A DNA stretch of 41,249 nt, from contig JAQWBQ010000029.1 of the NCBI GenBank assembly GCA_028706295.1, positions 1 through 41,249 of the forward strand. Direction: 5' to 3'. The translations under genes were made by a program, and so were the position numbers. Positions within the stretch are counted from its first letter, which is position 1. Every line of letters starts with the position of its first letter. Shown here piece by piece: positions 1 to 41,249 of the stretch. The stretch is from Bacteroidales bacterium (lineage in GTDB: Bacteria > Bacteroidota > Bacteroidia > Bacteroidales > FEN-979). The notes below the pieces were generated by a model. That model was not told the origin of the DNA and ran no database searches. It saw only the letters and a list, made by a program, of their open reading frames with translations.

Positions 1-1549
1 TAAAGCTTCGTACGGGGATCACCTCATTGATACCGGGGAACCAGTTTGGAAGGTCGGCCGCGTAAGTGCAGGTACGGGTCGGATCGATCTGCTGCTGAAG
101 CTGAATAAATGTTTGCGCGATCCGTTTACCAAAACTGTTGGTTTGCAGGTATCCTTCTTCATTGCCGATCGACCACATAAAGACCGACGGGTGGTTCCGG
201 TCGCGAAGGAGTAACCGTTTGAACTGGTCGATATACTCGGGGCTGCTGTTCAACAACCTTTGTTCATCAAGAACCAGCATTCCCAGGCTGTCGCAGGCAT
301 CCAGCAGCTCGGGGGCAGGTGCGTGATGGCTTGTGCGATAGGCGTTCACCCCCATCTTTTTCAACAATCCTATTCTGTAATACTGAAGGTAATCGGGAAG
401 CGCCGCGCCGACTCCGGCATGATCCTGGTGACAATTCACCCCGAATAACTTCATGTTCTTCCCATTGAGAAAAAAACCGGAATCCGCATCAACCCGGATA
501 TCCCTGATGCCAAACCGGATGGTCATGCTGTCAACCGGTCCGAAGCCGGATTTGACGGTCACACTAAGCCGGTAAAGATAAGGATCGTCGGGGCTCCACA
601 GTCGGGGATTTTCTATCTGCAAGCGCCGGCGGATGAATTTCGTGGCTTGAAGGGATACCGCTTCGGGCCCCAGGTTGGTCAGTGCGACCACTTTACCATT
701 CCGGTCGCGGATTTTGGCATTGATCTCCACCGGCGAAGTACCGTCAAACCTGTTGACAGGAGGCGGCGTCAGTGAGAAAGGCTGATCGGGAAAGGGATAC
801 TGGTTTTTAAGAGTCGTTTCGACCAGAATGTACCCGGTTCCATCTTTAATACCCGATTGTACAAAAATCCCGTTTTCAGCAATGTGCAGGTTATCGGTTG
901 AAACAAGCCATGCATGACGGTAGATGCCTGCCCCTTCATAAAACCATCCTTCATATTGTGTAGCATCCACGCGTACAACCAGTACATTGGGATTGTGAAA
1001 ATCAATATAATCGGTTATATCCCAGGTAATCCCGACATAACCGCTTTCGTTGGTACCCAGATAAAATCCGTTTAACCAGAATTTGGCATCGCGAAAAACC
1101 CCGTCGAATCTGACAAAGAATCGCCTTCCCGAGTCGGAAGCTGCAAGATCGAACGACTTCCGGTACCAGCCAATCGAGGTTTCAGGAAACAGTCCTCCAA
1201 CAGGTTTAAATCCGTGGGAAACCACATCCGGGTTATCGGATTTCACAAAGGGTAATTCCACAGCCCAGTCGTGCGGTAAATTTATCTTACGCCACCCTGA
1301 ATCGTCGAATTTCCGTCCAATCGCACAATCCTCCGCTTTCCCGGATTTTGCGTAAATGTTCGCAATTGAATAGTTGAAATCCTTCGATGGATCGGCTGCG
1401 TGGCCCAGGTGAAAACGCCAGCCGGTGTCGATCGGTATCTGCTGTCGTACCGGAAGTTTCTGTCCATTGAGAACCAGTGGGGAAACACCGGCAACCAACA
1501 TGAGAATTAAAAATCCCACAATTCCTGAAAAGGCTTTTCGATGCTGCAT
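1..1549 (-). CDS. Glycoside hydrolase family 2 protein (beta-galactosidase type), C-terminus beyond window
   Basis: An open frame of 516 complete codons runs from ATG at 1549 off the left edge with no stop. Residues 1-29 form a signal peptide (hydrophobic core GIVGFLILMLVAG), so the protein is exported. The order is that of GH2: an N-terminal sugar-binding jelly roll (about 45-230, with LPHDWAVE and GWYRKSF), an immunoglobulin-like middle domain, then the start of the TIM barrel (GVNCHQDH, YRTSHHAPAPELLDACD, LGMLVLDE). NHPSVFMWSIGNEE carries the GH2 acid/base glutamate at about residue 464. The nucleophile would lie outside the window. The family hydrolyses beta-galactosides, beta-glucuronides or beta-mannosides; the exact substrate cannot be told. 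It lies 31 nt downstream of the DUF3788 gene on the same strand. Confidence 0.9.
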   Translation of the reverse strand, partial: MQHRKAFSGIVGFLILMLVAGVSPLVLNGQKLPVRQQIPIDTGWRFHLGHAADPSKDFNYSIANIYAKSGKAEDCAIGRKFDDSGWRKINLPHDWAVELPFVKSDNPDVVSHGFKPVGGLFPETSIGWYRKSFDLAASDSGRRFFVRFDGVFRDAKFWLNGFYLGTNESGYVGITWDITDYIDFHNPNVLVVRVDATQYEGWFYEGAGIYRHAWLVSTDNLHIAENGIFVQSGIKDGTGYILVETTLKNQYPFPDQPFSLTPPPVNRFDGTSPVEINAKIRDRNGKVVALTNLGPEAVSLQATKFIRRRLQIENPRLWSPDDPYLYRLSVTVKSGFGPVDSMTIRFGIRDIRVDADSGFFLNGKNMKLFGVNCHQDHAGVGAALPDYLQYYRIGLLKKMGVNAYRTSHHAPAPELLDACDSLGMLVLDEQRLLNSSPEYIDQFKRLLLRDRNHPSVFMWSIGNEEGYLQTNSFGKRIAQTFIQLQQQIDPTRTCTYAADLPNWFPGINEVIPVRSF

Positions 1550-1580
1550 TTGTCAATAATTATTGGTAGTTGAATACAAC

Positions 1581-1997
1581 TCATGATACTTTTATATCGA
1601 TCAGTAACCTGATGTCGGGTAGGATCTCCGGTCCCCTGACCTCGATCCGGATCCCCCTGCCCTCTGCATACTCACGGGCAGACGAAAGTTCGTTTTTTAT
1701 CTCGTTACAGACCTTGCTTTCGAGTATTTTCCCGTACACTTTTTGCCCGAAGACAAAAGCCACCTTGAAATAGCTATCCCGTGGTAATAGATAGATGATG
1801 ACCCTTTTTTTATCCTTCATCCGGAAACTCCAGCCATATTTTGGACCGGGATAGCTCCAGTCCGCCATGACTGCAGGGTAAACGCTTTTAACATAATCAC
1901 CGATCTCCACCCAATACGGATAGGTTTCCTTCAGGGCACCCGCCAACGACCCTTCATCAGGTTTCATGTTTTTGTCGGTAAAAATGCTTATATCCAT
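1581..1997 (-). CDS. DUF3788 family protein
   Basis: 138 codons from ATG at 1997. The sequence matches the DUF3788 family as I recall it: an N-terminal stretch ending in YPYWVEIGDYV, the aromatic core WSYPGPKYGWSFRMKDKKR, a hydrophobic strand VIIYLLPRDSYFKVAFVFG and a helical C-terminus. The family is small, soluble and uncharacterised, and is common in Bacteroidota and Firmicutes. There is no signal peptide or membrane segment. The word array at 2004-2201 ends 7 nt upstream of the start codon, so any promoter must lie within or beyond the array. The DUF1801 gene precedes it on the same strand. Function unknown. Confidence 0.75.
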   Translation of the reverse strand: MDISIFTDKNMKPDEGSLAGALKETYPYWVEIGDYVKSVYPAVMADWSYPGPKYGWSFRMKDKKRVIIYLLPRDSYFKVAFVFGQKVYGKILESKVCNEIKNELSSAREYAEGRGIRIEVRGPEILPDIRLLIDIKVS

Positions 1998-2003
1998 ACA
2001 GTT

Positions 2004-2201
2004 GTTTCGCGTTTCGCGTTTTGCGTTTCGCGTTTCAGAGTTTCAGGGTTTCAGAGTTTCAGGGTTCAAGGATTAAAATTTTTCATTTTCACATCAGCAC
2101 ATTCTCAAATCTTCAAATCCTCAAATCGTTTTCTGTTTTCCGTTTTCCGTTTTCAACTTTCCATTGTCCATTGTCCATTCTTGTCCGCTCTTCGTCTAAC
2201 T
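2004..2201. repeat. Word-repeat array A (intergenic, 7- and 8-nt phase)
   Basis: This array fills the gap between two minus-strand genes. From 2004 it reads gtttcgc, gtttcgc, gttttgc, gtttcgc; then octamers gtttcaga and gtttcagg alternating from 2032 to about 2071; then octamers of the cttcaaat type near 2105-2127; then a heptad run gttttct, gttttcc, gttttcc, gttttca, actttcc, attgtcc, attgtcc. Its right end (2183-2201) is the reverse complement of a 19-mer in the array at 25145-25196. It overlaps the TAG stop of the DUF1801 gene at 2196-2198. Confidence 0.8.
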
Positions 2202-2660
2202 TTTCCTTCTCAAAAACTTCTCCTCATAGGTCTTGATCCAGTCTTCCACTGATATTTTCGCCACAAGTTCCCCGATCAGTTCATAGGGGATATCTCCACT
2301 TTTTCTGAACCGGATGCAACTTTTCCCAACATTCGGTTTTTTGCCGTTCCGCATGGTAACCGCATCGATAAACCAATCGTAAAGAGCCTGATCGGCATAC
2401 ATCCCCATGTGATAGAACGAAATGTCATTTTTTTGTGAGGCAAATCCCATGAAAGGAAGGGATACGTTCGGATCACATTGGTATCCCTGGGGATAAATTG
2501 ACTTCGGCACTACGTAGCCGGGCATGCCATAACCCATCTCTTCCTTGAAACCTTCCGGAAGATTATCAAGAATCGTATTCCTTAGTTTCACCAGGGCTTC
2601 TTTCCGATCCTCCGGAACCTCGGCCATATATTCGTCGACTGTTTTTGCTGTTGATTTCAT
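2196..2660 (-). CDS. DUF1801 domain protein (YdhG-like)
   Basis: 154 codons from ATG at 2660. Family signs are the N-terminal helix TVDEYMAEVPEDRKEALVKL, the segment EEMGYGMPGYVV, the core strands FASQKNDISFYHMGMY, and KSCIRFRKSGDIPYELI near the C-terminus. DUF1801 proteins are small cytosolic proteins of unknown role, structurally related to iron-chaperone/frataxin-like folds in some annotations. There is no signal peptide. The final codon and TAG stop lie in the edge of word array A. The gene starts about 70 nt downstream, on the same strand, of a degraded methylase fragment. Confidence 0.8.
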   Translation of the reverse strand: MKSTAKTVDEYMAEVPEDRKEALVKLRNTILDNLPEGFKEEMGYGMPGYVVPKSIYPQGYQCDPNVSLPFMGFASQKNDISFYHMGMYADQALYDWFIDAVTMRNGKKPNVGKSCIRFRKSGDIPYELIGELVAKISVEDWIKTYEEKFLRRKS

Positions 2661-2730
2661 GAATGGGTTGATTTGATGGATGTGTAAATTCAGGAACGGT
2701 CAGTTTGATCGCCTCGGCCGGGAAAGTATA

Positions 2731-2946
2731 CTTACGGGTTGCCGGATCGTATTCGCTCAAAAACGTCTCATAGAAATGAACGACCGGATCTTCCCCTCTC
2801 CCTGCCCGATAATACTGATGGAGGATGTTATTTACATTGGTCGCGTTAAGCACTTCGGCAATATCATCAACCATCACCTCCATGTGTGGTGGCGCATCAC
2901 CCTGCGAAGCGGTGGCATAAATGGCTTTCAGATAATTCGAAATCAT
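2731..2946 (-). pseudogene. Relic of a type ISP/IIG restriction-modification DNA methylase (N-6 adenine methylase)
   Basis: The frame from ATG at 2946 gives about 72 residues with the pattern MVDDIAEVLNATNVNNIL followed by GEDPVVHFYETFLSEYDP and ATRK. This matches the segment just before the methylase motif in large single-chain R-M enzymes, where the family reads DPVVHFYE-FL--YDP-LR--RGVYYTP. Here the match stops at ATRK: the YYTP motif and all catalytic motifs are missing, and the frame then runs out of register into the DUF1801 gene. A TGA at 2989-2991 interrupts the frame upstream. I read it as a leftover of a deleted R-M gene. Similarity was judged by eye. Confidence 0.55.
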
Positions 2947-3078
2947 TTCAGGATCAATAATAAGAATACGGGGCGGAATGCAATGAAATCATGTAGCCAA
3001 GGTACGAAAATTCCGCGAATGATTGGTAATGTAACCTGCTGCACGATTGTCGCTATTTCCCGGCAAAATGATTTTCAT

Positions 3079-3086
3079 TATTTTTG
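3079..3086 (+). promoter_or_regulatory. Candidate -7 promoter box (TAnnTTTG) for the DUF1338 gene
   Basis: TATTTTTG matches the Bacteroidota -7 consensus TAnnTTTG. It would give a leader of about 50 nt before the ATG at 3144. No clear -33 TTG lies 19-21 nt upstream, so this is a partial match. Confidence 0.35.
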
Positions 3087-3102
3087 ATGAAATTTTTAAA
3101 AC

Positions 3103-3116
3103 TGTGACAGTTCACC
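3103..3116. promoter_or_regulatory. Small dyad TGTGA-N4-TCACC, possible Crp/Fnr-type operator
   Basis: TGTGA CAGT TCACC is a near-perfect inverted repeat with the 4-nt spacer of Fnr-type sites. It lies just downstream of the candidate start point of the DUF1338 gene. A binding role is inferred only from shape and spacing. Confidence 0.25.
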
Positions 3117-3143
3117 AAATTGAAACAATTAACCTGAAATTAT

Positions 3144-3950
3144 ATGTACCATCAAGATATTTTTAAACGACTCTGGGATATCTATACCACCCAGAATCCT
3201 TCGACGAAGAAGGTATACGATCTCTTTGTTGCTGAAGGCGAAACGGTAATCAACGATCACATTGCTTTCCGTACGTTCGGGCACCCCCTGATCGGGATCG
3301 ACCAGCTTTTAAAGGTTTTCCTTGCTAGCGGGTACGAATTCAAGGGAGATTACCATTTTGAATCGAAGAAGCTATATGCCAAACACTTTGAACATTCCGC
3401 TGATCCGGATGCCCCGCGGGTTTTCATCAGTGAGCTGAAAGTTGAGGAATTCAGTCCGTTTTTACAGGAAACCGTTAAAAAATGGGTGAACACGATTCCC
3501 GCTGCCATGCTCAATTCGGATGATCTTATCTTTTCCGGTAATCAGTCAGGCGCTCCATCTTTCGGTGTCTATGAAAAGCTCAGACAGGAATCGGAATATG
3601 CAGGCTGGCTGTACGTCAATGGTTTCTGCGCCAACCATTTCACGGTTAGTGTGAACCGGCTGAAAAAGTACGACACGATTCATAAGGTTAACGAATTTCT
3701 GAAAAACCATGGATTTCTGATCAACGACGGTGGCGGCGAGGTTCAGGGAACGCCGGAAGAGTTGCTGGAGCAATCGAGCATCAAGGCCGGGATGGTGAAA
3801 TTCAGATTCCTGGAAGGGGATTATGAAATTCCCGGCTGTTATTACGAATTCGCCAAACGGTATCCCGAATCGGATGGCAAACTATATAGTGGGTTTATTG
3901 CCAAGTCGGCCGACAAGATCTTTGAATCGACCAATTTTTACAAGAAATAA
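3144..3950 (+). CDS. DUF1338 / 2-oxoadipate dioxygenase-decarboxylase (HglS-like) family protein
   Basis: 268 codons from ATG at 3144. The protein has the DUF1338 pattern: NDHIAFRTFG near the N-terminus, CANHFTVSVNRL in the middle and PGCYYEFAKRYPE near the C-terminus. HglS-type enzymes bind one metal through two histidines and a glutamate; the likely ligands here are His39, His165 and Glu235. Characterised HglS uses oxygen to convert 2-oxoadipate to D-2-hydroxyglutarate in lysine breakdown. This is a short bacterial version (HglS itself is over 400 residues), so the substrate may differ. It is cytosolic, with no signal peptide. A YdiJ-like oxidoreductase, whose family oxidises D-2-hydroxyglutarate, lies one gene downstream. 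Confidence 0.8.
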   Translation: MYHQDIFKRLWDIYTTQNPSTKKVYDLFVAEGETVINDHIAFRTFGHPLIGIDQLLKVFLASGYEFKGDYHFESKKLYAKHFEHSADPDAPRVFISELKVEEFSPFLQETVKKWVNTIPAAMLNSDDLIFSGNQSGAPSFGVYEKLRQESEYAGWLYVNGFCANHFTVSVNRLKKYDTIHKVNEFLKNHGFLINDGGGEVQGTPEELLEQSSIKAGMVKFRFLEGDYEIPGCYYEFAKRYPESDGKLYSGFIAKSADKIFESTNFYKK

Positions 3951-4086
3951 TTGATCCTGCTCCGAAAAACAGATATTAATGAATTGTATCCTGTCTGAAA
4001 AAAGGCATGTAACTGATTGCAAAAACGCTTCGAATTCAGTCAGCGTCCTGTTTTTCGTGAAAATTGGTTTTGGGAACAAACTCTTG

Positions 4087-5736
4087 ATGCCGGTTTTTAA
4101 CCGGAAACCCGGTTGCGGTTTCGCTTGCGTTTTCACATCCATCCTGTCGTTGTGGATCCTCACCGGTTCCTGTACGCAGGGCAGGCAGTTTACCCGGGAA
4201 GCTTTTACGGCGTTACCGAAGCCTGGCATCATCCATTCAACCATCGTTTGCCGGAGCGATCACTCCCGGTCCTATGCACTGCTGATCCCCGGAAGCTTCG
4301 CCGATTATCCGACTGCGTTGAAAACGCCGGATTATGATACCGCAAGGGTACCACTGTTCCCGCTGATCATCGCCTTTGATCCGCACGGGGCCGGTTCACT
4401 GCCACTTGAGCGGTATAAGTCGCTGTCCGAACGGTTCGGCTATCTGATGGTGGGTTCCAACGACATAAAAAATGGTTTGCCGGTCGACACGACGCAGAAA
4501 ATTATCAGGACCCTTGTTCAGGAAATCGTTACGACTTATCCGGTCGACACCGGCAGGGTTTACCTGATGGGATTTTCGGGTGGCGCACGGGTGGCGTCGC
4601 TTACCGGCCTCTACTTTCTTAAAGTACGCGGTGTGATTGGTTGTGGAGCCGGTTTTTCGGGAAACGGATATGCCCCGCCATTTCAATTCGATTATTACGG
4701 GATGGCCGGATGGGGGGACTTCAATGTCGGGGAGTTATTGTCGCTTGAAAAGCCCCTGCGTGAAGCGGGATTCCGTCATCATATCGCTACCTGGCCGGGA
4801 ATTCACGAATGGCCGCCAGAAGAAGAGATGGAAAAGGCTTTCCGCTGGATCACTACGAATGCCATGCGCGACCGACAGATTCTTCCCGACACAGCCCTTA
4901 CGAACCTCATTGCCCGTGAATCGGATCTGGAAATATCGACGAACCTCCGGAAAGAATATCTGCCGGATGCCCTGGCTGTCTGCCGGTTTGCCCTGTCGTG
5001 CCTTCACGACCTGTCGCCGCTCTCATCCTTTACCCAATTCATGGATTCCATCACCCACAGTTCGCTTTATATCCGTCAACAGCAATACAGAGAATCGTTG
5101 ATGAGGAAGGAAGAAACGGAACGGCAACAGTTGATGGATGCGGTTCTCAGTAAAGATATGGGTTGGTGGAAGGAATGGAAAGTTAATATGGCGACGAAAA
5201 ACAAAGGGGGAAGCGGGAAGGATCAAGGATCAAAGATCAAGGATCAAGGGAAAAGTGAGAAGGAGGAAGGAAGAAGGAGGAATGAAGAAAGAGAAAGTGT
5301 GCATGGGAAGGGGGAACCGGAGAACTGTGGCCGGAAAATGCCAGAGGATGTGAGCCGGGAAACACATGATGTAGATTTCTTTTTCCGTGAAGATACCCTG
5401 TATAACCGGCGGATGCTCGCATTCATGGGCCTTTACTGCTACATGCAGTCGGGCTCAGAACTGTCGAAAGGGAGCGATCCGACTGCCGCGAAGGTGATCG
5501 ATATCTACGAACTTATCGAGCCTCAAAATCCGGAAGCCAATTATTTGCGGGCACGGGTATATGCCCGGCAGGGTAAGCAGGATTTGGCACTTAAACAATT
5601 GAACATGGCCATTGTAAAAGGATTTAATGATATCGCCCGAATGGAACGCCAGGAAGAGTTTATAGCGCTGAAAAATGATCTGGAATTTAAGGATATTGAA
5701 AAACGGCTAAACAATCAAAAAGTAATAACAAGATAA
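4087..5736 (+). CDS. Exported alpha/beta-hydrolase-like protein with C-terminal TPR
   Basis: The frame opens at 3979, but I prefer ATG at 4087 because it puts the signal peptide at the N-terminus (core FACVFTSILSLWIL, then TGSC, an imperfect lipobox), giving 549 residues. An alpha/beta-hydrolase domain spans about 30-270: strand FPLIIAFDPHG, nucleophile elbow GFSGGAR with Ser164, and a late catalytic-type histidine in GIHEWP (His240). It resembles the PHB-depolymerase/dienelactone-hydrolase group. Residues 371-405 are an in-frame word-array insertion rich in Lys, Glu, Gly and Arg. The C-terminus (about 455-535) has TPR-like helices (NPEANYLRARVYARQGKQD). The substrate is unknown; a peptidase or esterase acting outside the cytoplasm is plausible. 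Confidence 0.7.
   Translation: MPVFNRKPGCGFACVFTSILSLWILTGSCTQGRQFTREAFTALPKPGIIHSTIVCRSDHSRSYALLIPGSFADYPTALKTPDYDTARVPLFPLIIAFDPHGAGSLPLERYKSLSERFGYLMVGSNDIKNGLPVDTTQKIIRTLVQEIVTTYPVDTGRVYLMGFSGGARVASLTGLYFLKVRGVIGCGAGFSGNGYAPPFQFDYYGMAGWGDFNVGELLSLEKPLREAGFRHHIATWPGIHEWPPEEEMEKAFRWITTNAMRDRQILPDTALTNLIARESDLEISTNLRKEYLPDALAVCRFALSCLHDLSPLSSFTQFMDSITHSSLYIRQQQYRESLMRKEETERQQLMDAVLSKDMGWWKEWKVNMATKNKGGSGKDQGSKIKDQGKSEKEEGRRRNEERESVHGKGEPENCGRKMPEDVSRETHDVDFFFREDTLYNRRMLAFMGLYCYMQSGSELSKGSDPTAAKVIDIYELIEPQNPEANYLRARVYARQGKQDLALKQLNMAIVKGFNDIARMERQEEFIALKNDLEFKDIEKRLNNQKVITR
5197..5301 (+). repeat. Word-repeat array B, inside a coding region and in frame
   Basis: Fifteen consecutive 7-nt words all begin with AA in one unbroken register, for example aaggatc (5218), aaggatc, aaagatc, aaggatc, aagggaa, aagtgag, aaggagg, aaggaag, aaggagg, aatgaag, aaagaga, aagtgtg. 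Total length is 105 nt, exactly 35 codons, so the frame of the hydrolase gene is kept. The peptide is charged and low in complexity, between the hydrolase domain and the TPR. Confidence 0.8.
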
Positions 5737-6087
5737 TTCAGGTGGTCTGATTAAAGGACAAATTCGAGATTGGCTTTGCCGTACTCCGCTTCGGTCCGGT
5801 TCAAATATTCAAATATAAAATACAAAATGTAAAATGCAAAACTGAGTGTAGTGAAGTACCATATTTGCGAGATAAAAAACGAATATTGTCTGATTGATCG
5901 ACTTATTATCAAAAGGCATCTGACCTGTAAAATTCGTGTATTTTCTCAGCGGTACCTCGTGTATTTTACTCTGATTATCTGGGTAAATAATATCCCGGAG
6001 GTACACAGAGAATGTTGGGAAACAAGAATGTTTGTGAAAATAGGCAGGACAGGTCGGTCATCATAGGAATTTAAGATTTTATATGCA
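5737..6087. other. 351-nt intergenic region, AT-rich
   Basis: Apart from word array C (5800-5841), I see no gene, RNA or convincing promoter. A 71-codon frame at 5851-6066 has no recognisable features and reads like noise. Confidence 0.5.
5800..5841. repeat. Word-repeat array C (intergenic)
   Basis: Six in-phase 7-nt words: ttcaaat, attcaaa, tataaaa, tacaaaa, tgtaaaa, tgcaaaa. The last word resembles the aaatgca word that opens both in-gene arrays of the next gene. Confidence 0.7.
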
Positions 6088-9000
6088 ATGAATAAAGATA
6101 ATTTCCAGGATCAGATTGAGAAACTCCGGGTCGGCTTTGAAGGAGAGATCTTTCTGGATGAAGCAAGCCGCATCCTTTATGCAACCGACGCCTCTGCCTA
6201 CCGGGAAAAACCGTTGGGAGTAGCCCGTCCCCGCCATGCCGCCGACATTTCCCGGCTGATCGCCTTCGCCCGGGAAACCGGCAACCCGTTGATCCCCCGG
6301 ACAGCCGGCACTTCGCTGGCCGGCCAGGTGGTCGGAAACGGGCTGGTGGTCGACGTGTCCCGTTATATGACCGCCATCCTTGAATTCAATGCCGAAGAAC
6401 GCTGGGTCAGGGTTCAACCGGGGGTGATCCTCGATGAGTTGAACGCCTTCGCATCCCGTCATGGCCTCTTCTTTGGACCCGAGACCAGCACCTCGAGCCG
6501 CTGCATGATGGGCGGGATGGTCGGGAACAACAGTTGCGGCGCCCATTCGATCCTCTATGGCAGCACCCGCGACCATGTGATTTCTGTTAAAGGATTTTTA
6601 AGCGATGGGTCGGAAGTTGAATTCAGGGATCTGACGTCGGAAGAATTTCAGGAAAAATGTTCCGGTGAAACCCTTGAAAACAAGATTTACCGGCAGATCC
6701 TGGAGATTCTTTCCGATCCGGTCAACCAGGAAGAGATCCGGAAGGAGTACCCCGATCCGCGGATACATCGACGGAATACGGGATATGCACTGGATTTGCT
6801 GCTGGGGATGGAACCGTTTTTTCAAGAAATGCAAAATGCAAAATGCAAAATGCAAAATGCAGATTCAGACATGAGGCATTGGCCATTAGGTATTAGGGAA
6901 AAACAATCAGGTAATCAGTCAGTCGATCAATCAATCAATCAATCAATCAGTCATTCAGTCATTCAGTCATTCAATCTGGCCAAACTCATCTCAGGTTCTG
7001 AGGGGACACTGATGTTCATGACCGAGATCAAACTGAACCTGGTGCCGTTGCCGCCCAAGGAGAAGGCGTTAATCTGTGTTCATTGCCGCACGGTAGAGGA
7101 GTCGCTCGAGGCCAACCTGGTGGCGCTGAAATACAGTCCGGGTTCGGTCGAGCTGATGGATAAGCCCATCATGGATTGCACGAAAGACAACATCACCCAG
7201 CGGCAGAACCGATTCTTCATCGAGGGGGATCCGGGCGCCATCCTGATCATTGAATTTGCCCGCGAAACCAGGGCTGAGATCATGACAATCTACCATGACC
7301 TGGTGGAGGAGATGAAATCACAGGGCCTGGGCTGCCATTACCCGATCGTTTTTCCTCCCGATTTGAAAAAAGTATGGGATCTCCGGAAAGCCGGGTTGGG
7401 CGTGCTTTCCAACTATCCTGGCGACCGGAAACCCGTGCCGGTCATCGAAGACACCGCGGTTCACCCGGAAAACCTGCCAGCGTATATCGATGAATTTAAC
7501 AAAATGATGGCCGGGCTGGGACTCGCTTGTGTGTATTACGCCCATATCGGTTCCGGAGAATTACACCTCAGACCGGTGCTTAACCTGAAAGATCCCGGTG
7601 ATGTGGAGCTTTTTCATACCGTTGCCTTTGAAACTGCCAAAATTGTCAAGAAGTTCCGGGGATCTTTGTCAGGCGAGCATGGTGATGGAAGGCTACGCGG
7701 CGAATTCATCCCCTTCATGCTGGGAGAACACAATTATGGGCTTTTCAGGGAGATCAAGTCACTGTGGGATCCGTACCATATTTTCAACCCCGGCAAGATC
7801 ACTGATACGCCAAAAATGAATACCAGCCTGCGGTTTGAGCCCGGTAAGCCTGCCCGGGAGATCGCGACGGTTTTCGATTTCTCGCATAATCACGGTATTC
7901 TCCTTGCGGCGGAGCAGTGCAACGGTTCGGGCGACTGCCGCAATACCGTCATCACCGGACGGTGGATGTGTCCGTCGTACATGGCTGCCAAAGAGGAGAA
8001 CACCACCACACGGGCGCGGGCGAACATCCTCAGGGAATTCCTTACGAATTCCTCTAAAGAAAATCCTTTTGATCACAGGGAGATCTATGATGTGATGGAC
8101 CTTTGCCTGTCGTGCAAGGCCTGCAAGGCTGAATGCCCGTCGAATGTCGACATTGCCAAACTTAAAGCCGAATTCCTCCAGCATTACTACGATGCGAATG
8201 GCATTCCGCTCCGGTCGGGGCTTATCGCCAATATCACCTCCATCAATAAACTTGGAAGCATTGTTCCCGGTCTTTTCAACTTTTTCCAGAAGAACCGGTT
8301 TTTCTCAGGAATTACAAAAAATACTCTTGGCTTTGCCCAAAAACGCGACATTCCCCTGCTCTATTCGACAACGCTTAGGGCATGGGCTGCAAGACACGAC
8401 CAGGAATTGAATCAGCGAAACAAGGAGGTGAAAGCCACTTTTCAAGAGAACGCCGGTGCAGGAGCGGAACCGGAAAGTTCAAAGCTGGATTTGACGGTTT
8501 ACTTATTTGCCGACGAGTTCACGAATTTCAATGATGTAGAGATTGGCATTAAAGCCATCAAACTGCTGAATGCTTTGGGCTACCGCGTCATCATCCCCGA
8601 TCATGAAGAGAGCGGGCGGACGTTTCTGTCGAAAGGATTGATCCGGAAAGCGAAAAAGCTGGCCAATGCCAACGTTTCAAAGCTAAAGGACATGATAACC
8701 GCGGATACCCCACTAATCGGCATCGAACCCTCGGCCATTCTCACCTTCCGCGACGAATACCCCGATCTGGTCGATCCCGAACTGAAGGAAGCAGCCCTGA
8801 ACCTGGCAAAGCATGCAGTGATGTTTGATGAGTTTGTGGTGAATGAAATGCAAAATGCAAATATCAAATTCAAAGATCACTCAATCACTCAATCAATCAG
8901 TCAATCAATCAATCAGTCAACCAATCAATCAATCATTCATTCAGTCAATCAGTCAATCAATCAATTCTTCACCGACAAACCGTTAAAGATCCTCCTCCAC

Positions 9001-9318
9001 GGCCACTGTCACCAAAAGGCGCTGGCATCGGTCGAAACCACGAAAAAAATGCTGTCCATCCCCATCAACTACGAGGTAGAGGAAATTAAATCGGGGTGTT
9101 GCGGCATGGCGGGGTCGTTCGGCTATGAAAAGGAGCACTATGATCTGTCGATGAAAGTCGGCGAGCTGGTTTTATTCCCGGCGGTAAGGAAAGCCACCGA
9201 AGAGATGGTCATCGTCGCTCCCGGCACCTCCTGCCGTCACCAGATCAAGGACGGAACAGGCCGGAGGGCGTATCATCCGATCGAAGTAATGTATGATGCG
9301 CTGTTGGAAAAGGTCTGA
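6088..9318 (+). CDS. FAD-binding and Fe-S oxidoreductase, YdiJ/GlcD-GlcF fusion type (D-2-hydroxyacid dehydrogenase)
   Basis: 1076 codons from ATG at 6088. The order is that of E. coli YdiJ (1018 residues): FAD_binding_4 domain (PRTAGTSLAGQVVG, VGNNSCGAHSILYGSTRDH, GSEGTL), FAD-oxidase C-terminal domain (SGEHGDGRLRGEF, LWDPYHIFNPGKI), then a two-cluster ferredoxin-like domain (CNGSGDCR with MCPSYMA, and CLSCKACKAECPSNVDIAKLK) and the CCG domains (HGHCHQKAL, SGCCGMAGSFGYEKEHYD). Such enzymes oxidise D-2-hydroxyacids such as D-lactate or D-2-hydroxyglutarate and pass electrons to the respiratory chain. Two in-frame word-array insertions (residues 248-294 and 921-959) replace loops where relatives have few residues; all conserved motifs remain, so it is probably active. 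Its position near the HglS-like gene favours D-2-hydroxyglutarate. Confidence 0.88.
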   Translation: MNKDNFQDQIEKLRVGFEGEIFLDEASRILYATDASAYREKPLGVARPRHAADISRLIAFARETGNPLIPRTAGTSLAGQVVGNGLVVDVSRYMTAILEFNAEERWVRVQPGVILDELNAFASRHGLFFGPETSTSSRCMMGGMVGNNSCGAHSILYGSTRDHVISVKGFLSDGSEVEFRDLTSEEFQEKCSGETLENKIYRQILEILSDPVNQEEIRKEYPDPRIHRRNTGYALDLLLGMEPFFQEMQNAKCKMQNADSDMRHWPLGIREKQSGNQSVDQSINQSISHSVIQSFNLAKLISGSEGTLMFMTEIKLNLVPLPPKEKALICVHCRTVEESLEANLVALKYSPGSVELMDKPIMDCTKDNITQRQNRFFIEGDPGAILIIEFARETRAEIMTIYHDLVEEMKSQGLGCHYPIVFPPDLKKVWDLRKAGLGVLSNYPGDRKPVPVIEDTAVHPENLPAYIDEFNKMMAGLGLACVYYAHIGSGELHLRPVLNLKDPGDVELFHTVAFETAKIVKKFRGSLSGEHGDGRLRGEFIPFMLGEHNYGLFREIKSLWDPYHIFNPGKITDTPKMNTSLRFEPGKPAREIATVFDFSHNHGILLAAEQCNGSGDCRNTVITGRWMCPSYMAAKEENTTTRARANILREFLTNSSKENPFDHREIYDVMDLCLSCKACKAECPSNVDIAKLKAEFLQHYYDANGIPLRSGLIANITSINKLGSIVPGLFNFFQKNRFFSGITKNTLGFAQKRDIPLLYSTTLRAWAARHDQELNQRNKEVKATFQENAGAGAEPESSKLDLTVYLFADEFTNFNDVEIGIKAIKLLNALGYRVIIPDHEESGRTFLSKGLIRKAKKLANANVSKLKDMITADTPLIGIEPSAILTFRDEYPDLVDPELKEAALNLAKHAVMFDEFVVNEMQNANIKFKDHSITQSISQSINQSTNQSIIHSVNQSINQFFTDKPLKILLHGHCHQKALASVETTKKMLSIPINYEVEEIKSGCCGMAGSFGYEKEHYDLSMKVGELVLFPAVRKATEEMVIVAPGTSCRHQIKDGTGRRAYHPIEVMYDALLEKV
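6827..6969 (+). repeat. Word-repeat array D, first in-frame insertion in the YdiJ-like gene
   Basis: Five aaatgca words (6827-6861) are followed in the same 7-nt phase by gattcag, acatgag, gcattgg, ccattag, gtattag, then a G/A-rich joint and a 4-nt-period block of tcaa/tcag/tcat words to 6969. The extra coding part is about 141 nt (47 codons). It sits between GYALDLLLGMEPFFQ and FNLAKLISGSEGTL, where relatives have a short loop. Confidence 0.8.
8848..8964 (+). repeat. Word-repeat array E, second in-frame insertion in the YdiJ-like gene
   Basis: It opens with the same gaaatgcaaaatgcaaa string as the first insertion, passes through a caaattcaaag joint and ends in a long 4-nt-period block (tcaatcaatcag type) encoding Ser-Ile-Asn-Gln repeats. 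Length is 117 nt, 39 codons. It lies between MFDEFVV and DKPLKILLHGHCHQ, just before a CCG domain. Confidence 0.8.
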
Positions 9319-9337
9319 ACAGGATTTTCAGACTTTT
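9313..9337 (+). terminator. Weak intrinsic terminator overlapping the stop of the YdiJ-like gene
   Basis: GTCTGA (9313-9318) pairs with TCAGAC (9328-9333) around a 9-nt loop and is followed by TTTT. The TGA stop is inside the left arm. The stem is short. Confidence 0.4.
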
Positions 9338-9346
9338 GACACTGCC

Positions 9347-9811
9347 TTACAGCAATCCCGCATTCTTAAGTATCTCCCTGAGTTTCGGCTGGGTTTCTGA
9401 CAATTGGCGGAGGGATTCGATGATCCGGGTCTGGTCTTTTTTCACAGGGGCCAGCGAAAGCTTACGGTCCCAGAATGCAAAGCCAAACACGCTGATCATC
9501 ATGGTGGTGAAAATGCCGATGATGGCCCACAGGAAGTTGAACAACTGATCGAACCGGGCGTTCATTTCCGCTCGAAGTCCATCGAACTTTGTATCAATTT
9601 TTTTATCAAGAGCGTCAACTTTTGTGTCTATTTTTGTGTTAAGCTCTGTACGGAGTGATTCAACTTTCTGCTCTGTCCGGATGATCCGGTCACGGTCGTC
9701 GAGGGTAAAAGGAATTTCTTTATCCATGGCCTGTAACAACGACGGGAGGAGGATCAGCAGGATCAGCAGAAATTGTTTCACTGTTTTCATAATCTTCGGA
9801 TTAATTTTCAC
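9347..9811 (-). CDS. Small membrane protein with signal peptide and coiled coil, function unknown
   Basis: 154 codons from ATG at 9811; an in-frame ATG at 9790 (MKTVKQFLL) would give a tidier signal peptide. A hydrophobic leader (FLLILLILLPSLLQA) is followed by a polar coiled coil with the near-repeat KIDTKVDALDKKIDTKFD. A single membrane segment follows (FLWAIIGIFTTMMISVFGFAFWD, about 92-114), then a basic tail. The layout suggests an inner-membrane protein with a periplasmic coiled coil. I do not recognise a named family. A TACCTTTG box lies just upstream. It is convergent with the YdiJ-like gene; 28 nt separate the stops. Confidence 0.65.
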   Translation of the reverse strand: MKINPKIMKTVKQFLLILLILLPSLLQAMDKEIPFTLDDRDRIIRTEQKVESLRTELNTKIDTKVDALDKKIDTKFDGLRAEMNARFDQLFNFLWAIIGIFTTMMISVFGFAFWDRKLSLAPVKKDQTRIIESLRQLSETQPKLREILKNAGLL

Positions 9812-9832
9812 TGGTTAATCCGGTTGATGAGG

Positions 9833-9840
9833 CAAAGGTA
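9833..9840 (-). promoter_or_regulatory. Candidate -7 box TACCTTTG for the coiled-coil membrane protein
   Basis: On the minus strand TACCTTTG matches TAnnTTTG exactly, 22 nt before the ATG at 9811. A -33 TTG at the right distance is not evident. Confidence 0.5.
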
Positions 9841-9859
9841 ATACGAAAGTTAAAAATCG

Positions 9860-9972
9860 GGCCATAGGCATTTGGCAATAGGTATTAGGGGAAAAAACCA
9901 ATTCAAAATTCAAACCAGGCATTAATTAAGCCTTAAGAATTGACAATTGACAATTGTCCATTGTCTATTGTC
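9860..9972. repeat. Word-repeat array F (intergenic)
   Basis: Two in-phase heptad runs: ggccata, ggcattt, ggcaata, ggtatta (9860-9887), and aattgac, aattgac, aattgtc, cattgtc, tattgtc (9938-9972), joined by an attcaaaattcaaa segment. The ggtattagggg joint is shared with the in-gene array D and resembles array G. It lies between two minus-strand genes. Confidence 0.8.
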
Positions 9973-9982
9973 AATCGCTCAT

Positions 9983-11137
9983 TTATTTTACGCACCGCAC
10001 CGCGATGCCGTATATCTTGTTGTAGTTGCCCCGGCCCACATCCGCTTCATCATAAAAAATCTCCCGGTACCATGCATTCGACGCTGAGTACTCCGACGAT
10101 GACCAGAAGAGAATGCTTAATGTAAGATTATAGAAACTGCCACTGGTGTACCGGAAGCCCCCCGGCAGCGCAGTGAACCCGCTGCTGTTTGTTGCTCCTG
10201 TATTGGGCGATGCCCAATGTGTAGTTCCTGTTTCCTTCAACGCTCCTCCGGCAATACTTTCACCTCCAAGGAATGTCGTCAGAGTAGTCCATTCGGCATC
10301 GGTCGGCAAATACCATCCCTCGGGGCAAATTCCCTGCACACCCGGTGTGGTCACGTATTGCATTGCCTCGTTCCACTGGTAAAGACCACCATAAATGTCG
10401 CAATTCGATTCCAGGTCGTTGTAGCAGTACTTTTCGATCAATTGGTCGTTTGACTGATTCTGTGAACCGTTGATTCTGGCACCAATATTAAGATTATGAG
10501 CCATCCAGCATTGTGATCCGATCAGCACCGTGTTATAGGTTTTACCGTCGCGGGCATCGGTGATGAGTTGCCCACATGAAAATGGGCAATTTTGAGTCAT
10601 TTGGGCAAGGATGGTTGACGGTGCTGACCCACCACAATTGTTGTATGCCCATAGATATCTGGTATAGGAAGTACCGCAATTAAGCCCCGTTTCGGTCTTG
10701 TATGTAACGGTTCCCATGTCGGTGGCCGTTCCATAATCATTGGTTGTGTTCCACATATATCCGGTAGCGCCTGCCACGGTATTCCAGTTCCAGACGATCT
10801 GGTTGGGCGACGGAACATGGGTCGCGGCCGTTGGTGCCGGCGGAATGATGCACGTGGCCGAAAGCGCCCACCAGGCATCGGCCATGTAAAGCGCCAACGA
10901 CCCGGAGTTATTTGCACCACAATCAATGCAGAAAACCACGAGCCCGGTGGCCGGGTTCTGAATGGCATACATCTGCACATGGGTCATTCGTGGTGGTAAA
11001 AAGCCCTTGGTTGTTGATTTCGCGTCAAGGATAGCAGAAGCATCGGGCTGACTTCCATCGGTATTGATGGCCACCTGGGCCTGCAGCTGAAGGGCGACCT
11101 GAACGACCACAAAAAAAATGGTAAAATGCGTTCTCAT
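9983..11137 (-). CDS. Secreted FISUMP-domain protein (Fibrobacter succinogenes major paralogous domain)
   Basis: 384 codons from ATG at 11137. A signal peptide (TIFFVVVQVALQLQAQ) is followed by a segment common in Bacteroidota surface proteins (AINTDGSQPDASAILDAKS, GFLPPRMT). A fibronectin-III-like stretch follows (VAGATGYMWNTT ... YLWAYNNCGG), then a C-terminal FISUMP domain: DARDGKTYNTVLIGSQCWMA near the start, EGWYLPTDAEWTTL in the middle and SSSEYSASNAWYRE with YGIAVRCVK at the end. FISUMP domains occur on exported proteins of Bacteroidota and Fibrobacter; the function is unknown, possibly in surface structure or binding. There is no T9SS C-terminal domain. The gap upstream is a 370-nt divergent region shared with gldA. 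Confidence 0.85.
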   Translation of the reverse strand: MRTHFTIFFVVVQVALQLQAQVAINTDGSQPDASAILDAKSTTKGFLPPRMTHVQMYAIQNPATGLVVFCIDCGANNSGSLALYMADAWWALSATCIIPPAPTAATHVPSPNQIVWNWNTVAGATGYMWNTTNDYGTATDMGTVTYKTETGLNCGTSYTRYLWAYNNCGGSAPSTILAQMTQNCPFSCGQLITDARDGKTYNTVLIGSQCWMAHNLNIGARINGSQNQSNDQLIEKYCYNDLESNCDIYGGLYQWNEAMQYVTTPGVQGICPEGWYLPTDAEWTTLTTFLGGESIAGGALKETGTTHWASPNTGATNSSGFTALPGGFRYTSGSFYNLTLSILFWSSSEYSASNAWYREIFYDEADVGRGNYNKIYGIAVRCVK

Positions 11138-11507
11138 AATGTCCGGTTTTCTTTGAGAGAAATGTCACGAAACGATGTTTTATCTATACAATGAACGAAA
11201 ATAAATGATGAATCGCCACTAAGACTTACCTAACTTAAGGTAAAAATGTCAGAATTAATAAAATTTACTCAATCCCAAATGTACAACGAAAAATCTCCTA
11301 TATCAAGAAATTAGCCATGGAATTTCAAAAGCGCATTACTCTGTTTGATTTTGATACCGTTTGATAATTACCACAGATCGCGAAGGAAATGGAACCGTCA
11401 ATTGCTTTCCTGCTTGTTGACAACCCGCAAACCCTTGTTTTGTTAAAATATTGTTAAACATTTTTAAAAGAAAAATCTTCAAAATATTTTTGCAAAAAAA
11501 TTCATTT
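11138..11507. other. 370-nt divergent intergenic region between the FISUMP gene and gldA
   Basis: The region is AT-rich and should hold both promoters, but I find no exact TAnnTTTG box at a convincing distance. It contains one small dyad, TTACCT-N6-AGGTAA (11226-11243), of unknown meaning. No gene or word array is seen. Confidence 0.5.
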
Positions 11508-12440
11508 ATGGAAGTCAGTGTCGAAAATATCACGAAGCTTTATGGCTTTCAAAAGGCGGTCGACAATGTATCCTTCAAGGTAAATACCGGTGAGATTGTT
11601 GGTTTTCTCGGACCGAACGGCGCCGGGAAAACCACCACCATGAAGATCATCACCTGTTTCATGCAACCCAATGAAGGAACCGTGAAGGTGGGCGGCTTCT
11701 CGGTGACGGAACACCCCGACGAGGTAAAAAAACACATCGGCTATCTTCCCGAATCGAATCCCCTTTACAAGGAGATGCCGGTGATCGACTACCTGCGGTA
11801 TGTAGCAGAATTACAGGGAGTGCCGGCAAACCAGATCCGGGAACGTATCCGTGAGATGGTACATGTTTGCGGGTTGAAAACCGAGAAGTATAAAAAGATC
11901 AACGAACTCTCCAAAGGGTATCAGCAGCGCGTCGGGCTTGCCCAGGCCCTGATCCACAACCCCGAGGTGCTGATCCTTGATGAACCCACTTCCGGCCTCG
12001 ATCCCAACCAGATTGTCGAGATCCGTGAGCTGATCAAGCGGATAGGGCGGGAAAAGACGGTAATCCTTTGCTCGCATATCCTTGCCGAAGTTGAAGCTAC
12101 CTGCGACCGGATCGTGATCATCAGCGAAGGAAAACTGGTCGCCGACGGAACAGCGACAACATTGAGGAAGCAAGCTCAAGACAAGGAAATCCTCAAGGTG
12201 ACCATCGAGGACGGGGATCGTAACCAGATCTTCGCACGGTTGCAATCACTCGAAACAGTGGAACTCGTCGACTTGCTTCCCGAGCACACCCAGGCGTTTG
12301 AAGTACAGAGTAAACCCGGCACAAGCTCAAGAAAAGCCATCTTCCGCGCCTGTGTCGAAAACAACTGGTCACTCACCGAAATGACGCCGCTTGAACGCAA
12401 GCTGGAAGAGGTGTTCAGAGATCTGACGATCAATAACTGA
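11508..12440 (+). CDS. gldA: GldA, ATP-binding subunit of the Gld ABC transporter
   Basis: The frame opens at 11451, but the family start is ATG at 11508 (MEVSVENITKLYG), giving 310 residues. All ABC ATPase motifs are present: Walker A GPNGAGKTTT, signature SKGYQQRVGLAQAL, Walker B VLILDEPTSGLDP and the switch histidine in CSHILAEVE. The C-terminal part (LERKLEEVFRDLT) is typical of GldA. GldA, GldF and GldG were found as proteins needed for gliding motility in Flavobacterium, but the cluster also occurs in non-gliding Bacteroidota, where its cargo is unknown. gldF, gldG and a DUF4340 gene follow on the same strand; a 276-nt repeat-filled gap separates gldA from gldF. Confidence 0.92.
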   Translation: MEVSVENITKLYGFQKAVDNVSFKVNTGEIVGFLGPNGAGKTTTMKIITCFMQPNEGTVKVGGFSVTEHPDEVKKHIGYLPESNPLYKEMPVIDYLRYVAELQGVPANQIRERIREMVHVCGLKTEKYKKINELSKGYQQRVGLAQALIHNPEVLILDEPTSGLDPNQIVEIRELIKRIGREKTVILCSHILAEVEATCDRIVIISEGKLVADGTATTLRKQAQDKEILKVTIEDGDRNQIFARLQSLETVELVDLLPEHTQAFEVQSKPGTSSRKAIFRACVENNWSLTEMTPLERKLEEVFRDLTINN

Positions 12441-12464
12441 AAAGGGCAGCGAAGAAAAAATTGA

Positions 12465-12710
12465 AATTCAAAGAAGGGATTAGGGATTAGCGAATAGCGA
12501 TTAGGGGAAAGAATATTAATTCAAAATTCAAAGAAGGGATTAGGGATTAGCGAATAGCGATTAGGGAAAAAACATTAATTCAAAATTCAAAGAAGGGATT
12601 AGCGAATAGCGATTAGGGGAAAAAATATTAATTCAAAATTCAAATCAGGTACCAGGCAATAATAAAAATCTAATCACTCATTCACTCATTCACTCAATCA
12701 CTCAATAAAA
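12465..12710. repeat. Word-repeat array G between gldA and gldF (about 60-nt tandem unit)
   Basis: A unit of about 60 nt occurs about three times, starting near 12466, 12526 and 12585. Each contains in-phase heptads gggatta, gggatta, gcgaata, gcgatta, then a G/A-rich joint and attaattcaaaattcaaa. The third copy lacks exactly one gggatta word. A block with 8-nt period (tcactcat type) follows at about 12670-12708. The array nearly fills the gap before the gldF ATG at 12717. Confidence 0.85.
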
Positions 12711-12716
12711 AGTTGT

Positions 12717-13442
12717 ATGAAACAAATCTGGATAATTGCGAAACGTGAGCTCTGGTCATTCTTCGATTCGTTGATGGCCTATGTCATGATCCTGCTGTTT
12801 TTAGGGTTCAGCGGTTTTTTTACCTGGCTTTTCGGGAGCGACATCTTCCTGGTGAACCAGGCGACCCTGCAGTCGTTCTTCGGAATCGCTTTCTGGTCGC
12901 TGTTTTTCTTTATTCCCGCCGTGACCATGGGATTGCTGTCAGAAGAACGCAAGACCGGCACCCTCGAACTGCTGGTCACCAAACCTGTCACCGACTGGCA
13001 GATCATCACCGGCAAGTTCCTGTCGGCCCTGGTATTGATCTGTATCGCACTGGCGCTCACCCTGCCCTATTACATTTCGGTTGCAAGCATCGGGAAACCT
13101 GATCACGGGGCAATCTGGCTGGGATACCTCGGACTTTTATTCATGAGCGCCTGCTACATCAGCATCGGGATGTTTGCCAGCAGCATCACATCAAACCAGA
13201 TCGTGGCCTTCCTGATCGCCCTGTTCATCGGAATTTTCTTTCACCTCCTGTTCGGGCTCATGGGGAGCAACTCGCTCGGCTGGATCGGCGGAATCCTCAA
13301 TTACCTGAGCATCAGCACACATTTCGAAAGCATGGCACGTGGGGTGATCGATTCAAAGGATGTTATCTATTTTCTTTCCATCATTTTCCTCGGACTGATG
13401 GGAACGGAGATGGCTCTTTCGAAAAGAAATCTGGTAAGCTAA
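12717..13442 (+). CDS. gldF: GldF, permease subunit of the Gld ABC transporter
   Basis: 241 codons from ATG at 12717. The protein opens with IAKRELWSFFDSLMAYVMI and has about six membrane segments (for example ILLFLGFSGFFTWLFG, IAFWSLFFFIPAVTMGLLS, LIALFIGIFFHLLFGLMG). The conserved cytosolic loop EERKTGTLELLVTKPVTDWQ is typical of ABC-2 type permeases. It should pair with GldA in the inner membrane. gldG follows after about 40 nt, so the two are probably co-transcribed. The upstream gap is a word-repeat array; whether transcription from gldA passes through it cannot be judged from sequence. Confidence 0.9.
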   Translation: MKQIWIIAKRELWSFFDSLMAYVMILLFLGFSGFFTWLFGSDIFLVNQATLQSFFGIAFWSLFFFIPAVTMGLLSEERKTGTLELLVTKPVTDWQIITGKFLSALVLICIALALTLPYYISVASIGKPDHGAIWLGYLGLLFMSACYISIGMFASSITSNQIVAFLIALFIGIFFHLLFGLMGSNSLGWIGGILNYLSISTHFESMARGVIDSKDVIYFLSIIFLGLMGTEMALSKRNLVS

Positions 13443-13482
13443 AATCATGAATAAAAATTTAAATAGTCAATAACAGGATAAG

Positions 13483-15003
13483 ATGAAAAACCGAAAATCG
13501 ACCGCTACATACCTTTTGTTAATCTTCGGCGTGCTGATTCTTGTCAACCTGCTGGCTGACCGTTTTTTTGTCAGGCTTGATTTTACGGCCGACAAGCGGT
13601 ACACCCTGGGAGAAGCCACGCGGAACATTCTAAAATCGCTGAAACAGACCGTCACCGTTACCGCATACATCAGTGAGGAACTTCCTCCGGATTTCGCACG
13701 TCTGCGCAGGGATTTCAAAGATGAGCTGATCGAATATTCCAACCGGTCGGGTGGCAAAGTCATGTATGAGTTCATCAATCCAAACAAAGATGAAGCCACC
13801 GAACAGAAGGCTATGCAGGAAGGGATCAGCCCGGTTTTGATCAATGTGAGGGAAAAAGATCAGGTAAAACAGCAAAAGGCATACATGGGCGCCGTGGTTC
13901 AATACGGCGATAAAAAAGAGATCATTCCCTTTATTCAGCCCGGTGCAGCCATGGAATACGCACTGTCGACCAGCATTAAAAAAATGACGGTTGAAAATAA
14001 ACCCCGGATCGGGTTTGTCGAGGGCAACGGTGAATCGCCGCTGGGTTCCATGATGCAAGTGTTGCAGTCATTATCTGTGCTCTATGATGTCGAACCGGTT
14101 AACCTTAATGATCTCACTTCGGATCTGGACAAATTCAAGACCCTCGTGATCGTCAACCCAAAGGATACCATCCCGGCCGATCAGCTTGCTAAGCTGGATG
14201 CATTCCTGGCCTATGGCAAAAACATCTTTATCGCGATGAACCGTGTGGAAGGCGACCTTCAGAACCTCCGCGGAGAGGCTGTTTCGACCGGACTGGAGCA
14301 ATGGCTTGAGCAAAAAGGGATCAGGGTCAACCCGAACTTTATCATCGATCAGAGTTGTGGCGCCGTGATGGTCAACCAGCAACAGGGCATGATGAGCTTC
14401 CAGTCGAGTATGCAGTTCCCATACCTTCCTGTCATTACCAAATTTGCCGATCATCCCGTGACCAAGGGACTATCATCGGTCGTGCTGCAATTTGCCAGCT
14501 CGATCGATTACGCGAGACGCGGAAATGATGCAACCTTCACACCGCTGGCATTTACCTCTGAAAAATCGGGAGCCGAGAATGTACCTGTGGTCTTCAATGT
14601 TTCCCGCAACTGGCAGCCGAACGATTTCCCGCTGGCAAACCTTCCCGTGGCAGGACTTTTATCGGGGAAGCTGTCCGGAAACCTGAATTCAAGGATCATC
14701 GTGGTTTCGGATGGCGATTTTGCAATCAACGGCGAAGGTCAGCAGGCACGCCAGATACAGCCCGACAACCTGAACCTGTTTGTCAACTCGGTCGACTGGT
14801 TGTCGGACGACACCGGTTTGATCGATCTCCGGACCAAGGAGGTCACCTCCCGCCCGATCGACCAGATGGATGATGGGAAGAAAACCTTTCTGAAATACCT
14901 GAATTTCCTGCTTCCCATGCTGCTCGTTCTCGGCTTCGGATTTTTCAGATGGCAATACCGCCGTAATCTGAGAATCAAACGAATGAACGAAAATTATTTC
15001 TGA
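13483..15003 (+). CDS. gldG: GldG, auxiliary component of the Gld ABC transporter
   Basis: 506 codons from ATG at 13483. A membrane anchor at the N-terminus (TYLLLIFGVLILVNLLADRF) is followed by the family signature FTADKRYTLGEATRNILKSL and a large extracytoplasmic ABC_transp_aux domain (YISEELPPDF, EYALSTSIKKMT, FVEGNGESPLG, VIVNPKDTIP). A second membrane segment sits at the C-terminus (FLLPMLLVLGFGFFRWQYRRN). This twice-anchored layout is that of GldG. It acts with GldA and GldF at the inner membrane; the substrate is unknown. The DUF4340 gene follows after 56 nt. Confidence 0.92.
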   Translation: MKNRKSTATYLLLIFGVLILVNLLADRFFVRLDFTADKRYTLGEATRNILKSLKQTVTVTAYISEELPPDFARLRRDFKDELIEYSNRSGGKVMYEFINPNKDEATEQKAMQEGISPVLINVREKDQVKQQKAYMGAVVQYGDKKEIIPFIQPGAAMEYALSTSIKKMTVENKPRIGFVEGNGESPLGSMMQVLQSLSVLYDVEPVNLNDLTSDLDKFKTLVIVNPKDTIPADQLAKLDAFLAYGKNIFIAMNRVEGDLQNLRGEAVSTGLEQWLEQKGIRVNPNFIIDQSCGAVMVNQQQGMMSFQSSMQFPYLPVITKFADHPVTKGLSSVVLQFASSIDYARRGNDATFTPLAFTSEKSGAENVPVVFNVSRNWQPNDFPLANLPVAGLLSGKLSGNLNSRIIVVSDGDFAINGEGQQARQIQPDNLNLFVNSVDWLSDDTGLIDLRTKEVTSRPIDQMDDGKKTFLKYLNFLLPMLLVLGFGFFRWQYRRNLRIKRMNENYF

Positions 15004-15059
15004 TCCCGAAAGGGTACCGGTGATCCTGTACTGGCTGATTCGGTAAAAATCAATCACGA

Positions 15060-16043
15060 ATGAAAAAAATCAAGAATTCAACCCTGCTGATCCTTTTTAT
15101 CGTGCTTTTAGTCGCGGTAGCCGCGGTTTTTCTTTACGACAGCCATAAGGGAGACCGGACCTTCAAAAGTCAACTGTTCGCCATTGATTCAGCCCGCGTT
15201 TCTTCCATTTCTATTTATCCGAAAGGCAGTTCCGATGCTATGATCCTGTCGGGTTCCGGAAATAACTGGACCATTCGTTTCAAAGACCAGTCTTTCCCGG
15301 CCGATACGCAATCGATTCGGCAAATCCTCAGCGCCGTCATCCATGCGATTCCCGAACGCGTTGCAGCCACCGATCCTTCAGGATGGAAGGAATTCGAAAT
15401 CACCGATTCAGCCGCAACCCGGGTCGTTATCAGGGAAGGTGATGAGACTACCGCCGATTTCAGGCTCGGGAAGCTTTCATTTTCACAGATGAATCAGGGT
15501 CAGGGATATGGCAGAGGTCAGAATATCATCGTGAAATCACATATCCGGATTGCCGGTGATGATAAGGTTTACGTGGTCGACGGCTTTTTATCGATGATGT
15601 TCGGCGACCAACCGTCGAGGTACAGAAATAAACTGGTATGTAAATTCGACCCGAATTCGGTTAACCGGTTAACCTTCGTTTACACGGGCGACAGTTCCTT
15701 TGTAATTACAAGATCGGGGAATCAATGGATGGTTGACGGGATGCCAGCCGATTCGGCCAAAACCGTAAGATATTTCAGCTCCGTATCACAATCGCAAAAT
15801 ATGGAATTCGCAGATAAAATTGATCAGATTCCGCCAGTCTTCCCATTTCAGTTAACCATCGAAGGCAATGGTACTTCCCCCATCCTGATCCAGGGAGCCG
15901 TCGATTCTGCCACGAAGCGTTATTTCATTAAGACATCCCTTAACCCCGATGCGCTCTTCGCCTCATCCAGCCCAACGCTGTTCCAGCAGTTCTTTAAAGG
16001 GCACAGCAATTTTCTTCCAATCCCCGCAAAAGGGAAAAAGTGA
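15060..16043 (+). CDS. DUF4340 domain-containing protein, Gld-cluster companion
   Basis: 327 codons from ATG at 15060. An N-terminal membrane anchor (LLILFIVLLVAVAAVFLY) is followed by a long periplasmic domain with repeated beta-rich segments: ISIYPKGSSDAMILSGSGNNW, FRLGKLSFSQMNQGQGYGRG, YVVDGFLSMMFGDQPSRYRNK and LTFVYTGDSSFVITRSGNQW. These are typical of DUF4340, which is commonly encoded directly after GldG-like genes. Its molecular role is not known; a structural or gating role with the transporter is an inference from gene order. The stop codon lies inside a hairpin shared with the convergent giant gene; only 9 nt separate the two coding regions. Confidence 0.8.
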   Translation: MKKIKNSTLLILFIVLLVAVAAVFLYDSHKGDRTFKSQLFAIDSARVSSISIYPKGSSDAMILSGSGNNWTIRFKDQSFPADTQSIRQILSAVIHAIPERVAATDPSGWKEFEITDSAATRVVIREGDETTADFRLGKLSFSQMNQGQGYGRGQNIIVKSHIRIAGDDKVYVVDGFLSMMFGDQPSRYRNKLVCKFDPNSVNRLTFVYTGDSSFVITRSGNQWMVDGMPADSAKTVRYFSSVSQSQNMEFADKIDQIPPVFPFQLTIEGNGTSPILIQGAVDSATKRYFIKTSLNPDALFASSSPTLFQQFFKGHSNFLPIPAKGKK

Positions 16044-16067
16044 TCAGGCAGGTTAATACCTGATCAC
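16035..16067 (-). terminator. Intrinsic terminator spanning both stop codons of a convergent gene pair
   Basis: GTGATCAGG (16040-16048) and CCTGATCAC (16059-16067) form a perfect 9-bp stem with a 10-nt loop. On the minus strand it is followed by TTTTT (16035-16039), giving a classic terminator for the giant surface-protein gene. The plus strand has only a weak T tract. The TGA of the DUF4340 gene and the TAA of the giant gene both lie inside the hairpin. Confidence 0.75.
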
Positions 16068-19000
16068 CTTAATGATTGCGGTTTGTGTTCCTCTGGTGAT
16101 TCTAACCAGGTAAATACCTTGTTGACGCTCAGATAGATCGAATTTATAACGCGGCAAATTCGGCATCGACCTTTTCATTATCTCACTTCCCAGCAGATTT
16201 GTTATCGTTACAGTCACCATTTCTTCGCTCCTGTTGTCATTCATCTCGATTACGAAACTTCCGCTGGTTGGATTTGGATACAACCGGTAAAACTCATGAC
16301 CCAGACCATCCTCTTCGATTGACGTTGATCCGGATGCAGCATGGGAGGCAGGAGTCGAAGGAATCGCACAACAGAAACTGGCGGTCGCGGTGATCCTGGC
16401 AGTGAAATGAGAACCCGGTAAAGCTTTGGTTCCGGGTAACATCACGATCCTTTGACCAGCTATCAGCTGAACCTCAACTCCGTCCTGAACGGTAAACTGC
16501 GATGGGTCGCCGGCCGTTGTGATGGTTTGATACGCATTGTAGCAATAGTTCTGCCCCGGTAACAGGGTAAGGTTTCTAAGCCAGATCGTATCCTGGATCG
16601 GGTTTGATTGGGTTACTGCGACGGTCACCGTATCAAAAGCATGGAATAAACCGTCGTAAGCTTCCACAAAATAGCTTGATGTTACCACCGGATTCACCAT
16701 TGGACTTTGGGCAGTCGATTTAAAGCCGGCCGGCTGCGAAGTCCATGAAAAAGTAACACCGCTGGCAGGTTCGGCAAGGTCGGCAGTAAGTTGCACGGTC
16801 TCGCCTTCGCAGATGCTGCCCGGAAATGCAGAGGCATAAACATGCAGCCCGTTCAGTCCTGTCAGTGCCGACAATCCGTTGATAACGAAGGTACCATTGT
16901 AGTTAGGATAGCTTTGATCGTATATCACTTCCACATCGTTGGCATCACCTTTTACCACCGAACATAGTTTCCAGATGATGGGTTCACCGACCACAAAACC
17001 ATCTTTCTCCGGCGTGGCGGGATTGTCTCCGAAGGCAATCAGCGTCTGATCATCGGTGCCATTGAATTCCGAAAGACCACCGCAGACCAGCATTCCATTT
17101 GCATCATGATAAAATACGCCAAGTACATCGCCTGCTGTCAGCAACGGAATATCATGCGGAATGAAGATCAGGTGGCGATAGGATGTCGGGATTGGCCACC
17201 ATTTCGGGCAGGTATGTACCCTGTAATCTTCTACTTCGCCATTTACTGCCGGGCCCGACCATGATAATCCGCCTGTTGTGTTGAACCTGAAACGCGTGTA
17301 GGTTTTTCCCTGAAGCGCTGTTGAAGGAATCGCAAAGGTAAGCGCATTGACTCCCGCAGTAAGCGGCTGATTGATAAATATCTGCTCACCGGCATCGGTC
17401 CAGTCGCCATCCTTGTTAAAATCCATCCAGGCATTCAGGAATCCTGCAGTACTTGCGGAAACCTGGATATTGGCTGGTTTTCCAACATACATTTTACCAA
17501 CGATAACGACGCCATCCTCATCGTCCGAAAGGGCAAGATCATCGCCTGTTGAGGCCAGGTTTGGCTGGCCATCCGTTTCCGGATCAATCAGGGCGCCCAG
17601 GCGGATGTTGGTAAAGATATTGTGCCTGGCGCCATTCGATGACAACAGTGTGGAATACGAGAATCCGGACTGGATGTTGTCGGGCGCATCTCCAAAGTCG
17701 ATCTCTTCACCCTGGGGACATTCTTCAATGAACACCGGGTAGTCTTCGACCTCACCGTTCAGGACAAGACCATCGAAATTAATGACGGTTTGCATGGTCC
17801 TGAACCGGAACCTGGTATACGACTGACCCATGGAGGCAGATGACGGAACCGTGAAATTCAGGATATTCGGACCTGGCGTGAGGGCTTGGACGATAAATAC
17901 ATGTTCACCCGGATCGCTCCAGTCTCCGTCGACATTGTAGTCGATCCACGCATCAAGAAATCCCGCGACCGACGCATTAACAGTAATGCTAACGGTTCCT
18001 CCCTGCATGATCGTGGATGGTATCAGCACACCGTCTTCATCATCGCCAGCCGAGGGGTAAACGCAATCGTTATCATCACAATTGGCACCGATGCCAGGTT
18101 GCCCGTCGGGTTCCGGATCAACCATGCTACCCAGGAACACGCCCGGCACAATTACATGTCTTGCACCATTGCTCGCAAGAAGTGTGGGATAAAGCATCAT
18201 CGACCGCGGATTGTCGGGAGCATCGCCAAAATCAAGGGTGTCGCACTTCACATTCAGACAAAACACGCCCGCGGTATCCGTGCAACCATACTGGTTAGTT
18301 ACCACGACCGATATCTGGTGTGATCCCCCCGAATTGGCTACGAAATACAAATCCTTACCAGTTCCGACCGGAGTGACATAATTACCGTTATCGTACCAGT
18401 TGATGGTCGGATAAGCCGAGGCATAGGTGTTGAAGGGAGGGCTGGCCCGTAAAGGTAAAGGAATATAAAGATGCAATGTATCGTTCTTACAGCCTATCGT
18501 ATCACACCCTGTCGGAAACAGGCTCAGATCAGGTTTAGGATAGATCATGGCAGCATTGACCATGGATGAACATCCGGTAGTTTTGTCTGTTACGGTCAGT
18601 GAGTAGAAGCCCGGGGCCGAAACCGTGATGACCGGAGTCGTCTGTCCGCTGCTCCATTGGTAATTGAATTTGGTGATATCAACCGGTGAGGGCGTTAGCG
18701 TAACCGGACCTGCTTCGCAACCGAAATGGAAAGGAATGGTAACCATGGGTATCTCATTAAAGATGATACATAAGGTATCGTATGCAATACACCCGGTAAC
18801 CGTATCGGTCACTTTCACGATGAACGCGGCGGTATAAGGCAGTGTCGCAGGTAAAGTCAGACTTACTGTGGTCTGATAAGCAGCATTTGAATTGTTTGGT
18901 AGGAATGTCGTGCCGGGATGTGTCGACGACCAGTCATATTTATACGCGCTATTGTAAAAAGCTGTCAGGGTGAACTGGCTGTATGACCCGGGATAAGCGC

Positions 19001-21821
19001 AAATCGATCCCTGTCCGGATATCTTTGCTTTGGGAATGCCATACATATATAGGTAAACAACGTTCGAACGGTTGGTGCAACCAAAACCATTGGTAACCTC
19101 CAGTTCATATTCCCCATGCAGTGTGGCCGAATAATTTACTGAATTGGCTCCAGTTATCGGATTACCGTTACGGTACCACTGATATGTAGGGAAACCCGGG
19201 CATCCGAAAAGGGTTACAAAGCCGCCCGGGCAGAAGATGGTATCGGAGGCTCCGATCTGGCATGACGGAAGCGGGTTTATGGTCACCGTCTTGGTGGCCG
19301 TAGCAACACAATTCCCGATGGTTCCGGTGAGGGTTACCGTATAATTGCCTGGCACAGAATATTCATGTTGTGTAAGCGATTGGAAAGATGTAGCTCCGTC
19401 GCCGAACGACCATTGATAAGAAAACCCCGGGCCGGTAGGAATGGCTGTGAAAGTTACGGGCTGGCCGGCACATGCAGGATTCGGATTGACAGTAAAGTCG
19501 ATGGAGCAAACGATGGGATTTGGCGGTGGACCTCCCTGGCAATTACCGATAAGAACATAGGCAGTTTTTGTCACTGAACAAAGTCCGTTCGAAACCTCGA
19601 CTGAAAAATACCAGATTCCCGCCCCGGTGAACGTTGCATTCGGAACCGAATAGGAGGATGAATTGGCGCCACCTATGGGCGATCCGTTGAGGTACCACTG
19701 ATAGAAGGTAAATCCGGTTGATGTACTCAAGACCAGATTGTTAGGCATACCGGGCAAACAGTACTCAAAGGGACCATTTGCAGAGATCGGGACAACGAAG
19801 GGAGGATTGACAATATTCACAGCGAAGGTCCCGGATCCGGCACAGGATGCGGCAGTGATAACGGCCGTAGTGGGCGGTCCATGCCAGCGGATAGTGACCA
19901 TATTGGTTCCCTGGCCCGACAGGATCGATCCGCGGTTCGAAGGGCTTACCGACCAAACCAAATCGCCGGGAGGATAAGTGCCGGCAACCGAATAAGCAGT
20001 GACGGCATCGACACAAACATTCGCCGGACCTGTTATGACCGGCACCGGAAATACAGTGACCGTAAGAGTCTGGGGTAATGACTGACAAAACACCCCCGGG
20101 CTGATCTCAATTTGCTGAATAACCTGTATGGTCCAGGGTCCCGATCCGTTAAGCTTTATAATAGCTGAATCGCCATCGGCCCCCATCTGGCTCATGACAC
20201 TCCCTGTTCCACCCGTCACCGACCAGGTAAAAGGATTACCGGGTTTGTTGGTTGTTACTTTATAAACATGTTTTTTGCCAGGGCAAACCACTGCCGGCCC
20301 GGATATCGGTCCTAATACTGGTTTCGCCACCACCTGGACAATCTTGACCGCGCTGCTGTTACAAAATACTCCAGCAAAAGCCGGTACAGCCTGTATCGTG
20401 TATGTTCCGGGTGATGTCCAGATAATGGTTTTTACCGAACCAGGCCCCGGCGTAAAAATGGCCCCGGCCGGCGCTACGGTCCAGTTTGCATTGCCATTGG
20501 CCGTATATAAAGACGATGAACCTTCGCAAACCGTTTCGTCGCCGCTGAAGCTGAATACCGGCAAAACATTGACCGTGATGGAACTTACACCGCTGCAACC
20601 GGCTAAAGGATTGTTGTACTGGCACTGCAGCTGGTAGGTACCCGGGATGGTGAACGATATATTGACTCCGGCTGTGTTCCGGTTCAGGTCATTGAAGGAA
20701 TAGGTTCCCGCAGGGGCAGTCGTGGTCCATAAATAATAGGTGCCGGGCATGGAAGGGAGGAAATAACTTCCGGAGGCGCCGGCGCAAAGAATGGCCGGAC
20801 CATTGACCGGAAGATTCGGATATAGTACCGGGACCTGGATGGTTGTTGTACCCGGACATGGGGCCGACCCGCAACCGGGAACCGAGAGACTGACCGTGGT
20901 TGGACCCATGTAGGTTGCATTCCAGATCACCTTGATACAGCTGGTTCCGGCCCCCGAAACAATGGTGCCGCCCGATACACTCCAGTTATACGAAGTACAC
21001 ACGGAGGAGGTACAAAATGTGGAGGTATCGCCCGGACAGACCGTGCCGAAACAGCAGTCGGCATCAATCGCAGGGCCGGTTCCGTTAAGTACGACGATCA
21101 CTTTCGTAATGGTATCCTGGCAACCGCACGGACGTTTGATCTCACCCTGCGACGACGAACCTCCGGTATTGGTGGCTGTAAGTGTCACAATATAAATTCC
21201 CGTAGCTGCGTATGCATGGGGCGGTGGGGTTGACAGGGCGGATGTAGTCCCGTCGCCGAAATCCCAGTGATAGTTACTTCCGCCCAAAGAGGTATTGGTA
21301 AATGAAACAGGCGTGTTGATGCAAACGGTATCCTGATCGACAGTGAAACCTGCATCCTGTCCATCGATCAGGCAAACCTGCTGAATAATTGAATCGACAC
21401 AACTTCCCCCGCTAGCGGTATTACTGATCACCACCTTGATAAACCCGGTCGAACCCGAACCCCACGCGATCGCCATCGGATTTCCTGTCGGACCCGGTGC
21501 TGCTCCTCCTGCAATGGTCCATGTATAAATATACCCTGACAGATTAGGGAAGACGGTATATTGGTGGACTGTATTTTTACAAGCCACTAGTGTGTGACCA
21601 ACGCCACCGGCAGGATTGTTGCCCTGGCATGCACCCTCTGGAGCACAGATCTCCCGGGCATCTTTTAAGGTAAACTCCGGACAACATACCTGTACCTGAG
21701 CATCCACCCCGATTACTCCGGTGAACGTTGCCAATATAAGGACAAACCAGAGAGTCCCGTTAATCCTGGTGTAGACCGACCGAATGATCTCATTCACCGA
21801 CCATTTATAGATGTGTGCCAT
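16053..21821 (-). CDS. Giant secreted PKD/GEVED protein with T9SS type A sorting domain
   Basis: 1922 codons from ATG at 21821. A signal peptide with a long basic n-region (hydrophobic LWFVLILATFTGVIG) is followed by many Ig-like and PKD domains. PKD motifs include YHWDFGDGTTSALSTPPPHA (about residue 185) and YQWSFGDGATSFQSLTQHEY (about 805). Two GEVED domains (about 1195-1370 and 1373-1535) open with DFGDAPDN, carry GDDEDGV or SDDEDGV, and end in NGEVEDY. The last about 80 residues (YRLYPNPTSGSFVIEM ... GIYLVRITRG) form a type A T9SS C-terminal domain that directs transport across the outer membrane and is then removed. The domain make-up suggests a surface adhesin or matrix protein. It diverges from an Fnr-like regulator gene. 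Confidence 0.9.
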   Translation of the reverse strand: MAHIYKWSVNEIIRSVYTRINGTLWFVLILATFTGVIGVDAQVQVCCPEFTLKDAREICAPEGACQGNNPAGGVGHTLVACKNTVHQYTVFPNLSGYIYTWTIAGGAAPGPTGNPMAIAWGSGSTGFIKVVISNTASGGSCVDSIIQQVCLIDGQDAGFTVDQDTVCINTPVSFTNTSLGGSNYHWDFGDGTTSALSTPPPHAYAATGIYIVTLTATNTGGSSSQGEIKRPCGCQDTITKVIVVLNGTGPAIDADCCFGTVCPGDTSTFCTSSVCTSYNWSVSGGTIVSGAGTSCIKVIWNATYMGPTTVSLSVPGCGSAPCPGTTTIQVPVLYPNLPVNGPAILCAGASGSYFLPSMPGTYYLWTTTAPAGTYSFNDLNRNTAGVNISFTIPGTYQLQCQYNNPLAGCSGVSSITVNVLPVFSFSGDETVCEGSSSLYTANGNANWTVAPAGAIFTPGPGSVKTIIWTSPGTYTIQAVPAFAGVFCNSSAVKIVQVVAKPVLGPISGPAVVCPGKKHVYKVTTNKPGNPFTWSVTGGTGSVMSQMGADGDSAIIKLNGSGPWTIQVIQQIEISPGVFCQSLPQTLTVTVFPVPVITGPANVCVDAVTAYSVAGTYPPGDLVWSVSPSNRGSILSGQGTNMVTIRWHGPPTTAVITAASCAGSGTFAVNIVNPPFVVPISANGPFEYCLPGMPNNLVLSTSTGFTFYQWYLNGSPIGGANSSSYSVPNATFTGAGIWYFSVEVSNGLCSVTKTAYVLIGNCQGGPPPNPIVCSIDFTVNPNPACAGQPVTFTAIPTGPGFSYQWSFGDGATSFQSLTQHEYSVPGNYTVTLTGTIGNCVATATKTVTINPLPSCQIGASDTIFCPGGFVTLFGCPGFPTYQWYRNGNPITGANSVNYSATLHGEYELEVTNGFGCTNRSNVVYLYMYGIPKAKISGQGSICAYPGSYSQFTLTAFYNSAYKYDWSSTHPGTTFLPNNSNAAYQTTVSLTLPATLPYTAAFIVKVTDTVTGCIAYDTLCIIFNEIPMVTIPFHFGCEAGPVTLTPSPVDITKFNYQWSSGQTTPVITVSAPGFYSLTVTDKTTGCSSMVNAAMIYPKPDLSLFPTGCDTIGCKNDTLHLYIPLPLRASPPFNTYASAYPTINWYDNGNYVTPVGTGKDLYFVANSGGSHQISVVVTNQYGCTDTAGVFCLNVKCDTLDFGDAPDNPRSMMLYPTLLASNGARHVIVPGVFLGSMVDPEPDGQPGIGANCDDNDCVYPSAGDDEDGVLIPSTIMQGGTVSITVNASVAGFLDAWIDYNVDGDWSDPGEHVFIVQALTPGPNILNFTVPSSASMGQSYTRFRFRTMQTVINFDGLVLNGEVEDYPVFIEECPQGEEIDFGDAPDNIQSGFSYSTLLSSNGARHNIFTNIRLGALIDPETDGQPNLASTGDDLALSDDEDGVVIVGKMYVGKPANIQVSASTAGFLNAWMDFNKDGDWTDAGEQIFINQPLTAGVNALTFAIPSTALQGKTYTRFRFNTTGGLSWSGPAVNGEVEDYRVHTCPKWWPIPTSYRHLIFIPHDIPLLTAGDVLGVFYHDANGMLVCGGLSEFNGTDDQTLIAFGDNPATPEKDGFVVGEPIIWKLCSVVKGDANDVEVIYDQSYPNYNGTFVINGLSALTGLNGLHVYASAFPGSICEGETVQLTADLAEPASGVTFSWTSQPAGFKSTAQSPMVNPVVTSSYFVEAYDGLFHAFDTVTVAVTQSNPIQDTIWLRNLTLLPGQNYCYNAYQTITTAGDPSQFTVQDGVEVQLIAGQRIVMLPGTKALPGSHFTARITATASFCCAIPSTPASHAASGSTSIEEDGLGHEFYRLYPNPTSGSFVIEMNDNRSEEMVTVTITNLLGSEIMKRSMPNLPRYKFDLSERQQGIYLVRITRGTQTAIIKVIRY

Positions 21822-21883
21822 AACCTGTTAATTTTTTTTCAAATTTATTTGGAATTAGTCTGACTTAGTATTATTCTTTGATG

Positions 21884-21891
21884 TATTTTTG
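21884..21891 (+). promoter_or_regulatory. Candidate -7 box TATTTTTG for the Fnr-like regulator
   Basis: The sequence matches TAnnTTTG, 72 nt before the chosen ATG. No -33 TTG at 19-21 nt is seen, so support is partial. Confidence 0.3.
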
Positions 21892-21963
21892 TCGGGAAAA
21901 ACAGGAAATTTTACCTCTGATGAAAGGAAAGAATACACTATTTTGGTATCATAACCCTTGACT

Positions 21964-22665
21964 ATGGAACCGGATTGCATGAACCCGACCCGACACTGTA
22001 CTGGTTGTCAGGTTAAATCCCCGCTATTTTGTTTTTTAACGGATGAAGAATTGCTCTTGGTTGAAAAAAACCGGTTGACGGTCGAATTCAGGCAGGGTGA
22101 GACCATCCGGAAACAGGGCACTTCGATGACACATGTGATTTCTCTTAATGCAGGGTACGCAAAGCTTTACCTTGAAGGAGTCAGGAAAACCTCATCGATC
22201 CTGCAAATTGTAAAACCAACCAACTTTATCGGTGGACCTGGTTTGTATCTCGATCAAATTCATCACGTTACCGTATCAGCATTGACCGACACAACGGTAT
22301 GTTTTATCGGACTTCCGGTTTTTAAAACAATTATTGATGAAAATAAAGCTTTCAGGGACGCATTCCTTGCAGAGATAAGCAGAAATATTCTGGCAGGCTA
22401 TAATCGACTGTTATTTCTGGTTCAGAAACAGATGCCCGGAAGGATGGCAGATACCTTGCTTTATTTGTTTGATGAAGTTTACAAGTCAGAGAATATTCCC
22501 TTACACCTGACAAAACAAGATCTTGCCGAACTCTCCGGGATGTCGAAAGAAGGGGCGATTAAAGTTATCAGGGAATTTCAGAACGAAGAGATAATTTCCC
22601 TTTCAGATCGGGTAATGTCGTTACATAATCGGAATAAATTATTACAGATCAGTAAGGTAGGATGA
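21964..22665 (+). CDS. Crp/Fnr family transcriptional regulator with candidate Fe-S cysteines
   Basis: I start at ATG 21964 (MEPDCMNPTRHC), two codons inside a possible TTG start at 21958, giving 233 residues. A cyclic-nucleotide-binding-type beta-roll (FRQGETIRKQGTSMTHVISLNAG, TNFIGGPGLYL) is followed by the dimer helix and a C-terminal winged helix (HLTKQDLAELSGMSKEGAIKVIREFQNEEII). Four N-terminal cysteines (5, 12, 15, 23) and Cys113 in TTVCFIGLP recall the Fe-S ligands of E. coli FNR, whose internal ligand sits at an equivalent place. An oxygen- or NO-sensing role is therefore possible but not shown. The gene diverges from the giant T9SS gene, which could be a target. Confidence 0.85.
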   Translation: MEPDCMNPTRHCTGCQVKSPLFCFLTDEELLLVEKNRLTVEFRQGETIRKQGTSMTHVISLNAGYAKLYLEGVRKTSSILQIVKPTNFIGGPGLYLDQIHHVTVSALTDTTVCFIGLPVFKTIIDENKAFRDAFLAEISRNILAGYNRLLFLVQKQMPGRMADTLLYLFDEVYKSENIPLHLTKQDLAELSGMSKEGAIKVIREFQNEEIISLSDRVMSLHNRNKLLQISKVG

Positions 22666-22669
22666 TAAT

Positions 22670-22732
<63 letters not shown>

Positions 22733-22786
22733 ATTCACTTTTTCAGTAAATCACTCGTTCCTTATTTCAACTGTCCCTGCCAGGTC

Positions 22787-25090
22787 CTACTTCAGCCCTC
22801 TGTTCTCCAACAGTGCGTCGATCTTGGGTTCGTGGCCCCTGAAGTCGACATACATATCCATGGCCTCCTTTGATCCTCCTTTTTCAAGGATGCAGGTGCG
22901 AAAACGCTGCGCAGTCGCTTTGTCGAAAATATCCCCTTTTTCCTTGAAGGCCTGGAACGCGTCAGCATCGAGGACTTCGGCCCAGATGTAGCTGTAATAC
23001 CCGGCCGTGTATCCGCCTGTCATGGTATGCTGGAAGTAGGTCGAACGGTAGCGCGGCGGAATCTGCGGGATCAGCCCGATCCGTTTCATCGATGCGGCTT
23101 CAAAAGCCAGCACGTCGAGCCCCGGCGACGGATTCTTTTCATAAAACTTCTCACCCTCCTTCACCGCTTCAGCTTTTTTGATATCCTCACCTTCCCGGAC
23201 CTCTTCGGCAGGCGGTGCTTCGCGGTCGGAAGTGACCATTTCAGGACTTTTCTCTTTAGTTTTTACTTTAAAAACAGGCACTTCGGAAGCAGGCTTTGTT
23301 GCAGGTTCCTTCACGGCGCCTTCCGCTTTGATTTCCGGATAGCGGAAATGATAATCCATATCGAGGTACGATGCGGCAAGATATTCGGTTGTTTTGAAAC
23401 CCTGGCCAAATTTGCTGCTGTTTTGTATCTTTTCGACCAATTCGGCAGGAATTACGGCTCCGGTTTGATAATGCTTCGCGTAAACCTTCAGGACTTCGGG
23501 TTCGAAGGCCCAGTGTTCCATGATTTGCGATGGAAGTTCGACAAAATCGCGCGGAACCCCCGAAATACCGTCATATCTGACATTTCTCATCAGACCGGCA
23601 AGTGCGTGTCCAAATTCGTGAAAGAAGGTCTCTGCTTCATCGGGAGTCAGAAGTGCAGGTTGATCGCCCGAAGGGGCTGAGAAATTGCAAACGATGGTCA
23701 TGACGGGCGCGACCCGCTTGCCGTTCTCGTACTTTTGCGACCGGTAACTGCCGCACCAGGCTCCTCCCCGCTTGCTGGCCCTGGGATGAAAATCGAGGTA
23801 CAGAACGCCAAGATGGCTTCCGTCAGCCTCCTTGCATTCGTAGAGCTTAACATCCGTGAAGTATTTGGGCGCCCCGGCAACCTCGGTAAAGGTGATCCCG
23901 TAAAGTTTCCGTGCAACATAAAAGACGCCTTCCCTGACGTTATCCAACTTAAAATAGGGTTTCAGTGCCTCCTCATTCAAATCAAATTTTTTCTGCATGA
24001 TCTTGTTGCTGTAATACCGCCAGTCCCAACCTTCAAGTTGAAAATCCTGACCCTCTTCCCGGATCAGCGACTGCATATCGTCGGCCTCCCTGCGCGCCAT
24101 TTCAAGGGCGGGGGTCCAAATCTGATCAAGCAGGTTGTAAACATTTTCGGGCTTTTTCGCCATGCGGTCATCCAAAGCATAGGCGGCATAAGAATCGAAA
24201 CCCAGCAGCGCGGCTTTCTGCTTGCGGAGCGGGATCAGTCTGGCAATGATGGCCTTGTTGTCCTTGTCGTTATTGTTGTTGCCGCGACTGATGTAAGCGC
24301 TGAAGATCTGCTCCCGGTATTTCCTGTTGTCAGAGAACTGTAAAAACGGCATCACACTGGGATTCTGGAGTGTGAAAACCCATTTGCCTTTGGTAGCCTC
24401 CGACCGGGCGCCGGCTTCCAGCGCACTGTTGATCTGCTCTTTCGAAAGTCCTTCCAGATACTCCTCCCGGTCGAGGATCAGCTTATAGGCATTGGTTTCC
24501 GACAACAGATTTTGGCCAAAAGTAAGTTGTAACATGCTGATCTCGCTATTCAATTCGCGGAGTTTCTCTTTATCCTCATCGCGAAGATTTGCTCCGCTCC
24601 TGACAAATCCCTTGTAAGTCTCTTCAACCAGCCGCCTCTGATCGGGTGCGAGTTTCGCCATCTCCGGGCTCTTGTACACCGCCTTGATCCGGGTGAATAG
24701 CCCCGGATTCAGACTGATGTCATCACTGTGTTTCGACATCAGCGGCGACAACCGGCGGGCGATCTCCTGCATTGCATCGTTGGTGTTGGCCGAATTCAAA
24801 CCGTAAAAAACGGAACTGACTTTATCGAGCAGCGCCCCGCTCCGATCCAGGGCTGCGATGGTGTTTTCGAAGGTTGGTGTCGCCGGGTTGCTCACGATGG
24901 CTTCAATTTCCGCCTGTTGTTGCTTCATTCCTTCCATAAAGGCCGGCATATAATGATCATTCCGGATCTGTTCGAAAGGAGGCACCCCGAATGGCGTTTT
25001 CCATTCGCGGAAAAAAGGATTATCGGTTTGGGCGAGCATTGAAATCGCGGTCATGGTCATGGTGATAAAGAGGGTGATCGTTTTTCTCAT
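22787..25090 (-). CDS. dcp: M3 family metallopeptidase (peptidyl-dipeptidase Dcp type)
   Basis: 767 codons from ATG at 25090. A signal peptide (TLFITMTMTAISMLAQ) points to a periplasmic enzyme. The mature start NPFFREWKTPFGVPPFEQI is typical of Bacteroidota Dcp. The zinc motif HEFGH is at His491, Glu492 and His495. The C-terminal YRSTYFQHTMTGGYTAGYYSYIWAEVLDAD-type region carries the substrate-binding Tyr/Gly cluster. Such enzymes remove C-terminal dipeptides from peptides. An unusual Lys/Glu/Pro-rich insertion of about 70 residues (about 585-655) lies in the catalytic domain between YLDMDYHFRYP and DVLAFEAASMKRIGLIP. A TACCTTTG promoter box lies upstream. Catalytic motifs are intact, so it is likely functional. 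Confidence 0.92.
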   Translation of the reverse strand: MRKTITLFITMTMTAISMLAQTDNPFFREWKTPFGVPPFEQIRNDHYMPAFMEGMKQQQAEIEAIVSNPATPTFENTIAALDRSGALLDKVSSVFYGLNSANTNDAMQEIARRLSPLMSKHSDDISLNPGLFTRIKAVYKSPEMAKLAPDQRRLVEETYKGFVRSGANLRDEDKEKLRELNSEISMLQLTFGQNLLSETNAYKLILDREEYLEGLSKEQINSALEAGARSEATKGKWVFTLQNPSVMPFLQFSDNRKYREQIFSAYISRGNNNNDKDNKAIIARLIPLRKQKAALLGFDSYAAYALDDRMAKKPENVYNLLDQIWTPALEMARREADDMQSLIREEGQDFQLEGWDWRYYSNKIMQKKFDLNEEALKPYFKLDNVREGVFYVARKLYGITFTEVAGAPKYFTDVKLYECKEADGSHLGVLYLDFHPRASKRGGAWCGSYRSQKYENGKRVAPVMTIVCNFSAPSGDQPALLTPDEAETFFHEFGHALAGLMRNVRYDGISGVPRDFVELPSQIMEHWAFEPEVLKVYAKHYQTGAVIPAELVEKIQNSSKFGQGFKTTEYLAASYLDMDYHFRYPEIKAEGAVKEPATKPASEVPVFKVKTKEKSPEMVTSDREAPPAEEVREGEDIKKAEAVKEGEKFYEKNPSPGLDVLAFEAASMKRIGLIPQIPPRYRSTYFQHTMTGGYTAGYYSYIWAEVLDADAFQAFKEKGDIFDKATAQRFRTCILEKGGSKEAMDMYVDFRGHEPKIDALLENRGLK

Positions 25091-25115
25091 GGTGGAATGA
25101 TTTACAGAATGGCTG

Positions 25116-25123
25116 CAAAGGTA
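25116..25123 (-). promoter_or_regulatory. Candidate -7 box TACCTTTG for the M3 peptidase gene
   Basis: An exact TAnnTTTG match on the minus strand, 25 nt before the ATG, gives a leader of about 20 nt. No -33 TTG is seen at the usual spacing. Confidence 0.5.
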
Positions 25124-25144
25124 AAAAAAACGGGAACAGGTTGG

Positions 25145-25196
25145 ATGAAGAGTTAGACGAAGAGCGGACGAAGAGTTGTACGAAGAGTTGTACGAG
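25145..25196. repeat. Word-repeat array I (intergenic, 12-nt period)
   Basis: Four tandem words of 11-12 nt: gaagagttagac, gaagagcggac, gaagagttgtac, gaagagttgtac. The 19-mer at 25151-25169 is present as its reverse complement at 2183-2201 in array A. It lies just upstream of the M3 peptidase promoter box and downstream of the rnz stop. Confidence 0.75.
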
Positions 25197-25212
25197 ATTG
25201 CTGCGTTTAGTT

Positions 25213-26001
25213 TTATAGCTCAATCCGTTCCCCTTCTTCGGCGGCGTATGTTTCGGGAAAAATCACCCGTGCTTCATCGAGCAAGGGCTGAACATCCTCG
25301 TACCGGGCCGAAAAATGACCGATGATCAGCTTGGCCACACCGGCTTTCAGGGCGATGGTGGCTGCCTGAGCTGCCGTGGCGTGAAATTTTTCGGCGGCTA
25401 CTTGTTCCATCGCCGATGCAAAGGTCGCTTCGTGATACAGCAGCCGTGCATCCGAGATCCAGGGCACGATGCTTTCATCGTAAACGGTGTCGCTGCAATA
25501 TGCCAATGAACGCGCTACCGGTACTTTACGCGGAGGATTCTTCTCGCGGAAGATGAAACCCCAGGCCGGGATGCTGTGTTTCAGCGGAAAACTGTGGACC
25601 TCCAACCGTTCCTCTTCCAATATCAACCGGTAACCGTCAGAACAGAGCATGTTAAAATGCACCGGGTATTTCAGCCGGGTCTGAGAGGCTTCAAGCTGGA
25701 TCTCAATGATCTCCCTGAGCTGCGGGGGGCCATGCACGGTAAGCTCTTCCGAACGGCCCAGCAAATGCATGGTGTTGAGCAATCCGACCAGCCCAAAAAA
25801 ATGGTCGCCATGCAGGTGACTGATGTAGATGTGCTTGATCCGCATGATGGAAAGGTGAAATTTCCGTAACTGGAATTGGGTTCCCTCCCCGCAGTCGATC
25901 AAATGAAAGCGCTCATTTGCATTGAGCAAATGAGCGCTTAGGTTCCGGTCGTTTGCCGCAACAGCTGCACTGCTGCCGAGGACCGTAAATGAGAAAGTCA
26001 T
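25213..26001 (-). CDS. rnz: Ribonuclease Z, shortened form
   Basis: 262 codons from ATG at 26001. This is a metallo-beta-lactamase-fold tRNA 3'-end nuclease: HLHGDHFFGL holds the metal ligands, CGEGTQFQLRK and NTMHLLGR are RNase Z hallmarks, LAYCSDT and LLYHEATF carry later ligands, and IIGHFSARYED is the C-terminal motif. Typical Bacteroidota RNase Z is about 305 residues. Here about 40 residues between GFIFREKNPPRK and LAYCSDT are missing, while all metal-binding motifs remain. It starts 2 nt after the rpsA stop, so translation is probably coupled in an rpsA-rnz operon. Confidence 0.9.
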   Translation of the reverse strand: MTFSFTVLGSSAAVAANDRNLSAHLLNANERFHLIDCGEGTQFQLRKFHLSIMRIKHIYISHLHGDHFFGLVGLLNTMHLLGRSEELTVHGPPQLREIIEIQLEASQTRLKYPVHFNMLCSDGYRLILEEERLEVHSFPLKHSIPAWGFIFREKNPPRKVPVARSLAYCSDTVYDESIVPWISDARLLYHEATFASAMEQVAAEKFHATAAQAATIALKAGVAKLIIGHFSARYEDVQPLLDEARVIFPETYAAEEGERIEL

Positions 26002-26003
26002 GA

Positions 26004-28085
26004 TTATTCAGCCTTCGGCTCTTCCTGAGGCGTGTCGAGATCGAGTTTCAGGGTTTCCTGAGCGGGCTTGGGTTCACGTGCCAGCTCTTCAGCCTTAACC
26101 ATGTCGGCCTTCAGGTTCGCGAGGGCATCGATATCGCCAAGTGTCGTCTTCTCCAGGTTATCCTTGAGTTTCTTAACGGCTTTCTTGGTATCCTTCTCCT
26201 TCTTCAGACCTGCTTTGGCCTCCTTGTTTTTCTCTGCATTCTGCGCATCCTGGTGGATCTTGCTGTGCGAAAGGATGATCTTCTTGTTATCTTTCGAAAA
26301 CTCGATAACCTTGAAATCGAGGGCTTCCTCGTCGCGGGCCTGGGTTCCGTCTTCCTTACCAAGATGACGCAAGGGGGCAAATCCTTCAACACCGTAAGGC
26401 AACGCCACGATGGCTCCCTTGTCGCTCATGCTCACGATGGTTCCGAGATGTACCGAACCTACGGCAAAAACGCTTTCGAACACATCCCACGGATTCTCCT
26501 CAAGTTGCTTGTGACCGAGGCTGAGCCTGCGGTTTTCCACGTCGACATCGAGTACGATCACGTCGATCGATTCCCCGATCTTGGTGAACTCAGCCGGATG
26601 CTTGATCTTCTTCGACCAGCTCAGGTCGGAAATGTGGATCAGTCCGTCGACGCCCTCCTCGAGTTCCACGAAAATACCAAAGTTCGTGAAGTTGCGGACG
26701 ATGGCCGAATGTTTCGATTTCAGCGGGTATTTTTCCTTGATGTTGGCCCACGGGTCGGGGATCAGTTGTTTGATGCCCATCGACATCTTGCGTTCCTCGC
26801 GGTCGAGGGTCAGGATCACGGCTTCCACCTCCTGTCCTACTTTAAGGAAATCGTGCGCAGTACGCAGGTGCTGTGACCATGACATCTCGGAAACGTGGAT
26901 CAGACCTTCGACTCCGGTGTTGATTTCAACGAAGGCGCCGTAATCGGCAATGACAACGACTTTACCTTTAACCTTGTCGCCGATCTTGAGGTTCGGATCC
27001 AGCGAATCCCACGGATGCGGGGTGAGCTGCTTCAGACCAAGCGCAATACGTTTCTTGTTTTCATCAAAATCGAGGATTACAACCTTGATCTTCTGATCGA
27101 GTTTCACGATCTCTTCCGGATGGTTGATACGTCCCCAGCTCAGGTCGGTGATGTGGATCAGACCGTCGACACCACCAAGGTCAACAAACACGCCATAGCT
27201 GGTGATGTTCTTGACGGTTCCTTCGAGGATCTGTCCCTTTTCAAGCTTCTTGATGATCTCTGCCTTCTGGGCTTCGAGTTCGTCTTCGATCAGAGCCTTA
27301 TGCGATACCACGACGTTCTTGTACTCGTGGTTGATCTTCACTACTTTGAATTCCATCACTTTGTCGACAAACACATCGTAGTCGCGGATGGGTTTCACAT
27401 CGATCTGTGAACCGGGGAGGAATGCCTCGATACCGAAGATATCAACAATGAGTCCGCCCTTGGTACGTGATTTTACATAACCCTTGATGATCTCCTGTTT
27501 TTCGTAAGCGTCGTTGATGCGTTCCCACGATTTCAGGATGCGTGCCTTTTTATGCGAGAGCAGCAACTGACCGCTGGTGTCTTCCTGGTTCTCGATATAA
27601 ACTTCTACCTTGTCACCGATTTTCAGATCGGGATTGTAGCGAAATTCATTGATCTGGATCACGCCGTCGCTCTTGAAGCCGATATTTACAATGACTTCAC
27701 GGTTGGTCATGGTGACGACAGTCCCTTCAATCACTTCATGATCCTGGATGGCCCGGAGGGTCTGGTCATAAGTGTCTTCGAGTTTGCGGCGTTCATCACT
27801 GGAGTAAACTTCATGTTTTTTGCCGATGGCGTCCCAGTCGAAATCTTTCAACGATTCTTTGTTGAAAACGACCCTTTTCTGCGGTGCCGGTTTTACAGGT
27901 GCGGGATCCGCGACAGGCTCTGCGGCGGGTTCTGCGACCACCGTGGTGGCAGGTTCGGCGGCAGGTTCGGGATCGGTTCCGGTTTTAACTTCTTCGGCGA
28001 CGATTTCCGGGGTTTCGTTTACAACGGGTTCAGCAATGGGTTCAACCGACTGTTCCGGACTGGCATTGGTTTCTTCAATATTCAT
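26004..28085 (-). CDS. rpsA: 30S ribosomal protein S1
   Basis: 693 codons from ATG at 28085. Six S1 RNA-binding domains are visible, opening with VIEGTVVTMTNREVIVNIG, IIKGYVKSRTKGGLIVDIFG, ILEGTVKNITSYGVFVDLGG, KVKGKVVVIADYGAFVEI, KHSAIVRNFTNFGIFVELEE and VHLGTIVSMSDKGAIVALPY. An N-terminal extension of about 70 residues is rich in Glu, Pro, Ala and Val, and a charged C-terminal tail ends in EEPKAE; both are typical of Bacteroidota S1. The protein binds mRNA on the small subunit and matters for initiation where Shine-Dalgarno sites are weak, as in this window. A strong promoter match precedes it. Confidence 0.96.
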   Translation of the reverse strand: MNIEETNASPEQSVEPIAEPVVNETPEIVAEEVKTGTDPEPAAEPATTVVAEPAAEPVADPAPVKPAPQKRVVFNKESLKDFDWDAIGKKHEVYSSDERRKLEDTYDQTLRAIQDHEVIEGTVVTMTNREVIVNIGFKSDGVIQINEFRYNPDLKIGDKVEVYIENQEDTSGQLLLSHKKARILKSWERINDAYEKQEIIKGYVKSRTKGGLIVDIFGIEAFLPGSQIDVKPIRDYDVFVDKVMEFKVVKINHEYKNVVVSHKALIEDELEAQKAEIIKKLEKGQILEGTVKNITSYGVFVDLGGVDGLIHITDLSWGRINHPEEIVKLDQKIKVVILDFDENKKRIALGLKQLTPHPWDSLDPNLKIGDKVKGKVVVIADYGAFVEINTGVEGLIHVSEMSWSQHLRTAHDFLKVGQEVEAVILTLDREERKMSMGIKQLIPDPWANIKEKYPLKSKHSAIVRNFTNFGIFVELEEGVDGLIHISDLSWSKKIKHPAEFTKIGESIDVIVLDVDVENRRLSLGHKQLEENPWDVFESVFAVGSVHLGTIVSMSDKGAIVALPYGVEGFAPLRHLGKEDGTQARDEEALDFKVIEFSKDNKKIILSHSKIHQDAQNAEKNKEAKAGLKKEKDTKKAVKKLKDNLEKTTLGDIDALANLKADMVKAEELAREPKPAQETLKLDLDTPQEEPKAE

Positions 28086-28199
28086 TCAAAAATTGCTTTG
28101 TGGATGCGGTATTCCCGCTATCCGGGTTAAACATTTTATGGATTGGACGGGATTTCGATAAAGAACGATACTCCTTTTTCACCCGACAAAAAAGGGCTG

Positions 28200-28230
28200 C
28201 AAAGGTACGAGGAATGTTTTTAATATACAA
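28200..28230 (-). promoter_or_regulatory. rpsA promoter, TTG-N20-TACCTTTG
   Basis: On the minus strand TACCTTTG (28200-28207) matches the Bacteroidota -7 consensus, and TTG (28228-28230) sits 20 nt upstream as the -33 element. This is the best two-part promoter in the window. It implies a leader of about 105-115 nt before the rpsA ATG, which could hold autoregulatory structure; I did not identify one. Confidence 0.7.
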
Positions 28231-28282
28231 CAAGCTATGATTTTACGAATCACGAAATATGTAATTCTCATCTCCGTTTCCT

Positions 28283-28290
28283 TACATTTG
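28283..28290 (+). promoter_or_regulatory. Candidate -7 box TACATTTG for the YchF-like gene
   Basis: An exact TAnnTTTG match 19 nt before the ATG at 28310. There is no clear -33 TTG. Confidence 0.45.
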
Positions 28291-28309
28291 CAGTTTAAAA
28301 CTTCAGAAG

Positions 28310-29401
28310 ATGTCACTCAAATGCGGGATCATCGGTTTGACCGGATCGGGAAAAACCACCCTTTTTAACTGTATCTCCAACAACCGTGCTGAGACGCACA
28401 GCGCGGCTTTCACGGGGAATAAATCGAACCTGGGAATTGTGAATGTTCCCGATCGTCGGCTGTATGAGATCGACGATCTGATCCATTCGGCACGGGTGGT
28501 TCATACTACCATCGAGATGGTCGATATTCCCGGGCTGACGAAAGGCGGCAGTCAGACCGAAGGCAACCGGTTTCTTTCCGACATCCGGAATGTGGATGCG
28601 CTCATCCATGTAATCCGTTGTTTCGACGATCCGCAGTTACCGCATCCCGAGGGTTCCGTCAACCCAATGCGCGACCGCGAAATCGTTGATCTGGAGCTTC
28701 AGATCAAGGACCTTGAATCGGTTGAAAAAAAAATCATCCGGTTGGATAAGATGGCCAAAACGGGCGACAAAGATGCCCGGCACGGCCTTGAGGTTTTAAA
28801 ATTGCTGAAGAACCATCTGGAATCGTTCCAGTCGGCCCGCACCGCCCCCATTGCGCCGGAAGATATCCGGTTTATCGACGACCTGTTTCTGCTCAGCTTC
28901 AAGCCGGTGATGTACGTTTGCAACGTCGATGATCCGTCGGCAACCCGGGGAAATGAATACTCCCGGAAATTCGTTGATGCCATCGCAGGGGAGGAAGCCG
29001 AGACGCTCGTTATCGCAGCCCGGATGGAATCGGAAATCGCGGAGCTGGAAAGCGCCGACGACCGTGAAATTTTCCTGGCCGACGCAGGTTTACCGGAGCC
29101 GGGTGTCAACCGCCTTGTCAGGGCAGCCTTTCACCTCCTTGATCTGCAATGTTTCTTCACAGCCGGGCCCAAGGAGGTTCGCGCGTGGACCATCAGAAAG
29201 GGGATGACGGCTCCGCAGGCTGCCGGCGTCATCCACAGCGACCTGGAACGGGGTTTCATCCGCGCCGAGGTGATAAAGTACGATGACTTTATCCGGCTGA
29301 AATCGGAGCATGCCTGCAAAGAACACGGGAAATTGATGGTGGAAGGTAAAAACTATGTGGTCGGCGACGGCGATATCTTACACATAAGATTTAATGTTTG
29401 A
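28310..29401 (+). CDS. ychF: YchF-like P-loop ATPase (Obg family), divergent form
   Basis: 363 codons from ATG at 28310. Family features are the N-terminal P-loop, the G3 region VDIPGLTKGG, DALIHVIRCFDDPQLPHPEG, a coiled-coil insertion, the nucleotide-specificity loop MYVCNVDDPS, and a C-terminal TGS/DUF933 domain (CFFTAGPKEVRAWTIRKGM, QAAGVIHSDLERGFIRAEVI). YchF prefers ATP and binds ribosomes. Two departures stand out: the P-loop is GLTGSGKTT instead of the usual GLPNVGKST, and the switch-II stretch KGGSQTEGNRFL is two residues shorter than the common KGAS-GEGLGN-FL. It may be a paralogue rather than the canonical YchF. It diverges from rpsA. Confidence 0.82.
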   Translation: MSLKCGIIGLTGSGKTTLFNCISNNRAETHSAAFTGNKSNLGIVNVPDRRLYEIDDLIHSARVVHTTIEMVDIPGLTKGGSQTEGNRFLSDIRNVDALIHVIRCFDDPQLPHPEGSVNPMRDREIVDLELQIKDLESVEKKIIRLDKMAKTGDKDARHGLEVLKLLKNHLESFQSARTAPIAPEDIRFIDDLFLLSFKPVMYVCNVDDPSATRGNEYSRKFVDAIAGEEAETLVIAARMESEIAELESADDREIFLADAGLPEPGVNRLVRAAFHLLDLQCFFTAGPKEVRAWTIRKGMTAPQAAGVIHSDLERGFIRAEVIKYDDFIRLKSEHACKEHGKLMVEGKNYVVGDGDILHIRFNV

Positions 29402-29403
29402 CA

Positions 29404-29438
29404 AAATTCCTATTGCCTATTGCCTATTGCCTAAACAA
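29404..29438. repeat. Word-repeat array J between convergent genes
   Basis: In-phase heptads aaattcc, then tattgcc three times, then taaacaa. On the minus strand the words read ggcaata, as in array F. The TAG stop of the LytTR gene (29431-29433) lies in the array, and the YchF stop is 2 nt to its left. Confidence 0.75.
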
Positions 29439-30189
29439 ATCTCGCGTAATTCTTCAGCTTTTCAAGAAAATCAGCTTTTTTTCTGACGGAGACCTCCACT
29501 TCGGTGTTGTCTTCGAGGATTATGGATCCACCTTTCCCTTTGACATATCGTTTCACGAACATCAGGTTGATCAGATGCTTGCTGTGAACCCGCGAAAAGG
29601 GCAGGTCTTCGAGGATCTTTTCGTAGGTGTTCAGGGGTTTTGATGCAACGAAACGCTGGCCGTTGATCATATAAAAGAGGGTGTACACGTCGCTTGCTTC
29701 GAGCCTGACAATATCGTTCAGCTTAACGATATTCAACCCGTCGGTGGAGGGTATGATGATCTTTTCATTCTTGCTGCGTAAACTGTCGCGCAAGATCCGC
29801 AAACGGTTATCGATCTCATCGACCTTTACATCTTTATAGCGGTCGATGGCGATGGTCAGCATTTCGAGGGTGACCGGTTTTACCAGATAATGCAACGCTG
29901 AGAATTCGAATGCCCTGACGGCATATTTATCGAAAGCTGTAATGAAGATCACCCTGAAATCCTTATACGACACCCGCTCAAAAACATCAAATCCTTCACC
30001 GTCGGGCATGTTGATATCGAGAAAGACCAGATCGGGTTTTACGGCATCAACCAGAAAAACAGCTTCACTGACATTGTTGGCAATTCCGGCGATCTCGATG
30101 TTCGGAAAATTCCCCTTCAACAATGATTGTAAGGCGACAATACTGGTTTTATCATCATCTACAAGCAGGGTAACGATCGTATTATCCAT
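29431..30189 (-). CDS. LytTR-type response regulator
   Basis: 252 codons from ATG at 30189. A receiver domain spans about 5-120: the acidic pocket LLVDDD, phospho-acceptor Asp58 in LVFLDINMPDG, the conserved Thr in IFITAFDKYAV and Lys in LVKPVT. A LytTR DNA-binding domain spans about 150-250 (GLNIVKLNDIVRLEASDVYT, FSRVHSKHLINLMFVKRY). Such regulators answer to membrane histidine kinases of the LytS or 5TM type, usually encoded next door. None is next to it here, so it is an orphan. It is convergent with the YchF-like gene and divergent from hydE. Confidence 0.92.
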   Translation of the reverse strand: MDNTIVTLLVDDDKTSIVALQSLLKGNFPNIEIAGIANNVSEAVFLVDAVKPDLVFLDINMPDGEGFDVFERVSYKDFRVIFITAFDKYAVRAFEFSALHYLVKPVTLEMLTIAIDRYKDVKVDEIDNRLRILRDSLRSKNEKIIIPSTDGLNIVKLNDIVRLEASDVYTLFYMINGQRFVASKPLNTYEKILEDLPFSRVHSKHLINLMFVKRYVKGKGGSIILEDNTEVEVSVRKKADFLEKLKNYARFV

Positions 30190-30263
30190 ATGATATTTCT
30201 GTTGATGTAAATCCTGTCCGGCATCACCTGTTCCGAAAACAATGGGTCATTCGGGAAAAATCG

Positions 30264-30271
30264 TAATTTTG
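30264..30271 (+). promoter_or_regulatory. Candidate -7 box TAATTTTG for hydE
   Basis: An exact TAnnTTTG match 56 nt before the ATG at 30327. The -33 element is not evident. Confidence 0.4.
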
Positions 30272-30326
30272 CTTAATAAACAAGATTACCGGTTTTTTGC
30301 TAAGATATTAAGATAATTTGTTCCTG

Positions 30327-31418
30327 ATGAGCTTTGTTGAAAAAATTTTTGAAAAAGCTGTTTTCTCCAGGGATGACCTGATTTTCCTGTTAAATACATT
30401 GGGGGACGAGCGGTTGCGGTTGTTTGAGATGGCCGCTGAAACAAAGGCCCGGTTCGTTGGCAGGAAAGTTTATTTCAGGGGGTTGCTGGAATATTCGAAC
30501 ACTTGTTCCAAGAATTGCTACTATTGCGGGATCCGTGCCGGGAACAAGCGCTATGTGCGTTACCGTATGACCGATTCCGAAGTCATGGAAGCGGTGCAGT
30601 ACGCGTATGTGAACCGGTTTGCTTCGATCGTCATCCAGTCGGGTGAGCAGAACAACCAGACCTTCACCCGGAAGATTGAAAAGTTACTCCGCGAAATCCA
30701 TGCGTCGACCAACGGCGAATTGCATGTAACGCTATCCCTGGGCGAACAGTCGGAAGAGACCTACCGGCGGTGGTTCGAAGCGGGCGCACACCGGTATCTC
30801 CTGCGCATCGAGGTATCGAATCCCGACCTCTACCTCAAACTTCATCCAAACACCCCCCGTCACAGTTACACGGCTCGGTTGAGCGCCCTCCGCACCCTGC
30901 GGTCGATCGGCTACCAGGTTGGTACGGGGGTGATGATCGGCCTCCCCTTTCAAACCATCGGCGACCTTGCCGATGACCTGCTGTTCTTCCGGGATTTTGA
31001 CATCGATATGGTCGGCATGGGACCGTATATCGAACATGAAGATACGCCCCTTTACCGCTACCGCGAAACCCTGCTGCCGCTCACAGGACGCTTTGACCTG
31101 TCGCTTAAAATGGTCGCCATCCTCCGCATCATGATGAAAGATATCAACATCGCTGCTACCACGGCCATGCAAACCATTGATCCGCAGGGCCGCGAAAAAG
31201 CGTTGCTTGCCGGGGCGAATGTCATCATGCCCAACCTGACCCCGGTCAGGTACCGGCAGGATTACCTGCTCTACGAAAATAAACCCTGTCTGGATGAAGA
31301 AGCATCAGCCTGCCAGACCTGCCTCGAAGCTCGCATCCGGATAGCCGGCGACACCATCGCCTACGGAGAGTGGGGCGATTCGAGGCACTTTCAGAAGCGA
31401 AGGACAATGGACAAGTGA
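30327..31418 (+). CDS. hydE: HydE, radical SAM maturase of [FeFe]-hydrogenase
   Basis: I start at ATG 30327 (MSFVEKIFEK); a TTG three codons upstream is less likely. 363 residues. The radical SAM cluster motif is Cys60-x3-Cys64-x2-Cys67 in YSNTCSKNCYYCGIR, followed by RYVRYRMTDSEVMEAV. HydE hallmarks include GTGVMIGLPFQTIGDLADDL, DIDMVGMGPYIEHEDTPL and ATTAMQTIDPQGREKALLAGA. C-terminal cysteines (ASACQTCLEARI) may hold a second cluster. HydE works with HydF and HydG to build the H-cluster; neither they nor a hydrogenase is in the window. The TGA stop and the last codons lie in word array K. Confidence 0.88.
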   Translation: MSFVEKIFEKAVFSRDDLIFLLNTLGDERLRLFEMAAETKARFVGRKVYFRGLLEYSNTCSKNCYYCGIRAGNKRYVRYRMTDSEVMEAVQYAYVNRFASIVIQSGEQNNQTFTRKIEKLLREIHASTNGELHVTLSLGEQSEETYRRWFEAGAHRYLLRIEVSNPDLYLKLHPNTPRHSYTARLSALRTLRSIGYQVGTGVMIGLPFQTIGDLADDLLFFRDFDIDMVGMGPYIEHEDTPLYRYRETLLPLTGRFDLSLKMVAILRIMMKDINIAATTAMQTIDPQGREKALLAGANVIMPNLTPVRYRQDYLLYENKPCLDEEASACQTCLEARIRIAGDTIAYGEWGDSRHFQKRRTMDK

Positions 31419-31510
31419 CAATTGATAATGGACAATTGAAAATGGAAAACGGTAAACGTCCTATTCGCTAATCCCTATTCGCTATTCGCTAATTTGAATT
31501 ATTTCGAATG
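31406..31510. repeat. Word-repeat array K, from hydE stop to rlmD start
   Basis: Fifteen consecutive 7-nt words keep one register: aatggac, aagtgac, aattgat, aatggac, aattgaa, aatggaa, aacggta, aacgtcc, tattcgc, taatccc, tattcgc, tattcgc, taatttg, aattatt, tcgaatg. The second word contains the hydE TGA and the last contains the rlmD ATG. Words of the second half are reverse complements of those in array G. Confidence 0.85.
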
Positions 31511-32935
31511 AAATCCTCCTCCTCCCCGATAATCCTTGAAAATGTGGAGATCCTCGACGCCGGCTCCGAGGGGATGTCGATCGCACGGATCAATGATCAG
31601 GTGATCTTTGTACCATTCGTAGTTCCGGGGGATGTGGCCGATCTGCAAATCACCGCAAAAAAAAGAAGGTATCTCGAGGGCCGGGCTGTCCGTTTGCGAA
31701 TCCCTTCGCCCTGGCGTATCGAACCCCATTGTGTCCATTTCGGCATCTGTGGGGGATGCAGGTGGCAGAACATGACGTATGAAAGGCAATTGTACTATAA
31801 ACAAAAACAGGTTTACGACAATCTGACCCGGATCGGAAAGATAGATGCACCTGAAATCTTACCGATCCTCCCATCACCGGTCACGCAATATTACCGGAAC
31901 AAACTCGACTTCACCTTTTCCAATCACCGGTGGTTCACTGAACCCGTCAAACCGGACGACGACACGTCGACTCATTACAATGCCCTGGGATTTCATGTTC
32001 CCCGTTTCTTCGATAAGGTGGTCGACATCCGGGAATGTTTTCACCAGAAAGATCCTTCAAACGCCATCCGAAATGAATTGAGGTCGTATGCAGAGGCGCA
32101 TCAACTCCCGTTTTACGATGTCAGAAAATGGGAAGGGCTGATGCGCAACCTGATCATCCGCGACACCCTTTCGGGCGGGCTCATGGTTATCCTCGTTTTT
32201 CATCATGAAGATCCGGCTATCGGTCTGATGATCGACCACCTGACTAAAAAATTCCCGCAGATCACGAGTCTGTTTTATGTGATCAACCCGAAGAAGAACG
32301 ATTCCCTGAACGACCTCGAATTCAGACATGCAGCAGGCGAACCTTACATTACCGAAATCCTGCCGCCATACCGGGATGGATATCCGGATATCTCCTACCG
32401 CATCGGTCCCGCCTCTTTTTTCCAGACCAACAGTCTGCAGGCAGTCAACCTGTACCGCACTGTGGCCGGATTCGCAGATCTGACGGGCGTCGAAGCCGTG
32501 TACGATCTTTATACCGGTACCGGCACCATCGCCAACTACCTCGCTCCTTATGCACAGCACGTGACGGGTATTGAGTCGGTGGAACCGGCAGTTGCTGATG
32601 CCATTCTGAATTCAAAGCTTAACCGGATCCAAAACACAACCTTCATCGCCGGTGAGGCTGAAAAGATACTCGACGACAGGTTCCTGGCGCAGCACGGCAG
32701 TCCCGATATCATCATCACCGATCCTCCCCGAAACGGAATGCATGAAAAAGTAGTCCGGACGATCCTGCAGATCCGACCGGAAAAAGTGGTGTACGTCAGC
32801 TGCAATCCGGCGACGCAGGCCCGTGATCTGGCTTTAATGAGCCCTTCCTATCACCTCGTGAAATGTCAGCCCGTCGACATGTTCCCCCACACCCAGCATG
32901 TTGAGAATGTCGCCCTGCTCCATAAAATTAAGTGA
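31508..32935 (+). CDS. rlmD: 23S rRNA (uracil-C5)-methyltransferase, RlmD/RumA family
   Basis: 475 codons from ATG at 31508. An N-terminal TRAM domain (about 8-65, ILENVEILDAGSEGMSIARI) is followed by four cluster cysteines: Cys75, Cys81 and Cys84 in PHCVHFGICGGC, and Cys177 in DIRECF. This is the pattern of the Fe-S-containing RumA group. The SAM-dependent methylase core has YDLYTGTGTIANYL, the motif TDPPRNGMH, the catalytic nucleophile Cys432 in YVSCNPATQARDL, and the general-base glutamate in HVENVALL. It methylates a uracil in 23S rRNA, usually U1939; RlmCD-type dual specificity cannot be excluded. Confidence 0.9.
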   Translation: MKSSSSPIILENVEILDAGSEGMSIARINDQVIFVPFVVPGDVADLQITAKKRRYLEGRAVRLRIPSPWRIEPHCVHFGICGGCRWQNMTYERQLYYKQKQVYDNLTRIGKIDAPEILPILPSPVTQYYRNKLDFTFSNHRWFTEPVKPDDDTSTHYNALGFHVPRFFDKVVDIRECFHQKDPSNAIRNELRSYAEAHQLPFYDVRKWEGLMRNLIIRDTLSGGLMVILVFHHEDPAIGLMIDHLTKKFPQITSLFYVINPKKNDSLNDLEFRHAAGEPYITEILPPYRDGYPDISYRIGPASFFQTNSLQAVNLYRTVAGFADLTGVEAVYDLYTGTGTIANYLAPYAQHVTGIESVEPAVADAILNSKLNRIQNTTFIAGEAEKILDDRFLAQHGSPDIIITDPPRNGMHEKVVRTILQIRPEKVVYVSCNPATQARDLALMSPSYHLVKCQPVDMFPHTQHVENVALLHKIK

Positions 32936-32979
32936 ACCCCGGTAGATCATCGCATCGCTGTTCCACCTTACGTGTCGGT

Positions 32980-33507
32980 TCACCCGCGATCAGTGAAGTC
33001 AGCAATTTTTTTCAGCAGGATTTCGGTCAGTTGTTGGGGTGAAAACGCACCGGCATCGATGATGATATCAGCCTGACCGTAAAAAAACTCGCGTTCGGCC
33101 AGTTGCTCGCTGATTTTCTCGGGAAGGGATTCAGGATCAAGATCCTTCAGTATTGGTCTCTTTTTCCTCAGGTTTTGCAACCGTTCGGCCAGCATTCCGG
33201 CAGGCCACCGGATGTAGACCGCGATCCCGTGTTCCCGGATAAACTTCATATTATCGAAAAAACAGGGCGTACCTCCGCCCGTTGAGATCAGCACATCGTC
33301 GAACGCCCCGGTCTCATGTAAAAGGTCGCGTTCCATACTCCGGAATAAGTTCTCATCGTATTTATCAAAAAAATCGAGAATGCTGATCCGGTACCGTTCT
33401 TCGAAATGGTGGTCGAGGTCGAGAAATTGAAAACCAAGGCAGGAGGCAAGGTTTTTACCGACGGTTGATTTTCCCGACCCCATGTAGCCGATAAGGTAAA
33501 TGCGCAT
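32980..33507 (-). CDS. aroK: Shikimate kinase
   Basis: 175 codons from ATG at 33507. It is the usual length for a shikimate kinase: Walker A GYMGSGKSTVGKNLA (residues 8-22), the shikimate-binding DLDHHFE acidic segment, STGGGTPC (Walker-B-like glycine loop), and a LID region with RKKRPIL and the conserved arginine. It phosphorylates shikimate in the chorismate pathway in the cytosol. Chorismate also feeds MqnA, encoded about 5.5 kb away. It is divergent from the DUF1573-yajC operon and convergent with rlmD, 44 nt separating the coding regions. Confidence 0.94.
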   Translation of the reverse strand: MRIYLIGYMGSGKSTVGKNLASCLGFQFLDLDHHFEERYRISILDFFDKYDENLFRSMERDLLHETGAFDDVLISTGGGTPCFFDNMKFIREHGIAVYIRWPAGMLAERLQNLRKKRPILKDLDPESLPEKISEQLAEREFFYGQADIIIDAGAFSPQQLTEILLKKIADFTDRG

Positions 33508-33533
33508 GGATGTAAAAGTATAAAGATTTTTCC

Positions 33534-33541
33534 TACCTTTG
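33534..33541 (+). promoter_or_regulatory. Candidate -7 box TACCTTTG for the DUF1573-yajC-ybbR-coaE operon
   Basis: An exact TAnnTTTG match 22 nt before the DUF1573 ATG; the leader would be about 15 nt. A -33 TTG is not evident. Confidence 0.5.
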
Positions 33542-33563
33542 CAGCCTTAAAGTTGCTTTCCGG

Positions 33564-34046
33564 ATGAAGTGTAAAAAGCTGACATTGATCCTGTTTTTAG
33601 CCGTTTCCTTATCGCTCCCCGGATGCGGTGACCGCAACACAGACGGGCAGGAGGAGATTCCGGCCGATGTAGTTAACAATCCGAATACTGCCAGCGGCAA
33701 GGGAGACCGAAGCATCCTGCCACAGATCACCTTTGAAGAGACCGAGCATGATTTCGGGAAGATCCTTGAAGGAGAATCGGTTGCGATTTCCTTCCATTTC
33801 ACCAATACCGGCAAGTCGGATCTGATCATCGCCGAAGTAAGCACCTCCTGCGGGTGCACGGTTCCCTCCTACCCCAAAACCCCCATTCGTCCGGGTGAAA
33901 AAGGCGAGGTGAAGGTATCGTTCAACAGCAACGGACGCCGTGGATTCCAGTCGAAGAATGTTCTGGTGGTTGCCAACACCCAACCCAACACCACCATGCT
34001 CAGAATTAAAGCCCAGGTAGTCAACCCACGCGGTGGCAACCAATAA
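33564..34046 (+). CDS. DUF1573 domain lipoprotein
   Basis: 160 codons from ATG at 33564. A lipoprotein signal (LILFLAVSLSLPGC, Cys at about 21) is followed by one DUF1573 domain: FEETEHDFGKILEGESVAISFHF, TNTGKSDLIIAEVSTSCGCT, YPKTPIRPGEKGEVKVSFNS and the terminal strand TTMLRIKAQV. DUF1573 is an ASH-like immunoglobulin fold abundant in Bacteroidota; its role is unknown. In many Bacteroidota it heads the same row of genes seen here (yajC, ybbR-like, coaE). Its TAA stop touches word array L. Confidence 0.88.
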   Translation: MKCKKLTLILFLAVSLSLPGCGDRNTDGQEEIPADVVNNPNTASGKGDRSILPQITFEETEHDFGKILEGESVAISFHFTNTGKSDLIIAEVSTSCGCTVPSYPKTPIRPGEKGEVKVSFNSNGRRGFQSKNVLVVANTQPNTTMLRIKAQVVNPRGGNQ

Positions 34047-34049
34047 ATC

Positions 34050-34084
34050 AATCATAAATCGTAAATCATAAATCGTAAATATGG
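34050..34084. repeat. Word-repeat array L, directly before the yajC start
   Basis: Five in-phase heptads: aatcata, aatcgta, aatcata, aatcgta, aatatgg. The last word contains the yajC ATG. Confidence 0.75.
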
Positions 34085-34410
34085 AAATCATTTTAAACAT
34101 GCTTCTCATGGCGCCTCAGGGCCAGGGTGCCCAGCAAAACGGGTGGTGGTCGTTTCTGCCACTGTTACTGATCATCGTGGTGTTCTATTTCTTTTTTATC
34201 CGTCCGCAGATGAAGCGGTCGAAAGATCAGAAGAAATTCAAAGAAAACCTGCAAAAAGGTCAGAAGATCATCACCATCGGCGGCATCCATGGCCGGATTG
34301 TCGAAATGCAGGAAACAACCGTGACCATTGAAGTAGAGAACAACGTCAGGTTACGGGTTGAAAAATCTGCCATTGCGATGGATAACACCCAAACCATCGA
34401 GAACAAATAA
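34081..34410 (+). CDS. yajC: YajC, accessory subunit of the Sec translocon
   Basis: 109 codons from ATG at 34081. A single membrane segment (WWSFLPLLLIIVVFYFFFIRPQ) is followed by the family hallmark RPQMKRSKDQKKFKENLQKG and a small beta-rich cytosolic domain (IITIGGIHGRIVEMQETTVTIEVENNV). YajC joins SecD, SecF and YidC in the holo-translocon. A yidC homologue lies about 5 kb away in the same window. The start codon is the last word of repeat array L. Confidence 0.94.
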   Translation: MEIILNMLLMAPQGQGAQQNGWWSFLPLLLIIVVFYFFFIRPQMKRSKDQKKFKENLQKGQKIITIGGIHGRIVEMQETTVTIEVENNVRLRVEKSAIAMDNTQTIENK

Positions 34411-34430
34411 ATCAGGAAAAACATCACAAC

Positions 34431-35024
34431 TTGAAATCCGATTTTCTCGACTTCATCGGCAATGCCCGTAAAAGGCGAAACGAGAAATTCAGGAACCAAC
34501 TGTCCATTTTTGTTGTTTGCCTGATCCTGTCGATATTCATCTGGTCGCTGGTCAGGCTATCCAAGGATTACTATTACGCGGTCGACTTCCGGTTGAGTTA
34601 TACCAATGCTCCTCCCCACATGGAGTTGCGGGAGTTTTCCGATTCAACAATCCGGATCCGTTTCAGAATCCAGGGTTTCGAGTATTTTTCAGAGCAGTTG
34701 TTCCGGCAACGGGATCACAAATATGAAGTGAGCCTCCGGGATGTAAGGCTAAAGATATACGGTGATCACCCCAGGGGATATCTGATTACCAGTCAAGTCG
34801 GAAAAGAGATTATGTCGCAAACCAATTTCCCGGTCGATTTTTATTCCGTCTCTCCCGACACCCTCTTTTTTAACTTTGACCGCAATCCGGTCGACGGTCT
34901 GACCCCGGGATCCCCCGGTGAAAGCATGAAGCCAGGACAGAATGTCGATTCGTTAACAATCCGGGTCGACAGTACAGCGGTCCACGGCGAGCACGCCAAC
35001 CCTCCAACCGACAACAACCGATGA
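34431..35024 (+). CDS. YbbR-like domain protein (CdaR-like)
   Basis: 197 codons from TTG at 34431 (MKSDFLDFIGNARKRRNEKF); no nearer ATG keeps the basic N-terminus. A membrane anchor (LSIFVVCLILSIFIWSLVRLS, about 24-44) is followed by YbbR-like extracytoplasmic strands (YYYAVDFRLSYTNAPP, IRIRFRIQGFEYF). The family includes CdaR, a regulator of the cyclic di-AMP synthase CdaA in Firmicutes; no cdaA is present in this window, so that role is not claimed. The stop overlaps the coaE start in ATGA, which suggests coupled translation. Confidence 0.8.
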   Translation: MKSDFLDFIGNARKRRNEKFRNQLSIFVVCLILSIFIWSLVRLSKDYYYAVDFRLSYTNAPPHMELREFSDSTIRIRFRIQGFEYFSEQLFRQRDHKYEVSLRDVRLKIYGDHPRGYLITSQVGKEIMSQTNFPVDFYSVSPDTLFFNFDRNPVDGLTPGSPGESMKPGQNVDSLTIRVDSTAVHGEHANPPTDNNR

Positions 35025-35614
35025 TCCTGAGAGTCGGGCTCACCGGAAATATTGGCAGCGGAAAAAGCACTGTGGCCGGGATCTTCAAAGTGCTTGGCAT
35101 TCCCGTATTCCATGCCGATGAAGAGGCTAAAAAATGTTATAATGATCCAGAACTCCGCCGGGATCTTGTACACCAATTTGGCGAACGGATTCTGATCCCC
35201 GGCGGGGAGATCGATCGCAAGGCGCTTGCCGCCATTGTTTTCAATGATCCTGCCTCGCTCGAATACCTCAATACTGTTGTTCATCCCCTTGTCGGTAAAG
35301 CCTTCACGAGGTGGATGACGGTCCAGACACAGGCGCCGTACATCCTTCAGGAGGCGGCTATCATTTTTGAAAGTGGACTGGGAGGATCCTTCGACCGCAT
35401 CATCCATGTTTCCTGCCCAAAAGAAATTGCCATCAACCGCGTCATGAAAAGAGATGCAGCCGATGGCAATTCCGTTCTGAAAAGGATGCAGTTTCAGATC
35501 CCGGATGAGGAAAAAGCGCGCATGGCCGATTTCGTCATCCTCAATGACGGATCATCACTGGTGATCCCGCAGGTATGCTCGATACATGCGATGCTCTTAA
35601 AAATTGGCGCGTAA
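35021..35614 (+). CDS. coaE: Dephospho-CoA kinase
   Basis: 197 codons from ATG at 35021. The P-loop GNIGSGKSTVAGIF is followed by FHADEEAKKCY (CoA-binding acidic Asp), FGERILIPGGEIDRKALAAIVF and VVHPLVGKAF, all typical of CoaE, with a LID segment carrying KRDAADGNSVLKRM. It phosphorylates dephospho-CoA, the last step of CoA synthesis. It is the last gene of the DUF1573-yajC-ybbR row and overlaps ybbR by 4 nt. Its last 18 nt overlap the end of the convergent TonB-dependent receptor gene. Confidence 0.94.
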   Translation: MILRVGLTGNIGSGKSTVAGIFKVLGIPVFHADEEAKKCYNDPELRRDLVHQFGERILIPGGEIDRKALAAIVFNDPASLEYLNTVVHPLVGKAFTRWMTVQTQAPYILQEAAIIFESGLGGSFDRIIHVSCPKEIAINRVMKRDAADGNSVLKRMQFQIPDEEKARMADFVILNDGSSLVIPQVCSIHAMLLKIGA

Positions 35615-38017
35615 AGCTACGATGACGTTTCTTCCCGGGGCGCTGATCCCGGAAGCAAATTTCCGGTAGTGTTCATCCAGAATATTTTCCATTCCAAGTT
35701 CTACATTCAGGTAACGAATGATCTGATAGCTGAGCTTCAGGTTGAGGGTGTACCACGAAGGGGTGCCATAGGATGTCGCATATTGGGCATTATCCTCACC
35801 ACCTGGGCTGTATTGGCTCAATCGCTTCCAGCCGTTGTACATCACGTAAAAATCACCTTTAAACTTCTTCAGTTCCAGCCTGAATGAAGTCATCCCGTAA
35901 ACCGGTGGAATGTGATCAAGCGGGGCGCCGTCGGTCTCATCGTAACCCAGGGTATAGGTAAGATTGCTCACGATCGAAAAGGAGCGGGTCACCTGGGCCA
36001 GGATGCTTGCCTGTACTCCCCACACATAGGCTCTACCGGTATTGGTCGGGGCCAGGGTCTGGTACATCTCGTCGTCGATCATGATCGAGTCGGAACCGTT
36101 GTATGGCTTGGGTTCTATGACGATGGCATCACGAAGCCAGTTATAAAATGCGGTCCCTTCGAGCCGTACCTTACCGGCGATGGTCTTGGCTACCGAAAGT
36201 TCGAGATTATAGGAATACTCCGGTTTCAGGTCGGGATTAGGCATCACAACTGTCTGACCCGTCACAACATTCAGTTTGGTCAGATCATCAATATTGGGAG
36301 CGCGGAATCCGGTGGAGGCAACCAGCGAAAATTTCCAGTCATGCCCGGGAGCGGCGATAAATCCAAGATAACCGTTGACCGCAGCGTTCTTTTGAGAGAT
36401 CTCAGGATTAAAAGGAATCTTCATGATTTTCACCATGGTATCGGAATAGGCGGCATTCAGTGTGACATAATTGAAGCGAACACCCTGCGAAAACTCGAAG
36501 ACCGGGTTGATCTTCCATTGATTCGACAGGTAAGCCGAGAGATACATCATGTTGGCCTTTTGGTCGGGATAGCGTGTAGCACGGTCCTCTGTCTCGATTC
36601 CGGTCTTGATGTTTTCGTTGTAAGCCTTTGACCCGACATCATTGTAATTAAACTCAATCCCGTAACGGAGGTTGTCGGAAGCGCAAAGCCTTTTATCAAA
36701 GTCGGCATTTACGGAGATCACCCCGACGGATTCGAGGTTGTACTTCTTTTTGGATCCGCCGAAATCCCGTTGGATCCGGTCCTCGTTTGATCGCTGGTAC
36801 CCGAGAATCACCGTGGCATGATCGAAGATCACCCCGTTGAGGTTGTATTCAGCCTTCAGCGATCCGAAAAAACGCAATTGGGGCCCGTAGTACCATTCTG
36901 CATATTTCAGGACACCGGAGGAGTTGGTCTCGGTCAGCCGATCGTAACGCGGAATATCACTGGAATTCGAGTACTGGATATTCAGGATATAGCGACTGCG
37001 GGAACCCGGCTGGAACAATACTTTCCCGAGGAAATTGTACTGGCGGTATGCCGACTGTTTCTGGATCCAGGGCTTATCATTCACAAGCATCGAATCTTTC
37101 CCGTTGATGCGTTCTGCGTATGTGGGACGTTCACCCCAGGAACCGTAAGCAGGATTCCGGACCCTTCCTTCACGCAAGTCATCAAAATCGCTGTAGGAGA
37201 AATTGAGCAATACGGCCCATTTCCGCCAACCCAGGTTCAGGTTGATCCCTCCGGTCTTTTCGAGGTTCGCCGATGCAAAACGGGCCAGCAGGTTTCCATG
37301 GACTTCTGTTTTACCCTTTGTTGAAAGCTGTGGATCCTGAGTAATGAAGTTGATGACCCCTCCCAGTGCATCACTGCCGTAAAGGGTCGAACCTGGACCA
37401 TACAACACTTCTGTCGAAGAGAGTCCGAACGGATCGATCGTAATGGCGCTTTGCAGGTGGCCTGCCCGGTAAATTGCATTATTCATCCGGACCCCGTCGA
37501 CCACCAGCAAAACCTTGTTGGCTTCGAAACCGCGGAGTACCGGGCTCCCGCCGCCCATCTGGCTCGTCTGAACAAACACTTCACCGGTCTGTTCCAGCAT
37601 GATACCTGTGTTCTGGGGATTTTTAAAAGCGATGTCTTTCGCCTGGATCACTTCAATTTTATAAGGCAAATCCGATCGCTTTTCTTCCGTACGGTTACCT
37701 GATATCACAAACTCATCAAGTTTGATGATGTTTTCAACCAGGTAGATGACGTTGGATGCCGGCAACGCTGACTTTAGCAGAACCACCGGCTGAAACGCCA
37801 CATGGGTAACATAGAGGGAATCGCCCGGCGAGAAGGACGAAAGGTCGGCCTGACCTTGTTCGTTGGTGGTGACTGCAAGAGTCTTCATCCTGTTTGCGAT
37901 CACTACTCCTCCGATGGGCTGAAGGTCTGATTTATCAAGTACTTTGACCCGCTGTCCCCATGAGGTGGATCCCCAGATTAATAATATTGCAACAATCAAT
38001 AATCGATAAATTTTCAT
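35597..38017 (-). CDS. TonB-dependent outer-membrane receptor
   Basis: The frame is open from 38119, but ATG at 38017 (MKIYRLLIVAILLIWGSTSWGQ) gives a clean signal peptide and 806 residues. An N-terminal carboxypeptidase-regulatory-like domain (VKVLDKSDLQPIGGVVI) is followed by the plug (PYKIEVIQAKDIAFKNPQNT, GGGSPVLRGFEANKVLLVVD, GPGSTLYGSDALGGVINF) and a beta-barrel ending in the usual terminal Phe (VIVALRANF). The plug most resembles the haem/haemoglobin/transferrin receptor group, but the ligand cannot be fixed from sequence. A small membrane protein of a type often found beside TonB receptors is encoded upstream on the same strand. Confidence 0.88.
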   Translation of the reverse strand: MKIYRLLIVAILLIWGSTSWGQRVKVLDKSDLQPIGGVVIANRMKTLAVTTNEQGQADLSSFSPGDSLYVTHVAFQPVVLLKSALPASNVIYLVENIIKLDEFVISGNRTEEKRSDLPYKIEVIQAKDIAFKNPQNTGIMLEQTGEVFVQTSQMGGGSPVLRGFEANKVLLVVDGVRMNNAIYRAGHLQSAITIDPFGLSSTEVLYGPGSTLYGSDALGGVINFITQDPQLSTKGKTEVHGNLLARFASANLEKTGGINLNLGWRKWAVLLNFSYSDFDDLREGRVRNPAYGSWGERPTYAERINGKDSMLVNDKPWIQKQSAYRQYNFLGKVLFQPGSRSRYILNIQYSNSSDIPRYDRLTETNSSGVLKYAEWYYGPQLRFFGSLKAEYNLNGVIFDHATVILGYQRSNEDRIQRDFGGSKKKYNLESVGVISVNADFDKRLCASDNLRYGIEFNYNDVGSKAYNENIKTGIETEDRATRYPDQKANMMYLSAYLSNQWKINPVFEFSQGVRFNYVTLNAAYSDTMVKIMKIPFNPEISQKNAAVNGYLGFIAAPGHDWKFSLVASTGFRAPNIDDLTKLNVVTGQTVVMPNPDLKPEYSYNLELSVAKTIAGKVRLEGTAFYNWLRDAIVIEPKPYNGSDSIMIDDEMYQTLAPTNTGRAYVWGVQASILAQVTRSFSIVSNLTYTLGYDETDGAPLDHIPPVYGMTSFRLELKKFKGDFYVMYNGWKRLSQYSPGGEDNAQYATSYGTPSWYTLNLKLSYQIIRYLNVELGMENILDEHYRKFASGISAPGRNVIVALRANF

Positions 38018-38351
38018 ATTAAATAAATTTAAAATTAACGTGTAACTCTTTTTCACAGAATCTTCCCCCGGGATATTACCGTACCGGTTATACCGGACCT
38101 TAATAAAAACGCAAAGCACGCTCTATTTAGAAGCAGTTATTCCGGAAGAAACAGTATGTCTTTATTTGCAAACATGTTCCGATTCGGTATCAAAAGGACC
38201 GGTCGGGTAACATCAGGGCGCGGTAACAATCATGATCCGCGCTAAAAGCACGCTGAATTTTGGAATGATGTCGTTATGGCCCGGTTATTCGATGGAATGT
38301 ATTATCACCCGGATGGTCCAAAGGATGCAATTCTGCAATGCAGAACGAATC
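38018..38351. other. 334-nt intergenic region upstream of the TonB receptor
   Basis: I find no gene, RNA or word array here. A short CCGG-TTATA-CCGG dyad at 38084-38096 lies about 70 nt before the receptor start and might be an operator. The receptor promoter was not identified. Confidence 0.4.
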
Positions 38352-38849
38352 TTATGATGATTTCGGGGGCGGACTCCACACAGGAATGTAAATGGTTGTA
38401 AGGCTTATTTTGAATGATGGGAAAGTTGCCATTGGAGAAGGATCTCCGAAACGGGTCCCGCTGACTGCAACCGGTACTGCGATCTTGATGAGATGATCCT
38501 GAACAGACTGTATCATTTTGTCGTCCACCAGTTTCCGGAAACCGGCAGCCAACTGTTCTTCCTTCGTATCGTGGATGCAATAGAAAAAAACAGTCCCGTT
38601 CAGATGCTTTTTGTAAACTACATCATACAACTTGCCCCGGTATATGAATTCATCCTTTCCTTGACGCCTGAAACCGGGATCTTGTGATAATTCTTCCATC
38701 GAGATGACGGTCAGGGCAACCTTCTGATCCCGTGTAAGAAGTCCGATCTCCTTTTTGATTTTTGATTTTTTTATTTCAAAAAGCACCTGGTATCCCATGA
38801 TGTTAAACAGGAAAAAGAGCATCAGCACGATAGAAAGCAGTCGGTTCAA
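38352..38849 (-). CDS. Small exported protein of a Bacteroidota family often next to TonB receptors
   Basis: 165 codons from ATG at 38849. A membrane-spanning leader (LLSIVLMLFFLFNIMGYQVLF) is followed by a basic helix, a middle segment EFIYRGKLYDVVYKKHLNGTV, FFYCIHDTKEEQLAAGFRKLV, and a C-terminal end with PVWSPPPKSS. I have seen this layout (leader, RGKLYDVV-like strand, CI-D-KE motif, terminal SPPP) in unnamed Bacteroidota proteins beside TonB-dependent receptors, in some cases with metal-related genes, but know no proven function. The receptor lies 334 nt downstream on the same strand. A TAACTTTG promoter box precedes it. Confidence 0.6.
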   Translation of the reverse strand: MNRLLSIVLMLFFLFNIMGYQVLFEIKKSKIKKEIGLLTRDQKVALTVISMEELSQDPGFRRQGKDEFIYRGKLYDVVYKKHLNGTVFFYCIHDTKEEQLAAGFRKLVDDKMIQSVQDHLIKIAVPVAVSGTRFGDPSPMATFPSFKISLTTIYIPVWSPPPKSS

Positions 38850-38871
38850 GTCAGTGCGTCAATTGGATCGT

Positions 38872-38879
38872 CAAAGTTA
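38872..38879 (-). promoter_or_regulatory. Candidate -7 box TAACTTTG for the small exported protein
   Basis: An exact TAnnTTTG match on the minus strand 22 nt before the ATG at 38849. It is back to back with the mqnA promoter. Confidence 0.45.
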
Positions 38880-38920
38880 AAGAAAAATGAGTTATTACTG
38901 ATTTTTCAGCGCAGATCATT

Positions 38921-38928
38921 TAAATTTG
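38921..38928 (+). promoter_or_regulatory. Candidate -7 box TAAATTTG for mqnA
   Basis: An exact TAnnTTTG match 16 nt before the mqnA ATG, which implies a very short leader. There is no exact -33 TTG. Confidence 0.45.
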
Positions 38929-38944
38929 CAGCAGAACATACCCC

Positions 38945-39688
38945 ATGGAACCACTGAGAATTTCAGCCGTATCGTACCTGAATACTTTTCCATTTGTTTA
39001 TGGAATTCAAAGTTCTTCTTACCGTGATCATTTCCGGTTGCACCTTGATGTTCCCTCCTTGTGCGCAGAGCGGATGAAAAAGGGCGAAGCCGATGTTGCC
39101 CTGGTTCCGGCAGGCGCTTTACCCACGCTCGATGAATTCACCCTGGTACCCGGTTTTTGCATCGGCGCGGTGAAGGAAGTTAAAACCGTTCTCCTGCTCT
39201 CGCAGCATCCCCTGGATCAGATCCACACCATTTATCTTGACTTTGATTCCCGGACTTCCGTAGAGCTGGTAAAGATATTGGCCCGGCACCACTGGAACAT
39301 TCAACCGGATTATAAAAAATTAATTCCCGGCGAGGCCGCTGCTTTAGATCCGGATAAAACGTTGGTAGCGATTGGCGACAAGACCTTTACGCTCAGGCCA
39401 AAGTACCGCTATGTTTATGATCTTGCAACGGAATGGATAGATTTCACGGGTCTCCCGTTTGTTTTTGCCGTTTGGGTAGTACGACCGGAGGTTCCTACTG
39501 ATGCGCTTTTACCATTAACAGAAGCCCTGCGTTACGGGATTTCGAACATTCCAAAGTGCCTGGAACATTTCAGCGACCGTTTGCCTCGCGGGGTTGACTG
39601 CCGGTCGTACCTCGATGACAACATCTCTTATACGTTCGACAAAGATAAACGCCGGGGTATGGAAAAGTTTCTGCAGTTTCTTGTTTAG
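38945..39688 (+). CDS. mqnA: MqnA, chorismate dehydratase of the futalosine menaquinone pathway
   Basis: 247 codons from ATG at 38945. Family motifs are ISAVSYLNTFPFVYG at the N-terminus, the segment MKKGEADVALVPAGALPTL, YLDFDSRTSVELVKIL in the middle and DLATEWIDFTGLPFVFAVWV, which lines the substrate pocket of this periplasmic-binding-protein-like fold. MqnA converts chorismate to 3-enolpyruvylbenzoate, the first step of the futalosine route to menaquinone, so this organism probably uses that route instead of the MenF/MenD route. No other mqn gene is in the window. A terminator hairpin follows. Confidence 0.93.
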   Translation: MEPLRISAVSYLNTFPFVYGIQSSSYRDHFRLHLDVPSLCAERMKKGEADVALVPAGALPTLDEFTLVPGFCIGAVKEVKTVLLLSQHPLDQIHTIYLDFDSRTSVELVKILARHHWNIQPDYKKLIPGEAAALDPDKTLVAIGDKTFTLRPKYRYVYDLATEWIDFTGLPFVFAVWVVRPEVPTDALLPLTEALRYGISNIPKCLEHFSDRLPRGVDCRSYLDDNISYTFDKDKRRGMEKFLQFLV

Positions 39689-39701
39689 CCTCCTGCACCC
39701 G

Positions 39702-39729
39702 GACCCCGTCGGAGTGGGGTCTATTTCTT
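39702..39729 (+). terminator. Intrinsic terminator between convergent mqnA and yidC
   Basis: GACCCC (39702-39707) pairs with GGGGTC (39716-39721) around an 8-nt loop, followed by TATTTCTTT. It ends mqnA transcription; its right arm touches the yidC stop codon (39721-39723). Confidence 0.6.
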
Positions 39730-41249
39730 TACCGGGTATCCCCGTTGCTTTGCCATATCCTCGAGCCGTTTCTGGAAGCCTGACTTTTTAACCGGTTTTT
39801 TCCGGTTGGCTTCGATCTGGGCATGAAGTTTCTTTTCATCAATGGTAGCACGGATGATGTAGATCTGCGCAAAGGTCAAAAGGTTCGCCAGAAGGTAATA
39901 ATAACTGAGCCCCGAGGAGTAATCGTTGAACCAGAACAGGAACATCAGGGGCATGAGGTACATCATGGTTTTCATCCCGGGCATCTGTTGCTGGGTGCTT
40001 CCCATCATCTGGTCATTGATCTTGGTATAAAGGATACTCGAAATCGTCATCAGCAACGCAAAGAGGCTTACGTGATCGCCATAGTAAGGTATCGAAAATC
40101 CACCCGGGAACGTCCAGATGGAGTCGTACGACGAAAGATCGTGTGCCCAGAGGAAGGCCTGCTGGCGAAGCTCAATGGATGACGGAAAGAAGCGGAACAT
40201 GGCGATGAGGATCGGCATCTGTAAAAGCAACGGGATACAGCCGGCCATCGGATTGACGCCGGCTTTTTTGTACAGGTCCATGGTTGCCTGTTGCTTTTTC
40301 ATGGCATCTTCCTTTTTCGGAAATTTTTTGCTCAGTTCATCCATTTCGGGCTTTAACACCCGCATTTTCGCAGATGATTTATAGGTTTTGTAAGCGATCG
40401 GAAACAGGACGATTTTGAGCAGGATGGTCAGGATGAGGATGATGATCCCATAGTTCCAGCCGAAATTACCCAGGAAGGTGAACACCGGGATTACCGCATA
40501 GATGTTTATCCAGGCCATCAGGAAAAATCCCCATCCCAGCGGTATGATCTTCTCCATGTCGAGATGGTACTTTTTCAATCCATAAAACTTGTTAGGGCCA
40601 TAATAAACGGAAAGGGAGATATCTTTTTTCTCGGAGGGGACGAATGGGATGGCCAGTTCGGCGCTCATCGACTTCAGGTAAGACCGCGGCCCGGGCAGTG
40701 TGGCAACCCGCACCCCCGGATCCGTGAAGAAATCACCGGCAATGAGGGTGGTCGAGAAAAACTGTTGTTTGAAGGAGACCCATTTCAACCGCTCGTTTTT
40801 CATGACTTTTTCTTCATCCTTCGATTCTGAAAGGTAATCCACTTCATCGTCGAGGATCTTATAATAAACAGTGGTGTTCATCCGTTCCTGGCTCAGGCTG
40901 CGTTCCTGGCGCGACAAGTTTTCATTCCAGTTGAGGACCAGGAACTTGGTGGCCGGATCCACTACATCGGTCATGTTAACGAACCGGATTCGGTATCCCA
41001 GCATGTATTCATCCCCCCGGATGGTATAGATGTATTCGATATATTTTTCAGGATCGAAGGCGGAGTCGGATGCTGCCGCAAAGAGCCGCATCCCGAAACT
41101 GACCGAGTCTTTTCCCGTGGCCCGAAGCACCGGTTTGCCTGCTTCTTTTGCGTCAGGCCAGAAGGGTTGAAAATAGAGTTTCCCGGTGTTGATGATCCGG
41201 TTGTTCGAGAAGAATGAAAAACCAAACTGCAGGGAATCCTTTTGCACCA
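39721..41249 (-). CDS. yidC: YidC membrane protein insertase, N-terminus beyond window
   Basis: About 509 codons up to the right edge; the start lies outside. The N-terminal part is the periplasmic beta-rich domain (KPVLRATGKDSVSFGMRLF, YIYTIRGDEYMLGYRIRFV). The conserved insertase core follows: NYGIIILILTILLKIVLFPI, the cytoplasmic coiled loop KMRVLKPEMDELSKKFPKKE, KKAGVNPMAGCIPLLLQMPI and later membrane helices ending in YYYLLANLLTFAQIYIIR. A basic tail (KKPVKKSGFQKRLEDMAK) is typical of ribosome-binding YidC forms. It inserts inner-membrane proteins, alone or with Sec and YajC. Bacteroidota YidC is about 600 residues, so roughly 100 are missing here. Confidence 0.95.
   Translation of the reverse strand, partial: VQKDSLQFGFSFFSNNRIINTGKLYFQPFWPDAKEAGKPVLRATGKDSVSFGMRLFAAASDSAFDPEKYIEYIYTIRGDEYMLGYRIRFVNMTDVVDPATKFLVLNWNENLSRQERSLSQERMNTTVYYKILDDEVDYLSESKDEEKVMKNERLKWVSFKQQFFSTTLIAGDFFTDPGVRVATLPGPRSYLKSMSAELAIPFVPSEKKDISLSVYYGPNKFYGLKKYHLDMEKIIPLGWGFFLMAWINIYAVIPVFTFLGNFGWNYGIIILILTILLKIVLFPIAYKTYKSSAKMRVLKPEMDELSKKFPKKEDAMKKQQATMDLYKKAGVNPMAGCIPLLLQMPILIAMFRFFPSSIELRQQAFLWAHDLSSYDSIWTFPGGFSIPYYGDHVSLFALLMTISSILYTKINDQMMGSTQQQMPGMKTMMYLMPLMFLFWFNDYSSGLSYYYLLANLLTFAQIYIIRATIDEKKLHAQIEANRKKPVKKSGFQKRLEDMAKQRGYPVKK

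What the first reader, a model, noticed from the sequence alone, without database searches (positions are those of the whole stretch)
2004..34084. A dispersed family of phase-locked 7-nt 'word' arrays at twelve loci
Arrays at 2004-2201, 5197-5301, 5800-5841, 6827-6969, 8848-8964, 9860-9972, 12465-12710, 22670-22732, 25145-25196, 29404-29438, 31406-31510 and 34050-34084 are built from short A/T-anchored words, mostly heptamers (aatggac, aattgac, aatggaa, aaatgca, tattgcc, gcgaata, gggatta, aaggatc). Different words follow one another without losing the 7-nt register, which a simple single-unit slippage repeat would not give. The same words recur at unlinked loci in both orientations. Heptanucleotide STRRs of cyanobacteria are the nearest precedent I know, but those repeat one word. 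The cause (replication slippage plus conversion, a template-copying process, or a bound protein reading two helical turns per 21 nt) is open.
Basis: partly seen in the sequence, partly recalled or inferred. Interest (0 to 1): 0.8.

Follow-up and report, generated by a model that had tools for sequence, protein, structure and literature searches.

The report
Lineage-specific, ordered heptamer/octamer repeat arrays
Between its genes, and sometimes inside them, this bacterium carries short stretches built from 7- or 8-letter DNA words, each repeated a few times and strung together in a preferred order that recurs around the genome, while related bacteria do the same with largely different words.

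Summary
The arrays are real, but not all 7-nt and not phase-locked as a whole. A 7-nt run is found at 11 of the 12 listed loci (at 8848-8964 only in its first bases; that locus is mainly 4/8-nt); 25145-25196 is 12-nt; 2004-2201, 6827-6969 and 12465-12710 mix 7 and 8. Outside the window: (1) neighbouring words lie on one strand (165:9 and 96:4 in two species) and in a preferred order. (2) Between sister species arrays change by whole words: 14 of 25 indels in 7-nt arrays are multiples of 7; indels are about 55 times denser than outside. (3) The word set is lineage-specific: 34 of 53 words shared with the nearest species, 1-3 with five other relatives sampled. (4) At one codon position of a flavoprotein gene 14 of 29 mapped genomes (own included) carry in-frame 7/8-nt arrays, mostly with different words. 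Best reading: slippage-driven short minisatellites whose words drift by single-base changes and spread between sites by ectopic exchange. A telomerase-like reverse transcriptase is not supported. Mixed heptamer arrays and 7-nt indels were in print (MacGregor 2015); order, lexicon turnover and same-site replacement were not in what I read.

The parts
2004..2201 (+). composite string between two minus-strand genes: GTTTCGC (7) > GTTTCAGR (8) > ACATCAGC/CTCAAATC (8) > GTTTTCC (7) > ATTGTCC (7) > CTCTTCGTC (12-nt word, one copy)
   Evidence: parts of the string at other G000 loci, e.g. C88 90% over 121 nt, C23, C95, C99
5218..5297 (+). AAGGATC (7) then GAAGGAG-type array, inside ORF 3979-5736; sister species G006 has 42 nt (6 words) more
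5800..5841 (+). AAATACA/AATGTAAAATGCA drifting 7-nt array, intergenic; no unit change against G006
6827..6976 (+). in-frame insert (site A) in the FAD-oxidase/FeS gene: AAATGCA x5, CATTAGG-like piece, then AATC/AGTC/ATTC (4/8-nt)
   Evidence: same length as in G006
8846..8965 (+). in-frame insert (site B) in the same gene: AAATGCA x2.3 then AATC/ACTC/AGTC (4/8-nt); periodic in 2 of 30 genomes read, G000 and G006
6088..9318 (+). host gene of both inserts, 1076-aa FAD-linked oxidase with 4Fe-4S domain
   Evidence: Pfam PF02913, PF01565, PF13534
9860..9975 (+). string of CATTAGG/CAATAGG, GGGGAAAAAA, AATTCAA and AATTGTC words, intergenic; G006 carries a longer ordered string here
12464..12706 (+). 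about three copies of a 53-60-nt block (AATTCAA words + AGGGATT/AGCGAAT words + GGGGAAAAAA), then AATCACTC (8)
   Evidence: (period 60 and 53); similar stretches elsewhere in G006
22670..22728 (-). AATGGAC/AATTGAC then AATGGAA x5, 7-nt, between convergent ORFs (reverse complement of ATTGTCC/ATTTTCC)
   Evidence: it lies beside a block that is absent from G006
25140..25195 (-). 12-nt word GTTGGACGAAGA (reverse complement of the CTCTTCGTC word); G006 has 58 nt more
29409..29433 (-). CCTATTG x3.6 (7-nt), fills the space between two converging ORFs; G006 has 14 nt more
31402..31491 (-). GGACAAT/TGACAAT/GGAAAAT run (7-nt) then CTATTCG/CTAATCC run (7-nt), ending 16 nt before an ATG; G006 has 28 nt more in the first run
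34050..34080 (+). AATCATA/AATCGTA (7/14-nt) between the stop of ORF 33564-34046 and the ATG at 34081; no indel against G006

Best explanation
These are short minisatellites with units of 7 or 8 nt (also 4 and 12) that fill intergenic gaps and tolerant protein linkers of a Bacteroidota lineage. SHOWN: many of them differ in length by whole units between sister species; neighbouring words often differ by one base, and a one-base difference separates some 8-nt words from 7-nt words in the same array; the same words, and in G000/G006 the same ordered same-strand strings of words, occur at many unlinked loci; the word set is lineage-specific in the samples taken; strings at an orthologous site can be present, absent or swapped for another string. 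INFERRED: replication slippage with a 7-8-nt quantum multiplies a word, point changes create new words inside the array, and word-homology-driven ectopic recombination or conversion copies arrays and strings to other array-bearing or look-alike sites, so a genome-wide lexicon evolves in concert and turns over between genera. No dedicated enzyme and most likely no function: host tolerance decides where they persist (rarely in divergent promoter spacers; in genes as stop-free in-frame linkers).
For: Whole-unit change: 14 of 25 indels of 4 nt or more in lag-7 arrays are multiples of 7 (1/7 expected, P about 1e-6); 19.6 indels/kb in arrays against 0.35/kb outside over 107.8 kb aligned. Drift: GTTTTCC > ATTTTCC > ATTTTCA > ATTGTCC; 8 to 7 in G028 (AATAGCGAA to AATACGAA, L410; ATAGCGAA to AAGCGAA, L402). 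Dispersal: 25 of 53 G000 words at 3 or more places; strand of adjacent different words same 165, opposite 9 (G000) and 96:4 (G006), leaving out the near-palindromic ATTG word, with it a further 38:4 and 25:1; order concordance 456 of 514 and 237 of 263 pairs against maxima of 71.6% and 78.7% in 500 permutations each. Exchange: at G000 L048:10294-10559 and its G006 counterpart different strings sit between homologous flanks; a 272-nt gap sequence with a string in G006 is 3 nt in G000; a G006 rearrangement joins AATCGTTTTCC of the array to gene sequence that follows AATCGTATTCC in G000. Lexicon: G000-G006 share 34 of 53/56 words, G028-G034 (one genus) 8 of 39/14, other pairs 0-4. Placement: 29.8 array bases per intergenic kb against 0.66 per coding kb in 248 kb chosen blind; 12 of 164 intergenic clusters in divergent spacers against 103 of 562 spacers (P about 7e-6). 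No RNA structure: mean z 0.27 and 0.18 for 19 strings.
Against: Why 7 and 8 dominate over 5, 6, 9-11 is not explained by slippage alone. Three orthologous arrays (5800, 6827, 34050) show no unit change, so slippage is not fast everywhere. 11 of 25 indels in lag-7 arrays are not multiples of 7 (some may be alignment effects), and in 8- and 12-nt arrays the fit is weaker: 10 of 20 multiples of 4, 1 of 6 multiples of 12. Ectopic exchange is inferred from a few sites; gain or loss could not be told apart, since no syntenic outgroup turned up among the genus matches listed. In G028 one array of the AGCGAAAT type has 27 further matches in its genome with no shared flanks or common string seen by eye in 11 of the 12 loci printed (the twelfth print missed its array), so what it recombined with is unclear. 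G006 stretches and the second G000 batch were picked because they hit arrays of the window or of L097, which inflates order and sharing figures; of the blind G000 stretches only 8 multi-word chains in 4 of 20 stretches test it (words other than the near-palindromic one on one strand in all 8). Word order is not absolute: in G000 58 of 514 pairs go against the majority.
Confidence: 0.57

Rival explanations
1. Purely local slippage: every array arose on its own from a chance seed; recurring words reflect the polymerase's preference for certain words.
For: Whole-unit indels; 7-nt repeats were the commonest long simple repeats in most repeat-rich prokaryote genomes surveyed (Mrazek 2007, as told in passages of PMC4679880); other lineages use other words: in an even Bacteroidota sample AATKGAC x3 is in 6 of 197 other genomes and its reversed control in 3.
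Against: Sister species share most sampled words but the other relatives sampled hardly any; ordered same-strand strings with identical junctions at many unlinked loci are not expected from independent seeds.
Confidence: 0.1
2. A non-autonomous mobile element: the ordered string is a transposed unit of a few hundred nt whose segments later slipped.
For: Preferred order and strand, conserved junctions such as CTCAAATCGTTTTCC (7 places in G000, 12 in G006, 0 in 59 other relatives); one site with a string in G006 and almost nothing in G000.
Against: Among 19 copies with the same junction the left and right ends differ (by eye); no conserved ends or target duplication noticed, but no dedicated search for them was run; in G028 7 of 11 readable loci show a single word (by eye).
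Confidence: 0.17
3. Template-directed synthesis by a telomerase-like reverse transcriptase (as in DRT10), with products captured at breaks.
For: 7-8-nt units, lineage-specific words, arrays with unrelated flanks in G028 (by eye); DRT10 makes tandem-repeat cDNA, 9-nt in the best-studied system, from an RNA template (PMC12632851, passages read).
Against: No PF00078 match at E 0.001 in G000 or G028 (95.6% and 96% complete) nor in G020; 5 of the 8 genomes searched have one, G006 in two contigs. Many different words per genome would need many templates.
Confidence: 0.05
4. Selected regulatory or protein-binding sites (first reader's 21-nt reading, or translational sites as proposed for TAACTGA).
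For: Strand coherence; two arrays of the window end within 20 nt upstream of an ORF's ATG (31402-31491, 34050-34080).
Against: Arrays lie nearer to stops than starts (medians 33.5 against 67.5 nt in G000, 32.5 against 53.5 in G006, 0.5 against 19.5 in five others) and are depleted in divergent spacers; words differ between relatives at one site; no RNA structure; no Rfam match in the window.
Confidence: 0.08

Closest known systems
TAACTGA direct repeats of Beggiatoaceae, Cyanobacteria and some Bacteroidetes (MacGregor 2015, PMC4679880: abstract, passages and section 10 read)
   Same: Intergenic heptamer arrays, with other heptamers beside them in Microcystis, Gramella/Aequorivita and Elizabethkingia; indels mostly in 7-nt steps between two Cyanothece strains
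   Different: TAACTGA dimers absent from the window and my samples; here many words, 8- and 12-nt units, preferred word order, in-frame inserts at one site in many relatives; no start-codon preference
Cyanobacterial STRR heptanucleotide repeats (three in Calothrix, from passages of PMC4692102; otherwise recalled)
   Same: 7-nt units, dispersed
   Different: Other phylum; ordered strings not mentioned in what I read
GGGNATC / GGGGAYT G-quadruplex heptamers of Xanthomonas and Nostoc (PMC4692102, passages read)
   Same: 7-nt units, intergenic bias, length variation between close relatives
   Different: One G-rich word type; most words here are A/T-rich and not G-run words
DRT10 tandem-repeat cDNA (PMC12632851, passages read)
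   Same: Short tandem units made in a bacterium, with word set by a template
   Different: cDNA, 9-nt unit in Eco3DRT10; no RT of PF00078 found in this genome

Membership tests
short minisatellite / simple-sequence repeat changed by slippage | length differs between orthologous sites by whole units | tested here: met
   lag-7 arrays: 14 of 25 indels multiples of 7, P about 1e-6; weaker for 8-nt (10 of 20 multiples of 4) and 12-nt arrays (1 of 6)
cyanobacterial-type heptanucleotide STRR | 7-nt unit throughout | tested here: not met
   8-, 4- and 12-nt words in the same strings
   76 multi-word chains in G000 samples, 48 in G006
TAACTGA repeats | the word TAACTGA in tandem | tested here: not met
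   0 dimers in the window and in the samples of 7 genomes
TAACTGA repeats | placement just upstream of starts (BOGUAY type) | tested here: not met
   median 67.5 nt to start, 33.5 to stop in G000; simple ORF calls of my own
transposon / MITE / REPIN | defined ends, inverted terminal repeats, target duplication | tested here: inconclusive
   19 copies inspected by eye, ends vary; no dedicated search for ends or duplications
telomerase-like RT product (DRT10) | reverse transcriptase gene in the genome | tested here: not met
   PF00078: 0 in G000 and G028, both draft genomes; models specific to UG RTs were not run
structured RNA element | folding more stable than shuffled sequence | tested here: not met
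   mean z 0.27 / 0.18 for 19 strings; Rfam 0 matches in the window
any of these | rate of change in living cells | not testable with these tools
   needs cultures or time series

The most novel reading that the evidence does not exclude
A new class of dispersed genomic element defined not by a fixed sequence but by an ordered, strand-coherent string of 7-8-nt words, each with free copy number, made by an unknown copying process that stutters with a 7-8-nt step and spreads a lineage-specific lexicon, including into proteins as exchangeable in-frame linkers.
Probability: 0.2. Interest if true: 0.8.

Novelty: new variant of a known kind. Interest (0 to 1): 0.55.

Why it matters
Heptamer repeats have long been noted in bacteria; in what I read there is no account of how words arise, spread and are replaced. 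This lineage offers one: sister species with shared ordered strings, other relatives with different lexicons, and one codon position where about half of the mapped genomes carry in-frame word arrays. It makes the 7-8-nt step and the concerted spread of words testable, and it suggests that linker insertions in proteins can be swapped by a DNA-level process. For annotation it explains odd linkers such as QSINQS and QNAKCKMQNA.

Tried and rejected
In an evenly drawn Bacteroidota sample it is in 6 of 197 other genomes and the reversed control in 3 (one with 30 copies), so no special sharing is shown. In 16 genomes picked because they hold the word, the control is 0 in 14, which is ascertainment.

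Phage carriage of the string: the junction pattern gave 38 viral stretches; all 38 lack 7/8-nt periodicity around the match and look by eye like gene sequence. 80 viral-labelled stretches hold the AATKGAC word; I did not test whether they are phages.

Word recurrence proved from the window alone: strict test gives 1 of 55 pairs. Reverse transcriptase. Structured RNA. Telling gain from loss at the present/absent site: the genus members listed match the upstream part of the query, apart from array matches and one 202-nt match in G009, so it stays open. Ordered strings in another genus: of 12 G028 loci printed, 7 show a single word, 2 other words beside it, 2 a drift from 8 to 7, and in one the print missed the array (by eye); not tested further. 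Row dropped: G001 at site A (unmapped).
Full report
What the window is. The window is contig C53 of a 3.99-Mb, 149-contig, 95.6% complete draft genome, G000.

The observation. Tandem Repeats Finder reports arrays overlapping all twelve listed places. A lag scan (17 of 21 matches) gives 15 segments at lag 7, five at lag 8, three at lag 12, two at lag 4 and none at lags 5, 6, 9, 10, 11; five Markov shuffles of 297 kb give none at any lag. Two listed arrays are not mainly heptameric: 8848-8964 (4/8-nt) and 25145-25196 (12-nt); three mix 7 and 8. In 248 kb of the same genome chosen blind, lags 7 and 8 give 9 segments each, lag 4 five, lag 12 three, lags 6 and 10 one each, lags 5, 9 and 11 none; in 322 kb of five relatives, partly chosen through hits, lag 7 gives 46, lag 8 20, lag 9 three, lags 6 and 12 two each, lag 10 one, lags 5 and 11 none. 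The arrays are clustered: many blind stretches have none.

Where they sit. In the blind stretches 29.8 array bases per intergenic kb against 0.66 per coding kb (simple ORF calls of my own). In the window some arrays fill the whole space between ORFs (29409-29433, 34050-34080). Across G000, G006 and five relatives 12 of 164 intergenic clusters lie in divergent spacers, against 103 of 562 spacers; 41 further clusters lie inside ORFs (13, 14 and 14).

Change between sister species. G006, same genus, is syntenic with most of the window at 92.6-95.7% DNA identity in the long blocks, 72% in one short block. Eleven of the twelve array sites are occupied in both; the twelfth lies beside a block missing in G006. 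Over 12 orthologous regions (107.8 kb aligned) indels of 4 nt or more occur at 19.6/kb in arrays and 0.35/kb outside; in lag-7 arrays 14 of 25 are multiples of 7; in lag-8 arrays 10 of 20 are multiples of 4; in 12-nt arrays 1 of 6 is a multiple of 12. Substitutions are 10.9% in arrays, 4.8% outside. Three sites show no unit change (5800, 6827, 34050).

Ordered strings. Parts of the 2004-2204 string recur at many places of G000 and G006, for example 90% alike over 121 nt and 95% over 65 nt. Tokenising 15-16 word types shows that adjacent different words mostly lie on one strand: 165 against 9 in G000 (76 chains), 96 against 4 in G006 (48 chains), leaving out the near-palindromic ATTG word; pairs with that word give 38:4 and 25:1. 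Word order is concordant in 456 of 514 and 237 of 263 pairs; 500 within-chain permutations reach at most 71.6% and 78.7%. For example GTTTTCC precedes ATTGTCC 22:1 and 17:0. Nineteen copies with the CTCAAATC-GTTTTC junction were read: interior order is largely kept, copy numbers vary, and the outer ends differ. Most of these stretches were chosen because they hit arrays of the window or of L097, which favours this result; in blind stretches only 8 chains test it, all with their other words on one strand.

Swaps and losses. At G000 L048:10294-10559 and its G006 counterpart two different strings stand between homologous flanks. At G000 L253:10383 three bases stand where G006 has 272 nt holding a string with a MITE-like insert. 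Further differences of this kind: L258, L264, L265, L272. In G006 the 2004 string is cut at AATCGTTTTCC and joined to gene sequence that in the window follows AATCGTATTCC, which suggests recombination at a look-alike site.

Lexicon. Exact-dimer words: G000 53, G006 56, shared 34; G028 39 and G034 14 (one genus), shared 8; every other pair shares 0-4. Samples differ in size and G006 was chosen by hits to the window, so the contrast is indicative. The junction CTCAAATCGTTTTCC is in G000 (7 places) and G006 (12) and in 0 of 59 other relatives, its reversed control once. Matches to the CTCAAATC array do occur in several genus mates (G003, G008, G009, G011, G012, G016 in the listed part), so a word can be older than the string. 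An AGCGAAAT-type array of G028 has 27 further matches in that genome.

One codon position, many words. The 1076-aa flavoprotein gene carries two in-frame inserts. Of 51 genomes with a match (61 searched) 30 loci were handed out and read; site A (residues 243-296) could be mapped in 29: 14 have 7/8-nt periodic inserts, stop-free and in frame, among them AAGTCAC (G019), AAATTGG + ACCCGCCC (G012), ACACGGG (G009), AACTGCG (G028), ACCCTCG + ACATCACC + ACCACGGC (G034); 15 have no periodic insert by this test. G021, G031 and G034 share the ACCACGGC word while their first word differs; G000 and G006 share theirs. Of the site A words, some recur elsewhere in the same genome's sample (e.g. AAAATGC and AATGACTG in G000), others were seen only there (AAGTCAC in G019). 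Site B is periodic in 2 of 30.

What it is not. No PF00078 reverse transcriptase in G000 or G028, while 5 of 8 genomes searched have one; no extra RNA folding; no Rfam match in the window; no TAACTGA dimers; the string junction matched viral contigs only in sequence without arrays.

Reading. Slippage explains length change but not why relatives use different words, nor the shared order. Spread of arrays and strings between sites by homology-driven exchange explains both and fits the swaps; the step itself is inferred. The 7-8-nt preference remains open; the earlier suggestion that 7 nt mirrors the polymerase contact length (Mrazek 2007, as told in passages of PMC4679880 and PMC4692102) is neither supported nor excluded here.

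Literature. Six searches over open PubMed Central papers found MacGregor 2015 and Rehm 2015 as nearest; in the parts read I saw no report of a preferred word order, lineage lexicons or same-site replacement. Subscription papers are mostly not held.

Noticed in passing
L097:2397-2668 (G006) and L258:4720-4969 (G000): A small dispersed element with near-inverted ends (TTATCTCCTTTGAGCAAGT ... ACTTGCTTAAAAGAGATAA), MITE-like, nested in or beside word arrays.
   Followed up: no
L140, L141, L149 (Oscillospiraceae / Dysosmobacter MAGs): AATTGAC arrays that are paired, in some loci, with the inverted word array across a short GC-rich hairpin-like middle (by eye); looks like a MITE with heptameric ends.
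   Followed up: no
window 15806-22789: About 7 kb with a 1922-aa PKD/GEVED protein bearing a type IX secretion tail; G006 has 277 nt here, with a short GTCCGC word run near its end.
   Followed up: partly
window 35587-38953: TonB-dependent receptor region without alignable counterpart between flanks shared with G006 (3367 against 3335 nt).
   Followed up: no
G183 (unnamed Bacteroidota): 30 matches of the reversed control word x3 (CAGKTAA...), i.e. another lineage with its own heptamer word.
   Followed up: no
L296, L300, L302, L339, L347 (viral-labelled contigs): Dense 7-nt word arrays in contigs labelled viral, with words drifting in register (AATTGAC, AATTCAC, AATTCAT, AATTCGT); may be misbinned bacterial contigs.
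   Followed up: partly
G272 (Anabaena sp. UHCC 0204, via L158): 136 matches of AATKGAC x3 against 7 of the reversed control, a cyanobacterial case.
   Followed up: no
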